DNA from: Xenophilus azovorans DSM 13620
GTDB taxonomy: Bacteria; Pseudomonadota; Gammaproteobacteria; Burkholderiales; Burkholderiaceae_C
DNA length: 64,000 nt
Assembly (NCBI RefSeq): GCF_000745855.1
Contig: NZ_KN050767.1
Location: 96,802-160,801, forward strand
Direction of reading: 5' to 3'
In this document: positions 1 to 64,000 of the stretch, piece by piece
Layout: each line of letters starts with the position of its first letter
Numbering within the stretch: the first letter of the stretch is position 1
The notes under the pieces: generated by a model
The model's database searches: none
Told to the model about the DNA's origin: nothing
The model's input: only the letters and a program-made list of their open reading frames with translations
Translations under genes and position numbers: made by a program

Positions 1-525
1 GTGCTGTACGGAGCGGGCCGCAATCCCAGCAACCCCATCAATCAGGCGCAGGATCAGCAGCAACTCAACACGTTGGGGGCGGTTGGACTGGTGGTTGGGG
101 CGCCGCTCGCGGGCGGTCTCGGCTTGCCTGTCTTGGTGAATGCGGGGGTGACGGCGCAGACGGTCTCATTGACAGGAGGGGTGGCGGGGGTGACGGGCGG
201 GCAATGGCTCGCATCCGCGGGCGGAGGGGCGCTTATTGGTGTAGCAGGCGAGGGCTTGCTGCATCCATCAACTGCAACGCCGGGCAGTGTCTTTTGGGCT
301 GGCTTGGGTGGATCCCTGGGCGGAGCGACCAAGCTCGTTGGTAATGCGTACTTCGGTCTGGCGAATCAGTGGGTTCCAACCACTTGGGGTAATGTAGGCA
401 CAGCATTGTTAGGTTCCCAAATCGTAGGACGATCAGTTAATCAGGGCGGATCCGCTGTGACTAATGTGAATGGCGGAACATCTTGGTGGAATACCCCTAT
501 CTTCGGGCGCAGCAATCCTCAATAA
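1..525 (+). CDS. C-terminal end of a haemagglutinin/CDI-type polymorphic toxin (5'-partial)
   Basis: The reading frame is open at the left edge, so the GTG at base 1 is probably internal and this is the last 174 residues of a large secreted protein. The segment is Gly/Ala-rich and hydrophobic (roughly residues 24-50, 72-85 and 96-120) and ends in a short polar tail with a Trp pair (WW near residue 161). No nuclease or deaminase motif is visible. The toxin assignment rests on context: the next gene is a small membrane protein with its own ribosome-binding site, followed by haemagglutinin repeat fragments and further toxin-tip modules. A hydrophobic tip would fit a membrane-acting toxin, but that is inference. 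It could also be an inactive linker. Confidence 0.5.
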   Translation: MLYGAGRNPSNPINQAQDQQQLNTLGAVGLVVGAPLAGGLGLPVLVNAGVTAQTVSLTGGVAGVTGGQWLASAGGGALIGVAGEGLLHPSTATPGSVFWAGLGGSLGGATKLVGNAYFGLANQWVPTTWGNVGTALLGSQIVGRSVNQGGSAVTNVNGGTSWWNTPIFGRSNPQ

Positions 526-547
526 AACTGGCGATCAGGAGAAGCCA

Positions 548-913
548 ATGAAAAAACCCGCCAGTAATGTGCCAGGAATTCCATTTAATTTTGATTGGAT
601 TCCTCTTATGTTGGATCCTGATCTTTGGGAGTTGAATAAATTTGTACCTTTGCGGCGAGTAAAGTTGGTTTCATTTTACGCGCTCTCGATGGCGGTATTT
701 GCAGGAATAATTTGCTTGATAAGTTATATCGGCGTAGGTATTCAAACTAGCTTTACTGCTACATCGACTTGGACTTTTTCGTTGGTTATTTTGGGGTTGG
801 GCTGCTGTTTTGGCGTTATTTACGGGGTAGGAGTTCTTTTCGATTTTAATAAATTTAAACGCCAATATGAGCAAGAAGAGCACCAGAGCACCAAAGTAGA
901 TGAGTCCTCTTGA
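548..913 (+). CDS. Putative two-pass membrane immunity protein
   Basis: This is a 121-residue protein with two clear membrane segments (about residues 41-63 and 76-98), a cytosolic-looking N-terminus and a charged C-terminal tail (KFKRQYEQEEHQ). The ATG at 548 is preceded by an AGGAGAAG ribosome-binding site at about 537-544. The upstream in-frame ATG at 470 lies inside the preceding gene and is less likely. The gene is visibly AT-richer than its flanks, as is usual for transferred immunity genes. It sits directly behind a toxin tip, so its likely role is to protect the producer's inner membrane from that toxin. No family was recognised; the role is inferred from position and topology. Confidence 0.55.
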   Translation: MKKPASNVPGIPFNFDWIPLMLDPDLWELNKFVPLRRVKLVSFYALSMAVFAGIICLISYIGVGIQTSFTATSTWTFSLVILGLGCCFGVIYGVGVLFDFNKFKRQYEQEEHQSTKVDESS

Positions 914-916
914 AGC

Positions 917-1079
917 GACATCGACGGCAACGGCGCGCTGCTGTCGGGCCAGCGGGTGAATCTGCAGCTCACCGCCGCTGGGGCCGATCTGAACAACGTC
1001 TCGGGCACCATCGCCGGGCGCCAGGCGGTGCAGATCGACGCGCAGGCGGGGTTGAATGCGGCTGCGAACAACGCATCCT
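917..1079 (+). pseudogene. Haemagglutinin-repeat fragment
   Basis: One frame reads a typical filamentous-haemagglutinin beta-helix repeat, including NLQLTAAGADLNNVSGTIAG and QAVQIDAQAGLNAAANN. No start codon with a ribosome-binding site precedes it. The match ends at about 1079, and the following pretoxin segment is in a different frame. It is a recombination remnant: part of the conserved cdiA/fhaB body copied along with a displaced toxin tip, as in orphan toxin-immunity modules. Confidence 0.6.
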
Positions 1080-1092
1080 GCACCCGAACGAT

Positions 1093-1335
1093 CGCAACAT
1101 GGCCGCTGCGCTCGCAAGCCGAGGGCCGTACTCCGAGGAGGAAATCCTGGCGGCCATGCGCTGGAGCAATGGGCAGAACAGCAATGGCAGCGTGTCGCCC
1201 GCAACGCAGCAGGTTTATGGCATGACCGGCGCATCGCTGGGCAGTAACTCGCCCACCGGCAACTTGGCGGGGGACATGGCCTATGACTCGGGACTGCGCG
1301 TGCGACCGCAGGGCGGCAGTTCAACGTCCTTCGGA
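1093..1335 (+). repeat. Pretoxin direct repeat, copy 1
   Basis: This DNA encodes the pretoxin part of module A and recurs at about 2065-2305 in direct orientation. It is nearly identical by eye over its central 130 bp, from the AMRWSNG codons to the AGDMAYD codons. Such homology would allow a displaced toxin tip to recombine with its neighbour or with the main gene. Confidence 0.7.
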
Positions 1336-1899
1336 GAGGTCTTGCCGCCTGCGCCGTCCAGGGAGTTGATGAACTTCATCACGACCAACACGGGTGGGGC
1401 AAGCTCGCCATACCAGTTCAATACGGCAGGGATGACGTATGGGCCGAGCCCGACACCGGATCGAGGAAGATGTTCGACTGCTGAGTGTGCCGCTGGATTG
1501 GCCGGTTCACAAGGACGAGGGTTGTTGCCAGACTATATGGCCTTCAATCCCGGCGCTCATACTCTCAGCGGCGCGGGGGCTGTCAGCTTATATGACGGAT
1601 CTGTCTATGCCGGGGGCGGTGTGAGTATTGCCAATGTGAACCCTGGTTTTAGGCCGTCAGGTGGATTTGCGGCAGGTTACATCTTTGGCGTCAATGACGC
1701 TCAAGGTGTCAATAATTTTCTCAGTGGATCAGGCTCTCAAGGCGGTATTTCCATCCCTGTATTTGGAAGATTTAATTTGACCTTGGGATTAAATCATTCG
1801 TATGGAGGCGCAACCGCTGTTGAGTTTGGCGTAATGCCGCCTAGTGGATTGACTGTGTTTTACAGTCCATGGGGATTTACTTCGCAAATAAATAAATAG
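1099..1899 (+). CDS. Orphan pretoxin-toxin module A
   Basis: This 266-residue frame runs from ATG 1099. The N-terminal part (about residues 1-100) carries the pretoxin signature PYSEEEILAAMRWSNG and QQVYGMTGASLGSNSPTGNL. The C-terminal 150 residues form a Gly-rich domain with SQGRGLLPDYM, LYDGS, YIFGVNDAQG and IPVFGRFN followed by LNHSYGGATA. The same domain recurs in the module at 2038-2868, so it is a real repeated family. Alternating small and hydrophobic residues suggest beta-hairpins. No strong ribosome-binding site precedes the ATG and the upstream haemagglutinin fragment is out of frame, so it may be a silent cassette that needs recombination onto the main gene. The toxin activity is unknown. 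Confidence 0.55.
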   Translation: MAAALASRGPYSEEEILAAMRWSNGQNSNGSVSPATQQVYGMTGASLGSNSPTGNLAGDMAYDSGLRVRPQGGSSTSFGEVLPPAPSRELMNFITTNTGGASSPYQFNTAGMTYGPSPTPDRGRCSTAECAAGLAGSQGRGLLPDYMAFNPGAHTLSGAGAVSLYDGSVYAGGGVSIANVNPGFRPSGGFAAGYIFGVNDAQGVNNFLSGSGSQGGISIPVFGRFNLTLGLNHSYGGATAVEFGVMPPSGLTVFYSPWGFTSQINK

Positions 1900-1908
1900 A
1901 ATTAAATC

Positions 1909-2037
1909 ATGACATTTCCTGGCCCGACAAGGGAAGATTATAAAAAAATGAGCAAAAAGCAAAAAATCTTCTATTGGGGATATTATGTTTTTTTGTATAG
2001 CATTTTTTTGGGATTAATTATTTATGCTTTGATTTGA
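1909..2037 (+). CDS. 42-residue single-pass membrane protein, candidate immunity partner of module A
   Basis: The frame starts 9 bp after the toxin-like module. Its N-terminus is polar (MTFPGPTREDYKKMSKKQK), followed by IFYW and one hydrophobic segment (about residues 25-42) that reaches the stop. It is very AT-rich. A second copy of its N-terminus lies behind the paralogous module at 2884, with the shared core YKKM-x3-QKIFYW. Two copies in the same relative position argue for a real gene family linked to this toxin type. An immunity role is inferred. No known family was recognised. Confidence 0.5.
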   Translation: MTFPGPTREDYKKMSKKQKIFYWGYYVFLYSIFLGLIIYALI

Positions 2038-2868
2038 ATCAATGAGAGCGATGCTCGCGGGTCTTGCAAAACGGCCGCTGCGCTTGCAAACGTAGGGCCG
2101 TATTCAGAGCAAGACATTCTGGACGCCATGCGCTGGAGCAACGGGCGCAACGCCAATGGAAGCGTGTCGCCCGCAACGCAGCAGGTCTATGGCATGACCG
2201 GCGCATAGCTGGGCAGTAACTCGCCCACCGGCAACTTGGCGGGGGACATGGCCTATGACGCGGGCTTGCGTGTACGGCCGCAGGGCGGCAGCACTGCGTC
2301 ATCGTCCTTCCAGGAGGTGCTGCCCAATGCGCCGCCGCCAGCGCTCATGAACTTCATCACCACCAATACGAACGGGGCATATCAGTTCAATACGGCGGGG
2401 ATGACGTATGGGCCACCCCAAATAAACCTTCCGTCAAGCTGTATGAGCCATATGTGTGCAAATGCAAACGCTGGAATAGGGATATCGCAAGGGCGTGGAT
2501 TGCTGCCTGACTATATGTCGTTAAATCCAGGGTTGCATACTGCTGGAGGAAGCGCGGCAATTAATTTATATGATGGCACGACCTTCGTTGGTGGTGGTGT
2601 TAATATTTTCAGTAAAGACCCCAGGTACAAACCTTCTGGCTCCATAAATTATGGATATATTTTTGGCGTAAATGACGCGCAGGGAACTAGTGGTTTTCTC
2701 GGCGGACATGGAACGCAGGGTGGTGTGTCAATTCCAGTTTTTGGGCGCTTTAACGCTGTATTGGGGTTCAACCACTCTTATGGGGGAGCGACAGCTTTAG
2801 AAATTGGAATATCTCCTCCGGGGCGCTATCTGGATATTACAGTCCTTGGAGTCTCTCTGGTGAAATAA
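2038..2868 (+). pseudogene. Orphan pretoxin-toxin module B, interrupted by a stop codon
   Basis: The frame resumes the pretoxin sequence (PYSEQDILDAMRWSNG, then QQVYGMTGA), meets TAG at 2206-2208, and continues without further stops through the toxin-like domain to TAA 2866-2868. Internal starts at TTG 2236 or ATG 2248 could still give a protein of about 210 residues. The C-terminal domain parallels module A, with SQGRGLLPDYM, YIFGVNDAQG, IPVFGRFN and NHSYGGATALE, while the segment after the shared PYQFNTAGMTYGP-type junction diverges. The start of the domain includes two Cys residues not matched in module A. It is best read as a decayed or silent orphan toxin cassette. Confidence 0.6.
2065..2305 (+). 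repeat. Pretoxin direct repeat, copy 2
   Basis: Direct copy of the 1093-1335 segment. It differs by scattered substitutions and one that creates an in-frame TAG at 2206-2208 where copy 1 has TCG. Confidence 0.7.
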
Positions 2869-2883
2869 AAAAATAGAATGCGT

Positions 2884-2990
2884 ATGGCAAATCCTCGTGG
2901 CCCATCTGATGCCGAGTACAAAAAAAATGACAGAATCGCAAAAGATATTTTATTGGATTTTTGCTGATTCTATTCGGGATTTTTTAATTA
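2884..2990 (+). pseudogene. Frameshifted paralogue of the 42-residue membrane protein
   Basis: From ATG 2884 the frame gives MANPRGPSDAEYKK, then slips at a run of eight A (about 2920-2927). Removing one A restores KMTESQKIFYWIFADSIRDF, clearly homologous to the protein at 1909-2037. As read, translation ends at a TGA after only 27 residues. Homology is lost at about 2990, where unrelated sequence begins, so the 3' part is missing too. Confidence 0.55.
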
Positions 2991-3293
2991 ATCGGCGCGC
3001 AGGCGGGCTTGAATTCGGTGCAGAACATTCTGGACGTGCGCAGCCAGGTCTATGGCATCAATCACAAGCGCGAAGACGCTTCGAACTATTTCGTGATGAG
3101 CATCACCTGGGCGCGATTGATCGATGCGCGCTCGAAGGCCGTGATCGCCGAAGCGCGCTGCATTCCGACCAAGACACCACCGACGCAGCCCCTCGACCGG
3201 CTTGTGGCGAACAACGCAGAAGGCATCAAGGCCGGCCTGGCGGCGTATGTCGAGCCCTGTATCGAACAGCTCGCGGCCAAGATGAAACTCTGA
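2988..3293 (+). pseudogene. C-terminal fragment of an unrecognised protein
   Basis: About 100 codons in one open frame, containing QNILDVRSQVYGINHKRED, SITWARLIDARSKAVIAEAR and a helical end (GIKAGLAAYVEPCIEQLAAK), with a TGA at 3291-3293. The first codons (IGAQAGLN) resemble the haemagglutinin-type QAGLN repeat seen at 1045-1060, so a recombination joint lies near 2990-3010. GC content returns to the high chromosomal level here. There is no convincing start; TTG 3009 is possible but has no ribosome-binding site. It is probably the stump of a gene truncated by insertion of the toxin cassettes. Function unknown. Confidence 0.4.
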
Positions 3294-3329
3294 GGCCGAA
3301 GCCCGGCGCCGGCGCCCGGGCTTCGGCCT
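3293..3329. terminator. Bidirectional stem-loop between convergent genes
   Basis: Perfect 14-bp arms (AGGCCGAAGCCCGG at 3293-3306 and its complement at 3316-3329) enclose a 9-nt loop. It lies exactly between the stop at 3293 and the stop of ggt at 3343. There is no long T-run, so termination may be weak or factor-assisted. Confidence 0.65.
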
Positions 3330-3342
3330 CCTGGGCCCGCGC

Positions 3343-5154
<1,812 letters not shown>

Positions 5155-5287
5155 GAGGGGGATCTCCTTGAATTGGTGTCGTTTGTCGTGTGGCCGTCGG
5201 ATGCGGCGAGGCAGGCGCGCCGCGCCGGCGGCGTCGGGCAGTGTAGGAGCGCCCCCGGCGCCGGGGCGGCGCTTTTGTCTCAACCGG

Positions 5288-6316
5288 TTACCGGCGCGGC
5301 GCCCCGCCGCCCTGCGCGGCGGAGGAGGGCGAGCCCGGCAGGCCGAACTGCCGCCAAGCGCGCCGCAACTGCGTGTCGGAGCCGAAGCCCGCCGCCTCGG
5401 CTGCGTGCGTGACGCTGGTGCCGGCGGCCAGGGCGGCCTGCGCCACCGCCAGCCGCAGCCGCCGCAGCCAGGCCAGCGGCGCGATGCCGGCGTGCTCCAC
5501 GAACAGGCGCGTGAGGTGGCGCGGCGAGGTGCGGGCCACCTCGGCCATGCGCGGCACGGTCCATACGGCCTGGGGCTGTTCGCTCACCGCGTCCTGCACG
5601 CGGTGCAGGGCCGCATGCAGGTGGTTGCGGTGCGCGAGGAAGGGCGAAAGCTCCGGGTCGTGCGGCCCGCGCCGCAGCGGCATCACCATCGTCTGCGCCA
5701 CCTGCGCGGCCAATGCCTCGCCGCACAGGGCGCCGATGCGGTGCAGCACCAGGTCGATGCCGGTGGTGACGCCGGCGCTGCTGCATACCGGCGGGTCCAT
5801 GACGAAGACGCGGTTGGCCACCACGTCGCAGCCGGGCGCGGCGGCAGCCAGTTCGTCCAGGTGCTGGTGGTGCGTGGTGGCGCGCCGGCCGGCCAGCAGC
5901 CCGGCGTGCGCGGCCAGCACGGCGCCGGCGCAGACGGCGAGCAGTTCCAGCCGGCCGGCGGCCAGCCGCTGGCCGCGCAGCCAGTGCAGCAGGGCGCGCG
6001 CGTCGTCGCCCGCCACGTCGATGCGGCGGCCCGGCTGGCCGACGAGGACGATCCAGGCCGGCCGCGCATCCCACTGCACGGGCAGCGGCGCCAGGCCCGC
6101 GAGCTGCACCCCGACCGAACTGGGCAGCTGCGGCCGGGGCGCGGCGAACTCGAGGTCGAAGCAGGGCGGCCGTCCCGCCGCGGCGAGCAACTGGTTGGCG
6201 ATGCGCAGCGCCTCGGCCGGGCCGGCCCAGTCCAGCACCAGGCTGCCGGGCAGCAGGGTGAAGACGACCCGGATGGGCAGCGGCGGGGCCGGGCCGTCGG
6301 CGGGCAGGCGGGCCAT
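5288..6316 (-). CDS. GlxA-type transcriptional regulator (DJ-1/PfpI domain plus AraC helix-turn-helix)
   Basis: 342 residues. The N-terminal half (about 14-190) is a DJ-1/PfpI-like amidotransferase-type domain with the elbow AVCAGAVL (Cys129) and the TTHHQHLDEL motif typical of this regulator group. The C-terminal 100 residues contain two AraC-type helix-turn-helix motifs (TSPRHLTRLFVEHAG and AAEAAGFGSDTQLRRAWRQF). The start is ATG 6316. It lies 6 bp downstream of the ABM monooxygenase gene and in line with a cysteine hydrolase, so it probably regulates this small operon. The effector cannot be read from the sequence. Confidence 0.88.
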   Translation of the reverse strand: MARLPADGPAPPLPIRVVFTLLPGSLVLDWAGPAEALRIANQLLAAAGRPPCFDLEFAAPRPQLPSSVGVQLAGLAPLPVQWDARPAWIVLVGQPGRRIDVAGDDARALLHWLRGQRLAAGRLELLAVCAGAVLAAHAGLLAGRRATTHHQHLDELAAAAPGCDVVANRVFVMDPPVCSSAGVTTGIDLVLHRIGALCGEALAAQVAQTMVMPLRRGPHDPELSPFLAHRNHLHAALHRVQDAVSEQPQAVWTVPRMAEVARTSPRHLTRLFVEHAGIAPLAWLRRLRLAVAQAALAAGTSVTHAAEAAGFGSDTQLRRAWRQFGLPGSPSSAAQGGGAPRR

Positions 6317-6322
6317 GCGGCG

Positions 6323-6682
6323 TCAGCTCTCCTCGGGCGCGGCCGAGCCGTAGGCCCGCTCGACCCGCGCCACGCGCAGCTGGAAGGCCTCGTACCAGCG
6401 CGTGCGCCCCTGCTCGCGGGCCAGCGTGTGCTCGGCGTGGCGGCGCCAGGCGGCGATCGCCTCCTCGCTCGCCCAGTACGAGACGGTGATGCCGAAGCCG
6501 TCGGCCCCGCGCGCGCTCTCCACCCCGAGGAAGCCGGGCTGCTGCGCGGCCAGCGCGACCATGCGCCCGGCGGTGGCCTCGTAGCCCGCGGCGTCCTCGG
6601 CATTGCGCTGCGACGAGAAGATCACGGCGTAGCAGGGCCCGGCGGGCAGCCGGGCGAAGGGGGAGGGCGCATCGGTCGTCAA
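6323..6682 (-). CDS. ABM-family (antibiotic biosynthesis monooxygenase-like) protein
   Basis: 119 residues with a ferredoxin-like ABM fold pattern: a first strand (CYAVIFSS), the QPGFLGVESARG turn, then the SYWASEEAIAAWRRHAEH strand-helix unit that is diagnostic for the family. The only plausible start is TTG 6682 (no in-frame ATG or GTG nearby). Members are small cytosolic dimers, often cofactor-free oxygenases or haem-degrading-like proteins; the substrate is not evident. It sits between the GlxA-type regulator and the cysteine hydrolase in the same direction. Confidence 0.75.
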   Translation of the reverse strand: MTTDAPSPFARLPAGPCYAVIFSSQRNAEDAAGYEATAGRMVALAAQQPGFLGVESARGADGFGITVSYWASEEAIAAWRRHAEHTLAREQGRTRWYEAFQLRVARVERAYGSAAPEES

Positions 6683-6704
6683 GCAGGGGCTCCGGGGTGG
6701 GTAC

Positions 6705-7265
6705 TCAGGGCGCGCCGCGTTCCAGCGCCTGCGCGGCGGTGCAGACGTGGGCGAAGCGGCCGTGCAGCACGGTGGCGGTGCGCGCGCAGATCTGCGCGGC
6801 AGCGAGCGGCTGGCCGTCGGGCTGCGTCATGTCGAAGGTCAGCGTCGCGTCCAGCGCGTAGTCCACCTGCCAGCCCAGGTCGCTGGCGTGGCGCGCGGTG
6901 GTCTCGCAGCACTGCTCGGTGCGGATGCCGCTGACGATGATGCGGCCGATGCCGTGGCGGACGAGCCAGACGTCCAGCCCGGTGCCGACCAGCGCGCTGT
7001 GGCGGTGCTTGACGAAGGTGTCGGCGGGCGTGAACGGGGCCAGTCCGGCGAGGGGCCGCACGTGGCCGGAGGCTTCGGCGAAGGGGTTGTCGGCCGTCTC
7101 GGGGCCATCGACGTGGAAGATCCGCAGGATCGGGACGCCGGCCGCGGCGCAGCCTTCGATCAGCGCGTTCTGCGCCGCCAGGTACGCCGGCACGTCGGCC
7201 TCGGTGAAGTAGGGGCGGTGGCGGAAGGACTCCTGGGCGTCGATCACAATCAGACAGGTCTTCAC
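6705..7265 (-). CDS. Cysteine hydrolase, isochorismatase-like family
   Basis: 186 residues. The catalytic triad of the family is readable: Asp9 in VIDAQESF, Lys86 in FVKHRHSAL and Cys119 in SGIRTEQCC, with a cis-peptide-type SGIRTE turn before it. The start is GTG 7265. The family includes nicotinamidase, isochorismatase and N-carbamoyl amidases; the active-site surroundings do not match classical PncA (no DWH metal motif), so it is more likely an isochorismatase-like or amidase member of unknown substrate. It is the first gene of a three-gene minus-strand unit with the ABM protein and the GlxA-type regulator. Confidence 0.82.
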   Translation of the reverse strand: MKTCLIVIDAQESFRHRPYFTEADVPAYLAAQNALIEGCAAAGVPILRIFHVDGPETADNPFAEASGHVRPLAGLAPFTPADTFVKHRHSALVGTGLDVWLVRHGIGRIIVSGIRTEQCCETTARHASDLGWQVDYALDATLTFDMTQPDGQPLAAAQICARTATVLHGRFAHVCTAAQALERGAP

Positions 7266-7366
7266 GGAAACTCTCCGAAGCGTTGAAGATGGATGGTGCC
7301 TGATTCTTCTGCGCGATGGGCCCCGTGTCCGGCGGCGATCGGACGATCTCCGGTCAGATCAGGACA

Positions 7367-8416
7367 TCATGGGTGCGATTCGTAGTCGATGTCCAGCCGC
7401 ACCCGCGCGCCGTGCCGGTCGATGCGCTCGGCACGGAAGTAGTGGCGGCCGCGGTACAGGTCCAGCGCCAGCGGCAGCGCGACCGGTTCGCCCCAGCTGC
7501 GGATGGCGAAGCCGCGCGCCGCCAGGCTGGCGAGCAGGGCGCCGAGCGCGGCCTCGTCGGCGTCCACGCGGATGTCGGCGTCGGCGGGCGCGGGGCCGGC
7601 CGGGTCGTGCAGCCAGCGCGCGAAGCTGCCGAAGAGGGTGAAGCGGTGGCCCTCGGCGCGCAGGGCCTCCAGCAGCGCCGCCGTGGCGGGCAGGTCCACC
7701 GCCTCGCGTTCCTTGCGGCAGACCAGCGCGTACTCGTGGCTGCGGTCGGTGCGCGCGTCGAAGGCGTCGAGCGGCCGCGGCGGGCGTTCGTAGACGATCA
7801 CGCGTTCCTCCTGCAGCACGAACAGGCTGCCCAGGATGCCGGCCAGGTCGAAGGCCAGCGGCAGCATGCGGCCGCCCAGGTGCAGGTTCTCCGCCATGGC
7901 GATGCAGAAGGCGCCCTCGGGCAGCCGCTCGCGCACGCGGTGGAACACCGAGCGCAGGCCCGCCAGGTGGGCCGCGTAGCTCTCGCTCGCGTAGAGCTGC
8001 CGCGCGGGCGCCGCCTCGGCGGGCCAGGCGCTGCCGAAGTAGGGCACGCTCGTCAGGCACAGGTCGAAGGGCGGCAGGGCCTCGCCGGCCAGCGTGTCGC
8101 ACGAGGCGGGCAGCACGCGCGGCACGGGCAGGCCCAGGCGTGCGAAGCGTTCGCCGATCAGCGCGATGCGCGCCGCGTCCACCTCGCAGCCCAGGGCCTC
8201 GCGGCCTTCCATGCGGGCGGCCAGCAGCGTGGTGCCGGCGCCGGCGAAGGGGTCGAACACCACCTCGCCCGGCCGGCTGAAGTGGCGGATGAAGGGCTGC
8301 ATCTGCGTCACCCAGCCGATGTCGCGGCCGCCCAGCGGGTCGTGCGTGGCCAGGGCGGGCGGCAGGCGGTGCGACGGCGGCTCGTCGTCCAGCCGCATCC
8401 AGCTTCGGCTATCCAT
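7367..8416 (-). CDS. DNA-methyltransferase-like domain fused to a nucleotidyltransferase-like domain
   Basis: 349 residues. Residues about 25-135 are a class I methyltransferase with the SAM loop DPFAGAGTT (55-63) and motif IV written TSVPYF (122-127) in place of the usual (T/S)PPY of N4/N6 amino-methylases. The C-terminal part has a minimal-nucleotidyltransferase pattern (GSFARW at 263-268, ADADIRVD about 20 residues later) but lacks an obvious third carboxylate. The start ATG 8416 overlaps the stop of the upstream radical SAM gene by 8 bp, so translation is probably coupled. Modification of DNA, RNA or a small molecule is possible. The fused architecture is unusual to me. Confidence 0.7.
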   Translation of the reverse strand: MDSRSWMRLDDEPPSHRLPPALATHDPLGGRDIGWVTQMQPFIRHFSRPGEVVFDPFAGAGTTLLAARMEGREALGCEVDAARIALIGERFARLGLPVPRVLPASCDTLAGEALPPFDLCLTSVPYFGSAWPAEAAPARQLYASESYAAHLAGLRSVFHRVRERLPEGAFCIAMAENLHLGGRMLPLAFDLAGILGSLFVLQEERVIVYERPPRPLDAFDARTDRSHEYALVCRKEREAVDLPATAALLEALRAEGHRFTLFGSFARWLHDPAGPAPADADIRVDADEAALGALLASLAARGFAIRSWGEPVALPLALDLYRGRHYFRAERIDRHGARVRLDIDYESHP

Positions 8417-9521
8417 GCGGCGCCTCCGGCCGCGCGGTGTCGAGCAGCACCTCGTGCCCCGGGTCCCAGCCGGCGCACAGCTGGCCGTTGGCGAAGTAGA
8501 CGAGCTTGTAGACGTCGCCGCTGGCATGGCGCTGGTGCATGGCGGCGTAGTCCGACCATTCGAAGACCACTTCCAGGCCCTCGGGCAGGCGCACGCGCAG
8601 GTTCTGGAAGTAGTAGCCCTCGGTGAGCGCGAGCGGCGTCCAGCGCCCGCCCAGGCGCGGATCGTCCAGGCAGGCGCGCAGCAGGGGCGCCATGGGCACG
8701 CGCGCCGCGGCCAGGTGGCGTGCAGTGGCGTTGTCGCGGTAGCCGCCGGCGAGGCGCGAGAACTCGCGCAGGACCACCGTGCCGGCGCCGCAGCGCGCGG
8801 CCCACGCGAGGTAGGCGGCCACGTCGTCGGGGCTGGCGATGCCGCCCTGCTGCACCAGGCAGATCAGCCGCACGGGGAAGCGCCGCGCCAGCGCGCGCGC
8901 CACCGACTCGAACACGGGCTGCCGCGCGATCGCCAGGCCGGGGCGAAAGCGCATGATCGCCTGGTTGGCCTCGCCCGCGTGATGGTGGCGCGACAGCTCG
9001 ATCCAGCTCAGGCCGAAGCGCTGCAGCGCCTCGCCCAGCTCGTCGCCGCGCGCCTGCGCGAAGCCGGCGCCGTTGGAATAGAGCACGCGCTCGTGCACCG
9101 GGATGTGCCGCTCGGCGCCGTGCAGCGTGTCCAGCAGCCGCAGCAGCCAGTCGGCGTCGTCGGTGTTCTCCAGTCCCGAGAGCGACCATGACATCGGCAC
9201 GCCGTGCAGCGCGGCCAGCGCGCGCGCCAGGCCGTCGAAATAGTCCGGCGGCGGCCGCAGCCGCGCCGCCGGCACCAGCGTGCGCTCGGGACGCAGGTTC
9301 TCGGAGCAGAAGCCGCAGCGCGCCGAGCAGGGCCGCGCCGAGGCGTAGGGGGTGAAGGTGATCGGCTGCGCCAGCCGCAGTGGGCGGCCGCCGAGGGTCA
9401 GCCGGTGCCAGCGCGCGTCGTCGCCGCGGTCCGGTGCGCGGCGGATCGGCGCGCCTACGCGAGGGCGCAGCAGGTGGAGCAGCGCAGCCTCGTCATCCGC
9501 CGGGACGGTGGCATCGACCAT
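8409..9521 (-). CDS. Radical SAM protein of unknown substrate
   Basis: 370 residues. The cluster motif CSARCGFC (Cys65, Cys69, Cys72) is the CX3CX2C of radical SAM enzymes, followed by a TIM-barrel-like pattern (PMSWSLSGLENTDD, LYSNGAGFAQ, LSWIELSRHHH, RLICLVQQGG). The start ATG 9521 is chosen because the frame upstream falls into an intergenic repeat. The C-terminal 60 residues (YYFQNLRVRLPEGLEV, YFANGQLCAGWDPGHE) look like an added domain. It overlaps the methyltransferase-nucleotidyltransferase gene by 8 bp. The pair probably acts in one pathway, perhaps a nucleic-acid or nucleotide modification, but no characterised relative was recognised. Confidence 0.75.
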   Translation of the reverse strand: MVDATVPADDEAALLHLLRPRVGAPIRRAPDRGDDARWHRLTLGGRPLRLAQPITFTPYASARPCSARCGFCSENLRPERTLVPAARLRPPPDYFDGLARALAALHGVPMSWSLSGLENTDDADWLLRLLDTLHGAERHIPVHERVLYSNGAGFAQARGDELGEALQRFGLSWIELSRHHHAGEANQAIMRFRPGLAIARQPVFESVARALARRFPVRLICLVQQGGIASPDDVAAYLAWAARCGAGTVVLREFSRLAGGYRDNATARHLAAARVPMAPLLRACLDDPRLGGRWTPLALTEGYYFQNLRVRLPEGLEVVFEWSDYAAMHQRHASGDVYKLVYFANGQLCAGWDPGHEVLLDTARPEAPHG

Positions 9522-9538
9522 GTTGCCTCGACGCTCCG

Positions 9539-9653
9539 AAGGCCGCGGAGCAGGCCATGCGGGAACATCCGCGGAACCGGCTTGGCCGGGCCGCAGGATG
9601 TGCCCCCGTGAGGGGGTTGGCGAAGCGGAACGAAGTCCGCGAAGACTGGGGGA
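9539..9653 (-). repeat. Dispersed intergenic repeat, copy A
   Basis: About 115 bp, reverse orientation. It reads, on the minus strand, CCCCCAGTCTTCGCGGAC, TTCGCCAACCCCCTCA(C)GGGGG and a conserved end GCATGGCCTGCTCCGCGGCC. Five further copies lie in this window. It occupies nearly the whole gap between the radical SAM gene and the PerM-like gene. Confidence 0.85.
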
Positions 9654-9661
9654 GGGCCATG

Positions 9662-10768
9662 TCACACGAGCTGCGCGGCCTGCAGCTCCTTCTTGAGGTA
9701 GGCGTAGAACAGCGGCGCCGCCACCAGCCCGGCCGGTCCGAACAGCGCTTCGGCGGCGAACATCACCGCCAGCAGCTCCCACACCGCGATGTGGGTGCGG
9801 CTGCCCACCACCTTGGCGTTGATGACGTACTCGGCCTTGTGGATGAGGATGAGGAAGATCAGGCAGGCCACCGCCGTCAGCGGCGAGACCGACAGGCCGA
9901 CCAGCGTGATCACCACGTTGCACAGCAGGTTGCCCACGATGGGGATCAGCCCGGCCAGGAAGGTGAGCGTGATCAGCGCCGGCGTGTAGGGCAGGTACAG
10001 GTCCCAGAACGGCAGGACGAACAGCAGGAAGACGGCCGTCAGCGCCGTGTTGAAGGTGGCGATCCAGAACTGCGCCGCGACGATCTGCCGGAAGGCCTGC
10101 CCGAAGACGGTGATGCGACGGTGCATCTGCGCCGCCAGCGGCAGCCGCAGGGCCGGCGGCCGGGCCACCGCGGCCAGCCCGCCGACGATCAGGCCCACGT
10201 AGGCGAACAGCAGGGCCGTCAGCCAGGCGCGGCCGGCCAGCGCCAGCGAACCGGCCTGCGTGCGCAGGTAGTTGGCCACCATGTGCTGCACGTCCGCCGC
10301 GGCGGCCGGCAGCGCGCCGGCCAGGTCGGGCGGCAGCTTCTCGCGCAGCTCGAGGATGGTGCGGGCCACGTAGTCCAGCAGTTCACGGTACTGCTGCGGT
10401 GCATCGACCACGTACTCGCGCGCCTGCGACACGCCCAGCGCCAGCAGCGCGATGGGCGCGGCCACCACGACCACGATGGTCAGCGCCTGGATGAACGCCT
10501 CGATGCGCGCGGGCAGCGCGCGCCCGGCGTCGGCCGGCGAGAAGCGGGCGATCAGCCGGCCCGCCAGCCGCACCACGCCGCGCACGAAGGTGCGGGTGGC
10601 CAGGAAGCCCACGCACACCGCCAGCAGCCCCACCAGCAGGTGGTTCATCAGCATGCCCAGCAGGGCGCCGCCCATCAGCACGTAGCTGGCGCCCGCCACC
10701 CAGCGCGAAGCCGGCTGCTCGCGGGTCGGCGCCATCGCGGGCAGGGGCGTCGGCGGCGGTGTCTTCAT
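9662..10768 (-). CDS. AI-2E/PerM-family membrane transporter
   Basis: 368 residues, polytopic. It has paired N-terminal helices (about 30-65), a further helix (about 95-115), a long extramembrane region, and the conserved C-terminal core with PFWDLYLPYTPALIT, FLAGLIPIVGNLL and the last helices. These are hallmarks of the AI-2E transporter/PerM family, whose members export varied solutes. The start ATG 10768 is used; ATG 10735 is an alternative. It lies 41 bp downstream of purM in the same direction, an order that recurs in Burkholderiales. The substrate is not predictable. Confidence 0.87.
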   Translation of the reverse strand: MKTPPPTPLPAMAPTREQPASRWVAGASYVLMGGALLGMLMNHLLVGLLAVCVGFLATRTFVRGVVRLAGRLIARFSPADAGRALPARIEAFIQALTIVVVVAAPIALLALGVSQAREYVVDAPQQYRELLDYVARTILELREKLPPDLAGALPAAAADVQHMVANYLRTQAGSLALAGRAWLTALLFAYVGLIVGGLAAVARPPALRLPLAAQMHRRITVFGQAFRQIVAAQFWIATFNTALTAVFLLFVLPFWDLYLPYTPALITLTFLAGLIPIVGNLLCNVVITLVGLSVSPLTAVACLIFLILIHKAEYVINAKVVGSRTHIAVWELLAVMFAAEALFGPAGLVAAPLFYAYLKKELQAAQLV

Positions 10769-10809
10769 CGTGGGCGGCGGCGCGTGGCGCAGGCTCCCGG
10801 CCGGGCAGC

Positions 10810-11850
10810 TCAGGCGACGACCACGGCCGCGCCGTCGCCGCGCGGGGCGATCACGCCGATCTCGTGCACCGACTCGCCCTCGCCGCGCAGCGTGGCGGCG
10901 CAGGCGGCGGCCTCGGCGGCGTCGATCACGATCACCATGCCGATGCCGTTGTTGAAGGTGCGGTTCATCTCGACGTCGTCGATGCCGGCCACTTTCTGCA
11001 GCCAGGCGAACAGCTCGCTCGTGGGCCAGCTGCCCTTCTTCAGGTGCGCCGCCGTGCCTTCGGGCAGCACGCGCGGGATGTTCTCCAGCAGCCCGCCGCC
11101 CGTGATGTGGGCCAGGGCCTTGACCGGGTGCTTCGCCAGCGCGGCCAGCACCGGCTTGACGTACAGGCGCGTGGGCGCCATCACCGCCTCGCGGAAAGGC
11201 TTGCCGTCGAGCGTGGCGGGCAGGTCGGAACCTGCGCGCTCGATCACCTTGCGCACCAGCGAGAAGCCGTTGGAATGCACGCCGTGCGAGGCCAGGCCCA
11301 GCACCACGTCGCCGGGCTTCACGCCCTGGCCGGTGAGGATCTTCGACTTCTCGACGGCGCCGACCGCGAAGCCGGCCAGGTCGTACTCGCCCGGCGGGTA
11401 CATGCCGGGCATCTCGGCCGTCTCGCCGCCGATCAGCGCGCAGCCCGACAGCTCGCAGCCCCTGGCGATGCCGCCGACCACGCGCGCGGCGGTGTCGACG
11501 TCGAGCTTGCCGCAGGCGAAGTAGTCGAGGAAGAACAGCGGCTCGGCGCCCTGCACCAGCACGTCGTTCACGCTCATCGCCACCAGGTCGATGCCGACCG
11601 TGTCGTGCATGCCCCACTCGAAGGCCAGCTTGAGCTTGGTGCCCACGCCGTCGGTGCCGCTTACCAGCACCGGCTCCTTGTAGCGTTTGGGCACCTCGAA
11701 CAGCGCGCCGAAGCCGCCGATGCCCGCCAGCACGCCCTCGCGCATCGTCTTCTTCGCCAGCGGCTTGATGCGGTCGACCAGCGCGTCGCCCGCGTCGATG
11801 TCGACGCCGGCATCCTTGTAGCTGAGCGGGGAGGGGGCGGGGGAGGTCAT
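10810..11850 (-). CDS. purM: Phosphoribosylformylglycinamidine cyclo-ligase
   Basis: Converts FGAM to AIR with ATP in purine synthesis, in the cytosol. 346 residues, normal length. Signature stretches include [18 protein letters not shown] at the N-terminus, [35 protein letters not shown] and [15 protein letters not shown]. The start ATG 11850 is preferred over ATG 11886 because homology starts just after it. Divergent from hda with a 141-bp spacer holding promoter-like sequence. Confidence 0.97.
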
Positions 11851-11920
11851 GGTGGCGGGAGGCGGCGGCAGGAGGAAGGGGCGCAAGACCGCGCCGGCAT
11901 GGCAGCAGCAGGCGGCCCGA

Positions 11921-11926
11921 TAGAAT
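11921..11926 (+). promoter_or_regulatory. Possible -10 element for hda
   Basis: TAGAAT in the purM-hda divergent spacer, 66 bp before the hda start. No good -35 hexamer is seen at 16-18 bp, so this is tentative. Confidence 0.3.
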
Positions 11927-11991
11927 TCCCGGTGATTCTAGGGCCCGCTCCGGCGCCGCCCGGTCGTTCTTTCCCCTCGTTCCCACCTGGC

Positions 11992-12678
11992 ATGAAGCAG
12001 CTTGCGCTCGACATCGGCTTGCAGACGGGGCCGAGCTTCGCCAGCTTCTTCCCGGGGGCCAACGAGGCCGCCCTGCGCCACCTGCAGCTGTGGGCCGGCG
12101 ACGGCGCGGGCGCCGCGCTGCATTCGCCCGTGCCCACCTACCTGTGGGGCGAGGGCGGCAGCGGCAAGACGCACCTGCTGGAATCGGCGGCGCAGGCCCT
12201 GCGCGAGCAGGGCGCCGCGGTCGGCTGGCTGCGGCCGCAGGTGCTGCAGCCGCCGCCCTTCGACGAGCGCTGGGCCGCCGTGCTGATGGACGACGTGGAC
12301 CGCTTCAACGCCGAGCAGCAGCACGCCGCCTTCAGCTGGTTCGTGCAGGCGCAGGCGCTGCAGCGCGCCGTGGTGGCGGCCGGCGCGCTGCCCCCGGCCG
12401 ACCTGCCGCTGCGCGAGGACCTGCGCACCCGCCTGGGCTGGGGCCACGTGTTCCAGCTGCAGGTGCCCAGCGAGGCACAGCGGCGGGCGGTGCTGCGCCA
12501 GGCGGCCGATGCGCGCGGCGTGATGCTGCCGGATGAAGTCATCGACTACATGCTGCACCGCTTCAGCCGCGACCTGGGCAGCCTGATGGCGCTGCTGGAG
12601 GCGCTGGACGGCTACGCGCTGCGCACCCAGCGGGCGATCACCATCCCGCTGGTGCGCTCGATGCTGGAAGACGAATGA
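11992..12678 (+). CDS. hda: DnaA regulatory inactivator Hda
   Basis: A 228-residue AAA+ protein related to the DnaA ATPase domain; with the loaded sliding clamp it stimulates DnaA-ATP hydrolysis and limits re-initiation. The N-terminal MKQLALDIGL carries the QLxL-type clamp-binding motif. The Walker A is GEGGSGKTHLLE and the Walker B MDDVDRFNAE, followed by the sensor regions (FSRDLGSLMALLEALD). It overlaps pcnB by the 4-bp ATGA, so the two are translationally coupled. Confidence 0.93.
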   Translation: MKQLALDIGLQTGPSFASFFPGANEAALRHLQLWAGDGAGAALHSPVPTYLWGEGGSGKTHLLESAAQALREQGAAVGWLRPQVLQPPPFDERWAAVLMDDVDRFNAEQQHAAFSWFVQAQALQRAVVAAGALPPADLPLREDLRTRLGWGHVFQLQVPSEAQRRAVLRQAADARGVMLPDEVIDYMLHRFSRDLGSLMALLEALDGYALRTQRAITIPLVRSMLEDE

Positions 12679-14318
12679 AACCCGGCGCCCCCAGGGGCGC
12701 CACGAATGGACCGAATGTGATCAAGAAACTCATCGACAAGCTGCTGGGCAAGCCGGCCTCGGGCGGGCGCGGCAAGTCGCGCTTCGGCAAGCGCGAGGAG
12801 GTCGACGCCAGCGTGCACCGCATCGACCCGGACCTGGTGGACGAGCGGGCGAAGAACGTCGTCACCACGCTGCAGCAGGCCGGCTTCGAGGCCTACATCG
12901 TCGGCGGCGCCGTGCGCGACCTGCTGCTGGGCCTGAAGCCCAAGGACTTCGACGTCGCCACCAACGCCACGCCGGAGCAGGTCAAGCAGCTGTTCCGCCG
13001 CGCCTTCATCATCGGGCGGCGCTTCCGCATCGTGCACGTGGTGTTCGGGCGCGGGCGCGAGCACGAGGTGATCGAGGTCTCCACCTTCCGTGCCTACATG
13101 GACGCCAGCGCCGCCGAGTCCGTGGCGGGCAACGAGCGCACCAGCAAGAGCGAGCTGGCGGCCATGAAGCACGCCGTGGACGCCAGCGGGCGCGTGCTGC
13201 GCGACAACGTCTGGGGCCCGCAGGAGGAGGACGCCGCGCGGCGCGACTTCAGCATCAACGCCATGTACTACGACCCGGCGCGCCAGATCGTGGTCGACTA
13301 CCACCACGGCATCCGCGACGCCGGCAAGCGCGTGCTGCGCATGATCGGCGACGCGGCCGTGCGCTACCGCGAGGACCCGGTGCGCGTCATCCGCGCGGTG
13401 CGCTTCTCGGCCAAGCTGGCGGCGCTGGGCTTCGAGCTGGAGAAGAAGACCGCCGCGCCGCTGGTCGACTCCGCGAAGCTGCTGGCCGACGTGCCGGCCA
13501 GCCGCCTGTTCGACGAGATGCTCAAGCTGCTGCAGACGGGCCACGCGCTGGCCACCGTCGCGCAGCTGCGCAAGCTGGGCCTGGCCACCGGCATCTACCC
13601 GCTGCTGGACGTGGTGGTCGAGCGCGCCGACCAGCCCTTCGTGCAGGCCGCGCTGGCCGACACCGACCGCCGGGTGGGCGAGGGCAAGCCGGTGGCCGCC
13701 AGCTTCCTTCTGGCCTGTGTGCTGTGGAACGACGTGCGCCAGGGCTGGCAGCAGCGCATGCAGGAGGGGCCGGGCGGCCGCCGCGGCATGGCGCCCTTCC
13801 CGGCGCTGCAGGAGGCGATCGACGAGGTGTTCGAGGCCCGCATCGGCGACGTCTCCGGCCGCGGCAAGCTGGGCGCCGACATGCGCGAGATCTGGATGAT
13901 GCAGCCGCGCTTCGACAAGCGCAGCGGCAGCACACCCTACAGCCTGGTCGAGCAGGCGCGCTTCCGCGCCGCCTTCGACTTCATGCGCCTGCGCGCCGAC
14001 GTGGGCGAGGTGAGCGAGGCCATCGCCGAATGGTGGCAGGAGTTCAGCACCGCCGACGAACTGCGCCGGCAGGACCTGATGGAGCAGGTGCGCGCCGAGC
14101 AGCGCAAGGGCGGCGGCCCGCGCCAGGCCAGCCCGCGCGTGCACCAGCGTGCGCCGCGTGCGGCGGGCGCGACCGAGGAGGCGCAGGACGCCGCCGCAGG
14201 CCCGACCCCCGCGGAAGGCGCGGCGGGCGAGGCCACGGCGCCGCGCAAGCGCCGCCGGCGCCGCAAGCCGCGGAGCGGCGCCGATGCCGGCGCCTCCTCC
14301 GGCGCCGCGGCCGAGTGA
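12675..14318 (+). CDS. pcnB: Polynucleotide adenylyltransferase (poly(A) polymerase I)
   Basis: 547 residues. Adds 3' poly(A) tails to RNA and promotes decay. The nucleotidyltransferase head has GGAVRDLLLG and the catalytic KPKDFDVATNA pair of Asp, then the RRDFSINAM and YREDPVRVIRAVRF motifs of class II enzymes. The last 60 residues are a basic, Ala-rich, low-complexity tail (KRRRRRKPR), typical of proteobacterial PcnB. The ATG at 12675 overlaps the hda stop; GTG 12717 is a possible shorter start. Coupled to folK by a GTGA overlap. Confidence 0.95.
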   Translation: MKPGAPRGATNGPNVIKKLIDKLLGKPASGGRGKSRFGKREEVDASVHRIDPDLVDERAKNVVTTLQQAGFEAYIVGGAVRDLLLGLKPKDFDVATNATPEQVKQLFRRAFIIGRRFRIVHVVFGRGREHEVIEVSTFRAYMDASAAESVAGNERTSKSELAAMKHAVDASGRVLRDNVWGPQEEDAARRDFSINAMYYDPARQIVVDYHHGIRDAGKRVLRMIGDAAVRYREDPVRVIRAVRFSAKLAALGFELEKKTAAPLVDSAKLLADVPASRLFDEMLKLLQTGHALATVAQLRKLGLATGIYPLLDVVVERADQPFVQAALADTDRRVGEGKPVAASFLLACVLWNDVRQGWQQRMQEGPGGRRGMAPFPALQEAIDEVFEARIGDVSGRGKLGADMREIWMMQPRFDKRSGSTPYSLVEQARFRAAFDFMRLRADVGEVSEAIAEWWQEFSTADELRRQDLMEQVRAEQRKGGGPRQASPRVHQRAPRAAGATEEAQDAAAGPTPAEGAAGEATAPRKRRRRRKPRSGADAGASSGAAAE

Positions 14319-14785
14319 CGGCGCTCGCCGCGTCGCGCGCCTACGTGGGCGTCGGCGCCAACCTGGGCGACGCCCGTGCCGCCGTGCAGCAGGCCATGGA
14401 CGCCCTGGCGGCGCTGCCCGGCACGCTCGAGGCGGCGCGCTCCTCGCTGTGGCGCAGCGCGCCGGTCGAGGCCTCGGGGCCCGACTTCGTCAACGCCGTG
14501 GTGGCGCTGGACACGACGCTCGCCCCCCTGGAACTGCTGGCGCAGATGCAGCGCATCGAGTCCGAGGCGGGCCGCGAGCGACCCTACCGCAACGCGCCCC
14601 GCACGCTGGACTTGGACCTGCTGCTGCACGGCGACACCCGGCTGGACACGCCGGCCCTCGTCCTGCCGCACCCGCGCATGTTCCAGCGTGCCTTCGTGCT
14701 GCGCCCTCTGGCCGAGATCGCGCCGGAGCAGGTGTCCGCGAGCCGGCTCGCAGCTGTCGCCGGCCAGCGCATCGAACGTCTCTGA
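14315..14785 (+). CDS. folK: 6-hydroxymethyl-7,8-dihydropterin pyrophosphokinase (HPPK)
   Basis: 156 residues. Transfers pyrophosphate from ATP to 6-hydroxymethyl-dihydropterin in folate synthesis. Family landmarks are AYVGVGANLGDA at the N-terminus, FVNAVVAL, the ATP-site block RPYRNAPRTLDLDLLLHGD and PHPRMFQRAFVLRPLAEI. It starts with GTG 14315, overlapping the pcnB stop (GTGA). It closes the hda-pcnB-folK unit. Confidence 0.95.
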   Translation: MTALAASRAYVGVGANLGDARAAVQQAMDALAALPGTLEAARSSLWRSAPVEASGPDFVNAVVALDTTLAPLELLAQMQRIESEAGRERPYRNAPRTLDLDLLLHGDTRLDTPALVLPHPRMFQRAFVLRPLAEIAPEQVSASRLAAVAGQRIERL

Positions 14786-14880
14786 ACCGCCCGGCCGGCC
14801 GGCGGAGGCCGGCAAATTACACTCGACGGGTTTGTGGGTGTCATCACCCTGTCGCCAATTCCGTGTAGGGAAACGCCGCC

Positions 14881-15525
14881 ATGCTTGGCAAGCTCCTGCC
14901 CCGCGAGGGCAACTTCTTCGAGATGTTCAACCAGCATGCCGAGCGCATCGTCGAGGCGGCCCGCGCCTTCGAGCAGCTGGTGGCCAACTACAGCGACCTG
15001 CACCTGCGCGAGCAGTACAACCGCGACGTCGACAACGCCGAGCGCGCCGCCGACCGCGTGACGCACGACGTCAACCGGCTGCTGCACAAGACCTTCATCA
15101 CCCCGATCGACCGCGAGCAGATCCACAAGCTCATCAACACGATGGACGACGTGGCCGACCTGATGCAGGACTGCGCCGAGACCATGGCGCTGTACGACGT
15201 GCGCCACATGACCGAGGAGATCGCGCGCCTGACCACCCTCAGCGTCAAGTGCTGCGACCGGCTGAAGGACGCGGTGAAGTACCTGGGCCGCATCTCCGAC
15301 CCGGCGGTGGCCGAGGCCACCCTCAAGACCTGCGAGGAGATCGACCGCCTCGAATCGGACGCCGACCGCGTGATGCGCAGCGCCATGAGCAAGCTCTTCC
15401 GCGAGGAGCCCGACGTGCGCGAGGTCATCAAGCTCAAGGCCATCTACGAGCTGCTGGAGACCATCACCGACCGCTGCGAGGACGTGGCGAACGTGATCGA
15501 GGGCATCATCCTCGAGAATTCCTGA
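14881..15525 (+). CDS. DUF47/PhoU-like accessory protein of a Pit phosphate transporter
   Basis: 214 residues, almost entirely helical, with the DUF47 signature helices (FNQHAERIVEAARAFEQL, EIDRLESDADRVMRSAM, IYELLETITDRCEDVANVIE). Such proteins accompany Pit transporters and tune phosphate uptake. There is a possible -10 (TACACT) at about 14818-14823 in the 95-bp spacer after folK, and GGGAAA before the ATG. It is followed after 18 bp by pit, so the two form an operon. Confidence 0.9.
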   Translation: MLGKLLPREGNFFEMFNQHAERIVEAARAFEQLVANYSDLHLREQYNRDVDNAERAADRVTHDVNRLLHKTFITPIDREQIHKLINTMDDVADLMQDCAETMALYDVRHMTEEIARLTTLSVKCCDRLKDAVKYLGRISDPAVAEATLKTCEEIDRLESDADRVMRSAMSKLFREEPDVREVIKLKAIYELLETITDRCEDVANVIEGIILENS

Positions 15526-15543
15526 AGCGGACGGGAGCGCACG

Positions 15544-16554
15544 ATGGCTTCGGTCCAGGTCGCCCTGTGGGTGGTGGTGGTGCTGGTCGCGCTGGCCATC
15601 GCCTTCGATTTCATGAACGGCTTCCACGACGCGGCGAACTCCATCGCCACCGTCGTGTCCACCGGCGTGCTGCGGCCCGGGCAGGCCGTGGTCTTCGCGG
15701 CCTTCTTCAACCTCATCGCCATCTTCGTGTTCCACCTGAGCGTGGCGGCCACGGTGGGCAAGGGCATCGCCCATGCCGACGTGATCGACGTGCACGTGGT
15801 CTTCGGCGCGCTGATCGGCGCCATCAGCTGGAACCTGGTCACCTGGTACTACGGCATTCCCAGCAGTTCCTCGCATGCGCTGATCGGCGGCATCGTGGGC
15901 GCGGTGATGGCCAAGACCGGCACCGGCGGCCTGGTGGGCGCCGGCATCTGGAAGACGGTGGCCTTCATCTTCGTCTCGCCGCTGCTGGGCTTCTTGCTCG
16001 GCTCGGTGATGATGGTCGCGGTGGCGTGGCTGTTCCGCCGCTCCACGCCGTCGCGCGTGGACCGCTGGTTCCGCCGGCTGCAACTGGTCTCCGCCGGCGC
16101 CTACAGCCTGGGCCACGGCGGCAACGACGCGCAGAAGACCATCGGCATCATCTGGATGCTGCTGCTGGCCACCGGCCATGCGGCCGCCACCGACAGCGCA
16201 CCGCCCATGTGGGTGGTGGTGAGCTGCTATGCCGCCATCGCGCTGGGCACCATGTTCGGCGGTTGGCGCATCGTGCGCACCATGGGCCAGAAGATCACCA
16301 AGCTCAAGCCGGTGGGCGGCTTCTGCGCCGAGACGGGCGGGGCGCTGACGCTGTTCCTGGCCACCGGGCTGGGCATTCCCGTGTCGACCACGCACACCAT
16401 CACCGGCGCCATCGTCGGCGTGGGCTCCACGCGGCGCATGAGCGCGGTGCGTTGGGGCGTGGCGGGCAACATCGTGTGGGCGTGGATCTTCACCATCCCG
16501 GCGGCGGCCTTCGTGGCGGCGATCGCCTACTGGCTGAGCCTGCAGTTGTTCTGA
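15544..16554 (+). CDS. pit: Low-affinity inorganic phosphate transporter, PiT family
   Basis: 336 residues with about ten membrane helices. The duplicated PiT signatures are present: DFMNGFHDAANSIATVV near the N-terminus and GHGGNDAQKTIGI in the middle, plus the serine-rich GIPSSSSHALIGG and the second-half equivalent GIPVSTTHTITGAIVG. It imports metal-phosphate by proton symport at the inner membrane. The short length is typical of the DUF47-linked bacterial group. A weak GC-rich stem follows the stop. Confidence 0.95.
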   Translation: MASVQVALWVVVVLVALAIAFDFMNGFHDAANSIATVVSTGVLRPGQAVVFAAFFNLIAIFVFHLSVAATVGKGIAHADVIDVHVVFGALIGAISWNLVTWYYGIPSSSSHALIGGIVGAVMAKTGTGGLVGAGIWKTVAFIFVSPLLGFLLGSVMMVAVAWLFRRSTPSRVDRWFRRLQLVSAGAYSLGHGGNDAQKTIGIIWMLLLATGHAAATDSAPPMWVVVSCYAAIALGTMFGGWRIVRTMGQKITKLKPVGGFCAETGGALTLFLATGLGIPVSTTHTITGAIVGVGSTRRMSAVRWGVAGNIVWAWIFTIPAAAFVAAIAYWLSLQLF

Positions 16555-16623
16555 GCCGCGGGGCTGCGGGCCGCTGGCATACTGCGCCGCAGACTTCCAC
16601 CCGGCCCGGGCCGGCAGCGGCGC

Positions 16624-17583
16624 ATGATCCATCTTTCACCCACGAGCCCGACGGCCGGCGTCCGCTGCAGCGTCGAGCGGTTTTCCTTCTTCCACCAGAC
16701 CCTCCACCTGTCGGGCCACGTGGTGCCCGACCGCGGCGACGTGGTGCGGCTGGCGCTGCGCCTGGGTGACGGCCGGGTCTTCGAGATCACGCGGCGCGGC
16801 CTGGCCAGCCCCGACCTGACGCGCCGCCACGGCGCGCGCGCCCGGGCCTGCCGTTTCGACGAGCTGCTGAGCGTGGGCGCCGACACCCAGCCGTTGTGGA
16901 CGGCCGAACTGCTGGTGCACACCGACGACGGCCGCGTGCTGAACGTACCGGTCGGCGTGGGCGACCAGGAAGACCCGTCCGTGGCCCTGATGAACCGCTT
17001 CTTCCACCTGCTGTCGGAGCGCCCGCCCGGGCACTTGCTGGAAGTGGGCTCGCGCGCGCGCACGGGGGCGATCTACACCGACCGCCTGCCGCCCGGCTGG
17101 CGCTACACCGGGCTGGACGTGATGGAGGGCCCCAATGTCGACGTGGTCGGCGATGCCCACCAGATGAGCCGGCTGCTGCCGCTGCAGGCCTTCGACGCGG
17201 CGATGTCGTTCGTGGTCTTCGAGCATCTCCTGATGCCGTGGAAGGTGGCGCTGGAGATGAACCGGGTGCTTCGCCAGGGCGCGCTGGCGCTGGTCATGGC
17301 GCCGCAGACCTGGCCGCTGCACGAGGAGCCCTGCGACTACTTCCGCTTCTCGCGCCATGCGTGGAAGGCGCTTTTCAACCGCGCCACCGGCTTCGAGATC
17401 CTGGAGGCGGTGCACGGCTGCACGGGCTACGTGGTCGCGCACCATGCGACGATCGCCTCGCACTTCGGGGAGGCCCACACGGTGGCCCTGATGTCCTGCG
17501 TGCTGGTGCGCAAGGTGGCCGAGACGACGCTGCAATGGCCGGTCGAGATGGACGAGATCGCCGAGGACGTCTATCCGTTCTGA
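16624..17583 (+). CDS. Class I SAM-dependent methyltransferase with an N-terminal accessory domain
   Basis: 319 residues. Residues about 1-125 are an unrecognised beta-rich domain. Residues about 130-290 carry a class I methyltransferase: LLEVGSRARTGAIY (SAM loop), YTGLDVMEGPNVD, VVGDAHQM and FDAAMSFVVFEHLLMPWKV, an eccentric motif IV as in surface-glycan or small-molecule methylases. The C-terminus (CDYFRFSRHAWKALF) matches the DYFRxS segment of such enzymes. Convergent with the next gene and overlapping it by 13 bp. Together with the twin methyltransferase and the RgpF-like gene it suggests polysaccharide decoration. Confidence 0.72.
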   Translation: MIHLSPTSPTAGVRCSVERFSFFHQTLHLSGHVVPDRGDVVRLALRLGDGRVFEITRRGLASPDLTRRHGARARACRFDELLSVGADTQPLWTAELLVHTDDGRVLNVPVGVGDQEDPSVALMNRFFHLLSERPPGHLLEVGSRARTGAIYTDRLPPGWRYTGLDVMEGPNVDVVGDAHQMSRLLPLQAFDAAMSFVVFEHLLMPWKVALEMNRVLRQGALALVMAPQTWPLHEEPCDYFRFSRHAWKALFNRATGFEILEAVHGCTGYVVAHHATIASHFGEAHTVALMSCVLVRKVAETTLQWPVEMDEIAEDVYPF

Positions 17584-19205
17584 GGTGGGCGGCGCGCCAG
17601 GATCGACAGGGCCGGACCGGCGGCGTGGTCGGGCTGCTCGTGCGCCGGTTCCAGGTGGTCGAAGCCCAGCCGACCCAGCACCTCGAGGAGTTGCGCGCGC
17701 TCCATCCACATCGGCTCGGCCGCGGCACTGCCGCAGAAGCGGGCGTCGGTGACCGGTCCGTAGGGTCGCCGGTGCAGACGGATCTCCAGGTCGCGCCAGG
17801 CGCGCGCCACCACCCCTGCCACGGGCGCGCGGCGCGGATCGCCTTCGGGCATGGCCGCGTCGTCGATCACGTGGGTCCACAGGTACAGCGTGTCGGTGCG
17901 GCCGGCCAGCAGTTCCAGCAGGCGCAGCGGGTCGGCCATGTGGTAGAGCACGCCGCACGCCACGACCAGCGGCCAGCGGCGCGTGTCTGCCTCCAGGAAG
18001 GCGTTGAAGTCGCCCAGGAGGAAGCGTGCCCTGTCCAGGTTCAGGATTTCCTTGGCGATCAGGCAGCGCAGGTACGCCGACTTGTTGGCCTCGACGGCCA
18101 GCACCGACGCGGCGCCGCCGTCCAGCAGTTGCCGCGTGTGGGCTGCCTCCAGCGGGCCGAGCTCCAGCACGTCGCGGCCGTCGAGGCCGGCCCGACCTCC
18201 CAGCCGTTCCAGGAGCCATGCCATGCGCGCGTCGTCATGCAGCGGCACGTCGCCGGCCCGGACGCCGACGGCCGGCGGAAAGCCCGACACCCACTGCCCG
18301 GCGAACAGGTCCACGGCTTGCTGGGGTGAGGGCGCCTCCCGCACGTAGCCGGCCGGCACGTCGATGAACCCGCCCGCCGCCGGCGCCGCCGTATGCACGC
18401 CGCCGCGCGCGGCCTCCCGGATGGCCTCGCGCGCCAGCTCGCTGCGGTCGGGCGCGGTGGCGGGGGCCGACCGCGAGAGCACCAGCATGAACTCGCAGCC
18501 GATGCTCTCGTGGAAGAAGGCCTCGTTCAGCCCGATCAGCCCCAGGGCGCGCAGATCGGCCAGGATCAGCCGCAGGCTCGAAGGGGTGAACACCCACGCA
18601 TGGCAATCGACGTACGCCTCGTTGCTGGCCACGGCAGCCTGATAGCCCTGGGCGGGGATGCCGGCGAAAGCGATGTGCCCGCCGCCGGCGTCCCCCCATA
18701 CCTGGACGCCGTCGCGCGTGGCGTTGCCGGCGTAGTGGTCGTAGAGCGCGCCGGGGTCGTGCCGGCGCTGCTCGGCGAGATAGGCGCGCAGCAACTGGCC
18801 GGTCGTGCTCACCGGGCGAAGGTAGTCGAAGGTGAAGCGCCGGTCGGGAATCAGCAGGATCAGCCGGCCGTGTTCGCCGAGCGCACGGTCGCAGCGCTGA
18901 AGGAAGTGGATCGGGTCCGGCAGATGCTCGAACACGTGGCTGGCCACGATGTAGTCGAAGTGCTGGCCGTCCTCCAGCAACTGGGTGAATTCGCCCCCGT
19001 CGTCGATGGCGTCCACCGGCTCGATGCGCGACGTATCGACCCCCATGGCCCCGTACTTCGAGCGCAGTTCGTCGTGGCTGGCGTGGTCCACGACGTAGAC
19101 GCCATAGCCTTCGGCCTTGGGCAGGATCGGCGCGTAGGACGCACCGATCTCGATGCCCCGCTGCATCTTGGAGACGGTGGCGCGGATGTGGCTTCGGAAG
19201 TCCAT
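17571..19205 (-). CDS. Protein with two methyltransferase domains
   Basis: 544 residues from ATG 19205. The first half holds a methyltransferase of the HVFEHLPDP type (GIEIGASYAPILPK as SAM loop; VASHVFEHLPDPIHFLQ as motif IV). The second half holds another (GRDVLELGPLEAAHTRQLL; ACGVLYHMADPLRLLELL), followed by YLWTHVIDD. Tandem methylases of this kind accompany O-antigen or capsule clusters. The upstream neighbour is a divergent RgpF-like gene, with a 125-bp spacer. Substrates are unknown. Confidence 0.75.
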   Translation of the reverse strand: MDFRSHIRATVSKMQRGIEIGASYAPILPKAEGYGVYVVDHASHDELRSKYGAMGVDTSRIEPVDAIDDGGEFTQLLEDGQHFDYIVASHVFEHLPDPIHFLQRCDRALGEHGRLILLIPDRRFTFDYLRPVSTTGQLLRAYLAEQRRHDPGALYDHYAGNATRDGVQVWGDAGGGHIAFAGIPAQGYQAAVASNEAYVDCHAWVFTPSSLRLILADLRALGLIGLNEAFFHESIGCEFMLVLSRSAPATAPDRSELAREAIREAARGGVHTAAPAAGGFIDVPAGYVREAPSPQQAVDLFAGQWVSGFPPAVGVRAGDVPLHDDARMAWLLERLGGRAGLDGRDVLELGPLEAAHTRQLLDGGAASVLAVEANKSAYLRCLIAKEILNLDRARFLLGDFNAFLEADTRRWPLVVACGVLYHMADPLRLLELLAGRTDTLYLWTHVIDDAAMPEGDPRRAPVAGVVARAWRDLEIRLHRRPYGPVTDARFCGSAAAEPMWMERAQLLEVLGRLGFDHLEPAHEQPDHAAGPALSILARRPPQNG

Positions 19206-19330
19206 GGGCTCGCAGCGGATCGGGCGGGGAAGAGGGCGGGACGCGGAGAGTCCGGCGAGGCGCCCAGATACACTATTTGACAAAGGTTAACAGAGAGCTC
19301 ACGGGCTGGGCTCCGCGAAGAGGAGTCCGC

Positions 19331-20725
19331 ATGCCATCGCTGCTTTCCCGGCTTCGGCTGATGTCGATCCGCCTGGCCTATGTCGGGTACTGCACCGCGA
19401 CGAAAGTGCGGCAGTGGCCGAGCGTGGCGCTGGACTCGCGCCCGCGCTTCCTCAGCGACGAGACGTCGCGCCCGGCCGCCGGCGGGCTGTACGCGATCGT
19501 GGTCAAGTACGCGCGGTTCGGCCTCACGTCCGACTTCATGGCCCTGCTGGATGCCCTGGAGCGCGCGGGCGTCAATGCCATCGTGGTGTGCAACGGCCGC
19601 CTGTCGCCAGGCGAGCACGACCGCCTGCTGGAGCGTGCGCACCGGGTGCTGGTGCGGCGCAACGTGGGGCGCGACATGGGGGCCTACCGGGCCGCCAGCC
19701 TGCACCTGCATGCCCAGGGCCTGCGGCCGCAGCGCGTGCTGTATTTCAACGACAGCATCTTCTATCTGAAAGGCGAGCGCCTGGACGCGCTGGTGCGCGA
19801 CCTGTGCGGCGGCGCGTTCGACGTGACCGGCGCCTTCGAGAACCACGAGAAGGCGCACCACCTGGGCTCCTACGCGCTGTCGGTGGGCGGCCGGGTCTTC
19901 GGCCACCGCCATGTCCAGCAGTTCTGGCAGCGCTACCGGCCCTACGACCTGCGTCCCCACGCCATCCTGCACGGCGAGGTGGGGTTGTCCGCCTGCCTCA
20001 AGCGCTGCGGTTTCACCATCGACGTGGTCTACGGCGCGGAGAAACTCGTGCGGCGCCTGCACGCGCTGGACCTGCGCACGCTGATGTCGATGATCAACGT
20101 CATGCGCCCCGCGTTCCGGCTGCAGCCGCTGGACCATCTCGTGGCCCAGTCGATGTCGGCCCTGCGGCTGATCGAGCCGCTGTCGGTTTCCGAGCCCGTC
20201 GTCGCCGTGCGTGCGCCCGCGGTGGACGATGCCGCCGCGGCCGCGCCGGATGCGGCGGCCCGCCCGGCGCTGGAGCCTTCCGCCGCGCCGACCCTGGGCA
20301 ACTACCGCGCGGCCAGGAAGGCGCAACTGGCGCAGCAATGCAAGGCGGCCGACGAGGCGCGGCGCGCGCAGTCCTCGCAGGCGGCCCAGGCAGCGGCCGT
20401 CACCCTGGTGGCCGACAACCGGCTCACCGTGGAGATGGCCGAGTCGCTGGCCCGGCAGGCGCTGATCGACAGGCTCATGCTGGAGGTGACGCAGGGCAGC
20501 CAGGTGCACCTCGGCTTCGGGCTCTTCCGCACCCTGATGGGCTGCCCGATCGTCAAGCGCGACCTGATCGCACGCGACATCTACCTGGAGCACGACTGCG
20601 AAATGCTGATGAGCGACGTGGACGCCGACACCCGCGCCATGGTCGTGCGGGCGCTGATCAACCGCGGCCGGCCGATGTTCGTGCAGGGGCGCAGGCGCTT
20701 CCTCCTCGACCACGGCCTGGTCTGA
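19331..20725 (+). CDS. RgpF-like (rhamnan synthesis F) glycan-synthesis protein
   Basis: 464 residues from ATG 19331 (AGAGGAG upstream); the ATG at 19277 is less likely. The middle (about residues 55-260) follows the RgpF pattern: AIVVKYARFG, VRRNVGRDMGAYRAA, RVLYFNDSIFY, FDVTGAFENHE and LHGEVGLSACLKRCGF. An Ala-rich coiled region (about 300-380) and a C-terminal helical part of unknown role follow. RgpF proteins act in rhamnose-glucose polysaccharide assembly. Likely part of cell-surface glycan synthesis with the neighbouring methyltransferases. Confidence 0.65.
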   Translation: MPSLLSRLRLMSIRLAYVGYCTATKVRQWPSVALDSRPRFLSDETSRPAAGGLYAIVVKYARFGLTSDFMALLDALERAGVNAIVVCNGRLSPGEHDRLLERAHRVLVRRNVGRDMGAYRAASLHLHAQGLRPQRVLYFNDSIFYLKGERLDALVRDLCGGAFDVTGAFENHEKAHHLGSYALSVGGRVFGHRHVQQFWQRYRPYDLRPHAILHGEVGLSACLKRCGFTIDVVYGAEKLVRRLHALDLRTLMSMINVMRPAFRLQPLDHLVAQSMSALRLIEPLSVSEPVVAVRAPAVDDAAAAAPDAAARPALEPSAAPTLGNYRAARKAQLAQQCKAADEARRAQSSQAAQAAAVTLVADNRLTVEMAESLARQALIDRLMLEVTQGSQVHLGFGLFRTLMGCPIVKRDLIARDIYLEHDCEMLMSDVDADTRAMVVRALINRGRPMFVQGRRRFLLDHGLV

Positions 20726-20752
20726 GCGCGCGGCCCGCGCCTGGCTTGCCGC

Positions 20753-21232
20753 CTACTGCGAGATCTTGCGCCCCTCTTCGATCTGGTGCTCGAAGTAGCG
20801 CTGGAAGCTGAACACCAGGCTGGACATCAGCACCGTGGCGCCGAAGAACAGGGCCAGCCCCACCGCGCCGACGGTGAACCAGTTCGTGCGGCCCGGCGCC
20901 GCGTCGGCGGGCAGGCCGGGGTTGTGGCGGGCGTTCCACTTCTCGGGCGCCATCAGGCCGTAGATGATGGCCGTCAGCGCGCAGCCGGCGAAGGTGAAGC
21001 CGACGAAGGGGATCAGTACCCAGCTCGCCTGGTCGTCCAGCCCGTACATGCGCGCGCGCTCGATGCCGTACAGGCCCAGCGCGGTCGGGATCGGCAGCAG
21101 CCAGCCCAGCCAGTCGCCCAGGCCGTGCAGGTAGAAGCGGTGCAGGCCCAGCGGCCCGCCCAGGAAGGCCAGCCAGGCGGCGACTGTCTTGCTGCGCGGC
21201 CGGGGCCGCGCAGCGGCGGCGGCGGCCGTCAT
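20753..21232 (-). CDS. TM2-domain membrane protein
   Basis: 159 residues. The N-terminal part has the TM2 hallmark KTVAAWLAFLGGPLGLHRFYLHG with the FLxxxHRFYxG turn, then two more hydrophobic helices (about 70-95) and a final helix (about 118-140). The start is ATG 21232. Function is unknown for this domain family. It is convergent with the RgpF-like gene, with 27 bp between stops. Confidence 0.72.
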   Translation of the reverse strand: MTAAAAAARPRPRSKTVAAWLAFLGGPLGLHRFYLHGLGDWLGWLLPIPTALGLYGIERARMYGLDDQASWVLIPFVGFTFAGCALTAIIYGLMAPEKWNARHNPGLPADAAPGRTNWFTVGAVGLALFFGATVLMSSLVFSFQRYFEHQIEEGRKISQ

Positions 21233-21356
21233 CGCGGCGCCTCGCCGGTGCCACGGCGCTGGCGGCAGGCAGGAGGAACGGGGGTGGCGGTGGCGGCGAC
21301 GTGCTCGTCGCGGCGCGGGCGGAAACGCTGCTGCATGAAGTGGGGAAAGGGCGGGC

Positions 21357-21362
21357 TATAAT
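21357..21362 (+). promoter_or_regulatory. -10 element of the rpsP operon promoter
   Basis: A perfect TATAAT, 122 bp before the rpsP start, within CTATAATGGAAGGCTTTCC. The same string, with two changes, recurs before rplS at 23114-23132. The -35 region is poor. The 120-bp leader between it and rpsP holds no ORF I can support. Confidence 0.6.
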
Positions 21363-21484
21363 GGAAGGCTTTCCAGCGTGTCGCTGGCCGGGTGGCCAAG
21401 TCGCGTGTCTCAACGCTGGGGAAACATCGGCGCGTTCCGGAAGCCCGTTTTCACCGGGGCGCCACTCCACCCGAAGGATAAATC

Positions 21485-21748
21485 ATGGTCGTGATCCGAC
21501 TCTCGCGCGGCGGCTCCAAGCATCGCCCGTTCTTCAACATCGTCGTGGCCGACAAGCGCACCCGCCGCGACGGCCGCTTCATCGAGCGCCTGGGTTTCTA
21601 CAACCCGGCCGCCAAGGGCGGTGAGGAAAGCATCCGCGTCGCCCAGGACCGCCTGAGCTACTGGCAGGGCGTCGGCGCCCAGGCCTCGCCCACCGTCGCG
21701 CGCCTGATCAAGCAGGCCGCCGCCGCGGCTCCCCAGGCCGCCGCCTGA
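21485..21748 (+). CDS. rpsP: 30S ribosomal protein S16
   Basis: 87 residues, the expected size. It shows the S16 signatures [38 protein letters not shown] and [15 protein letters not shown], ending in an Ala-rich tail. GAAGGA precedes the ATG. First gene of the rpsP-rimM-trmD-rplS cluster. Confidence 0.98.
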
Positions 21749-21786
21749 TTGCGCCCGCCGGCGCCCTGAGCGTCCGAACCCAGGCG

Positions 21787-22350
21787 ATGCTGCCCACGCT
21801 CGAAGCCGCCGCCCTGCCGGCGGACGCCATCGAGGTAGGGCGCATCCTCGACGCCTGGGGCGTCAAGGGCTGGTTCAAGGTCCTTCCCCACAGCGCCCAG
21901 CCCGAGGCGCTTTTTTCTTCCCGCCGCTGGTTCCTGGTGCCGCCCGGCGCCGGCCAGGACGCACCCACCCAGGCCTTCCGCCTGCCGGTGCGCGAGGCGC
22001 GCGAGCACGCCGACAGCATCGTTGCCGCCTCGCCGGAGGTGCCCGACCGCACCGCCGCCGAGGCCCTGCGCGGCGCGCGCGTGTTCGTGCCGCGCTCCAG
22101 CTTCCCCACGCCCGCCGAGGACGAGTACTACTGGGTCGACCTGATCGGCCTGCCGGTGGTCAACCGCGAGGGTGTGCCGCTGGGCACGGTGCGCGAGCTG
22201 CTGGCCACCGGCCCGCAGACCACGCTGGTGCTCGACGCCGAGCAGGACGGCAAGGCCGTGGAGCGCATGATCCCCTTCGTCTCCGCCTTCGTCGACAAGG
22301 TGGACCTCGAAGGCCGCCTCATCACCGTCGACTGGCAACCGGACTACTGA
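21787..22350 (+). CDS. rimM: Ribosome maturation factor RimM
   Basis: 187 residues. Binds S19 and assists 30S head assembly. The N-terminal RimM domain has [18 protein letters not shown]; the C-terminal PRC-barrel has [25 protein letters not shown] and [13 protein letters not shown], ending ITVDWQPDY. It lies 38 bp after rpsP and 16 bp before trmD, in the conserved operon order. Confidence 0.97.
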
Positions 22351-22366
22351 TGCTCGGAGCGATGCC

Positions 22367-23119
22367 ATGCGCTTCGACGTCCTGACGCTGTTTCCCGAAC
22401 TGTTCGCGCCCTTCCTCGAAAGCGGCGTGACGCGCCGCGCCTATGCGTCGGGGCAGGTGCAGGTGGTGCTGTGGAACCCGCGCGACTTCGCGCAGGGCAA
22501 CTACCGCCGCGTCGACGACCGGCCCTTCGGCGGCGGCCCCGGCATGGTGATGATGGCCGAGCCGCTGGCCGCCTGCCTGGACGCGGCGCTGACCGACCGC
22601 GGCGAACCGCAGGCGCCGGTGGTGCTGTTCTCGCCCGTCGGCGAGCGCCTCTCGCACGCCGTGGCCCAGCGCTGGGCCGGCGATGCCGAGGGCGCCGTGC
22701 TGGTGTGCGGCCGCTACGAGGGCCTGGACCAGCGCTTCATCGACCAGTGCGTCACCCACCAGATCAGCCTGGGCGACTTCGTGCTCTCGGGCGGCGAGGT
22801 CGCGGCGATGGCGCTGCTGGACGCCGTGGCGCGCCTGCAGCCCGGCGTGCTGGGCGACGAGGCCGGCCATGCGCAGGACAGCTTCAACCCGGCCCTGGAC
22901 GGGCTGCTGGACTGCCCGCACTACACCCGGCCCGAGGTCTGGCGCGGGCAGGGCGTGCCGGCGCCGCTGCTGTCGGGCCACCACGCGCAGATCGAGCGCT
23001 GGCGGCGCGACCAGCGCCTGGCGATCACCGCCGAGCGCCGGCCGGACCTGATCGACGCCGCGCGCGCCGCCGGCCGGCTGGACAAGGCCGACGAGATACT
23101 GCTGGCAAAAAAGCTATAA
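22367..23119 (+). CDS. trmD: tRNA (guanine37-N1)-methyltransferase
   Basis: 250 residues of the SPOUT family. Methylates G37 next to the anticodon. Signatures: [45 protein letters not shown], the knot segment [16 protein letters not shown] and [17 protein letters not shown]. The stop lies within the -10 of the following rplS promoter. Confidence 0.98.
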
Positions 23120-23120
23120 T
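23115..23120 (+). promoter_or_regulatory. -10 element for rplS
   Basis: TATAAT overlapping the trmD stop, 102 bp before the rplS start. The surrounding CTATAATCAAAGGCTTTTCC resembles the rpsP promoter, which supports a separate start for rplS within the operon. Confidence 0.5.
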
Positions 23121-23221
23121 CAAAGGCTTTTCCGATCCTCTGCCCGGCCGCGGCACCGCCTGCTCGTTGCAGCACCGCCGCCTTTCACGTGTAGCGCGGG
23201 CACGATCGCATGCAGGAAGCC

Positions 23222-23614
23222 ATGAACCTCATCCAAACCCTCGAGCAAGAGGAAATCGCCCGCCTGGGCAAGAAGATCCCCGCGTTCGCCCCCGGCGACA
23301 CCGTGATCGTCAGCGTCAACGTCGTCGAAGGCAGCCGCAAGCGCGTGCAGGCCTACGAGGGCGTGGTGATCGCCAAGCGCAACCGCGGCCTGAACAGCGC
23401 CTTCACCGTGCGCAAGATCTCCAGTGGCGAAGGCGTCGAGCGCACCTTCCAGACCTACAGCCCGCTGATCGCCGGCATCGAGGTCAAGCGCCGCGGCGAC
23501 GTCCGCCGCGCCAAGCTGTACTACCTGCGCGAGCGCAGCGGCCGTTCCGCCCGCATCAAGGAAAAGCTGCCCGGCAAGTCGTCCGGCGCCGCTGCCGCCG
23601 CAGCCGCCGAATAA
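23222..23614 (+). CDS. rplS: 50S ribosomal protein L19
   Basis: 130 residues from ATG 23222 (GGAAG upstream); the ATG 12 bp earlier lacks a good ribosome-binding site. L19 signatures: [48 protein letters not shown] and [20 protein letters not shown], with an Ala-rich tail. It ends the ribosomal cluster before a clear terminator. Confidence 0.97.
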
Positions 23615-23642
23615 AGGCTGCGCGCCCCGATGCGCGATGCAC

Positions 23643-23666
23643 AGGCCGCCTCCGGGCGGCCTTTTT
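23643..23666 (+). terminator. Rho-independent terminator after rplS
   Basis: 8-bp arms AGGCCGCC/GGCGGCCT around the tetraloop TCCG, followed by a T-run (CTTTTTG). Ends the rpsP operon 30 bp after the rplS stop. Confidence 0.9.
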
Positions 23667-23777
23667 GCTTTCCGGCGCACACGGCGCCGCGCTTTCCGTG
23701 ATTTTTGCCGGGAACCGCCGTTCATCCCGCAGGTCGTTCAAATCGTTATATCTTCATCAGCAGTTCGAAAGCCCCCA

Positions 23778-24497
23778 TTGACCACCGCCTCGCACGCCGC
23801 CCCCGAAGTGATCAACGTCCTGCCGCCGATGGCGCCGGTCGTCGATCCGCGCGCCGTGCCGGTGTCCAGGGTGGACAGCGACCTGCCCGCGGTCGACCCG
23901 CGGCGCCTCGTGGCCGACGCCCTGCGCGAGCGCTTCGCCCACCCGCCGGCGTGGACGCCCGAACTGCGGCGCGAGCCGCGCATGACCGAGCGCGCGCCGG
24001 CCCAGGCCGCCGTGCTGGTGCCCATCGTGCAGCGGGCCGAGCCGACCGTGCTGCTGACCGAGCGGGCCACGCGCATGTCCACCCACTCCGGGCAGATCGC
24101 CTTCCCGGGCGGGCGGGTGGACCCCGAGGACGCGAACGTGGCCGCCGCCGCCCTGCGCGAGGCGTGGGAGGAGGTGGGGCTGTCCGCCGGCTTCATCGAG
24201 GTGCTGGGCCAGTTGCCCACCTACACCACCGTCACCGCCTTCGTCGTCACGCCGGTGGTGGCGCTGGTCGAGCCGGGCTTCCGGCTGCGGCCCAACCCCG
24301 GCGAGGTGGCCGACGTGTTCGAGGTGCCGCTGGCCTTCCTGATGGACCCGGCGCACCACCGCCGCCACCAGATGGAGGAGGGCCCGAACGCCCGCCACTG
24401 GTTCTCCATGCCCTACCAGGACGGCCCGCACGAGCGCTACGTGTGGGGCGCGACGGCCGGCATGCTGCGCAACCTCTACCGCTTCCTCAGCGCCTGA
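23778..24497 (+). CDS. NUDIX hydrolase, CoA-pyrophosphatase type
   Basis: 239 residues if TTG 23778 is the start, 222 if ATG 23829 is used; the choice is uncertain. It carries GQIAFPGGRVDPEDANVAAA and REAWEEVGL, which together make a complete Nudix box preceded by the STHSGQIAFPGG motif of NudL-type CoA diphosphatases. It probably hydrolyses CoA or acyl-CoA to phosphopantetheine and 3',5'-ADP. It lies 43 bp before a CbiB-like gene in the same direction. Confidence 0.88.
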   Translation: MTTASHAAPEVINVLPPMAPVVDPRAVPVSRVDSDLPAVDPRRLVADALRERFAHPPAWTPELRREPRMTERAPAQAAVLVPIVQRAEPTVLLTERATRMSTHSGQIAFPGGRVDPEDANVAAAALREAWEEVGLSAGFIEVLGQLPTYTTVTAFVVTPVVALVEPGFRLRPNPGEVADVFEVPLAFLMDPAHHRRHQMEEGPNARHWFSMPYQDGPHERYVWGATAGMLRNLYRFLSA

Positions 24498-24540
24498 ACA
24501 CCGCCCGGGGTTGGCGGGCACGCCCGCCTATCATCCAGGG

Positions 24541-25542
24541 ATGAGCTTCTTCGCCATCCTGTGTGCGCTGCTGATCGAGCAGGTGCGCCCGCTTGGCCTC
24601 AACAACCCCGTGTACGGCGCCGTGCTGGCCTGGACCCGCTGGACCAGCCGCAACTTCGACGCGGGCAGGCCGCACCACGGCTGGGTGGCATGGACGCTGG
24701 CGGTGGGCGTGCCCACCCTGCTGGCGCTGGGCATCCACTGGGCGCTGCTGCACTTCGCGGGCCTGCCCTTCGCCGTGCTCTGGAGCGTGGCGGTGCTCTA
24801 CGTCACGCTGGGCTTCCGGCAGTTCAGCCATCACTTCACCGGCATCCGCGACGCGCTGGACATCGGCGACGAGGCGCTGGCGCGCTCGCTGCTGGCGCAC
24901 TGGAAGCAGGTGGACGCCGCCGACCTGCCGCGCAGCGAGATCGTGCGCCACGTGATCGAGTACTCCGTCATCGCCGCGCACCGGCACGTGTTCGGCGTGC
25001 TGGCCTGGTTCTCGGTGCTGGCGGCCATCGGGCTGGGGCCGGCGGGCGCGGTGTTCTACCGCATGAGCGAGTTCGTGGCGCGCTACTGGGCGCACAAGAG
25101 CCACGCCTCGGTGCAGCCGGCCAGCGAGTCGGTGCAGCAGGCCTCGGCCCGCGCCTGGGGCGCGATCGACTGGCTGCCGGCGCGCATCACCGCGCTCGGC
25201 TTCGCGGTGGTCGGCAGCTTCGAGGACGCGATCGACTGCTGGCGCAACGACGCGCGCCGCTTCCCGCATCCCAACGACGGCGTGATCCTCGCCGCCACCT
25301 CGGGCGCACTCAACGTGCGCCTGGGCGGCGGGCAGCTGCGCTCCATGCCGCTGCCCGAGACGCTGCCGCAGGCGCAGGCCGGCGAGTCCGGCGGCGCGGC
25401 GGCCGCCCTGCCCAGCGGCAGCACGCCGGGGCGCGAGCCGCAGCCGGCGCACCTGCGCAGCGTGGTGGGGCTGGTCTGGCGCTCGGTCGTGATGTGGATG
25501 GTGCTGCTGGCTTTGTTGACCCTTGCACGCCTGCTCGGTTGA
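24541..25542 (+). CDS. CbiB/CobD-family membrane protein
   Basis: 333 residues with four to five membrane helices (about 5-25, 45-75, 80-95, 145-175, 310-330). CbiB-like motifs include RHVIEYSVIAAHRHVFGVL, FYRMSEFVARYW and the C-terminal FPHPNDGVILAATSGALNVRLGG. True CbiB makes the aminopropanol link of cobalamin; no other cobalamin genes are seen, and this short clade with an altered pocket is usually found alone in betaproteobacteria. The actual reaction is uncertain. It precedes a HisC-type aminotransferase by 12 bp, so the two are co-transcribed. Confidence 0.75.
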   Translation: MSFFAILCALLIEQVRPLGLNNPVYGAVLAWTRWTSRNFDAGRPHHGWVAWTLAVGVPTLLALGIHWALLHFAGLPFAVLWSVAVLYVTLGFRQFSHHFTGIRDALDIGDEALARSLLAHWKQVDAADLPRSEIVRHVIEYSVIAAHRHVFGVLAWFSVLAAIGLGPAGAVFYRMSEFVARYWAHKSHASVQPASESVQQASARAWGAIDWLPARITALGFAVVGSFEDAIDCWRNDARRFPHPNDGVILAATSGALNVRLGGGQLRSMPLPETLPQAQAGESGGAAAALPSGSTPGREPQPAHLRSVVGLVWRSVVMWMVLLALLTLARLLG

Positions 25543-25554
25543 CCTCTTTTTGCC

Positions 25555-26637
25555 GTGAACGCTGAATCCCCTTTCTGGAGCCCCGGCGTCGCCGGCCTGG
25601 AGCCCTACGTGCCCGGCGAGCAGCCGCGCATCCCCGGGCTGGTCAAGCTCAACACCAACGAGCATCCGCTGCCGCCGTCGGCGCATGTCACGCAGGCCAT
25701 CGCCCGGGCGGCGCACGAGGGGCTGGAGCGCTATCCCGACCCGGAATCCACCGCCCTGCGCGAGGCGCTGGCCGCGCGGCTGGGGCTGGCGCCGATGCAG
25801 GTCTTCGTCGGCAACGGCTCGGACGAGGTGCTGGGGCATGCCTTCTTCGCCTTCTTCCGCCGCGCCGAGCCGCTGCTGTTCCCCGACGTGACCTACAGCT
25901 TCTACCGCGTGTGGGCGCAGCTCTACGGCATCCCGGCCGAGACGGTGCCGGTGGACGCCGGCCTGCGCATCGACGTGGAGGCGCTGGCCGCGCGCGCGGC
26001 GCAGGGCTGCGGCGGTATCGTCGTCGCCAACCCCAACGCGCCGACCGGCATCGGCCTGCCGCTGGCGGCCGTCGAGCGGCTGCTGGCCGCGGCGCCGCAG
26101 CGCGTGCTGCTGGTGGACGAGGCCTACGTGGACTTCGGCGGCGAGAGCGCCGTGGGCCTGATCGCGCGGCATCCCAACCTGCTGGTGGTGCAGACGATGT
26201 CCAAGTCGCGCTCGCTGGCCGGGCTGCGGGTGGGCTTCGCGCTGGGGCAGGCGCCGCTGGTCGAGGCGCTGAACCGCGTCAAGAACAGCTTCAACTCGTA
26301 CCCGCTCGACCGGCTGGCACAGGCCGGCGCGCTGGCCTCGCTGGAGGACGAGGCGGCCTTCCGCCGCGGCTGCCGCGAGGTGATGGACACGCGTGAGGGC
26401 CTGGCGCTGCAGCTCGAGGACCTGGGCTTCGAGGTGCTGCCCTCGCAGGCCAACTTCGTCTTCGCCCGGCATCCTCGGCGCGATGCGGCGGCGCTGGCCG
26501 CCGCGCTGCGCGAGCGGGCGGTGCTGGTGCGCCACTTCCGCCAGCCGCGCATCGATGCCTGGCTGCGCATCAGCATCGGCACGCGGGACCAGTGCAGCGC
26601 GCTGGTCGCCGCGCTGCAGGCCGTCCTGGCCGCCTGA
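25555..26637 (+). CDS. hisC: Histidinol-phosphate aminotransferase (fold-type I)
   Basis: 360 residues starting at GTG 25555. PLP lysine is Lys217 in TMSKSRSLAGLRVGF; other motifs are LNTNEHPLPPS, ERYPDPESTALREALA, GNGSDEVLGHAFFAFF and NPNAPTGIGLPL. These fit HisC, which transaminates imidazole-acetol phosphate in histidine synthesis. The neighbouring CbiB-like gene leaves open the related role of CobC/CobD threonine-phosphate decarboxylase. It abuts the convergent rsgA with no spacer. Confidence 0.88.
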   Translation: MNAESPFWSPGVAGLEPYVPGEQPRIPGLVKLNTNEHPLPPSAHVTQAIARAAHEGLERYPDPESTALREALAARLGLAPMQVFVGNGSDEVLGHAFFAFFRRAEPLLFPDVTYSFYRVWAQLYGIPAETVPVDAGLRIDVEALAARAAQGCGGIVVANPNAPTGIGLPLAAVERLLAAAPQRVLLVDEAYVDFGGESAVGLIARHPNLLVVQTMSKSRSLAGLRVGFALGQAPLVEALNRVKNSFNSYPLDRLAQAGALASLEDEAAFRRGCREVMDTREGLALQLEDLGFEVLPSQANFVFARHPRRDAAALAAALRERAVLVRHFRQPRIDAWLRISIGTRDQCSALVAALQAVLAA

Positions 26638-27576
26638 TCAATACCGCTCGGGGGCGCTCAACTCGGCGAACAGCTCGCCGTAGATCCGGTGGCGGGCGGC
26701 GCTGATGTCGCCGGCCGGCTCCACCTGCGCCCGCACGCCGCAGCCCGGCTCGTGCAGGTGGGTGCAGTTGTAGAAGCGGCACTCGCCCGCGTGCTCGGCG
26801 ATGTCGGGCATCAGCGCCGCCAGTCGCGTGGGCTCGATGTGGCGCAGGCCGAATTCCTGGAAACCCGGCGAGTCGATGAGCGCCGTGCCGCGCGCTTCGT
26901 CCACCCAGTACCAGGTGGTCGTGGTGGTGGTGTGCCGGCCGCTGTTGAGGGCCTGCGAGATCTCGCCCGTGAGCGCCGCCGCGCCGGGCACCAGCAGGTT
27001 GATGAGCGTGCTCTTGCCCGCGCCCGAGGGGCCGAGCACCAGCGTGGTGTGCCCCTGCAGCCGGCGCATCAGCGCCTCGCGGTCGACCTCGCCCGAGGCC
27101 GCCAGCGACAGCGGCATCACGCCGTAGTGCATGCGGCGGTAGGCCGCCAGCCGCGCCCAGGCGCGCTCGAAGGGTTCCACCAGGTCGCTCTTGTTGAGCG
27201 CGATGATGGGCCGGATGTGTTCCGCCTCGGCCGCGATCAGCGCGCGGGCGAGCTGCTGCTCGGAGAACTCGGGCTCGGCCGCCAGCAGGATCAGCACCTG
27301 GTCGAGGTTGGCGGCGAAGGACTTGGTGCGAACTTCGTCCTGCCGGTAGAACAGGTTGCGCCGCGCCTGCACGCGCTCGATGGTGCCCTCGTCCTCGCTG
27401 GGCCGCCACAGCACGCGGTCGCCGACCACCGCCTGGCTCTTCTTGCCGCGCGGATGGCAGATGCGGCGCTCGCCGTCGGGCGTCTCGACGATGCAGTGCC
27501 GGCCGTGGCTGGCGACGACCAGCCCCTCGCGCAGCGTGGGATCCGATGCCGCCGGCGCCGCGCCGCGCTTGCCCAT
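26638..27576 (-). CDS. rsgA: Ribosome small-subunit-dependent GTPase A
   Basis: 312 residues. A circularly permuted GTPase that checks late 30S maturation. It has an N-terminal OB-fold, then G4 (ALNKSDLVE) ahead of G1 (GPSGAGKSTLIN) and G3 (LIDSPGFQEFGL), and the zinc-binding CRFYNCTHLHEPGCGV. The start ATG 27576 is used. It follows phhB by 7 bp on the minus strand. Confidence 0.96.
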   Translation of the reverse strand: MGKRGAAPAASDPTLREGLVVASHGRHCIVETPDGERRICHPRGKKSQAVVGDRVLWRPSEDEGTIERVQARRNLFYRQDEVRTKSFAANLDQVLILLAAEPEFSEQQLARALIAAEAEHIRPIIALNKSDLVEPFERAWARLAAYRRMHYGVMPLSLAASGEVDREALMRRLQGHTTLVLGPSGAGKSTLINLLVPGAAALTGEISQALNSGRHTTTTTTWYWVDEARGTALIDSPGFQEFGLRHIEPTRLAALMPDIAEHAGECRFYNCTHLHEPGCGVRAQVEPAGDISAARHRIYGELFAELSAPERY

Positions 27577-27583
27577 CAGGCGT

Positions 27584-27931
27584 TCACCGCAGCGGCATGA
27601 GCAGCGCGTCGGCCCGGCGCGCGCAGTCCAGGTCGGTGACCGAGATGCCGCCCACATCGTGCGTGGAAAAGCGCACCACGCAGCGGTTGTAGTGCACCGA
27701 CAGGTCGGGGTGGTGGTCTTCGCGGTGGGCGATCAGGGCCAGCGCGTTCACGAAGGCGATGGTCTCGAAGTAGTCGGCGAAGCGGTAGGTCTTCTCGATC
27801 GCGACGTCGGCGCCGTCGCCGCGCAGCGACCAGCCTTCCAGCTTGGCCAGGCCGGCGACGACCTCGCTGGGTTTCAGCGCCTTGCGGGCCACGCCCTTCC
27901 AGTCGCGGATGGTCAGCATGCTGTCGCTCAT
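27584..27931 (-). CDS. phhB: 4a-hydroxytetrahydrobiopterin dehydratase (pterin-4a-carbinolamine dehydratase)
   Basis: 115 residues. Regenerates pterin cofactor by dehydrating the carbinolamine. The signature is EDHHPDLSVHYNRCVVRFST, with the catalytic His pair, preceded by RFADYFETIAFVNALA. ATG 27931. It sits between the M48 peptidase gene and rsgA. No phenylalanine hydroxylase gene is in view, so it may serve molybdopterin or another pterin pathway. Confidence 0.92.
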   Translation of the reverse strand: MSDSMLTIRDWKGVARKALKPSEVVAGLAKLEGWSLRGDGADVAIEKTYRFADYFETIAFVNALALIAHREDHHPDLSVHYNRCVVRFSTHDVGGISVTDLDCARRADALLMPLR

Positions 27932-27954
27932 GGCGGGTTCCTTGAGAAGGGTTT

Positions 27955-29211
27955 TCAGGCGCCCATGCGGGCCAGGCGCTCGCTGGCCGGCGGGTGCGAG
28001 TAGTAGAACCTCACGTACACCGGGTCGGGGGTGAGGGTGGAGGCATTGTCCTGGTAGAGCTTGAGCAGCGCCGCCGAGAGGTCGCGCCCGCTGGTCTGCG
28101 CGATCGCGAAGGCGTCGGCCTCGAACTCGTCGCGGCGCGACAGCTGCGCCATCAGCGGGGCGACGAACCAGCCGAACACCGGCACGGCGAGCATGAACAG
28201 CACCAGCGCGAGCGCGTCGTTGGCGCCGGCCATCGACGGCTGCACGCCCAGCCCGGTGTAGAACCAGACCTGCCCCGACACCCAGCCCAGCAGCGCGAAG
28301 CCGGCCAGGCCCAGCAGCGCCATCAGCGCCATGCGCTTGAGGATGTGGCGGTGGCGGAAGTGGCCCAGCTCGTGCGCCAGCACGGCCTCGACCTCGCCGG
28401 GGGCGAGCTGCTGCAGCAGCGTGTCGAAGAACACCACCCGCTTGGCCGCGCCGAAGCCGGTGAAGTAGGCGTTGGCGTGCGCGCTGCGGCGGCTGCCGTC
28501 CATGACGAACAGGCCCTTGGCGACGAAGCCGCAGCGGGCCATCAGCGCGTTGACGCGCTCCTTGAGCGAGGCGTCGGCCAGCGGCTCGAACTTGTTGAAC
28601 AGGGGCGCGATCCAGGTGGGCACGATGAACTGCAGCAGCGCCGTCCACAGCACCAGCGCGCCCCAGGCCCACAGCCACCACAGCGTGCCGGCCGCACCCA
28701 TCAGCCACAGCACCAGCGCCGCCAGCGGCAGCCCGAGCGCCGCGCCCAGCAGCAGGCCCCGCACGGCGTCGGCCAGCCACAGCTTCCAGGTCATGCGGTT
28801 GAAGCCGAAGCGCTGCTCCAGGCGGAAGGTCTGCCACAGGGTGAAGGGCAGCTCCAGCAGGCTGCCGGCGAGGCTGAAGGCGGCCAGCAGGGCGAGCTGC
28901 TGTACCAGGCCCGGGCCCATCCCCTCCAGCAGCAGCCGGTTGAGCAGGTCCAGCCCGCCCAGCAGCGTCCAGCCCAGCAGCACGGCCGCGCCCCAGGCCA
29001 TCTCCAGCAGGCCGAAGCGGGCCTTGGCGATGGTGTAGTCGGCCGCCCGGCGGTGCGCCGCCAGGCCGATGCTGCGGTCGAAGGGAGGTGGCACGGCGTC
29101 GCGGTGGCGCGCCACGTGGCGGATCTGGCGGCTGGCCAGCCAGAACCGCACGGCCAGGCTCAGGACCAGCATGGCCGAGAAGGCGAGGGTGAAGGCGAGC
29201 GAGGCGTTCAT
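27955..29211 (-). CDS. M48-family integral-membrane metallopeptidase (Ste24-like)
   Basis: 418 residues with about six membrane helices. The zinc site is HELGH (His280-Glu281-His284) within VLAHELGHFRHRHI, and the third ligand lies in RDEFEADAFAIAQ. The N-terminal peptidase_M48_N region (EQRFGFNRMTWKLWLAD) is that of CAAX-protease/Ste24 relatives. These enzymes probably degrade or trim membrane proteins. The start is ATG 29211. It is 23 bp upstream of phhB, and divergent from orn across 60 bp. Confidence 0.92.
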   Translation of the reverse strand: MNASLAFTLAFSAMLVLSLAVRFWLASRQIRHVARHRDAVPPPFDRSIGLAAHRRAADYTIAKARFGLLEMAWGAAVLLGWTLLGGLDLLNRLLLEGMGPGLVQQLALLAAFSLAGSLLELPFTLWQTFRLEQRFGFNRMTWKLWLADAVRGLLLGAALGLPLAALVLWLMGAAGTLWWLWAWGALVLWTALLQFIVPTWIAPLFNKFEPLADASLKERVNALMARCGFVAKGLFVMDGSRRSAHANAYFTGFGAAKRVVFFDTLLQQLAPGEVEAVLAHELGHFRHRHILKRMALMALLGLAGFALLGWVSGQVWFYTGLGVQPSMAGANDALALVLFMLAVPVFGWFVAPLMAQLSRRDEFEADAFAIAQTSGRDLSAALLKLYQDNASTLTPDPVYVRFYYSHPPASERLARMGA

Positions 29212-29271
29212 GGGGGATGCCGAGTGTAGTGGCGGCCCCGCGGCCCGAAACGCGTCGTGGACAATGCGCCG

Positions 29272-29853
29272 ATGCCCGATACCTCCATTGCCTCCGCCCC
29301 CGCCGAACTGCGCAAGAGCGACCAGAACCTGGTCTGGCTGGACTGCGAGATGAGCGGCCTGGACCCCGAGAAGGAACGCCTGCTGGAGATCGCCGTCGTC
29401 GTCACCGGCCCCGACCTGGCGCCGCGCATCGAGGGCCCGGTGCTGGTCATCCACCAGAGCGAGGCCGTGCTGGACGGCATGGACGCCTGGAACAAGGGCA
29501 CGCACGGGCGCAGCGGCCTGATCGACAAGGTGCGCGCCTCCACGCTCGACGAGGCTGCGGCCGAGCAGCAACTGCTGGACTTCATCGCCCGCTACGTGCC
29601 GAAGCACGGCTCGCCCATGTGCGGCAACACCATCGGGCAGGACCGGCGCTTCCTGGTCAAGTACATGCCGAAGCTGGAGGCGTACTTCCACTACCGCAAC
29701 CTGGACGTCAGCACCCTCAAGGAGCTGGCGCGGCGCTGGAAGCCGGCCGCCTACGCCGCCTTCAAGAAGCAGCAGGCCCACACCGCGCTGGCCGACGTGC
29801 ACGAGTCCATCGACGAGCTGGTGCACTACCGCAGCACCTTCCTGCGCCTGTGA
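29272..29853 (+). CDS. orn: Oligoribonuclease
   Basis: 193 residues. A DEDDh 3'-5' exonuclease that clears 2-5-nt RNA and pGpG. Motifs: [20 protein letters not shown] (DE), [11 protein letters not shown] (D) and the C-terminal [18 protein letters not shown] (H-x4-D). ATG 29272 is chosen; GTG 29257 is possible. Followed by a dispersed repeat. Confidence 0.97.
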
Positions 29854-29861
29854 AACAGACA

Positions 29862-29976
29862 CCCCCAGTCTCCGCGGACTTCGTTCCGTTTCGCCAACCC
29901 CCTCAAGGGGGCACACCCGACGGCCCGGCCAAGCCGGTTCCGTGGGTGTTCCCGCATGGCCTGCTCCGCGGCCGTC
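29862..29976 (+). repeat. Dispersed intergenic repeat, copy B
   Basis: About 115 bp directly after orn, forward orientation: begins CCCCCAGTCTCCGCGGAC, has CCAACCCCCTCAAGGGGG as an internal hairpin and ends GCATGGCCTGCTCCGCGGCC. The rest of the orn-hisN spacer (to 30067) shows no gene. Confidence 0.85.
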
Positions 29977-30067
29977 GGTTCTGCGGCGCTCGGTACGCCG
30001 CCGGCGGTGCGTGATGCAGTGACGGTCGATGCCCGGCAGCGTCGCGCGGCTGCGGTCTAATGCGGCC

Positions 30068-30844
30068 ATGCCGCCTGCCATCCACCCGCTGCTCGCCACC
30101 GCCCACGCCCTCGCCGATGCCGCCGCGCGGCAGTCGATGGCCTATTTCCGCCAGCCGCTGGAGATCGTCACCAAGGCCGACGACAGCCCCGTCACGCTGG
30201 CCGACCGCGCGGCCGAGCAGGCGATGCGCGACGTGCTCGCCGCGCAGGCGCCCGAGGACGGCATCTACGGCGAGGAGCACGGCCAGCAGCGCCTGGATGC
30301 CGGGCGCGTGTGGGTGCTCGACCCGATCGACGGCACGCGCAGCTTCATCACCGGCTCGCCGCTGTGGGGCACGCTGATCGCCGCGTTCTCGGGCGGGCGC
30401 GTCGAGCTGGGCATGATCGACATGCCGGTGCTGGGCGAGCGCTGGATCGGCCAGGACGGCGTGGCCATGCGCAACGGCCAGCCGGTGCGCGTGCGCGGCT
30501 GCACGCGACTGGCCGAGGCGCGCATCGTCACCACCTCGCCCGACATCTTCGCGCCGGCCGACTGGGCCGTCTTCGACGCCTTGAGCCGCCGGTGCGCGAT
30601 GCGCCGCTTCGGTGGCGACTGCTACGGCTACGCGCAACTGGCGGGTGGCACGATCGACCTGGTCGTGGAGACCGGCCTGCAGCCCTACGACTACCTCGGC
30701 CCGGCCGGCGTCATCGAAGCCGCGGGCGGCGTGATCACCGACTGGGAGGGCCGCCCGCTGGGCCTGCAGCCCGACTGCCGCGTGGTCGCCGCCGCCACGC
30801 CCGAGCTGCACCGCGCGGCGCTGGCGGTGCTGCAGGCCCAGTGA
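30068..30844 (+). CDS. hisN: Histidinol-phosphatase, inositol-monophosphatase family
   Basis: 258 residues from ATG 30068. Metal-binding motifs: GEEHG, WVLDPIDGTRSFITG and, near the C-terminus, QPYDYLGPAGVIEAAGG. The GTRSFI and RRFGGDCYGYAQLAGG patterns are those of the HisN subgroup that dephosphorylates histidinol phosphate. General inositol phosphatase activity cannot be excluded. The DUF2905 gene follows after 6 bp. Confidence 0.87.
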   Translation: MPPAIHPLLATAHALADAAARQSMAYFRQPLEIVTKADDSPVTLADRAAEQAMRDVLAAQAPEDGIYGEEHGQQRLDAGRVWVLDPIDGTRSFITGSPLWGTLIAAFSGGRVELGMIDMPVLGERWIGQDGVAMRNGQPVRVRGCTRLAEARIVTTSPDIFAPADWAVFDALSRRCAMRRFGGDCYGYAQLAGGTIDLVVETGLQPYDYLGPAGVIEAAGGVITDWEGRPLGLQPDCRVVAAATPELHRAALAVLQAQ

Positions 30845-30850
30845 GCTTGC

Positions 30851-31045
30851 ATGCTGCGCTGGCTGCTCGTCGTCGTCGTGGCCCTGCTGCTGATGCAGGG
30901 CCTCACGGGCTGGCTGCGCAAGCTGGGCTTCGGCCGGCTGCCGGGCGACTTCGAGTTCCGCGCCTTCGGGCGCATCTGGCAACTGCCGATCGCCAGCACG
31001 GTGGCGCTGAGCCTGCTGGCGGCGCTGGTCGCGCGGTTGTTGTGA
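30851..31045 (+). CDS. DUF2905 small membrane protein
   Basis: 64 residues. A first hydrophobic helix (about 2-20), the conserved GFGRLPGDFEF block and a second helix (about 45-64) match the DUF2905 pattern. Function is unknown. Placed 6 bp after hisN and 22 bp before the ROK gene. Confidence 0.85.
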   Translation: MLRWLLVVVVALLLMQGLTGWLRKLGFGRLPGDFEFRAFGRIWQLPIASTVALSLLAALVARLL

Positions 31046-31067
31046 AGCCCTTGCACTCCGGAGCACG

Positions 31068-32000
31068 ATGAAAGCCTGCGTCGACATCGGCGGCACCAAG
31101 GTCGCCGTCAGCCTGGCCGAAGACGGCCGGAAGGAACTCCAGGCCCGCCAGGCCGAGCCGACCGCCAAGGAGGGCGCACCCGACGCCGTCGCGCAGCAGG
31201 TCATGCGCCTGATCGACGCGGCCTGCGCGCAGCTCGGCGTGCCGGCCGCGTCGGTGGACGGCGTGGGCGTGTCGGCGGCGGGCCCCTTCATCCTCGACGC
31301 CGGCGGCGCCGTCGAACTCGCCACGCCCAACATCTGCGGCGGCCTGGCCGGCCCGGCCCGCGGGCTGCCCAACGACTGGACCAGCGCCGTCATCGAGGCG
31401 CCGCTGCGCCGCCGCTACGGCCGCGTGCGGGTGGAGAACGACGCCGTCTCCGCGCTGGAGGCCGAGCGCCGCTGGGGCGCGCTGCAGGGGCTGGACCACT
31501 GCGCCTACGTCACCTGGAGCACCGGCGTGGGCGTCGGCCTGTGCGTGGACGGTCGCACCCTGCGCGGCAAGGGCGGCAACGCCGGCCATGCGGGCCACAG
31601 CTTCGTCGCCGACGACGACAACCAGCACGCGCTGTGCGGCTGCGGCAACGTGGGCGACGTGGAGGGCCTGGTGGCGGGCAACGCCATCGAGCGCCGCTTC
31701 GGCATGCCGGCCGCGCAGCTCTTCGGCGCGGCGCGGGCCGGCGACGCGCGTGCCCTCGGGATCACCGACGGCCTGGTGCGCGTGATGGGCCGCCTGCTCT
31801 ACAACCTGGTCGTCACGCTCGACCTGCAGCGCGTGAGCCTCGGCGGCAGCGTGTTCCTGCACAACCGCGACCTCCTGCTGCCGCGCCTGCAGGCGCAGAT
31901 CGACGGCCGGCTGCCGGCGCTGACGCAGGGCGTGCGCCTGGCCGCCGCCGGCCTGGGCGAGCAGGTCGGCGACTACGCGGCACTCGCGCTGGTGGCCTGA
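31068..32000 (+). CDS. ROK-family sugar kinase-like protein
   Basis: 310 residues. The ATPase core starts CVDIGGTKVAVSLAEDG and continues with NDAVSALEAERRWGA and STGVGVGLCVDG. The ROK zinc motif is altered: HALCGCGNVGDVEG keeps the first two Cys but has Asp where the third usually lies, so zinc binding may be weakened. No DNA-binding domain is present, so it is a kinase-type member (glucose, N-acetylmannosamine or similar). The 3' end overlaps the convergent MocR gene by 28 bp. Confidence 0.85.
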   Translation: MKACVDIGGTKVAVSLAEDGRKELQARQAEPTAKEGAPDAVAQQVMRLIDAACAQLGVPAASVDGVGVSAAGPFILDAGGAVELATPNICGGLAGPARGLPNDWTSAVIEAPLRRRYGRVRVENDAVSALEAERRWGALQGLDHCAYVTWSTGVGVGLCVDGRTLRGKGGNAGHAGHSFVADDDNQHALCGCGNVGDVEGLVAGNAIERRFGMPAAQLFGAARAGDARALGITDGLVRVMGRLLYNLVVTLDLQRVSLGGSVFLHNRDLLLPRLQAQIDGRLPALTQGVRLAAAGLGEQVGDYAALALVA

Positions 32001-33481
32001 GGGCGCACCCGCGCGGCCGGCTCGGCGGCGCGGCCCGGCATCCGCGCCAGCCGCTCCGAGGCGATGCCGCCGAGCCGCCGCAGCCCGGCCTCGATCGCGT
32101 CGGACCACGGCCAGCCGCAGTTGATGCGCAGGTAGTGGTCGAAGCGCGCGCCGTTGGAGAACAGCGTGCCCGGCGCCACCAGGATGTGCTCGCGCAGCGC
32201 CGCGTCGAACACCGCCATCGACGGCAGGCGCCCGGGCAGCTCCACCCAGAGCTGCAGCCCGCCGGGCGGCAGGTTGATGCGCGTGCCGGCCGGGAAGTGC
32301 TGCGCGATGGCGTCGGCCGTGCGCTCGCGCTGGGTGCGCAGCCGCTCGCGCAGCCGGCGCAGGTGGCGGTCGTAGGCGCCGGTGGCCATGAAGCGGCCGG
32401 CCGCCGTCTGCGACAGCTCCTCGTTGCTGCGCGTCTGCGCGTACTTGAGCATCTCCACCCGCGCGTGCCAGCGGCCGGCATGGATCCAGCCCAGCCGCAG
32501 GCCCGGCGCCAGCACCTTGTGCAGCGAGGCGCAGTGGATGACGTTGCCCGTGGCGTCGAAGGACTTCAGCGCGCGCGGCGGCGCCTCGGCGTCGAGCAGC
32601 TCGCTGTAGGTGTCGTCCTCGATCAGCGCGATGCCGTGGCGCTCGCACAGCGCCGCCAGCCGCGCCTTGTGCGCGTCGGGCATCACGCTGCCCAGGGGGT
32701 TCTGCAGGTGCGGCACCACCACCACCGCCTTGATGTCGCGGTAGGCGTCGATGGCCAGCTCCAGCGCCTCGACCGACAGGCCGGTCTGCGGGCTGGTGGG
32801 GATCTCCAGTGCGCGCATGCCCAGGCTCTCGAGCACTTGCAGCAGGCCGTAGAAGGTGGGCGACTCCACCGCCACCGTGTCGCCCGGCTGCGCCACGGCG
32901 CGCAGCGCGAGGTTCAGCGCCTCGATGCAGCCGTTGGTGGGCAGCACCTCCTCGGGCGCCAGCGTCATGCCCACCCGCACCGCGCGCTGCGCCACCGCCT
33001 CGCGGAAGGGCGTGCGGTTGCGCGAGGGTGCGGCCAGCGTCAGCATCTCGGGCCGGCGCCGCAGCGCTTGGCCGATGGCGGCGCGCAGCGCCTCGGCCGG
33101 GTACAGCGCAGGCGCGCCGCGGGCGATGGAGAAGTCCAGCCGGACCTCGTTGTAGCGGCGGCGGGCGACGAAGTCCGACACCTTCTCGTGGATGCCGACG
33201 AACTGCGCCGGGTCGGGCGCGCGGTCGGCGGCGGGCTCGTCCATCGGCGTGGTCTGCAGGCGGCGCGGGCGCCGCACGAAGTAGCCGGAACGCTCGCGCG
33301 CCTCGGCCCAGCCCTCGGCCTCCAGCGTGCGGCACACCTGCAGCGCGGTGGACAGGCTCACGCCGTGCAGCTTCATCAGCTCGCGCAGCGAGGGCAGCCG
33401 GTCACCCGGGCCGAGCGAGCCGGCCCGCACCGCGGCCAGGTAGTGCTGGGCGATCTGGCGGTAGCGCGGCGGCGTGTGCAT
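31973..33481 (-). CDS. MocR-type regulator (GntR helix-turn-helix plus aminotransferase domain)
   Basis: 502 residues from ATG 33481. N-terminal winged helix (about 5-75; LPSLRELMKLHGVSLSTALQ), then a fold-type I aminotransferase domain with VVVVPHLQNPLGSVMP and the PLP lysine in ASLHKVLAPGLRLGW. Such proteins sense PLP or amino-containing ligands. It is divergent from a DUF2917 gene with a 177-bp spacer. No target operon is obvious; its own promoter and the DUF2917 gene are the nearest candidates. Confidence 0.92.
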   Translation of the reverse strand: MHTPPRYRQIAQHYLAAVRAGSLGPGDRLPSLRELMKLHGVSLSTALQVCRTLEAEGWAEARERSGYFVRRPRRLQTTPMDEPAADRAPDPAQFVGIHEKVSDFVARRRYNEVRLDFSIARGAPALYPAEALRAAIGQALRRRPEMLTLAAPSRNRTPFREAVAQRAVRVGMTLAPEEVLPTNGCIEALNLALRAVAQPGDTVAVESPTFYGLLQVLESLGMRALEIPTSPQTGLSVEALELAIDAYRDIKAVVVVPHLQNPLGSVMPDAHKARLAALCERHGIALIEDDTYSELLDAEAPPRALKSFDATGNVIHCASLHKVLAPGLRLGWIHAGRWHARVEMLKYAQTRSNEELSQTAAGRFMATGAYDRHLRRLRERLRTQRERTADAIAQHFPAGTRINLPPGGLQLWVELPGRLPSMAVFDAALREHILVAPGTLFSNGARFDHYLRINCGWPWSDAIEAGLRRLGGIASERLARMPGRAAEPAARVRPQATSASAA

Positions 33482-33658
33482 GGAGCGATGGTGCGCCGGG
33501 CAGGCCGGCCGGCACAGATGCAGTTGGACGCAAAACGACCATAACAGAGGCCGTGCGCGGCCCGCTGTTGCGGCACACGAAGGCATCGCGTGTGCCTGTT
33601 CCGCACGGCAGGCCGTTCCTAGGATGAAGCCATCCGCAGACCTCGCCAGGAGCGCACC

Positions 33659-33988
33659 ATGAGCCCCCATCCCTGTCCCCCCGACCGGCCCCTGGCCGCC
33701 GGCCAGTCGCTGCAACTGGCGGTCGATGCCGGCACCGCCGTGTTCGCGTCGCAGGGGCGCCTGCGCATCGACGAGGCGCCGCGCTGGCTGGCGGACGTGG
33801 CCGTGCCGGTCGGCCGCAGCCTGGACGAGGGCGAGGGCTGGGTGGTCGAACGGGCGGGCTGGATCACCGTGCGCGCGCTGGGCGGCGCGGCGGCCCGGCT
33901 GCGGTGCGTGCCGGCCGGCACGGGCGGCCGCGGGTGGCGGCTGGCGCTGCCCCGCGCCCTGCACGGATGGTTCCGGCCCGCCGGCTGA
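33659..33988 (+). CDS. DUF2917-like small protein
   Basis: 109 residues, beta-rich, with the pattern L-x-AGQSLQLAVDAGTAVFAS then GRSLDEGEGWVVERAGWITV, resembling the cupin-like DUF2917 family that often sits opposite MocR-type regulators. Good ribosome-binding site (CCAGGAG). Function unknown. Convergent with the SDR gene. Confidence 0.65.
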   Translation: MSPHPCPPDRPLAAGQSLQLAVDAGTAVFASQGRLRIDEAPRWLADVAVPVGRSLDEGEGWVVERAGWITVRALGGAAARLRCVPAGTGGRGWRLALPRALHGWFRPAG

Positions 33989-34000
33989 GTCCGCCCCGGT

Positions 34001-34762
34001 TCAGAGGAACATGCCGCCCGACACCTCGATGCGCTGGCCCGTCATCCAGCCGTTGTCGGGCCGCAGCAGCGCGGCGACGGCGGCGCCGATGTCGTCCGGC
34101 AGCCCGGCGCGGCCCTGCGCCGTGACGGAGGCGACGAAGGCGTTGAGCTGCGCGTTGTCGCGCACCGCGCCGCCGCCGAAGTCGGTCTCGATCGCACCCG
34201 GGGCGATGGCGTTGACCGCGATGCGGCGCGTGCCCAGCTCGCGCGCCTGGTAGCGCGTCAGCACCTCGATGGCGCCCTTCATCGATGCGTAAGCCGCATA
34301 GCCGGGCAGCGAGAAGCGCGCCAGTCCGGACGAGACGTTCAGGATGCGCCCGCCGTCGGCGATCAGCGGCAGCAGCGCCTGCGTGAGGAAGAACGGCCCC
34401 TTCAGGTGCACGGCCACCAGTTCGTCGAACTGCGCCTCGGTCGTCTCGGCGAAGGCCGCGTGCACGCCGATGCCGGCGTTGTTGACGAGGTAGTCGAACT
34501 GCGTGCGCTGCCAGGTGCCGGCCAGGGCCTGCTTCAGCGCCGCGGCGAAGTCGCCGAAGCCGCGGGGCTGCGACACGTCCAGCGGCAGGGCGACGGCGCG
34601 CCGGCCCAGGGCCTCGATCTCCTGCACCACTGCCTGTGCTTCGGATGCACTGCTGCGGTACGTGAGCACGATGTCGACGCCGGCCCGGGCCAGGTGCAGC
34701 GCGGCGTTGCGGCCGAGCCCGCGGCTGCCGCCGGTGATGAGTGCGATGGGGGTGGTGGTCAT
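34001..34762 (-). CDS. Short-chain dehydrogenase/reductase
   Basis: 253 residues from ATG 34762. Nucleotide site ITGGSRGLGRNAALHL, NNAG at about residues 93-96, catalytic Ser in NVSSGLARFS and YAAYASMKG (Tyr/Lys pair), ending in the GWMTGQRIEVSGGMFL cap. It is probably NADP(H)-dependent with unknown substrate. Divergent from a LysR gene, which is its likely regulator. Confidence 0.92.
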   Translation of the reverse strand: MTTTPIALITGGSRGLGRNAALHLARAGVDIVLTYRSSASEAQAVVQEIEALGRRAVALPLDVSQPRGFGDFAAALKQALAGTWQRTQFDYLVNNAGIGVHAAFAETTEAQFDELVAVHLKGPFFLTQALLPLIADGGRILNVSSGLARFSLPGYAAYASMKGAIEVLTRYQARELGTRRIAVNAIAPGAIETDFGGGAVRDNAQLNAFVASVTAQGRAGLPDDIGAAVAALLRPDNGWMTGQRIEVSGGMFL

Positions 34763-34804
34763 GGTGCGTCTGCCTTTCCGAGAAGAAGAGTGGGTTGGAA
34801 TGGA

Positions 34805-34837
34805 CTGTATGGAGGAACAATCAATGAATAAATACAG
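34805..34837. promoter_or_regulatory. Possible LysR operator between SDR and LysR genes
   Basis: Inverted half-sites CTGTAT and ATACAG separated by 21 bp in the 114-bp AT-rich divergent spacer. Position suits a LysR-type site controlling both genes. Tentative. Confidence 0.3.
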
Positions 34838-34876
34838 AGAAAATCGCTTCACTGTTCAGAAAAAATTGACAAACTG

Positions 34877-35776
34877 ATGGACCTTGACGCGCTGCGCATC
34901 TACCTCCTGGTGGCCGAGGCGGCCAGCTTCACCCGCGCGGCCGAGCGCCTGGGGCTGACACGGGCGCGCGTGTCCACCGTCGTCCAGCAGCTCGAGGCGG
35001 AATTGGGCACGCGCCTGCTGCAGCGCACGACGCGCAGCGTGCGCGTGACGCCCGACGGCCAGCTCTTCGCCGAGCGCGCGCAGGCGCTGGTGGGCGACGC
35101 CGACGAACTGCAGGCGCTGTTCCAGCGCCAGCCGGCGGCGCTGCGGGGGCGGCTGCGGGTGGACATGCCGGGCCAGCTGTCGAGCCAGGTGCTCGTCCCG
35201 CGCCTGCCGGAGTTCGTCGCGGCGCATCCGCAGATCGAGATCGAGCTCAGCAGCACCGACCGCCGGGTCGACCTGGTGCACGAGGGCTTCGACTGCGTGA
35301 TCCGCGCCGGCGCGCTGCGCGAGTCGGGGCTGGTGGCGCGGCCGCTGGGCGAGCTGGTGCAGATCAACGTGGCCAGCCCCGCCTACCTGGCCGCCTTCGG
35401 CACGCCGCGCTCGCTGGAGGACCTGGCGCACCACCGGCTGGTGCGCTACTCGTCCACGCTGGGCGGCGCCGCGACGGGCTGGGAGTACGTGGAAGGCGGC
35501 GAGCAGCGGATGCTGCCGATGGCCGCCGTGCTCACCGTCAACAACACCTTCGCCTACGAGTCGGCCTGCCTGGCGGGGCTGGGCCTGATCCAGGCGCCGG
35601 CGCTGGGCCTGCGCGGGATGATCGAGGCCGGCCGGCTGGTCGAGGTGCTGCCGGACCTGCGCCCCGAACCGCTGCCCGTGACGCTGCTCTATGCCCACCG
35701 GCGCCAGGTGGCGCGGCGGGTGCAGGCCTTCATGGACTGGGTGGCCGGGGTGATGGAGGAGGTGCTGGCGCGCTGA
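34877..35776 (+). CDS. LysR-family transcriptional regulator
   Basis: 299 residues. N-terminal winged helix (about 1-60: AASFTRAAERLGLTRARVST) and a LysR substrate-binding domain (RGRLRVDMPGQL onward; LVHEGFDCVIRAGAL). It belongs to the CrgA/DmlR-like group. No strong ribosome-binding site before the ATG at 34877, in an AT-rich leader. It faces the SDR gene, so control of that gene is likely. Confidence 0.93.
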   Translation: MDLDALRIYLLVAEAASFTRAAERLGLTRARVSTVVQQLEAELGTRLLQRTTRSVRVTPDGQLFAERAQALVGDADELQALFQRQPAALRGRLRVDMPGQLSSQVLVPRLPEFVAAHPQIEIELSSTDRRVDLVHEGFDCVIRAGALRESGLVARPLGELVQINVASPAYLAAFGTPRSLEDLAHHRLVRYSSTLGGAATGWEYVEGGEQRMLPMAAVLTVNNTFAYESACLAGLGLIQAPALGLRGMIEAGRLVEVLPDLRPEPLPVTLLYAHRRQVARRVQAFMDWVAGVMEEVLAR

Positions 35777-35795
35777 GGGCGCCTGTGCCGCGTGC

Positions 35796-37181
35796 CTAGC
35801 TCACGCGCGGCGCCGAGTTCAGCGCCTCGAGGAAGCTCCTGCGCCACCAGTGCACGTCCTGTTCGCGGATGCGCTGCAGCAGCTTGCGGTGACGCGCCTG
35901 CCGCTCGGGCAGGGGCATCTGCAGCGCCTGTTGCACCGTCTCGGCGGTGGCGTGGATGTCGTAGGGGTTGACCAGTAGCGCTTCCCTGAGCTGCTCGGCC
36001 GCCCCGGCGAAGCGCGACAGCACCAGCACGCCGGGGTCTTCGGGATCCTGCGCGGCGACGAATTCCTTGGCCACCAGGTTCATGCCGTCGCGCAGCGGCG
36101 TCACCAGACCCACGGCCGCGGCGCGGCACAGGCCCGGCACGCGCCGGCGCGCCACCATGCGATGGATGTAGCGCACCGGCATCCAGTCCAGTTCGCCATA
36201 GTCGCCGTTGATCGCGCCGCACAGCGACTCCAGCTCGCGCCGGATGGCGCCGTAGGCGTTCACGTCCTCGCGCGTGGGCGAGGCGATCTGGATCAGCGTG
36301 GCGCTGCGCCGGTTTTCCGGGTAGTTGGCCAGCAGCTCGCGGAAGGCGCGCACCCGCTGCGGGATGCCCTTGGAATAGTCGAGGCGGTCGATGCCCAGCA
36401 GCAGGCGGCGCTTGCTGTACTCGCCCTTCATCGTCTCGTACATGTCCTGCGCATCCCTGGCCCGCGTCAGCGCCTCGAACTCGTCGACATCGATGCCGAT
36501 GGGAAAGGCGCTTGCGCGCACCGTCTGGCCCCAGCCGCGGAACAGGTCGTTGCCCAGGGACTCGCCCGTGGCCTCGTTGAACACGTAGCGCTCGAAGTGC
36601 TGCACGTCCTGCTGGGCCTGGAAGCCGACCAGGTCGTAGGCGAACAGCGAGCGCATCAGCCACTCGTGCTGCGGAATGGCCGCCATGATGATCTGCGGCG
36701 GCAGCGGGATGTGCAGGAAGAAGCCGATGCGCTGGCGGCAGCCCATGGCGCGCAGTTCGGCCGCCAGCGGGATGAGGTGGTAGTCGTGCACCCAGAGGAT
36801 GTCGTCCTCCTGCAGCAGCGGCAGCAGCTTGCGCGCGAACAGCTGGTTCACGCGGCGGTAGCCGTCGATGAAGGCGGCCTCGAAGTCCGCCAGGTCCAGC
36901 CGGTCGTGGAACACCGGCCACAGCACCTTGTTGCTGTAGCCCAGGTAGTAGCTGTCGTGGTCCTCGCGGGAGAGGTCCAGCATGGCCAGCGTCACCTTGC
37001 CGGCCTGCTGGCGGTGCACCTCGCCCTCGCCGGTGGGCCCGTCCTCCACGATGCGGCCGCTCCAGCCGAACCACAGGCCGCCGCTTTGCTGCAGCGATTC
37101 GCCCACCGCCACGGCCAGGCCGCCGGCGGCGGGTTTGCGGGGATCGGCGACGCGGTTGGAAATGACGACGAGACGAGGCAT
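35796..37181 (-). CDS. otsA: Trehalose-6-phosphate synthase
   Basis: 461 residues, GT20 family. Makes trehalose-6-phosphate from UDP-glucose and glucose-6-phosphate. Motifs: [19 protein letters not shown] at the N-terminus, [41 protein letters not shown] and [16 protein letters not shown]. It follows otsB by 20 bp, giving an otsB-otsA unit used in osmotic and desiccation protection. Confidence 0.97.
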
Positions 37182-37201
37182 GGGCGGTGGGGATGATGAG
37201 T

Positions 37202-37954
37202 TCAGCGGACGGCCTGGGCGGCGAGGTGGTCGCGCAGCGTGCGCAGCCAGCCGTGCACGGCGGTCGTGCCGGCCAGCCGGTGCTCCGCCTGCGTGGGGCC
37301 CTGGCCGACCTTGATGCCGATGCCGCCGGGGCGCGACTGCACGATGGCGAAGCCGGTCTCGTCGGTCGTGTCGTCGCCGGCGAAGACGGGCACGCGGCCC
37401 TGGAACGGCGCTTCCTCCAGGAAGGCGTCGATGGCCAGGCCCTTGTTGACGCCGGCCGGCTTGACCTCGACCACGCGCTTGCCGTGCAGCAGCTCGAAGT
37501 GCGGGTCGCTGCCGATCACCTCGGCCATCGTGTCCAGGCACAGCGGCCCGAGGTCCGGGGCCAGCCGGTAGTGCAGCGCGATGGCCGCGTGCTTGCGCTC
37601 GACCAGGAGGCCCGTGTGACGCGCGGCCAGCGCATTGGCGGCCTCCAGCACGACGGCCAGGTCCGGGGGCGTGCGCTCCTGCAGGCGGCCCTGCGCGTCG
37701 CGCCGCTGCACGCCGTGCTCGCCGGCGGCAGGCAGGCGCAGGGGCGCCAGGAAGCGGTCGAGCACGTCGATCTGGCGGCCGGAGACGATGGCCAGCGCGC
37801 CGTCCAGCCGCTCGTGCAGCTCGATGAGCAGCGGCACCAGGCCGGGCGCCACCTCGATCGCCTCGGGCGTCTCGGCGATGGCCACCAGCGTGCCGTCGAA
37901 ATCCAGGAAGAGGGCCGGGTCGCGGTCCGGCAGGGGGGGCGGGGGCAGTTGCAT
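37202..37954 (-). CDS. otsB: Trehalose-6-phosphate phosphatase
   Basis: 250 residues, HAD superfamily. Motif I is FLDFDGTLVAIAETPEAI, motif II in AIVSGRQIDVL, and motif IV GDDTTDETGF. It dephosphorylates trehalose-6-phosphate and is the first gene of the otsBA unit. The start ATG 37954 lies 15 residues before DFDGT. Confidence 0.96.
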   Translation of the reverse strand: MQLPPPPLPDRDPALFLDFDGTLVAIAETPEAIEVAPGLVPLLIELHERLDGALAIVSGRQIDVLDRFLAPLRLPAAGEHGVQRRDAQGRLQERTPPDLAVVLEAANALAARHTGLLVERKHAAIALHYRLAPDLGPLCLDTMAEVIGSDPHFELLHGKRVVEVKPAGVNKGLAIDAFLEEAPFQGRVPVFAGDDTTDETGFAIVQSRPGGIGIKVGQGPTQAEHRLAGTTAVHGWLRTLRDHLAAQAVR

Positions 37955-38033
37955 GTCGCGTTTCACCTTAACACGCTGAAACGCGCGGCTGCGTCGGCGG
38001 ATGCCGCCAATGCGGCGTGGGCGCGCACGCCGC

Positions 38034-39299
38034 TCAGCGCGGCGGCGCCTCGCCGGCGGCCGCGGCCACCGCCTCGACCCGCGTCGCATGAATCGCCGCA
38101 CCGACCTGCGGCCCGCGCGCGCCGCGCTCCATCGCCCGGCGCGACACCGTGCCCGTGTCCACGCCGCGCGCGGCGGCCAGCACCGCCAGCAGCCGCTCGC
38201 GCTGCGGATAGGGCTGCGCCTCCAGCCCGAGGCGCCCGCGCGCGTCGCATTCGCAGGCCAGCAGTGCATCGGCAAAACGCTGCGGCTTGCGGAAGGCATC
38301 GCAGCGCTCCAGCAGCCGCACCAGCGCCGCCGGCCCGAAGCCGGCGCTGCGGTGGATGTTGCCGTGCTCGCGCGCCACCACCTCGGCCAGCTCGCGGATC
38401 TCGGTGGGCACGCGCCAGCGTTCGCACAGGCCGGCCAGCAGATCGGCGCTGCGCTGCTCGTGGCCGATGTGCCGCGGCAGCGCCTCGGCCGGCGTGGTGC
38501 CCTTGCCGAGGTCGTGCGTCAGGCAGGCGAAGCGCACCGCCAGCGGCGCCTGCAGCCGCGCGCTCATGTCCAGCACCATCATCAGGTGCGCGCCGGTGTC
38601 GACCTCGGGGTGGTGCTGCTCGGGCTGCGGCACGCCCCACAGGCGCTCCACCTCCGGCAGCAGCACGGCCAGCGCGCCGCATTCGCGCAGCACCTCGAAC
38701 ATGCGCGAGGGCTTCGCCTCCATCAGCCCGCGCGCCAGCTCCTGCCAGACGCGCTCGGGCACCAGCGCGTCGGCCTCGCCGGCGGCGACCATGGCGCGCA
38801 TCAGCGCCATCGTTTCCGGCGCCACGGCGAAGTCGTGGAAACGCGCGGCGAAGCGCGCCAGCCGCAGGATGCGGACCGGGTCCTCGCGGAAGGCGTCGGT
38901 CACGTGGCGCAGCACCTTGTCCTGCAGGTCGCGCCGGCCGTGGAAGGGGTCGATCAGCGCGTCGATGGGCAGCGGGCGCACGTCGGCCTGCGCGGCGGGC
39001 AGTGCCATGGCGTTGATGCTCAGGTCGCGCCGCGCGAGGTCTTCCTCCAGCGTCACTTCCGGCGCGGCGTGCACGACGAAGCCGCGGTAGCCCGGCGCGC
39101 TCTTGCGCTCGGTGCGGGCCAGGGCGTATTCCTCGCGCGTGTCGGGATGCAGGAAGACCGGGAAGTCCCGCCCTACGGGCAGAAAGCCCGCGTCGAGCAT
39201 CTGCTGCACCGTGGCGCCGACGACCACCCAGTCGCGGTCGCTGCCCGGCCGGCCGAGCAGCGCGTCGCGGATGGCGCCGCCCACGAGGTAGTTCTCCAT
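38034..39299 (-). CDS. cca: Multifunctional CCA tRNA nucleotidyltransferase
   Basis: 421 residues. Adds or repairs the 3' CCA of tRNA. The head has YLVGGAIRDALLG and SDRDWVVVGAT (catalytic Asp pair), then EDLARRDLSINAMAL, EDPVRILRLARFAAR and the HD phosphohydrolase domain LTHDLGKGTTPAE. The length with HD domain is the enterobacterial/betaproteobacterial type. A second class II relative, pcnB, lies at 12.7 kb. Confidence 0.96.
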   Translation of the reverse strand: MENYLVGGAIRDALLGRPGSDRDWVVVGATVQQMLDAGFLPVGRDFPVFLHPDTREEYALARTERKSAPGYRGFVVHAAPEVTLEEDLARRDLSINAMALPAAQADVRPLPIDALIDPFHGRRDLQDKVLRHVTDAFREDPVRILRLARFAARFHDFAVAPETMALMRAMVAAGEADALVPERVWQELARGLMEAKPSRMFEVLRECGALAVLLPEVERLWGVPQPEQHHPEVDTGAHLMMVLDMSARLQAPLAVRFACLTHDLGKGTTPAEALPRHIGHEQRSADLLAGLCERWRVPTEIRELAEVVAREHGNIHRSAGFGPAALVRLLERCDAFRKPQRFADALLACECDARGRLGLEAQPYPQRERLLAVLAAARGVDTGTVSRRAMERGARGPQVGAAIHATRVEAVAAAAGEAPPR

Positions 39300-39348
39300 G
39301 CCGTCAGTTTAGGCGGCGGTGCGCCGGCCCGCGGCGCATGCGGGCCGT

Positions 39349-40041
39349 TCAGCCGCGCGACGTGCGGTACGGCTCGTCGAAGGCGACGAAGTCGTGCTCG
39401 GACAGCGCCTGGTCGATCCAGGCGCGCACGCCGGGCAGGGCCAGCAGGCGGTCGATGTAGGCCTGCGCCGCCTCGGGCACCGGCAGCCCGTAGGTGCGGA
39501 TGCGGGTGGCCACTGGCGCGTAGAAGGCGTCGGCGATGCTGAACTCGCCGAAGAGCATCGGGCCGCCGTGCGCGGCCAGGCATTCGCTCCACATGCTGCC
39601 GATGCGCTGCAGGTCGCTGCGCACGCCGGCCTGCTCGGCCACCAGGCGCTGGCCGACCTCGCGCAGGTCGGCCTCGATGTTCATGGTGCAGTGGCTGCGC
39701 AGCGCGGTGAAGCCGGCGTGCATCTCGGCGCTGATGCTGCGCGCGCGTGCCCGGGCGGCGGCATCGCGCGGCCACAGCGCGCGCTCGGGGAAGCGCTCGG
39801 CCAGGTATTCGGCGATGGCCATCGTGTCCCACACGGCCAGGTCGCCGTCGACCAGCACGGGCACCGTACCGGCCGGGTTGATCGCGCCCACGGTGGCCTT
39901 GAAGTGCGAGTCCGGGCCGAAGGAGTCGAAGCGCACCATCACCTCCTCGAAGGGGATGCCGGCCTGCGTCATCAGCACCCAGGGGCGCATGGACCAGGAC
40001 GAGTAGTTCTTGTTGCCGATGTAGAGCTTCAATGCGGACAT
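39349..40041 (-). CDS. Glutathione S-transferase family protein
   Basis: 230 residues. The N-terminal thioredoxin-like domain begins LKLYIGNKNYSSWSMRPW, with GTVPVLVDGDLAVWDTMAIAEYL as the glutathione site; the helical C-terminal domain follows. The YSSWSMRPW start is typical of a bacterial GST subgroup. Substrate unknown; detoxification is likely. Confidence 0.93.
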   Translation of the reverse strand: MSALKLYIGNKNYSSWSMRPWVLMTQAGIPFEEVMVRFDSFGPDSHFKATVGAINPAGTVPVLVDGDLAVWDTMAIAEYLAERFPERALWPRDAAARARARSISAEMHAGFTALRSHCTMNIEADLREVGQRLVAEQAGVRSDLQRIGSMWSECLAAHGGPMLFGEFSIADAFYAPVATRIRTYGLPVPEAAQAYIDRLLALPGVRAWIDQALSEHDFVAFDEPYRTSRG

Positions 40042-40135
40042 GCGTTCGTTCTCCTTGCTGAGCCGGCCATGCTAGCCGCGGCCGGCTGCGCCGTTGATGC
40101 CGGATGCGGCGGCGATTGATGCGCGCGGCGGCGGC

Positions 40136-40702
40136 TCAGCGCGGCGGCGGCTCGTCCGGCGTGGCGATCACCTTCTTCGCGGCGACGTCCTGCGCCCGGC
40201 GCGGGCCGGCCAGCCGCTCGACCAGGCTCACCAGGTGCGGCACCAGCTGCAGCACGACCAGCGCCAGCAGCGCGCTGAGCACCGCCGTCACCTCGCGCCC
40301 CAGGCCGCAGGCCATGCCGATGGCGGCCGTCATCCACAGGCCGGCGGCGGTGGTCAGGCCCTGCACCTGCGCTTCGTCCCTGCCCTGCTTGAGGATGGTG
40401 CCCGCGCACAGGAAGCCCACGCCGGCCACCAGGCCCTGGATCACGCGGCTCATGTCGGCCGGCACGATGCCGCTTTGCTGCGGCACCAGCACGAACAGCG
40501 CCGAGCCGATGGCCACCAGCATGTGCGTGCGCACGCCGGCCGCCTTGCCCTGCTGCTCGCGCTCGAAGCCGAGCACGAAGCCCAGCACGGCGGCCAGCAG
40601 CAGCCGCACCAGGATGCGCACCAGCTGTTCCAGGTCGGGCACGTCGGAGAACTCGGCGGCCACCGTGTCGGCCAGGCGGGTGCTCCAGTCGGATGAGGCC
40701 AT
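40136..40702 (-). CDS. MgtC/SapB-family membrane protein
   Basis: 188 residues with four helices. The family core is readable: LLLAAVLGFVLGFEREQQGKAAGVRTHMLVAIGSALF, split here as LGFVLGFEREQ, AGVRTHMLVAIGSALF and GVGFLCAGTIL, with GLTTAAGLWMTAAIGMACG following. MgtC-like proteins affect magnesium limitation responses and ATP synthase. The C-terminus is a short cytosolic tail. Confidence 0.9.
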   Translation of the reverse strand: MASSDWSTRLADTVAAEFSDVPDLEQLVRILVRLLLAAVLGFVLGFEREQQGKAAGVRTHMLVAIGSALFVLVPQQSGIVPADMSRVIQGLVAGVGFLCAGTILKQGRDEAQVQGLTTAAGLWMTAAIGMACGLGREVTAVLSALLALVVLQLVPHLVSLVERLAGPRRAQDVAAKKVIATPDEPPPR

Positions 40703-40790
40703 GGGGCTGCGTGCGTCGGGTGGGGGCTGGGAGGGGCTGCGGCACTGTAGACCGCCGCCCGCCGTGCCGCTGTAGGCGCAGGCCGCCGGT

Positions 40791-41441
40791 TCAGTGGGGC
40801 GCCGGCGGCGGTGGCGCGGCGGCCGGCTGGCCGGGCGGCGGCAGCGCGGCGGGCAGCGGCGCGCCGGCCGCTGCGCTGCCGTGCCAGCGCCGCAGCACGC
40901 GCTGGAAGAACAGGCTGTTGGGCAGTTGCAGCGTGGTGCCGTTGGCGGCGTCGCCGGTCTCGTCCAGCGTGGTGTAGACGAGGTTGATGTCGGCCACGCG
41001 GCCCTTCAGGCCGGGCTTGTCGCCGTTCTCCAGCAGCTCCACCAGGTCGCCGAGGCGGAAGGCCCGGGTGGTGAAGATCAGCAGCGCGCAGAAGATGTTC
41101 GACAGCACGCTCCAGGCGGCGAAGAAGGCCACCGCGCCCACGGCCGCGAAGCCGGTGAAGGCCGTCCACAGCACGCCGCCCGAGACGCCCAGGCGCTCCA
41201 GGCACCACAGCAGCGCGCCGCCGTAGACCACGAAGGCGACGGTGCGCCGCGACAGCAGCACGACCTCGGAGGGCAGGGCGTAGGCCGCGGCCAGCCGGCG
41301 GACGAGCCGGCGCACCAGGCGCATCAGCAGCCAGGCCACCAGGACGATGAGCACGACCTGCACGGCGGGCACCAGCACGTCGAGCCAGTCGAGGGCCCAG
41401 GGCGGCAGGTGGGCGCGCAGCCATTGGAGGGATTTGTTCAT
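40791..41441 (-). CDS. MscS-type mechanosensitive channel, short form
   Basis: 216 residues: two N-terminal helices (about 20-45 and 65-85), a pore helix (TAFTGFAAVGAVAFFAAWSVLS region, about 95-120) and the start of the beta domain (AFRLGDLVEL, GRVADINLVYTTLDE, LPNSLFF). The usual C-terminal vestibule is shortened and replaced by a Pro/Ala-rich tail. Probably a small-conductance osmotic channel. Confidence 0.83.
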   Translation of the reverse strand: MNKSLQWLRAHLPPWALDWLDVLVPAVQVVLIVLVAWLLMRLVRRLVRRLAAAYALPSEVVLLSRRTVAFVVYGGALLWCLERLGVSGGVLWTAFTGFAAVGAVAFFAAWSVLSNIFCALLIFTTRAFRLGDLVELLENGDKPGLKGRVADINLVYTTLDETGDAANGTTLQLPNSLFFQRVLRRWHGSAAAGAPLPAALPPPGQPAAAPPPPAPH

Positions 41442-41501
41442 GTCGTCAAAGGCGCGCGGCCCCGGTCGGGGCCGCGTGGCGCATAGGGATCGGGCAGGCG
41501 G

Positions 41502-43478
41502 TCAGGGCAGGTCCTTGTTCGGCTCCGGCTCGGCGGCCGAGCGCGGGCCGACGGTGCCCAGCCGGTCCTTCAGCGACTGTGGCCGGCCGGTGATGAGGGC
41601 CGCGTAGTTGGTGGTGTTGGCCAGCACCTTCTTGACGTAGTCGCGCGTTTCGTTGAAGGGCACGTTCTCGGCCCAGATGGCGGCGTCGAGCACCGGCCCG
41701 TTGCGCCAGGCGCGCGGGCGGCCCGGGCCGGCGTTGTAGGCGGCTGCCGCCAGCGGCATGGAGCCGTCGAAATCGTCCAGCGCCAGCTTCAGGTAGCTGG
41801 TGCCCAGCGTGATGTTGGTCTCGCGGTCGGTGATCATCGAGGGCGCGTAGTCCAGCCCGATCTTGCGCGCCGTCCAGCGCGCGGTGGCGGGCATGAGCTG
41901 CATCAGCCCCGAGGCGCCGACGCCCGAGCGCGCGTCCATGATGAAGCGCGACTCCTGGCGGATCAGGCCGTAGACGTAGGCCGGGTCCAGGCCGATGTCG
42001 GCGCTCTTGCGCAGCACCGTGTCGTGGAAGGGCATCGGGAAGCGCTGCTCGGCGCTGATGAAGCCCTTGGTGCGCTCGCTGGTGTTGATGCAGCGGTCGT
42101 ACACCTCGCGCTGGCAGGCCAGGTCGGCGGCGGCCAGCAGGGCGCGGTCGTCCATGCCGCCGCGCTCGTGCAGGTTGGTGGCGTAGTTCCACTCGCGCAC
42201 GCCCTCGGAGCGCAGGCCGATGCCGATGGCGTACAGCGCGCGCTGCAGCGAGGCGTTGCTGCGTGCGGCGGCTCTTTCCTCGGGCGTGAGCGGCTCCGGC
42301 GGCGTGGGCACCTGCGCGCGCTGGCCCAGGTCTTCCAGCGCCAGCAGCTCGTAGAAGCCGCGCGTGCCGGCGATCGACTGCAGCAGCTCGCGCGATTCCT
42401 CCTGGCGCCGCGCGCCACCCTGCGCGGCGAGGGCGCGGGCCTTCCAGTAGACCCAGGTGGCGTCCTGGCGCGCCTCCTCGCTCATCGCGTCGACGGCGGA
42501 CTCGACCTCCTTCCAGCGGCCCATGCGCAGCGCGGCGCGCACGCGCCAGCCGAGCATGTCGTCGGTGAGGTCGCCGTTCTTCGTCACGTTGGCGAAGTAG
42601 CCCGGCGCCTGGGGCGAGAGCTTCTGCGCCGCCTGGCGGCCGATGCTGCCCCACAGCCAGTTGCGCTCCTCGGGCGAGAGCATGGGGCCCCACTTGCCCT
42701 CCAGTTGCGTGGCGGCGGTGTCGGGGTCGGAGGCGGCCATGCGGATCAGGGCCAGCACCACCATCTCCTTGCGCGCCTTGCTGGCGGCCGAGGCGGCGCC
42801 GGAGAGGAAGCGCGCCGCGCTGGCGCCGACCTGGGCGAAGGTGGGCAGCGCCTCGGGCGCGACCAGCGTGACGGCGGCGCGGGCCGCGCTGGTGCGGTTG
42901 GCCTCCATCGCCAGGCGCGCCTTGCGCCAGGCGTCGTTGGGCGACATCAGGCGCGCGGCGATCATGCGGTCGGCCGCGGTGAGGCAGCCGTCGTCCAGGT
43001 CGCGCTGGCCCAGCCAGTTGCGCCGCACCGTCTCGGCCTGCTCCGGCGTGGCCTGGCCGCTGGTCAGCACGTCGACCAGGATGGCGTAGCACTGCACCTC
43101 GCGGTCGTCGCGCATGCGAAAGCCCGCGTGCAGCGCCGCGAACTCGTCCCACTGCCGGCGCTGGCCGAGCAGCAGCAGCCAGTCGTTGCGCAGCCGGTCT
43201 TCCTGGTAGGTGCCGGCGTAGCGGGCGAGGAAGGCCTGCACCTCGTCGCTGCCGGCCTCCTGGAGGCGCGCCTTCAGCTCCCAGTAGGCGGCCCACGGCT
43301 CCAGCGCGTGGCCGCGCGCCGCGGGCAGCAGGGCCGCCAGCCGGGCCTTGTCGCCGCGCTGGAAGGCCTGCTTCATCTGGAGGATCACGTCGTCGCTGCC
43401 GGCCTCCTGCGCGCAGGCGGGCTGCGCCAGCACGACCGACCCCAGCAGCAAGGCTGCCAAAATGCTTCGAAACTGCAT
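41502..43478 (-). CDS. slt: Soluble lytic murein transglycosylase (Slt70-like)
   Basis: 658 residues with a signal peptide (about 1-23, ending ACAQ). A long helical ring of superhelix repeats leads to a C-terminal lysozyme-like domain with catalytic Glu509 in GLIRQESRF, then GASGLMQLMPATA, TNITLGTSYL and AAAYNAGPGRP. It cleaves peptidoglycan with 1,6-anhydro products in the periplasm. Divergent from the cyclo-ligase gene with only 9 bp between starts. Confidence 0.94.
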   Translation of the reverse strand: MQFRSILAALLLGSVVLAQPACAQEAGSDDVILQMKQAFQRGDKARLAALLPAARGHALEPWAAYWELKARLQEAGSDEVQAFLARYAGTYQEDRLRNDWLLLLGQRRQWDEFAALHAGFRMRDDREVQCYAILVDVLTSGQATPEQAETVRRNWLGQRDLDDGCLTAADRMIAARLMSPNDAWRKARLAMEANRTSAARAAVTLVAPEALPTFAQVGASAARFLSGAASAASKARKEMVVLALIRMAASDPDTAATQLEGKWGPMLSPEERNWLWGSIGRQAAQKLSPQAPGYFANVTKNGDLTDDMLGWRVRAALRMGRWKEVESAVDAMSEEARQDATWVYWKARALAAQGGARRQEESRELLQSIAGTRGFYELLALEDLGQRAQVPTPPEPLTPEERAAARSNASLQRALYAIGIGLRSEGVREWNYATNLHERGGMDDRALLAAADLACQREVYDRCINTSERTKGFISAEQRFPMPFHDTVLRKSADIGLDPAYVYGLIRQESRFIMDARSGVGASGLMQLMPATARWTARKIGLDYAPSMITDRETNITLGTSYLKLALDDFDGSMPLAAAAYNAGPGRPRAWRNGPVLDAAIWAENVPFNETRDYVKKVLANTTNYAALITGRPQSLKDRLGTVGPRSAAEPEPNKDLP

Positions 43479-43487
43479 CGAGGGATT

Positions 43488-44123
43488 ATGGACAAGGCAC
43501 ACGATGGAAATCGCTCGCGCACCGGCGCGAAGCCGTCCGCAGCGGGCGAATTTCTCAAGGCGCAGGTCCGCAAGGCGCTGATCGAGCAGCGCCTGGCCAT
43601 GCCGGACCGCCTGCAGCGCGCCGCCGCCCTGCAGCAGGTGATGCGCATCTGGCTGGTGGGGCGGCCCGACACGGTGATCGGCGCCTACTGGCCGATCAAG
43701 GGCGAGTTCGACCCGCTGCCCGCGCTGCACCGCTGGAAGGAAGACGGCGAGCTGATGGACGAGCCCCTGCGCCGGCGCATCGGGCTGCCGGTGGTCGACC
43801 GCGTGCACAAGACGCTGACCTTCCACGCCTGGTACCCGGGCTGCCCGATGGAGAACGACGCCTACGACATCCCCAAGCCCAAGGACACCGAGCTGATCGT
43901 CCCCACGCTGCTGTTCGTGCCCTGCCTGGGCTACAGCGCGGGCGGCTACCGGCTGGGCTACGGCGGCGGCTTCTACGACCGCACGCTGGCGGCGATGGTG
44001 CCCCGGCCGTTCACGGTGGGGCTGGGCTTCGCCAACGGCTTCGTCGACGACTTCGAGCCGGAGGCGCACGACGTGCCGCTGGATGCGATCCTGAACGACA
44101 ACGGGGTGGTCTGGCCTGTGTAG
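43488..44123 (+). CDS. 5-formyltetrahydrofolate cyclo-ligase
   Basis: 211 residues. Converts 5-formyl-THF to 5,10-methenyl-THF with ATP. Motifs: QVRKALIEQRLAM at the N-terminus, IGAYWPIKGEFDP, ELIVPTLLFVPCLGYSAGGYR and the ATP-binding GYGGGFYDRTLA. The 5' end is very close to slt, so the promoters must overlap the opposing coding sequence. Confidence 0.92.
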   Translation: MDKAHDGNRSRTGAKPSAAGEFLKAQVRKALIEQRLAMPDRLQRAAALQQVMRIWLVGRPDTVIGAYWPIKGEFDPLPALHRWKEDGELMDEPLRRRIGLPVVDRVHKTLTFHAWYPGCPMENDAYDIPKPKDTELIVPTLLFVPCLGYSAGGYRLGYGGGFYDRTLAAMVPRPFTVGLGFANGFVDDFEPEAHDVPLDAILNDNGVVWPV

Positions 44124-44726
44124 CACAGCGGGCGTGTTGTTCGTGGTCCGGCCCAGGCCCCGGTGAGGGGGCGGTGGCGCTTCGGTGGAGCGGTCGGCGC
44201 TTTGCGCCGACTCCCCTGCGATGCTCGCGCGGCCGGGCCGGCGCAGAACTCACTGCGCGCTCCTGCGGAGCGCTCCGTTCAAACAGCTGCGCCGAGTCAG
44301 ATCACGAAGCATGCCTGTCCTGCGGCAGGCATGCAGCCCGGCCGCCCTGCGCTTCTCGGCGCTCCACAGGCGCGCCACCGCCCCCTCACCGGGGCCTGGG
44401 CCTGCGCCCGGGTTGTTCAACCGCTCTCCCCGGATGCACCCGGACGGTTCCACGCGCCGTGGCCGGGGGCCTGGGGCGAGGGCGATTTGTGGGGCGGCGA
44501 GGAGCGCAGGCCAGGGGCGGGCGTGCCTGCCGAAGGACAGGCACGCTTCAACTCTGACTCGCTGCACCTGTTTGAACGGAGCGCTCCGCAGGAGCGCGCA
44601 GTGAGTTGTGCAGCGCCGCCCCTGGCCGAGCACCGCAGCGCAGTCGGCGCAACGCGCCGACCGCCCCACCATGAGCCCGCGCCCCAGGCCCGCGGCCACG
44701 GCGCGCGCCCACCAAAGTCAAAAGAA
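44124..44726. repeat. 603-bp non-coding region of nested inverted repeats
   Basis: The spacer is built of long inverted repeats. A 30-bp perfect pair lies at 44151-44180 and 44372-44401. A roughly 46-bp pair with about two mismatches lies at 44243-44288 and 44566-44611. A third imperfect pair is at about 44450-44500 and 44655-44710, and a fourth at about 44190-44212 and 44643-44665. Small palindromes sit inside the loops (GCATGCCTG...CAGGCATGC at 44309-44334; CGTGCCTG...CAGGCACG at 44522-44545). No convincing gene is present. It separates the cyclo-ligase from the enamidase gene and could be a non-autonomous mobile element or a structured RNA. Confidence 0.8.
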
Positions 44727-45920
44727 TCAGTGCCCGACGACGACCGGCACCTCAGCAGCCGGCGGCGTATTGCGGCTGCGCCCGCAGCGCACGAGCCCGT
44801 CGATCATCACCATGCCCACACCCGGCAGGTCGCCCAGTTGCACGCTTTCCAGCAGCGTGGCGCCCGAGGTGTGCTGCGCGCGGTCCATGAAGACGAAGTC
44901 CGCCGCGCGGCCCACCTCCACCAGCCCGCAGTTGAGGTTGCGCATGCGCGCGGTGTTGCCGGTGGCGAAGCAGAACACCAGCTCGGCCGGGATGTCGGCC
45001 ATCGACGAGATCAGCGCGACCATGCGCAGGATGCCCAGCGGCTGCACGCCCGAGCCGGCCGGCCCGTCGGTGCCCAGGATCACGCGGTGCGGGCACTTCA
45101 GCTCGATGGCCGCGCGCGCCGCACCGATGGCCACCTTCTCGTTGCCGTTGTGCACGATCTCGATGCCGCGCGTGCTCTTCTCGCACAGTTCGCACACGTG
45201 CTTCATCGGCAGCGAGGTGTGGCCGCCGTTGATGTGGCCGATGATGTCGGCATCGGCCTCCAGCACCGTGTCCTTGTCGATGTAGCCCGAACCGGGCACC
45301 GAGGGCCCGCCGGTGTGGATGGTGCTCTGAATGCCGTGCTTGCGCGCCCAGGCCACCATCTCCTTGGCCTCGTAGCCGGCCTTGACCGAGCCCAGGCCGA
45401 TCTCGCCGAGCAGCCCCACGCCGGCCTCGGCCAGCTCCTTGAAGTCGCTCTCGACCATGCCCTTCTCGATGACGGGCGCGCCGGCCAGCACCTTCACGCC
45501 GCCGGGGCGGAAGGCGTCGAAGGCGCGCTGCGCGGTGATGGCCAGCGCCTTCAGGCCGACGATGTCCTTCGGGCGGCCCGGGTAGTGCACCTCGCCGGCC
45601 GAGATCATGGTGGTGACGCCGCCGTTCAGGCTCGACTCGATCCAGTTGAGCTGGCTCTGGCGCGGCGTCCAGTCGCCGGCCACCGGGTGCACGTGGCTGT
45701 CGATCAGGCCGGGGGCGACGCAGGTCTTCTTCGCGTCGATCACCGTCTTGGCGTTCGACGTGTCGCAGTCCTTGGCCTTGCCGACCGCGGTGATCAGGCC
45801 GTCGTCGATGACGATGGTGTCGGCGTCGAGGATGGGCTGGTCGATGTCGCCCGAGAGCAGCAGCCCTATGTTCTGGATGACGACCTTGCCCGACTTGCCG
45901 GCGGCGGCTTCTGTTGCCAT
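44727..45920 (-). CDS. ena: Enamidase-like amidohydrolase (6-oxo-1,4,5,6-tetrahydronicotinate amidohydrolase candidate)
   Basis: 397 residues of the amidohydrolase superfamily. Metal motif GLIDSHVHP (His76, His78), further ligand regions in IHTGGPSVPG, IIGHINGGHTSLP and LGTDGPAGSGVQPLG. The sequence resembles the enamidase that opens the reduced nicotinate ring to 2-formylglutarate in Eubacterium barkeri. The assignment is strengthened by the 6-hydroxynicotinate reductase homologue encoded 2 kb away. The start ATG 45920 overlaps the end of the TetR gene by 55 bp. Another cyclic-amide amidohydrolase role is possible. Confidence 0.78.
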   Translation of the reverse strand: MATEAAAGKSGKVVIQNIGLLLSGDIDQPILDADTIVIDDGLITAVGKAKDCDTSNAKTVIDAKKTCVAPGLIDSHVHPVAGDWTPRQSQLNWIESSLNGGVTTMISAGEVHYPGRPKDIVGLKALAITAQRAFDAFRPGGVKVLAGAPVIEKGMVESDFKELAEAGVGLLGEIGLGSVKAGYEAKEMVAWARKHGIQSTIHTGGPSVPGSGYIDKDTVLEADADIIGHINGGHTSLPMKHVCELCEKSTRGIEIVHNGNEKVAIGAARAAIELKCPHRVILGTDGPAGSGVQPLGILRMVALISSMADIPAELVFCFATGNTARMRNLNCGLVEVGRAADFVFMDRAQHTSGATLLESVQLGDLPGVGMVMIDGLVRCGRSRNTPPAAEVPVVVGH

Positions 45921-46621
45921 TTCGATACCTCGTGGGGTGTGGTGGTTTCGTTGTTCTCGTCGCTGCGCACCGTGCGCAGCACCGTCTCGATGACGAAGTC
46001 CTCCCAGTGCCGGGCCGCTTCGGGCGACTCCAGCGGCTCGCCCAGGAAGCTGGTGAGCGTGTAGCGGTTGGACATGTAGAAGTAGCCCGTGGCCGCGATC
46101 AGCAGGTAGATGTCGCGCGCGGCCAGGTCGGCGCGGAACAGGCCCTGCGCGGCGCCGCTGGCGAGGATCTGCTCGATGATCGCCACCGCCCGCGAGGAAT
46201 ACTCGCGCGCCCGCAGCGACTTGGCGATGTGGCGCCCCTTGTGCAGGTTCTCGGTGTTCAGCAGCGTGATGAAGTGCGGGTTGGCGCGGTAGTAGCCCAG
46301 CACGAAGCGGATCACCTCGGTCAGCGCCTCCACCGGGCGCGCCATGTCCAGGTCGATGGCGGCCTCGGCCTCGTCCATGCGCTGGTAGATGTCTTCCAGC
46401 ACGGCGACGAACAGCCCCTCCTTGCTGCCGAAGTAGTAGTAGATCATCCGGTCGTACGAGCGGGCGGCGCGGCTGATCTTCTCCACGCTGCCGCCCTCGT
46501 AGCCGTACTTCGCGAACACCTTGGTGGCCGCGCGCAGGATGGCCTCGCGCGACGCCTGCGCCTGCGCCTCGCGCACGCCCGTCTTGCGCTGCGGCTTGGC
46601 GACGGACTTGCGGGCGGCCAT
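45866..46621 (-). CDS. TetR-family transcriptional regulator
   Basis: 251 residues from ATG 46621. N-terminal basic stretch, then the TetR helix-turn-helix (REAILRAATKVFAKYGYEGG, ISRAARSYDRMIYYYFGSKE). The ligand domain is divergent, with an AefR/RutR-like pattern (VLEDIYQRMDEAEA). It is cotranscribed with the enamidase and ferredoxin reductase genes, so it likely controls the nicotinate island from the 47.56-47.87 kb divergent region. Confidence 0.9.
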   Translation of the reverse strand: MAARKSVAKPQRKTGVREAQAQASREAILRAATKVFAKYGYEGGSVEKISRAARSYDRMIYYYFGSKEGLFVAVLEDIYQRMDEAEAAIDLDMARPVEALTEVIRFVLGYYRANPHFITLLNTENLHKGRHIAKSLRAREYSSRAVAIIEQILASGAAQGLFRADLAARDIYLLIAATGYFYMSNRYTLTSFLGEPLESPEAARHWEDFVIETVLRTVRSDENNETTTPHEVSKWQQKPPPASRARSSSRT

Positions 46622-46683
46622 GGCAGCCTCAGCGAATCCGGGCGGTGCACACCGCCGGCAGCGCCCGCCCTCCAATGGCACTG

Positions 46684-46787
46684 GAGGCCGCGGAGCAGGC
46701 CATGCCAGCGACACCCACGGAACCGGCTTCGCCGGGCCGTCGGGTGTGCCCCCCCGGGGGGGAGCCGCGCAGCGGCTTGGGGGGGGT
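46684..46787 (-). repeat. Dispersed intergenic repeat, copy C (divergent half)
   Basis: Between the FNR and TetR genes, reverse orientation. The half toward the TetR gene matches the other copies (GCGGAGCAGGCCATG; ACCGGCTTCGCCGGGCC). The other half is a different GC-rich run containing GCCGCGCAGCGGC. Confidence 0.7.
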
Positions 46788-47560
46788 CATTTTTCAGCGA
46801 AAGCGCGCTCGACGACGTAGTCGCCCGGCGTGCTGGTGTTGCCTTCCTTGAAGCCGCGCCCTTCGAGGATCTCCTTCATGTCCACCAGCAGGCCGGGGCT
46901 GCCGCAGATCATGACGCGGTCCTCGGCCGCGTTCAGCGGCGGCAGGCCCAGGTCGTCGGTGAGCTTGTCGGTGGTGATCAGGTCGGTGATGCGGCCCTGG
47001 TTGCGGAACTCCTCGCGCGTGACGGTCGGGTAGTACAGCAACTGGTTCTGGATCATCTCGCCCAGGATCTCGTGCTTGGGCAGGTGGTCGGTCACCAGGT
47101 CGTGGTAGGCCAGCTCGTCCACCTGGCGCACGCCGTGCACCAGGATGACCTTCTCGAACTTCTCGTAGGTCTCCGGGTCGCGGATGATGCTCATGAAGGG
47201 CGCCAGCCCCGTGCCCGTGCCGAACAGGTACAGGCGCTTGCCCGGCAGCGTGTAGTCGATCAGCAGCGTGCCGGTGGGCTTGCGGCCCACGATGATGGTG
47301 TCGCCCACCTGGATGTGCTGCAGCTTCGAGGTCAGGGGGCCCTCTTCCACCTTGATGCTCAGGAACTCCAGGTGCTCCTCGTAGTTGGGGCTGACGATGC
47401 TGTAGGCGCGCAGCAGCGGCTTGTTGTTGACCTTCAGCCCGATCATGGTGAAGTGGCCGTTGGAAAAGCGCAGCGCCTGGTCGCGCGTGGTGGTGAAGGT
47501 GAACAGGCGGTCGGTCCAGTGGTGGACGGTCAGGACGCGTTCTTCGCTGAAGGCACTCAT
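46787..47560 (-). CDS. Ferredoxin-NADP+ reductase
   Basis: 257 residues from ATG 47560. FAD site LLRAYSIVSPNYEE and FTMIGLKV; NADP site LFGTGTGLAPFMSIIRDP and VMICGSPGLLVDMKEIL; C-terminal GDYVVERAFAEK as in the bacterial Fpr subclass. It is the first leftward gene from the divergent region opposite the reductase gene, so it may supply reduced ferredoxin or flavodoxin electrons to ring reduction. A general oxidative-stress role is the alternative. Confidence 0.9.
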   Translation of the reverse strand: MSAFSEERVLTVHHWTDRLFTFTTTRDQALRFSNGHFTMIGLKVNNKPLLRAYSIVSPNYEEHLEFLSIKVEEGPLTSKLQHIQVGDTIIVGRKPTGTLLIDYTLPGKRLYLFGTGTGLAPFMSIIRDPETYEKFEKVILVHGVRQVDELAYHDLVTDHLPKHEILGEMIQNQLLYYPTVTREEFRNQGRITDLITTDKLTDDLGLPPLNAAEDRVMICGSPGLLVDMKEILEGRGFKEGNTSTPGDYVVERAFAEK

Positions 47561-47742
47561 AAGCAAATTACCGGAAGTTGTGAATGGGGGAAAGGCGGAA
47601 AGGGGACCGGGCGCCGTGGGGAATGCTTGCGCTGAGCTGGCGGCCACAACAGGACCCATTTTCGTTCGTGCCGCACCAACGCGGCGCACGCCGCCTCAGG
47701 AAAACACCCATACGCGTATTGCCATGCTTCGGTAGATTCCGG

Positions 47743-47766
47743 TTCATGTAGTGTTTGCCACATGAA
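47743..47766. promoter_or_regulatory. Inverted repeat in the divergent control region of the nicotinate island
   Basis: TTCATGT and ACATGAA separated by 10 bp, inside the 311-bp gap between the FNR and reductase starts. A second palindrome, ATACGCGTAT, lies at 47710-47719. Either could bind the TetR regulator. No other gene is seen in the gap. Confidence 0.35.
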
Positions 47767-47871
47767 TATGGAGCGAATGCTACACAGGACGCACGCGGCG
47801 GACAAGCGCCAATCCGGCACGCTTGTTGCAGTACTTACCCTGTGCGCGTGCTGAAGGAACGGAGCCTCACG

Positions 47872-49497
47872 ATGACCGAACACACCAAGACCGACGGCCT
47901 GCCAGGCATGGACCTGCCGGTGCTGCCGGAGGCCTCGCCCCTCGGGATGGGCAAGGCACCCGTGCGCAACGAGCGCATGAGCAGCGCCAAGGTCGAATGC
48001 AACGCCTGCCCGGTGCTGTGCCAGATTTCCGAAGGCCGCAGCGGCGCCTGCGACCGCTACGCCAACCGCGCCGGCGTGCTGGTGCGCGTCGACCCGGTGG
48101 TGCTGCTGCGCCGCGAGCTGCAAAGCGAGTCGCCCGCCCTGGTGCCCTTCGCGCGCGAAGGCGCCGAAGCACCCGCCGAGAGCGCGCCGCCGGCCAGGGA
48201 CTGGGACGGCGACCTGCTGCTGGCCGACCAGGTCTTCGTCACCGGCATCGGCGCCTCCACCACCTACCCTGACTACAAGCCCGCGCCCTTCATCGTCGCC
48301 TCCAAGGCGCAGGGGGTGGACATGGTCACCGTGGTCACCGAGGGCATCTTCAGCTACTGCAGCGTCAAGGTGAAGATCGACACCGACCGCTTCCTGGGCA
48401 GCGAGCAGGCCAACGTGCGCTACAAGGGCGAGGTGGTGGGCCACGTCACCACGGCCGAGTACGGCTCGCAGATGCTCTCGCTCGGCGGCGTGCACCACCT
48501 CACCGGCGGCAGCAAGAAGGAAGGCCGCATGACGCTGGAGCTGATGCAGAACCTGTGCAACAAGCAGGCGGCCGAATGCACCATCGACGGCGGCTCCAGC
48601 CTGGTGATCCAGGCGGGCAAGGCGCCCATCGTCAACGGCGTGGAGGAGCAGCGCATGCGCGTGGGCTGCGGCTCGGCCACCGTGGGCATCTTCGCGCGGC
48701 AGCTGCTGGGCCTGGCCGACGAGGTGGTGGTGGTGGACGACCACATCACCGGCGTGCTGACCGAGCACCAGGCCGGGCGCTGCCTGGCGATGCCGCCTTC
48801 GGGCATCCAGATGCGCGGGCGCAAGTCCACGCCGGGGCGCTATTTCCAGGTGGCCAACCCGGGCAGCGGCTGGGGCGGCACCGACATCGCCGATCCGCTG
48901 GCGATCATCGAGGGCTGGGAGCCCGGCGTCGCCAAGCCCGGCCTGCGCCTGCTGATGACCTCCACCACCGGCGAGCAGGCGCAGTGGTTCGTGCTGGACG
49001 ACAACCTGCAGCCGGTGGAGCAGCCGATCCCGCCCGAGGTGCAGAAGGTGGTGGACCGCATCGGCGAGAACTGCGAGCCCTCGCTGTGCACGGTGCTGTT
49101 CCTCGGCGGCGCCGGCGGCTCGCTGCGCGCCGGCGTGACCGAGAACCCCGTGCTGCTCACGCGCGCCATCAAGCAGGCGCTGGTCAACGTCACCTGCGGC
49201 GGCGCGCCGGCCTACGTGTGGCCGGGCGGCGGCATCACGGTGATGGTGGACGTGACGCGCATGCCCGACAACAGCTTCGGCACGGTGCCCACGCCGGCCA
49301 TCATCGCGCCCATCGAGTTCAGCATGCGGCTGGCCGACTACGCCGCGCTGGGCGGCCACATGGAGCACGTGATGACGCTGGAGCAGGCGCTCTCGCGCGG
49401 CGCCTGGCAGGACGACGGCGCGCCCACGGCGCGCGAGTGGCGCCGGCCCGAGGCCGTCAACGCCTGGCCGCTCGGCCAGCCCCCCCTCCTGGGCTGA
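47872..49497 (+). CDS. hnr: 6-hydroxynicotinate reductase homologue (iron-sulfur flavoprotein)
   Basis: 541 residues from ATG 47872 (AAGGAAC-GGAG upstream). An N-terminal Cys cluster CNACPVLC (Cys43, 46, 50) plus Cys60 suggests an Fe-S centre. The rest has a Gly-rich core (GIGASTTYPDYKPAP, TVVTEGIFSYCSVKVKID, VDDHITGVLTEHQAG, TPGRYFQVANPGSGWGGTD) resembling clostridial 6-hydroxynicotinate reductase. It would reduce 6-hydroxynicotinate to 1,4,5,6-tetrahydro-6-oxonicotinate. Heads the rightward operon; the downstream UPF0280 gene follows by 11 bp. Confidence 0.82.
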   Translation: MTEHTKTDGLPGMDLPVLPEASPLGMGKAPVRNERMSSAKVECNACPVLCQISEGRSGACDRYANRAGVLVRVDPVVLLRRELQSESPALVPFAREGAEAPAESAPPARDWDGDLLLADQVFVTGIGASTTYPDYKPAPFIVASKAQGVDMVTVVTEGIFSYCSVKVKIDTDRFLGSEQANVRYKGEVVGHVTTAEYGSQMLSLGGVHHLTGGSKKEGRMTLELMQNLCNKQAAECTIDGGSSLVIQAGKAPIVNGVEEQRMRVGCGSATVGIFARQLLGLADEVVVVDDHITGVLTEHQAGRCLAMPPSGIQMRGRKSTPGRYFQVANPGSGWGGTDIADPLAIIEGWEPGVAKPGLRLLMTSTTGEQAQWFVLDDNLQPVEQPIPPEVQKVVDRIGENCEPSLCTVLFLGGAGGSLRAGVTENPVLLTRAIKQALVNVTCGGAPAYVWPGGGITVMVDVTRMPDNSFGTVPTPAIIAPIEFSMRLADYAALGGHMEHVMTLEQALSRGAWQDDGAPTAREWRRPEAVNAWPLGQPPLLG

Positions 49498-49508
49498 GAA
49501 CCGCCGGC

Positions 49509-50390
49509 ATGCACGCCACCCGCAACCCGCTCGACGGCGGCCGCTGGCACTTCCAGCACGGCCCGATCGACCTGGTGATCCAGGCCGAGGGCGAGGCCGC
49601 CGCCGTGGCCGCCGCGCACGAGGCGGCCTGGGCGCGCTTCCGCGGCGTGCTGCAGGAGCTGGTGGACGAGCTGCCCGCGCTGCGCCAGCCCGTGGCGGCC
49701 GGTGCGCCGCTGCACGGGCCCGTGGCGCGGCGCATGTGGGATGCGTGCGCCGCCTACCGGCCGATGTTCATCACGCCGATGGCGGCGGTGGCCGGCGCGG
49801 TGGCCGAGGAGATCGCCGCCTTCTACCGCCGCACCGGCATCGCGCGCGCCTGGGTCAACAACGGCGGCGACATCGCGCTGCACCTGGCGCCCGGGCAGTC
49901 GGTGCAGGTGGGCCTGTTCGCCGACCTGTCGCGCTTCGACCTGGCCGGCACCGGGCCGCTGCGCACCGACGGCCGCTTCACGCTGCACGCCGGCGATCCG
50001 GTGCGCGGCGTGGCCACCAGCGGCTGGCGCGGACGCAGCTTCTCGCTGGGCATCGCCGACAGCGTGACAGTGCTGGCCGCCGGCGCGGCCGAGGCCGACG
50101 CGGCCGCCACCGTCGTCGGCAACGCGGTCGACGTGGCCGACCCGGCGATCCGCCGCCTGCCCGCCAGCCAGTGCAAGGACGACAGCGATCTCGGCGACAT
50201 CCCGGTCACCGTGGACGTGCCGCCGCTGGCCCCGCCGCAGGTGGCGCACGCCCTCGATGCGGGCCTGGCGCGCGCGCAGGAAATGCAGCGTGCAGGCCGT
50301 ATCCATGCGGCGATACTCGTCTGCCAGCAGCAGTGCCGCGTGCTGCAGCCCGCCGTGGCACGGCTCGCCGCAGGCTCCGTTTTTGCTTAA
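49509..50390 (+). CDS. UPF0280 (ApbE-superfamily) protein
   Basis: 293 residues. The middle carries the UPF0280 pattern: TPMAAVAGAVAEEIAAFY, RAWVNNGGDIALHLAPG and GVATSGWRGRSFSLGIAD, followed by ADAAATVVGNAVDV. ApbE relatives transfer FMN to proteins. Placed 11 bp after the reductase gene, it may be a maturation factor for that flavoprotein; that is inference from position. The N-terminal 60 residues and the tail are less conserved-looking. Confidence 0.8.
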   Translation: MHATRNPLDGGRWHFQHGPIDLVIQAEGEAAAVAAAHEAAWARFRGVLQELVDELPALRQPVAAGAPLHGPVARRMWDACAAYRPMFITPMAAVAGAVAEEIAAFYRRTGIARAWVNNGGDIALHLAPGQSVQVGLFADLSRFDLAGTGPLRTDGRFTLHAGDPVRGVATSGWRGRSFSLGIADSVTVLAAGAAEADAAATVVGNAVDVADPAIRRLPASQCKDDSDLGDIPVTVDVPPLAPPQVAHALDAGLARAQEMQRAGRIHAAILVCQQQCRVLQPAVARLAAGSVFA

Positions 50391-50403
50391 CGAACGCAAG
50401 ACC

Positions 50404-51048
50404 ATGATCGACATCCGACGCGTCTTCACCCAGGTCGAGCACATCCACCACGAATTCGGGCCGCGCGCGGCCGAGCCGCTGGTGCGAGGCGCCATCGCCG
50501 CGGTGCTCACCAACCCCTTCGCGGGCCGCTACGAGCCCGACATCCTGCCCATGATGGAACTGCTCGACCCGGTCGGCGTGGACATGGCGCACCGCCTGCA
50601 CGCCGCCATGGACGTGCCGCTGGAGAAGATCGCCACCTATGGCAAGGGCGCCATCGTGGGCGCCGCCGGCGAGCTTGAGCACGGCGCGCTGTGGCACGTG
50701 CCCGGCGGCTACGCCATGCGCGAGCTGCTCGGCTGGAAGGGCGACCGCGCCGCCTACAAGGCCGGTACCGTGGACGAGAAGAAGACCGGCCAGCCCGGCA
50801 ACGCGCTGTCCATCGTGCCCTCGACCAAGAAGGTGGGCCCGCCCGGCGCCACGCTGGACGTACCGCTGACCAACATCAACGCCAGCTACGTGCGCGGCCA
50901 GTTCGACGCCATCGAGGTGCGCGTGCCCGGCGCACCGGCGGCCGACGAGATCGTCTTCATCCTCGCCATGACGACCGGCTACCGCGTGCACGACCGCGTG
51001 GGCGGCCTGCGCGCCGAGAACATCGCCAAGTGGGACGGGCTGAGATAG
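50404..51048 (+). CDS. AA_synth-family protein (PF06684), copy 1
   Basis: 214 residues. Family landmarks: AVLTNPFAGRYEPDI, IATYGKGAIVGAAGELEHGAL, GNALSIVPSTKKVGPPGATLDVPL and the GYRVHDRVGGLRAENI end. No enzymatic function is established; the fold is chorismate-mutase-like from structural work on the family. It follows UPF0280 by 13 bp and precedes a diverged paralogue. The pair is probably part of the nicotinate route. Confidence 0.82.
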   Translation: MIDIRRVFTQVEHIHHEFGPRAAEPLVRGAIAAVLTNPFAGRYEPDILPMMELLDPVGVDMAHRLHAAMDVPLEKIATYGKGAIVGAAGELEHGALWHVPGGYAMRELLGWKGDRAAYKAGTVDEKKTGQPGNALSIVPSTKKVGPPGATLDVPLTNINASYVRGQFDAIEVRVPGAPAADEIVFILAMTTGYRVHDRVGGLRAENIAKWDGLR

Positions 51049-51069
51049 CCAACGAACAAGGAGCAAGCC

Positions 51070-51654
51070 ATGCCAGCAGACATCCGCAAGATCGTGATCC
51101 AGGTCGACGAGACCCGCAAGGAACAGGGCCAGACCGTCGAGCCGCCCACGCGCCGCGCGGTGGCCATCGCCGTGATCGCCAACCCCTACGCCGGCCGCTA
51201 CAGCGAGAACCTGGACGAGCTGATCGCCATCGGCGAGGAACTGGGCGCGCTGCTCGGCGGCAAGGCCGTCAAGGCGCTGGGCATCGAGCCCGGCCAGGCG
51301 CACAGCTACGGCAAGGCCGCCATCGTGGGCGAGGGCGGCGAGCTGGAGCATGCCGCCGCCATCCTGCATCCCAAGCTCGGCGCACCGCTGCGCCAGGCCG
51401 TGGAGAAAGGCGCCGCGCTGGTGCCCTCGGCCAAGAAGCGCGGCACGCTGGGCACTGCCATCGACGTGCCCCTGGGCCACAAGGACGCCGCCTTCGTGCG
51501 CAGCCACTTCGACGCGGTGGAGGCGCGCGTGAGCGACGCGCCGCGCGCCGGCGAGATCGTGGTGGCCGTGGCCGTGACCGACAGCGGCCGCCCGCTGCCG
51601 CGCATCGGCGGCCTGAAAGTTTCCGAGATCGAGGGCAAGGACGGCCTGAGATGA
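51070..51654 (+). CDS. AA_synth-family protein (PF06684), copy 2
   Basis: 194 residues, parallel to the preceding gene: VIANPYAGRYSENLD, YGKAAIVGEGGELEHAAA, LVPSAKKRGTLGTAIDVPL and GRPLPRIGGLKVSEIEGKDGLR. It differs in the segment between GELEHA and the VPSxKK block. A 20-bp gap with a good ribosome-binding site (AACAAGGAG) separates them. The two might form a heteromer. Confidence 0.82.
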   Translation: MPADIRKIVIQVDETRKEQGQTVEPPTRRAVAIAVIANPYAGRYSENLDELIAIGEELGALLGGKAVKALGIEPGQAHSYGKAAIVGEGGELEHAAAILHPKLGAPLRQAVEKGAALVPSAKKRGTLGTAIDVPLGHKDAAFVRSHFDAVEARVSDAPRAGEIVVAVAVTDSGRPLPRIGGLKVSEIEGKDGLR

Positions 51655-51658
51655 ACCA

Positions 51659-51773
51659 CCCCCAGTCTTCGCGGACTTCGTTCCGCTTCGCCAACCCCCT
51701 CAAGGGGGCACATCCTGCGGCCTGGCCAAGCCAGTTCCGCGGATGTTCCCGCATGGCCTGCTCCGCGGCCTTC
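51659..51773 (+). repeat. Dispersed intergenic repeat, copy D
   Basis: About 115 bp, begins just after the stop of the second AA_synth gene. It is the uninterrupted form: CAGTCTTCGCGGACTTCG then TTCCGCTTCGCCAACCCC. Confidence 0.85.
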
Positions 51774-51816
51774 TGATCAAGTTGCGTCTTTTCCATTCCA
51801 ACCGAGGAGTCATCCG

Positions 51817-53028
51817 ATGAAGCATCTGCGTCTTGCGTTCAGCGCCGTCTCGCTGGCAGCGCTCACCGTCGCGCTCGTTCCCGCCCACGCCCAGGGCGTG
51901 ATCAAGATCGGCGAGGTCAACAGCTACAAGGCGCAGCCCGCCTTCCTGGAGCCCTACAAGAAGGGCATGGAACTCGCGGTGGACGAGATCAACGCCAAGG
52001 GCGGCATCGACGGCAAGAAGGTCGAGCTGGTCATGCGCGACGACAACGCCAACCCGGGCGACGCCGTGCGCATGGCCGAGGAGCTGGTCTCGCGCGAGAA
52101 GGTGGACATCCTCACCGGCGCCTTCCTCTCCAACACCGGCCTGGCGCTGGCCGACTTCGCCAAGCAGAAGAAATTCTTCTACCTGGCCGGCGAGCCGCTC
52201 ACCGACAAGATGACTTGGCAGGGCGGCAACCAGTACACCTTCCGCCTGCGCCCCGGCACCTACATGCAGGCCGCCATGCTGGTGCCCGAGGCCGCCAAGC
52301 TCAAGAAGAAGCGCTGGGCGCTGGTCTACCCCAACTACGAGTACGGCCAGTCGGCCGTGGCCGCGTTCAAGCAGCTGCTCAAGGCCGCGCAGCCCGACGT
52401 GGAGTTCGTCGCCGAGCAGGCCACGCCGCTGGGCAAGGTGGACGCCGGCAGCGTGGTGCAGGCGCTGGCCGACGCCAAGCCCGACGCGATCTTCAACGTG
52501 CTGTTCGCCGCCGACCTGTCCAAGTTCGTGCGCGAGGGCAACACGCGCGGCCTGTTCAAGGGCCGCACCGTGGTCAGCGTGCTGACCGGCGAGCCCGAGT
52601 ACATGGACCCGCTCAAGGACGAGGCGCCGGACGGCTGGATCGTGACCGGCTACCCCTGGTACGGCATCAAGACGGCCGAGCACAAGGCCTTCCTCGACGC
52701 CTACCAGGCCAAGTTCAAGGACTACCCGCGCCTGGGCTCGGTGGTGGGCTACAGCATGATCCACTCGGCCGCCGCCGGCATCGCCAAGGCCAAGAGCACC
52801 GAGCCGGACAAGCTGGTGGCCGCCTTCAAGGGCCTGCAGGTGGACAGCCCCTTCGGCAAGATCACCTACCGCGCCGAGGACCACCAGTCCACCATGGGCG
52901 CCTTCGTCGGCAAGACGAAGAACGACGGCGGCAAGGGCGTGATGGTCGACTACGTCTACTACGACGGCGCCGACGCACGCTTCCAGCCCCCGGCGGCCGA
53001 GATCAAGAAGTCGCGCGCCTCGGACTGA
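51817..53028 (+). CDS. ABC-transporter periplasmic substrate-binding protein (Liv type), copy 1
   Basis: 403 residues with a signal peptide ending AHAQ (about residue 26). Type I binding fold: IKIGEVNSYKAQPAFLEPYKKGMELAVDEINAKG, given here as EVNSYKAQPAFLEPY and MELAVDEINAKGGIDG, with the GAFLSNTGLALADFAKQKK pocket. First gene of a transporter unit with a fused permease and two ATPases. The ligand is likely nicotinate-type or another organic acid rather than leucine, judging by context. Confidence 0.9.
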   Translation: MKHLRLAFSAVSLAALTVALVPAHAQGVIKIGEVNSYKAQPAFLEPYKKGMELAVDEINAKGGIDGKKVELVMRDDNANPGDAVRMAEELVSREKVDILTGAFLSNTGLALADFAKQKKFFYLAGEPLTDKMTWQGGNQYTFRLRPGTYMQAAMLVPEAAKLKKKRWALVYPNYEYGQSAVAAFKQLLKAAQPDVEFVAEQATPLGKVDAGSVVQALADAKPDAIFNVLFAADLSKFVREGNTRGLFKGRTVVSVLTGEPEYMDPLKDEAPDGWIVTGYPWYGIKTAEHKAFLDAYQAKFKDYPRLGSVVGYSMIHSAAAGIAKAKSTEPDKLVAAFKGLQVDSPFGKITYRAEDHQSTMGAFVGKTKNDGGKGVMVDYVYYDGADARFQPPAAEIKKSRASD

Positions 53029-53037
53029 AATGACCCA

Positions 53038-53176
53038 CCCCCAGTCTTCGCGGACCTTGGCCTGCCCTGAGCCTGTCGAAGGGTTCCGCTTCGCCAACCC
53101 CCTCCAGGGGGCACACCCTACGGCCCGGCAAAGCCGGTTCCGTGGGTGTTCCCGCATGGCCTGCTCCGCGGCCTTC
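53038..53176 (+). repeat. Dispersed intergenic repeat, copy E with nested REP-like insert
   Basis: Same repeat as copy D but interrupted at 53055-53083 by CTTGGCCTGCCCTGAGCCTG and TCGAAGG. The rest matches, including the GCATGGCCTGCTCCGCGGCC end. Confidence 0.85.
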
Positions 53177-53258
53177 AGTGCGGCGGCGTTTCGAAGGCTG
53201 CAGGTGGTTCGCATCAGCACGGGTCATTGATCCCTCCCCACGATAGAAGAAGCGATCC

Positions 53259-55226
53259 ATGAGTCTTTCCGGCCTGATCGTCCAGCTCCTGAACGGGCTG
53301 GCGTCCGCGTCCTCGCTGTTCCTGGTGGCGGCGGGGCTGTCGCTGATCTTCGGCGTCACGCGCATCGTCAACTTCGCCCATGGGTCCTTCTTCATGGTGG
53401 GCGTGTACGTCGCCTACACCCTGGCCGAGCGCCTGGGCGGCGCGCTCGGCGGCGCCGGCTTCTGGCTGGCGCTGCCGCTGGCGGCCATCGCGGTGGGGGT
53501 GCTGGGCGCCGTCATCGAGGTGCTGCTGCTGCGGCGCATCTACAAGGCGCCCGAACTGTTCCAGTTGCTGGCCACCTTCGCGCTGGTGCTGGTGATCAAG
53601 GACGCGGTGCTGTGGCTGTGGGGCCCCGACGAGCTGCTGGGCCCGCGCGCGCCGGGCCTGAAGGGCTCGGTGGAGATCCTGGGCCGGCAGTTCCCCTCCT
53701 ACGACCTGTTCCTGATCGTGGTCGGCCCGCTGGTGCTGGGCCTGGTGTGGCTGCTGCTCACGCGCACGCGCTTCGGCACGCTGGTGCGCGCCGCCACGCA
53801 GGACCGCGAGATGGTCAGCGCCCTGGGCGTGAACCAGGCCTGGCTGTTCACCGCCGTGTTCGCCCTGGGCGCGCTGCTGGCCGGGCTGGGCGGCGCGCTG
53901 CAGCTACCGCGCGAGCCGGCCACGCTGGAGATGGACCTCAACACCATCGGCGCCGCCTTCGTGGTGGTGGTGGTGGGCGGCATGGGCTCGCTGCCGGGCG
54001 CGTATGTCGCGGCGCTGCTCATCGCCGAGATCAAGGCGCTGTGCATCTGGCTGGGCGTGGTGGAGATCGCGGGCATCTCCATCTCGTTCTCCAAGCTCAC
54101 GCTGGTGGTGGACTTCCTCGTCATGGCCGCCGTGCTGGTGTGGCGCCCCTGGGGCCTGATGGGCCGCGCGCAGGCGCCCAGCCGCTACGTGGGCATGCAG
54201 GAGGAGCCGCTGCGCCGCGCCGGCAAGGGCTACGTGGCGGCGGCCGCGGCGCTGGCCCTGGTGCTGGCGGCCGTGCCCTTCGCCACGGCCGACTCGCCCT
54301 ACACCACCGTGCTGCTGATCGACCTGCTGGTGGCTGCCCTCTTCGCGGCCAGCCTGCACTTCATCATGGGGCCGGCGGGCATGCACTCCTTCGGCCATGC
54401 CGCCTACTTCGGCCTGGGCGCGTACGGCGCGGCGCTGCTGGCGCGCTCGGCCGGGCTGCCGATGGAGCTGACGCTGGTGGTCGCGCCGCTGATCGCCGCC
54501 GCCGGCGCCTTCGTCTACGGCTGGTTCGCGGTGCGCCTGTCGGGCGTGTACCTGGCGATGCTGACGCTGGCCTTCGCGCAGATCACCTGGGCCATCGTCT
54601 ACCAGTGGGACAGCTTCACCGGCGGCAGCAACGGCCTCACGGGCGTGTGGCCCTCGGACTGGCTCTCGGACAAGCGCAACTACTACTGGCTGACGCTGGT
54701 GCTGGTGGGCGCGGGGCTGTGGTGGCTGCGCCGCGTGCTGTTCTCGCCCTTCGGCTACGCGCTGCGCGCCGGGCGCGACTCGGTGCTGCGCGCCGACGCC
54801 ATCGGCATCGACGTCAAGCGCATGCAGTGGGCCGGCTTCATCGTCGCCGGGCTGGTGGCCGGCGCGGCGGGCGCGCTGTTCGCCTACTCCAAGGGCAGCA
54901 TCTCGCCTGAGACGCTGGCCGTGGGCAAGTCGGTCGACGGCCTGGTGATGGTGCTGCTGGGCGGCCTGCAGACGCTGGCCGGGCCGGTGGTGGGCGCCTT
55001 CACCTTCACCTGGCTGCACGACACGGTGGCGCGCAACACCGACTACTGGCGCGCGATGCTGGGCGCCATCATCCTGATCCTGGTGCTGCTGTTCCCGCAG
55101 GGCATCGCGGGCTCGATCAAGCAGATCGCCGACCGCGTGCGCGGGCGCAAGGACGACGCCGCCGCCGACGAGGCGGCCCGGCATCCGATGCAGGCCGACG
55201 CCGCCGCGGGGGAGGCCGCACGATGA
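53259..55226 (+). CDS. Fused branched-chain-type ABC permease (LivH-LivM in one polypeptide)
   Basis: 655 residues. Residues about 1-300 are LivH-like (VAAGLSLIFGVTRIVNFAHG, ALGVNQAWLFTAVFALG) and about 325-620 LivM-like (HFIMGPAGMHSFGHAAYFGL, MLTLAFAQITWAIVYQWDS, LGGLQTLAGPVVGA). About 15 membrane helices. The usual two genes are joined, with an Asp/Glu-rich C-terminal tail. It overlaps livG by ATGA. Confidence 0.92.
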   Translation: MSLSGLIVQLLNGLASASSLFLVAAGLSLIFGVTRIVNFAHGSFFMVGVYVAYTLAERLGGALGGAGFWLALPLAAIAVGVLGAVIEVLLLRRIYKAPELFQLLATFALVLVIKDAVLWLWGPDELLGPRAPGLKGSVEILGRQFPSYDLFLIVVGPLVLGLVWLLLTRTRFGTLVRAATQDREMVSALGVNQAWLFTAVFALGALLAGLGGALQLPREPATLEMDLNTIGAAFVVVVVGGMGSLPGAYVAALLIAEIKALCIWLGVVEIAGISISFSKLTLVVDFLVMAAVLVWRPWGLMGRAQAPSRYVGMQEEPLRRAGKGYVAAAAALALVLAAVPFATADSPYTTVLLIDLLVAALFAASLHFIMGPAGMHSFGHAAYFGLGAYGAALLARSAGLPMELTLVVAPLIAAAGAFVYGWFAVRLSGVYLAMLTLAFAQITWAIVYQWDSFTGGSNGLTGVWPSDWLSDKRNYYWLTLVLVGAGLWWLRRVLFSPFGYALRAGRDSVLRADAIGIDVKRMQWAGFIVAGLVAGAAGALFAYSKGSISPETLAVGKSVDGLVMVLLGGLQTLAGPVVGAFTFTWLHDTVARNTDYWRAMLGAIILILVLLFPQGIAGSIKQIADRVRGRKDDAAADEAARHPMQADAAAGEAAR

Positions 55227-56002
55227 GCTTGTTGAAAGTCACCAATCTGGGCAAGTCCTTCGGCGGCGTGAAGGCCGTGGACGGCATCAGCTTCGAGCTG
55301 GCCAAGGGCGAGCTGCTGGCGCTGATCGGCCCCAACGGCGCCGGCAAGTCCACCACCTTCAACATGGTCAACGGCCAGCTCAAGGCCGACCAGGGCTCCA
55401 TCACCCTGGACGGCACCGAACTCATCGGCCTGAAGCCGCGCGAGATCTGGCGCCTGGGCGTGGGCCGCACCTTCCAGATCGCCGAGACCTTCGCCTCGCT
55501 GACGGTGGTGGAGAACGTGCAGATGGCGCTGCTCTCGCACGACCACAAGCTGTTCTCGATGTGGCGCCGCGCCTCGGACCACAAGCGCGACGAGGCGCTG
55601 GCGCTGCTCGACCAGGTGGGCATGAAGAGCCAGGCCGACCGGCCCTGCAGCGTGCTCGCCTACGGCGACGTCAAGCGCGTCGAGCTGGCGATCGCCATGG
55701 CCAACGACCCGAAGCTGCTGCTGATGGACGAGCCCACCGCCGGCATGGCGCCCAAGGAGCGCAACTCGCTGATGGCGCTGACCAAGCAGCTCGTGATCGA
55801 CCGCGGCATGGCGGTGCTGTTCACCGAGCACAGCATGGACGTGGTGTTCGCGTACGCCGACCGCATGATCGTGCTGGCGCGCGGGCGGCTGATCGCCGGC
55901 GGCAAGCCGCTGGAGATCCGCGACCACCCGAAGGTGCAGGAGGTGTACTTCGGCACCGGCAAGACCTTCGAGAAGAAGAAGCAGACGGAGCCGACGGCAT
56001 GA
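55223..56002 (+). CDS. livG: ABC-transporter ATPase, LivG type
   Basis: 259 residues. Walker A LIGPNGAGKSTTFNMVNG, the altered signature AYGDVKRVELAIAMA (weak LSGGQ, as in some LivG), Walker B LLLMDEPTAGMA and the switch His in FTEHSMDVVFAYAD. ATGA overlap with the permease and with livF gives strict coupling. Confidence 0.94.
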   Translation: MSLLKVTNLGKSFGGVKAVDGISFELAKGELLALIGPNGAGKSTTFNMVNGQLKADQGSITLDGTELIGLKPREIWRLGVGRTFQIAETFASLTVVENVQMALLSHDHKLFSMWRRASDHKRDEALALLDQVGMKSQADRPCSVLAYGDVKRVELAIAMANDPKLLLMDEPTAGMAPKERNSLMALTKQLVIDRGMAVLFTEHSMDVVFAYADRMIVLARGRLIAGGKPLEIRDHPKVQEVYFGTGKTFEKKKQTEPTA

Positions 56003-56736
56003 CGAGCACCCCCGAGATCCTGCTGGAAGCCAAGTCGCTGTGCGCCTGGTACGGCGCCGCGCAGATCCTGTACGACGTGCACCTCGAGGTGGGCCGCGGC
56101 GAGGTGGTGGCGCTGATGGGCCGCAACGGCGCGGGCAAGTCCACCACGCTGAAGGCGCTGATGGGCATGCTGGCCAAGCGGCGCGGCGCGATCCGCTTCC
56201 TGGGGCACGACCTCTCGAAGGCCGAGCCGCACCATGCCGCGCGGCTGGGCCTGGGCTTCGTGCCGGAGGACCGGCGCGTGTTCACCGACCTGACGGTGAC
56301 GGAGAACCTGGAGGTGGGCCGCCAGGCCGGCCGCCAGTGGGCCGACGGCAGCGCCGCGCCGCTGTGGACGCCCGAGAAGCTGTTCAAGCTCTTCCCCAAC
56401 CTGGGCGAGATGCCCGATCGCCCCGGCGGTCGCATGAGCGGTGGCGAGCAGCAGATGCTGACCGTCGCGCGCACGCTGATGGGCAACCCCTACCTCGTGC
56501 TGCTGGACGAGCCCTCCGAGGGCGTGGCGCCGGTCATCGTCGAGCAGATGGCGAACATGATCCTGGAGCTGAAGGCGCAGGGCGTTTCGATCCTGCTGTC
56601 GGAGCAGAACATGCACTTCGCCGAGCTGGTCTCCGACCGTGCCTACGTGCTGGAAAAAGGGCAGATCCGCTATCACGCCACCATGGCCGAGCTGGCGGCC
56701 AACGAGGACGTACGCCGCGCGTATTTAAGCGTATGA
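55999..56736 (+). CDS. livF: ABC-transporter ATPase, LivF type
   Basis: 245 residues. Walker A LMGRNGAGKSTTLKALMG, signature RMSGGEQQMLTVARTL, Walker B VLLDEPSEGVAP, and FVPEDRRVFTDLTVTENL, typical of LivF. Overlaps livG by ATGA. A dispersed repeat starts right after its stop. Confidence 0.95.
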   Translation: MTSTPEILLEAKSLCAWYGAAQILYDVHLEVGRGEVVALMGRNGAGKSTTLKALMGMLAKRRGAIRFLGHDLSKAEPHHAARLGLGFVPEDRRVFTDLTVTENLEVGRQAGRQWADGSAAPLWTPEKLFKLFPNLGEMPDRPGGRMSGGEQQMLTVARTLMGNPYLVLLDEPSEGVAPVIVEQMANMILELKAQGVSILLSEQNMHFAELVSDRAYVLEKGQIRYHATMAELAANEDVRRAYLSV

Positions 56737-56878
56737 CCCCCAGTCTTCGCGGACCTTGGCCTGCCCTGAGCCTGTCGAAGGGTTCCGCTTCGCCAACCCC
56801 CTTCCAGGGGGCACACCCAGCGGCCCGGCAGAGCCGGTTCCGCGGGTGTTCGCGCATGGCCTGCTCCGCGGCCTTCGG
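56737..56878 (+). repeat. Dispersed intergenic repeat, copy F with nested REP-like insert
   Basis: Starts at the base after the livF stop. The REP-like insert occupies 56754-56782 at the same place as in copy E. The repeat end, GCATGGCCTGCTCCGCGGCC, is intact. Confidence 0.85.
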
Positions 56879-56925
56879 ATCAGCAGGCTGATACGCATCC
56901 CCTTTTCAACCCGGAGGGCCTTGCC

Positions 56926-57648
56926 ATGACGAACACACCTCAACGCCGCCGCTTCCTGCGCGCCGCCGCCGCGCTGGGCATCGCAGGCGCCGTACCGCCG
57001 CTGTGGGCGGCCGGTGCGGTCAAGCCCGACGCGAAGTCGGCGCTGATCGTGGTCGACGTGCAGAACTGCTTCGTCGACGGCGGCACGCTGCCTGTCAAGG
57101 GCGGCGCCGAGGTGGTGCCGGTCATCAACGCGCTGGCGCCGAAGTTCCGCAACATCGTCGTCACGCAGGACTGGCACACGCCCGGCCACGCCTCCTTCGC
57201 CAGCGCGCACGCGGGGCAGAAGGCCTTCTCCAGCATCAAGCTGAGCTACGGCAACCAGGTGCTGTGGCCCGACCACTGCGTGCAGGGCACCGACGACGCG
57301 GCCCTGCACAAGGACCTGAAGCTGCCCACCGCGCAACTCATCATCCGCAAGGGCTTCAACCCCGGCGTGGACAGTTATTCCGCCTTCCAGGAGGCCGACC
57401 GCAAGACGGTGACCGGCCTGGCCGGCTACCTGAAGGCGCGCGGCATCAGGACCGTGTACGTCACCGGCCTGGCGACCGACTTCTGCGTCGCCTGGACGGC
57501 GCTGGACGCGCGCGCCGCCGGCTTCGACGTCTACGTGATCGAGGACGCCACCCGCGCCATCGACCTCGACGGCTCACTGGCCAAGGCCTGGAAGAACATG
57601 GCGGCCAAGGGCGTCAAACGCATCCAGTCCGCCGATGTCGCTGCCTGA
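56926..57648 (+). CDS. pncA: Tat-exported nicotinamidase (PncA-like)
   Basis: 240 residues. The N-terminus has a twin-arginine signal (RRRFLRAAAALG, with WAAGA as the likely cleavage zone), then the nicotinamidase core: VVDVQNCFVDGG (Asp44 nucleophile helper, Asp51 metal ligand), VVTQDWHTPGHASFA (metal His pair), IIRKGFNP (Lys) and VTGLATDFCVAWTAL (catalytic Cys). It should hydrolyse nicotinamide to nicotinate in the periplasm. Followed by a second binding protein gene. Confidence 0.88.
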   Translation: MTNTPQRRRFLRAAAALGIAGAVPPLWAAGAVKPDAKSALIVVDVQNCFVDGGTLPVKGGAEVVPVINALAPKFRNIVVTQDWHTPGHASFASAHAGQKAFSSIKLSYGNQVLWPDHCVQGTDDAALHKDLKLPTAQLIIRKGFNPGVDSYSAFQEADRKTVTGLAGYLKARGIRTVYVTGLATDFCVAWTALDARAAGFDVYVIEDATRAIDLDGSLAKAWKNMAAKGVKRIQSADVAA

Positions 57649-57661
57649 AAGGCCCGTGCCC

Positions 57662-58831
57662 ATGACGCCGTCCCTTCGTGTTTCCAGGCGTCGCGCCCTC
57701 GCCGCAGGCGGCGCGTCGCTGGCCTTCGGGCCGGCCCTGGTGCGCCGCGCGGCCGCCGCCAACGGCGTCTCCGACGACACGATCCGGCTGGGCCAGTCGG
57801 CGGTGTTCAGCGGTCCCGCGCAGGACTTCGGCGTCGACTACCGCGCCGGCATCCAGTTGAGCTTCGACCGCATCAACAAGGCCGGCGGCGTCAACGGCCG
57901 GCGCATCGAGCTGGTCTCGCACGACGACGTGTACGAGCCGGCGAAGACCGCGGTGAACACCACGCGCCTGATCGAGCAGGACAAGGTCTTCGCGCTGACG
58001 GGCTACGTCGCCACCGGCAACCTGGCGGCCGCCATGCCGCTGTGCGAGAAGGCCGGCGTGCCCATGTTCGCGCCGCTGGTGGGCACCACCTCCTTCCGCA
58101 CCAGCGTCAACCGCCTGCTGTTCCACGTGCGCGCCGGCTACGACCTGGAGCTGCGCAAGATCATCAGCCACCTCTCGACCATCGGCATCCGGAACATCGC
58201 GGTGGTGTTCCAGGACAGCGCCTTCGGCACCTCCAACCTCGCCACCTGCGAGCAGCTCGCGGCCGAGTACAAGGTCCCGGTGGTGAAGAAGCTGTCGATG
58301 GCCATCGCGGCCACCGACGCCAAGGAGGTGGCCGCCGGCCTCAAGGCCGCCGCGCCGGGCGCCGTCGTGATGATCATGGCCGGCCGCATGGTCGACGTGT
58401 TCATCCGCGACTACCGCGCCAGCGGCGCGGGCGCGCAGCTGTACACGCTGTCCGTCGGCATCACCGACGCCAAGGGCTCGGCCCAGCGGCTGGAAGGCAA
58501 GCTGGCCGGCCTGGTCACCGCCAGCATCGTGCCGCCGCCGCAGTCGCTGCGCGTGCCCATCGTGGCCGACTACCAGCGCGACCGCGCCGCCTTCGGCCAG
58601 AAGATCGACAGCTACACCGCGCTGGAGGGTTACATCGTCGGCCGCGTCATGACCGAAGGGCTGCGGCGCGGCGGCCAGGCGCTCACGCGCGACAGCTTCA
58701 TCGCCGGCCTGGAAAGCATCGGGCGCGCCAGCTTCGGCGAATTCCCGGTCGAGTACAGCGCCAAGAACCACAACGGCTCCACCTTCGTGGACCTGGAGAT
58801 GTACACCGGTGCCGGCCAGTTGCGGCGATAG
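57662..58831 (+). CDS. ABC-transporter substrate-binding protein (Liv type), copy 2
   Basis: 389 residues from ATG 57662 (GAAAGG upstream). N-terminal twin-arginine-like signal SRRRALAAGGASLAFG. Liv-type fold: IRLGQSAVFSGPAQDFGVDY, INKAGGVNGRRIELVS, FALTGYVATGNLAAAMPLC. No permease follows, so it may use the upstream transporter. Its last 23 bp overlap the start of nicA. Confidence 0.9.
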   Translation: MTPSLRVSRRRALAAGGASLAFGPALVRRAAAANGVSDDTIRLGQSAVFSGPAQDFGVDYRAGIQLSFDRINKAGGVNGRRIELVSHDDVYEPAKTAVNTTRLIEQDKVFALTGYVATGNLAAAMPLCEKAGVPMFAPLVGTTSFRTSVNRLLFHVRAGYDLELRKIISHLSTIGIRNIAVVFQDSAFGTSNLATCEQLAAEYKVPVVKKLSMAIAATDAKEVAAGLKAAAPGAVVMIMAGRMVDVFIRDYRASGAGAQLYTLSVGITDAKGSAQRLEGKLAGLVTASIVPPPQSLRVPIVADYQRDRAAFGQKIDSYTALEGYIVGRVMTEGLRRGGQALTRDSFIAGLESIGRASFGEFPVEYSAKNHNGSTFVDLEMYTGAGQLRR

Positions 58832-59315
58832 CCTGCCGCTCGCTCTTCACGTCAATGGCCGGCCGCATGCGCTGGCCGCGCCGCGCGAAGCCTCGCTGCT
58901 GCACCTGCTGCGCAACGACCTGGGCCTGAACGGGCCCAAGTACGGCTGCGGGCTGGGCCAGTGCGGCGCGTGCACGGTGCACGTCGACGGCGTGGCGGCG
59001 CGCTCGTGCGTGATCCCGGCGCACGGCGTGGCCGGGCGCCACATCACCACGCTGGAGGGGCTTGGAAGCCGGGCAGCCTTCCATCCCGTGCAGCAGGCCT
59101 TCGAGGACGCGCAGGCCGCGCAGTGCGGCTACTGCCTGAACGGCATGGTGATGCAGGCGGCGGCGCTGCTGGCGCGCGAGCCGCGGCCCGACGAGGCGCG
59201 GATCCGCAGCGAGCTGTCGGGCAACCTGTGCCGCTGCGGCACGCACGTGGAGATCCTGCGCGCGGTGAGCCTGGCCGCCGCGCGCCTCGCCGGCGAGGAC
59301 CGCAGCGCCCCATGA
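58809..59315 (+). CDS. nicA: Nicotinate dehydrogenase, 2Fe-2S subunit (NicA-like)
   Basis: 168 residues, starting at GTG 58809. It carries a plant-type 2Fe-2S site CGLGQCGACTVHVDG with a later Cys, and the second cluster CGYC...CRCGTH (QCGYCLNGMVMQAAALL; GNLCRCGTHVEILRAV). This is the small subunit of molybdenum hydroxylases. ATGA overlap with the large subunit. Substrate nicotinate is inferred from the partner subunit and island. Confidence 0.9.
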   Translation: MPASCGDSLPLALHVNGRPHALAAPREASLLHLLRNDLGLNGPKYGCGLGQCGACTVHVDGVAARSCVIPAHGVAGRHITTLEGLGSRAAFHPVQQAFEDAQAAQCGYCLNGMVMQAAALLAREPRPDEARIRSELSGNLCRCGTHVEILRAVSLAAARLAGEDRSAP

Positions 59316-62300
59316 CGGACCGGCGCCGCGCCAGCCGCCCGCGCACGCGGGCCGAATTCCTCTCGGCCGAGGGCGTGCTGGTGGTGGTGCGCGAGACGCC
59401 CGCGGCGGCGGCGCCGGCGCCCGGCCAGCCCCCCGCGGTGCCGCCGAACCCGGCCGAGGGCGACGAGGTCCTGCTCGCCGTCTGGGACGACGGCAGCGTC
59501 AGCGCGCTGAACGGCCACGTGGACCTGGGCACCGGCATCCAGACCGCGCTGGCGCAGATCGTGGCCGAGGAGCTGGACCTGACGCTGGCCTGCGTGAAGA
59601 TGGTGCTGGGCCACACCGCCGCCGGGCCCAACCAGGGCGCCACCATCGCCAGCGCCTCCATCCAGATCCACGCGCAGCCGCTGCGCCTGGCCGCGGCCCA
59701 GGCGCGTGCCTGGCTGCTGGCGCGCGCCGCCGAGCAGTTGGGCGCGCCGGTCGACGCGCTCGACGTGCGGCTGGGCATCGTGCGCGTGCGCGAGGAACCG
59801 GCACGCCACCTGTCCTTCGCTGCGCTGGTCGCCGGGCAGCGCACCGTGCTGCGGCTGGACACGGAGGCGAAGACGAAGCGCCCCGAGGACTACCGCATCG
59901 TCGGCACCGCGCAGCCGCGCGTGGACATCCCCGCCAAGCTGGCGGGCGAGCTGGTCTTCGTGCATGACATGCGCCTGCCCGGCATGCTGCACGGCCGCGT
60001 GGTGCGCCCGCCGTATGCCGGCGCGGACCACGGCGAGTTCATCGGCAACACGCTGGCGTCGGTCGACGAAGCCTCCATCGCGCACATCCCCGGCATCCGC
60101 GCGGTGGTGGCGATCCGCGACTTCGTCGGCATCGTCGCCGAGCGCGAGGAGCACGCCGAGCAGGCGATGCGCGAGCTGCGCGTGCAGTGGAAACCCTGGC
60201 CCGGCATGCCCGACCTCGCGGGCGAGGGGCGCGTGGCCGACGCCATCCGCGCCAACCCGGCCACGCAGCGCCTGCTGGTGGACGAGGGCGACGTCGATGC
60301 CGCGCTGGCCGCCGGCGGCGCGATGCAGCGCACCTATCTGTGGCCTTACCAGCTGCACGCGTCCATAGGACCGTCGTGCGCCGTCGCGCTGTGGGAGCCG
60401 GAGGACGGCAATGCACGGCTTCGCGTCTGGGCCGGCTCGCAGAACCCCCATGTGCTGCGCGCCGACCTCGCGAAGCTGATGGGCCTGGCCGACGTCGAGG
60501 TGGACGTGGTGCGCATGGAGGCGGCCGGCTGCTACGGCCGCAACGGTGCCGACGACGTGGCGGCCGACGCCGCGCTGCTGGCCCGCGCCGCCGGCGCGCC
60601 GGTGCGCGTGCAGCTCAGCCGCGAGCAGGAGCACCAGTGGGAGCCCAAGGGCACGGCGCAGCTCATGGACGTGGCCGGTGCGCTCTCGCCCGAGGGCGGC
60701 ATCGCGGCCTACGACTTCGAGACCTCCTACCCCAGCAACGGCGCGCCGCCGCTGGCGCTGCTGCTCACCCGCGCGGTCGAGCCCGCGGCGCAGGCCTTCG
60801 AGATGGGCGACCGCACTGCGCGCCCGCCCTACGCGTACGAGAACCTGCGCGTGAAGGTCAACGACATGGCGCCCATCGTGCGCGCCTCGTGGCTGCGCGG
60901 CGTGTCGGCGCTGCCCAACTCCTTCGCGCACGAGAGCTTCATCGACGAGCTGGCGACCGCCGCCGGCGTGGACCCGGTGCAGTTCCGCCTGCGCCACCTG
61001 CCCGACCCGCGCGCGGCCGAGCTGATCCAGGCCACCGCGCAGAAGGCCGGATGGCGCATGCGCACCGGCCCGCAGGAGAACGCCGACGGCGGCCTGGGGC
61101 CGGGCGGCGACATCCTGTTCGGCCAGGGCTTCGCCTATGCGCGCTATGTGCACAGCAAGTGGCCCGGCTTCGGCGCCGCCTGGGCCGCGTGGGTGGCCGA
61201 CGTCGAGGTGAACCGCAGGACGGGCGAAGTGCACGTGCGCCGCGTGGTGGTCGGCCACGATGCGGGCCTGACCGTCAACCCGGCCGGCGTCGAGCACCAG
61301 GTGCACGGCAACGTGATCCAGACCACCAGCCGCGCGCTGAAGGAGGAGGTGAAGTTCGCGCCGGCGCCGCCGTCAGCGGCGAAGGAGACGCTGCCCGGCG
61401 TGCTGCAGACCGGCGCGCTCCCGCAGGGCGTGGTCGCCAGCCGCGAGTGGGGCAGCTACCCGATCATCCAGTTCCGCGAGGTGCCGGTCATCGAGGTGCT
61501 GCAGATGCCGCGCCCCGGCGAGCCGCCGCTGGGCGCGGGCGAATCGTCCTCGGTGCCGGGCACGGCCGCCATCGCCAACGCCATCTTCGACGCCACCGGC
61601 GTGCGCTTCCGCGAACCGCCCTTCACGCCCGAGAAGGTGCTGGCGGCGCTGCACCCGCTGCCGGACGGCACGGCGCCACCGGCGACGGCCCCTGCTGCCC
61701 CTTCTCTCGCGCCGGATCTGCCCGCCACCGCCCGCTGGCCGCGGCGCAAGAGCCTGTGGGCCGGCGCCGGCGCGCTCGTCGTCGGCGGGCTGGGCATGCT
61801 GGCCGGCCTGCTCGGCTGGCGCCCCGCCATCGCGCCGGTCAGCTTCACGCAGCCCGTCTTCAGCGACCAGACCATCGAGCGCGGCCGCCGGCTCGCCGCC
61901 CTGGGCGACTGTGCGGTGTGCCACACCGCGCCGGGCGGTGTGCCCAACGCGGGCGGCCGCGCGATGGAAACCCCCTTCGGCACCATCCACACCACCAACC
62001 TCACGCCCGACGCGGAGACGGGTCTGGGCCGCTGGTCCTTCAGCGCCTTCCAGCGCGCGATGCGCGAGGGCCTCTCGCGCGACGGGCGGCACCTGTACCC
62101 GGCCTTCCCCTACACCGCCTTCGCGAAGACCAGCGACGACGACCTGCAGGCGCTGTACGCGTACTTCATGTCGCTGCCGCCGGTGAAGGCGGAAACGCCG
62201 GCCAACGACCTGCGCTTCCCCTTCAACCTGCGCCCGCTGATGGCCGGCTGGAACGCGCTCTTCCACGACGCGGCGCCCTACCAGCCCGTCGCCACGCAGA

Positions 62301-63037
62301 CCGCCGAATGGAACCGCGGCGCCTACCTCGTCAACGGCCTGGGCCACTGCGCCGCCTGCCACTCGCCGCGCAACGCGCTGGGCGCGGAGAAGACCGGCAA
62401 GCAGTTCCTGGCCGGCGCCTTCATCGACGGCTGGGAGGCGCCTGCGCTCACCGCCCTGTCGAAGAACCCCGTGCCCTGGGACGCCGAGAGCCTGTACGCC
62501 TACCTGCGCCATGGCCACTCGCCGCGCCACGGCATCGCCGGCGGCCCGATGGCCGAGGTGGTGCGCGAGCTGCAGCAGGTGCCGGATGCCGACGTGCGCG
62601 CGATGGCGACCTACCTCGCCAGCTTCAACCCCGCGCCCGCCGCCGATCCGCAGCAGCAGGCCCGCGCCGCCGTGCAGGCCGCCGCCGCGCAGCAGGGCCG
62701 CCTGCTCGGCCCGGCGCAGCGCATGTTCGATGCCGCCTGCGCCGCCTGCCACCACGACGGCGACGGCCCGACGCTGCTGGGCGTGAACACCCCACTGGCG
62801 CTGAACAGCCAGCTCGCCAGCGACCGGCCCGACAACCTGATCCGTACCATCCTCGACGGCGTGCGCGAGCCGGCGGCGAAGGACCTCGGCTTCATGCCCG
62901 CCTTCCGCGATGCGCTGAGCGATGCGCAGATCGCCGAGCTGGCCGGCTACATGCGCGCGCGCTTCGCGCCGCAGGCGGCGCCCTGGCCCGACCTGGCCGC
63001 GCAGGTGGCGCGCGTGCGCACGACGCCGGGGCACTGA
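59312..63037 (+). CDS. nicB: Nicotinate dehydrogenase, molybdopterin-cytochrome c subunit (NicB-like)
   Basis: 1241 residues. Residues about 1-790 are an xanthine-oxidase-family molybdenum domain (GHVDLGTGIQTALAQIVAEEL; active-site-type Glu744 in LGAGESSSVPGTA). A membrane helix at about 814-835 is followed by three c-type haem sites: CAVCH (867-871), CAACH (1013-1017) and CAACH (1143-1147). The layout matches Pseudomonas NicB, which passes hydroxylation electrons to the respiratory chain. It converts nicotinate to 6-hydroxynicotinate with NicA. Confidence 0.92.
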   Translation: MTDRRRASRPRTRAEFLSAEGVLVVVRETPAAAAPAPGQPPAVPPNPAEGDEVLLAVWDDGSVSALNGHVDLGTGIQTALAQIVAEELDLTLACVKMVLGHTAAGPNQGATIASASIQIHAQPLRLAAAQARAWLLARAAEQLGAPVDALDVRLGIVRVREEPARHLSFAALVAGQRTVLRLDTEAKTKRPEDYRIVGTAQPRVDIPAKLAGELVFVHDMRLPGMLHGRVVRPPYAGADHGEFIGNTLASVDEASIAHIPGIRAVVAIRDFVGIVAEREEHAEQAMRELRVQWKPWPGMPDLAGEGRVADAIRANPATQRLLVDEGDVDAALAAGGAMQRTYLWPYQLHASIGPSCAVALWEPEDGNARLRVWAGSQNPHVLRADLAKLMGLADVEVDVVRMEAAGCYGRNGADDVAADAALLARAAGAPVRVQLSREQEHQWEPKGTAQLMDVAGALSPEGGIAAYDFETSYPSNGAPPLALLLTRAVEPAAQAFEMGDRTARPPYAYENLRVKVNDMAPIVRASWLRGVSALPNSFAHESFIDELATAAGVDPVQFRLRHLPDPRAAELIQATAQKAGWRMRTGPQENADGGLGPGGDILFGQGFAYARYVHSKWPGFGAAWAAWVADVEVNRRTGEVHVRRVVVGHDAGLTVNPAGVEHQVHGNVIQTTSRALKEEVKFAPAPPSAAKETLPGVLQTGALPQGVVASREWGSYPIIQFREVPVIEVLQMPRPGEPPLGAGESSSVPGTAAIANAIFDATGVRFREPPFTPEKVLAALHPLPDGTAPPATAPAAPSLAPDLPATARWPRRKSLWAGAGALVVGGLGMLAGLLGWRPAIAPVSFTQPVFSDQTIERGRRLAALGDCAVCHTAPGGVPNAGGRAMETPFGTIHTTNLTPDAETGLGRWSFSAFQRAMREGLSRDGRHLYPAFPYTAFAKTSDDDLQALYAYFMSLPPVKAETPANDLRFPFNLRPLMAGWNALFHDAAPYQPVATQTAEWNRGAYLVNGLGHCAACHSPRNALGAEKTGKQFLAGAFIDGWEAPALTALSKNPVPWDAESLYAYLRHGHSPRHGIAGGPMAEVVRELQQVPDADVRAMATYLASFNPAPAADPQQQARAAVQAAAAQQGRLLGPAQRMFDAACAACHHDGDGPTLLGVNTPLALNSQLASDRPDNLIRTILDGVREPAAKDLGFMPAFRDALSDAQIAELAGYMRARFAPQAAPWPDLAAQVARVRTTPGH

Positions 63038-63059
63038 CACCGCAGCGGGACCGCCACGA

Positions 63060-63145
63060 ACCGTTCAGGCTGAGCTTGGCCTGTCCTGAGCCTGTCGAAG
63101 GGTCGAAGCGCCGCGCAAGGCTTCGACAAGCTCAGCCCGAACGGT
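63060..63145 (+). repeat. Stand-alone REP-like stem-loop after nicB
   Basis: Outer arms CCGTTCAGGCTGAGCTT (63061-63077) and AAGCTCAGCCCGAACGG (63128-63144) are near-perfect inverted repeats. The left part also contains the CTTGGCCTG(T/C)CCTGAGCCTG segment nested in copies E and F. It may act as a terminator or mRNA-end element. Confidence 0.8.
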
Positions 63146-63221
63146 CTTCTGGGTCGACTGAACGTCGGTACGCATCAACCCCGTGCGCGCATTTCCGCCG
63201 CACCGCTCCGACAATCCCGCC

Positions 63222-64000
63222 ATGACCTCCTCCATCGCCATCATGGGCGCCGGCGCCGTTGGCTGCTATTTCGGCGCGATGCTCGCGCGCGCCGGCCATG
63301 CCGTCACGCTCGTCGGACGGCCCGCGCACGTGGACGCCGTGCGCCAGCACGGCCTGCGCCTGCAGACCGCGGCCTTCGACGAGCACATCCCCATGGCCGC
63401 TTCCACCGGCGCCGCCGGCGTGGCCGGCGCGCAGATCGTGCTGTTCTGTGTCAAGTCCACCGACACGGAAAGCGCCGGCGCGCAGATGCGCGAGCACCTG
63501 CCGCCCGGCGCGCTGGTGCTGAGCCTGCAGAACGGCGTGGACAACGCCGCGCGCCTGCAGGCCGTGCTGCCGCAGCAAAGCGTGGTGCCGGCCGTCGTCT
63601 ACGTCGCCACCGAGATGGCCGGCCCCGGCCACGTGCGGCACCACGGGCGCGGCGAGCTGGTCATCGGCCCCTCGGCCGGCAGCGATGCCGCGGCGCAGTT
63701 GCTGGCGGCCGCCGGCGTGCCCACGCAGGTGTCGGACAACGCGATCGGCGCGCTGTGGGCCAAGCTGGTGCTCAACTGCGCCTACAACGCCGTCTCGGCC
63801 ATCACGCGCCGGCCGTACGGCGAGCTGTACCCGGTGTCGGGCATCCAGAAGACGCTGCATGCCGTGGCCGACGAATGCCTGGCCGTCGCGCGCGCCGACG
63901 GCATCACGGTGCCGGGCGACGTGCATGCCGCCGTCGAAGGCATCTTCCGCACCATGCCCGCGCAGTTCTCCTCCACAGCGCAGGACCTGATGCGCGGCAA
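63222..64000 (+). CDS. 2-dehydropantoate 2-reductase (ketopantoate reductase) family protein, 3'-partial
   Basis: 259 residues are visible and the frame is open at the right edge. Nucleotide site IAIMGAGAVGCYFGAMLARAG, NADPH-phosphate region VTLVGRPAH, LSLQNGVDNAARL and the catalytic Lys region LWAKLVLNCAYNAVSAI. Panthothenate synthesis is one possibility; paralogues in catabolic islands reduce other 2-oxo or formyl acids, and here reduction of 2-formylglutarate is a speculative option. Confidence 0.88.
   Translation, partial: MTSSIAIMGAGAVGCYFGAMLARAGHAVTLVGRPAHVDAVRQHGLRLQTAAFDEHIPMAASTGAAGVAGAQIVLFCVKSTDTESAGAQMREHLPPGALVLSLQNGVDNAARLQAVLPQQSVVPAVVYVATEMAGPGHVRHHGRGELVIGPSAGSDAAAQLLAAAGVPTQVSDNAIGALWAKLVLNCAYNAVSAITRRPYGELYPVSGIQKTLHAVADECLAVARADGITVPGDVHAAVEGIFRTMPAQFSSTAQDLMRG

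Follow-up and report, generated by a model that had tools for sequence, protein, structure and literature searches.

The nic cluster of Pseudomonas putida comprises NicAB, NicC, NicX, NicD and NicF, and the fermentation pathway of Eubacterium barkeri includes the nicotinate dehydrogenase NdhFSLM (PDB 3HRD), Hnr and the enamidase Ena (PDB 2VUN). For A. caulinodans, B. japonicum, R. palustris and strain SG-6C, Fig. 4 of Shettigar 2012 (PMC3511419) depicts a cluster that encodes the first three steps together with an ABC transporter and two proteins of unknown function. The text of the same article cites Kitts 1989 and 1992 for a route of aerobic Azorhizobium leading from 1,4,5,6-tetrahydro-6-oxonicotinate (THON) to glutarate, and A. 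caulinodans is also named for this route in a passage of Bokor 2022.

In the window (the whole 64,000-nucleotide stretch of DNA analysed), a catabolic gene island extends from 44727 to 63037, and a frame check located its open reading frames at the coordinates given below. The host is a Comamonadaceae-type betaproteobacterium, and we estimate at roughly 0.85 the probability that the island serves the catabolism of nicotinamide and nicotinate, as the gene content suggests. Reading frames and family matches bore out the gene set proposed in an earlier, sequence-only reading (nicotinamidase, NicA/NicB, Hnr, enamidase, transporter, TetR regulator and ferredoxin reductase). That reading had also described a hybrid pathway; its order of events, aerobic hydroxylation followed by reductive ring opening, is the best and probably the right interpretation of the island, but the hybrid is no discovery, since the route had been published and is already known from a few relatives. 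What is fresh here is the comparative results on UPF0280, DUF1185 and HyuA. Genes for UPF0280, two DUF1185/AA_synth proteins and a second solute-binding protein, as well as the LIV-type nature of the transporter, had been left out of the initial description.

As far as the legend and text of its description go, the Azorhizobium/Bradyrhizobium-type cluster resembles this island in encoding the first three steps, a putative ABC transporter for nicotinate and two conserved proteins of unknown function, and in having an aerobic host; in contrast, the island here includes a TetR regulator, an exported-looking nicotinamidase and a protein of the ferredoxin-NADP-reductase type. The Hnr- and Ena-type steps are held in common with E. 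barkeri, whose hydroxylase is NdhFSLM instead of the cytochrome c type found here, and genes of the methyleneglutarate branch were not recognised in our locus. P. putida has the same NicA/NicB architecture, including the three haem c sites; however, NicC/NicX/NicD/NicF-type genes were not recognised in the annotated stretches, which cover the island and a further 12 genes on its right-hand side (a single one lacking a Pfam match), while 30-44 kb of the window was inspected at the level of open reading frames.

The layout was compared across 80 Comamonadaceae loci chosen for having Hnr, in which certain gene absences fall at contig ends. The ferredoxin-NADP-reductase-type gene (fpr) and hnr were present in all 80, UPF0280 in 79 and the enamidase gene in 77, in a single order, and this recurrence indicates that the layout is not due to chance. 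From these genes we infer a route in which nicotinamide would be deamidated, probably outside the cytoplasm, and nicotinate would be taken up through the LIV-type system. NicA/NicB, anchored in the membrane, would convert nicotinate to 6-hydroxynicotinate, delivering electrons through its cytochrome c part to the respiratory chain; Hnr would reduce this product to THON with NADPH channelled via the adjacent ferredoxin-NADP-reductase-type protein; and the enamidase would yield 2-formylglutarate and ammonium. The latter steps, from 2-formylglutarate to glutarate and glutaryl-CoA, would depend on genes located elsewhere.

According to Pfam, the transporter (51817-56736) is a LIV-type ABC system, encoded on the plus strand by a solute-binding protein (51817..53028, PF13458, 77/80 loci), fused permeases (53259..55226, two stretches matching PF02653, 75/80), ATPase G (55223..56002, PF00005 and PF12399, 72/80) and ATPase F (55999..56736, PF00005, 71/80). 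It is followed by the putative nicotinamidase (56926..57648, plus strand), an isochorismatase-family protein that barely exceeds the cut-off of the NCBIfam nicotinamidase model (180 versus 174 bits). Its twin-arginine-like N terminus, which a loose motif scan detected in 68 of the 72 loci bearing a homologue, suggests that the protein is probably exported. The second solute-binding protein (57635..58831, plus strand, PF13458) was present in 33 of the 80 loci. A TetR-family regulator (PF00440, PF17938) with an uncertain start lies on the minus strand at 45866..46630.

The enamidase homologue (ena, 44727..45920, minus strand, 397 amino acids) matched the characterised E. barkeri enamidase over its full length (residues 11-390 on 2-381 of 2VUN, 366.6 bits, E 1.7e-108), in agreement with the function first assigned to it. 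In the alignment, H76, H78, E173, H202, H229 and D285 correspond to identical residues of 2VUN, and we take these to be the ligands of a binuclear metal site. On sequence similarity, the protein would probably open the THON ring. The earlier reading had advised looking to the right of the window for genes processing 2-formylglutarate, but none was evident within 14 kb, and no glutarate-branch gene was recognised adjoining the island. A ketopantoate-reductase-like gene at 63183 was considered as a 2-formylglutarate reductase and rejected: no homologue at E 1e-12 was found in any of the other loci, including about 11 kb past nicB in L113, although most other loci end short of that position. The gene was not counted in the island.

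The two DUF1185/AA_synth genes (50404..51048, PF06684 E 2.6e-63, and 51070..51654, PF06684, related to the solved structure 2QTP; both on the plus strand) encode products scoring 213 and 237 bits against PF06684, over the cut-off of 27. We propose that these proteins act on 2-formylglutarate. Decarboxylation at the 2-formylglutarate/enamine stage, giving glutarate semialdehyde, is the activity that we put forward most readily, and only tentatively. It is quite possible that they would instead be enamine/imine hydrolases or tautomerases acting on what ring opening yields, given that RidA-type deaminases share the DUF1185 fold. HcdD, a member of the family from coumarin degradation, is also consistent with hydrolysis or tautomerisation, since that pathway offers it no evident decarboxylation; its authors observed no HcdD effect. 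The neighbourhood survey also found DUF1185 genes within trigonelline-type (tgn) clusters, known here from these neighbourhoods alone, where a DUF1185 gene likewise adjoins catabolic genes, although in that pathway the ring is opened by an oxygenase. The step preceding succinate semialdehyde oxidation in the TgnF pathway is the loss of CO2 from a formyl acid. The homologous TgnF is reported to stimulate succinate semialdehyde oxidation, which argues against a hydrolase or tautomerase and for the decarboxylase that we propose. The literature searched contained no role for DUF1185 in nicotinate breakdown.

The gene assigned to hnr (47872..49497, plus strand) encodes a 541-residue protein without a match in Pfam or NCBIfam at E 0.001, or in the PDB better than E 1.3; the nicotinate pathway is known, yet its reductase has no family match in these resources. 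Many of its relatives on annotated plasmids are labelled 6-hydroxynicotinate reductase, the remainder being hypothetical or unannotated. The Hnr of E. barkeri has three Fe-S clusters and carries a covalent flavin. Among 31 aligned homologues of our protein only seven cysteines are invariant, too few for all-cysteine ligation of three clusters, and residue 214, a candidate for flavin attachment, is Ser or Thr in 109 of 109 loci. Through its annotated homologues, and the 42% identity to E. barkeri Hnr given for a Bradyrhizobiaceae homologue in the text of Shettigar 2012 (PMC3511419), the protein can be regarded as of the 6-hydroxynicotinate reductase type. Its structure model is poor (pLDDT 66), so that the fold cannot be called new; a fold search with the model returned nothing from the PDB at E 0.001, and the Hnr profile had no match better than E 1. 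A kinship with DUF39/HcyBio was rejected, as none of the 31 members matched HcyBio at E 1 in Pfam. A weak match to GCV_T_C was present in all 31 in the Pfam scan (best E 0.0027; the example shown is below the Pfam cut-off). The sample included one Hnr split in two pieces (G016) and one with an internal stop (G367). Divergent from hnr lies fpr (46787..47557, minus strand), whose product scored 134 bits against its best NCBIfam model, under the cut-off of 390; this flavoprotein is proposed to feed electrons to Hnr.

Next to hnr, the UPF0280/COG2122 gene (49509..50390, plus strand, assigned by NCBIfam) exceeded its cut-off in exactly the 32 Hnr-bearing genomes among 398 Pseudomonadota genomes, when the best three Hnr and best five UPF0280 candidates were scored per genome; one of these UPF0280 genes contains a stop (G386). 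We consider it very likely that UPF0280 works for Hnr, as a dedicated maturation factor. In its structure model UPF0280 is folded like the ApbE flavin transferases, and on this basis we propose that it would flavinylate Hnr, a role to which we give even odds. The score against Pfam ApbE (20.6 bits) is under the gathering score (25.6), and the protein was therefore filed as ApbE-like rather than as a member of the family. This low score favours a role in which UPF0280 helps Hnr with Fe-S clusters, persulfide or assembly, an explanation that is possible but which we find less persuasive, because the fold-search entries ranked 2 to 20 were all ApbE-type and E. barkeri Hnr holds a covalent flavin. 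A persulfide role has been suggested for COG2122 acting with DUF39 in Desulfovibrio homocysteine synthesis, which requires COG2122, DUF39 and NIL/ferredoxin proteins (Price 2018). That pathway likewise pairs a UPF0280 protein with one partner enzyme, but a genome search detected no DUF39 match in the present host. As regards the flavin transferase that we favour, the exact co-occurrence with Hnr provides a sharp and cheap test of whether the UPF0280 family installs flavin; a role for UPF0280 in nicotinate breakdown was not found in the literature searched. The catalytic residue of ApbE is a His. By eye, the UPF0280 in the window shows no His in the segment that separates its TSG motif from its ADAAAT motif, and an ApbE H257G mutant entry was among the fold matches.

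The hydroxylase consists of a NicA-type 2Fe-2S subunit (58809..59315, plus strand, PF01799 and PF00111) and, by Pfam and motif scan, a NicB-type Mo subunit (59312..63037, plus strand) ending in a three-haem cytochrome c part. CxxCH motifs are located at residues 867, 1013 and 1143, after a single hydrophobic stretch around residue 817, an organisation corresponding to that of NicA/NicB. Among PDB entries, the best relatives of NicB were the large subunit of an aldehyde dehydrogenase and the cytochrome subunits of dehydrogenases for sugars, alcohols and aldehydes (for the aldehyde dehydrogenase subunits 8GY3_A and 8GY3_C, 323 and 143 bits, versus 90 and 45 bits for the nicotinate dehydrogenase 3HRD). 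These scores would suit a late-acting aldehyde dehydrogenase, for instance of glutarate semialdehyde, with nicotinate hydroxylated elsewhere; we hold this to be improbable, since the Hnr loci of 16 genomes (20 kb each) contained either a NicA/NicB type (7/16) or an FAD-dependent Mo hydroxylase (8/16) or neither (1/16), and never both, as would fit interchangeable nicotinate hydroxylases. It is similarly improbable that the island degrades another N-heterocycle (e.g., a substituted nicotinate) by unchanged chemistry, because the nicotinamidase-family gene in the operon (68/80 loci) points to nicotinamide and nicotinate, even if the LIV-type family does not reveal the substrate and strain SG-6C, in the text of Shettigar 2012 (PMC3511419), channels 6-chloronicotinate into such a pathway via a separate enzyme.

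A full-length enamidase was absent from 14 of the 32 Hnr genomes (398 Pseudomonadota genomes). All 14 contained an orthologous HyuA, found in none of the 366 genomes without Hnr at a strict threshold (E 1e-220; two best candidates per genome), which was set once the identities within the 32 Hnr genomes had been seen to drop from 62% to 46% with nothing in between. Lower-identity HyuA paralogues are common, with matches at E 0.001 in 30 of the 32. This distribution suggests that HyuA is a probable alternative ring opener replacing the enamidase, and a literature search with a single wording found no hydantoinase linked to nicotinic acid degradation. If true, two unrelated enzymes would serve one step of aerobic pyridine breakdown, and the exchange would bear on the degradation of 6-chloronicotinate (neonicotinoid). 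We think it rather unlikely that the proposals all hold together, namely that UPF0280 serves Hnr, itself lacking a recognised fold, as its dedicated flavin transferase or as a maturase of another kind, that DUF1185 decarboxylates 2-formyl dicarboxylates in the breakdown of nicotinate and of trigonelline alike, and that a non-homologous, ATP-dependent lactam hydrolase of the HyuA/HyuB type replaces the enamidase in 14 of 32 Hnr-bearing Pseudomonadota. HyuB was seen in two of the loci examined.

The window is positions 96802–160801 of contig C8 in an assembly of 6.5 Mb and 132 contigs, and the genes of the island run, from left to right, ena(−), tetR(−), fpr(−, ferredoxin-NADP-reductase type), hnr(+), UPF0280(+), two DUF1185 genes(+), a LIV-type ABC transporter(+), nicotinamidase(+), a second solute-binding protein gene (sbp2, +), nicA(+) and nicB(+). 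This order was the same by tblastn, with identity thresholds per gene, across 80 related loci chosen by Hnr (78–89% identity), the best 80 of 201 confirmed places, from which very near records are possibly absent; the hosts were mostly Variovorax, together with Xenophilus, Pseudacidovorax and other Comamonadaceae. Besides hnr itself (80/80), on which the choice was made, we detected fpr in 80/80 loci, tetR, UPF0280 and the first DUF1185 gene in 79/80 each, the second DUF1185 gene in 78/80, ena and the first solute-binding protein gene in 77/80 each, the LIV-type permease in 75/80 and the ATPases in 72/80 and 71/80. The remaining counts were nicA 70/80, nicotinamidase 68/80, sbp2 33/80 and the Mo part of nicB 30/80; the loci stop about 10 kb from Hnr, so that many of the last genes are cut off.

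The sequence-only reading had described a hybrid of an aerobic hydroxylase with reductive ring opening, and the enamidase and NicA/NicB-type genes are indeed present. Alhapel, in 2006, reportedly traced the first three genes to nine Proteobacteria. The hybrid pathway is, however, already known: in its available text, Shettigar 2012 (PMC3511419) describes the cluster for four alphaproteobacteria, reports that a similar Bradyrhizobiaceae cluster encodes a protein 42% identical to E. barkeri Hnr, and points to aerobic Azorhizobium for the route from 1,4,5,6-tetrahydro-6-oxonicotinate (THON) to glutarate, which the available part of Bokor 2022 likewise assigns to Azorhizobium.

The 541-residue Hnr had no profile match at E 0.001, and at E 10 the sole match was GCV_T_C (E 0.083). 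Relatives are named 6-hydroxynicotinate reductase in several plasmid records, and 26 of 72,556 such records matched Hnr. The glycine-cleavage T-protein C-terminal barrel matched weakly in 31/31 members scanned (best E 0.0027), at residues 167–199 of Hnr (window 47872–49497), a possible hint to its fold.

The expected domains are present in NicA/NicB. NicB carries CxxCH at 867, 1013 and 1143, and one hydrophobic stretch near residue 817 precedes all three, which would fit a Mo part in the cytoplasm and a cytochrome part in the periplasm. The top PDB relatives are other cytochrome-linked dehydrogenases, with nicotinate dehydrogenase 3HRD scoring lower; specificity for nicotinate is therefore read from gene context. 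Within 20 kb in 16 genomes (17 loci, G379 being in two), NicA plus the NicB Mo part occurred in 7, an FAD subunit (PF00941, checked in locus L125) next to a larger protein that starts like NicA in 8, and neither type in G167.

As the sequence-only reading had supposed, the 397-residue protein is a near-full-length homologue of characterised enamidase with conserved metal-site positions. A 118-nt inverted repeat (window 44184–44301 and 44553–44670, 85% complementary, spacing 251 nt) lies directly left of its gene. Among the 32 Hnr genomes of the 398-genome Pseudomonadota sample, 18 have a full-length enamidase (at least 59% identity), the form found in the window; the other 14 gave weak partial matches (7) or none (7). 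An orthologous HyuA (at least 62% to the L125 copy) occurred in 16 of the 32, namely all 14 without enamidase and 2 with it, the next best copies in any of the 32 reaching at most 46% over most of their length. Across the whole sample it was present in 16/398 genomes, every one an Hnr genome, with the threshold set after the 32-genome result was seen and two candidates scored per genome. Enamidase thus appears, from these distributions, to be swapped for HyuA in the other Hnr genomes. The split is not one clade effect, because families f38 and f55 each contain both kinds, although the genomes, being related, are not independent. HyuA lies within 10 kb of hnr in 8/16 genomes, farther on the same contig in 2 and on other contigs in 6 (listed coordinates); genomes without enamidase have HyuA-type genes near hnr in loci L119, L121, L122, L125, L127 and L128. 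By Pfam, the L125 protein is hydantoinase/oxoprolinase A and the neighbour of the L119 copy is hydantoinase/oxoprolinase B (HyuB), which was found in 2 of the 6 examined loci having HyuA near hnr. HyuA/HyuB enzymes are ATP-dependent lactam hydrolases, an activity that would suit THON as substrate.

DUF1185 (PF06684) was found in 59/398 genomes: every Hnr genome except G139 (31 of 32), and 28 of the 366 others. The available part of the DUF1185 structure paper links the family to amino acids partly through LIV-transporter neighbours; because the LIV-type transporter here belongs to the nicotinate island, the label 'amino acid synthesis' probably misnames the family. We read 12 loci around DUF1185 genes that lie away from Hnr, from 11 of the 28 Hnr-less genomes plus a second site in X. 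azovorans; two of them were the source of the query sequences for the neighbour count. An alpha/beta hydrolase and one type of aldehyde dehydrogenase were present in 9/12, with a luciferase-like oxygenase in addition in 7 of those 9; the second X. azovorans site had the aldehyde dehydrogenase alone, and 2/12 had none of this set in the fetched stretch. This set of neighbours matches the trigonelline cluster. The nicotinate and trigonelline routes both go via a 2-formyl dicarboxylate, and for this reason we propose that DUF1185 may be a decarboxylase, with enamine hydrolysis as a close rival. In the trigonelline cluster, TgnF, which is related to the DUF1185 protein HcdD, is reported in the available part of its source to stimulate succinate semialdehyde oxidation. 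The second X. azovorans pair (G000:C34:7825-8968, locus L137; one member weak, 62 bits) adjoins an aldehyde dehydrogenase and a LIV-type ABC ATPase, and so probably belongs to another catabolic route.

Of the 72 loci that carry a nicotinamidase homologue, 68 were positive in a loose scan for a twin-arginine motif; among the four negatives, L113 is truncated where the locus ends, and L124 and L125 hold distant copies from another family. Nicotinamidase is likely exported in this group, judging from the motif; the phrases 'periplasmic', 'extracellular' or 'secreted nicotinamidase' were not found in the literature searched.

The sequence-only reading had advised looking right of position 64000 for genes processing 2-formylglutarate; Pfam reading of 14 kb there revealed no evident enzyme of this kind. 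The stretch (L002) holds two citrate-synthase-like genes, two LysR genes, a beta-lactamase-family gene (L002:5761-6657, −, some 5 kb to the right of the island), an MFS gene, a zinc-type dehydrogenase, a CoA-transferase, a TctC protein, a CHAD/CYTH protein and one gene without a Pfam match. A ketopantoate-reductase-like gene directly right of nicB (window 63183–63998 into L002:985-1938) was set aside, being without a homologue in the other fetched loci. A dispersed intergenic repeat of about 80–145 bp (81–96% identical, both strands) lies between island genes and elsewhere in the window, at 51656–51800 with copies at 9535–9655, 29860–29976, 53083–53176, 56782–56882 and 46685–46762.
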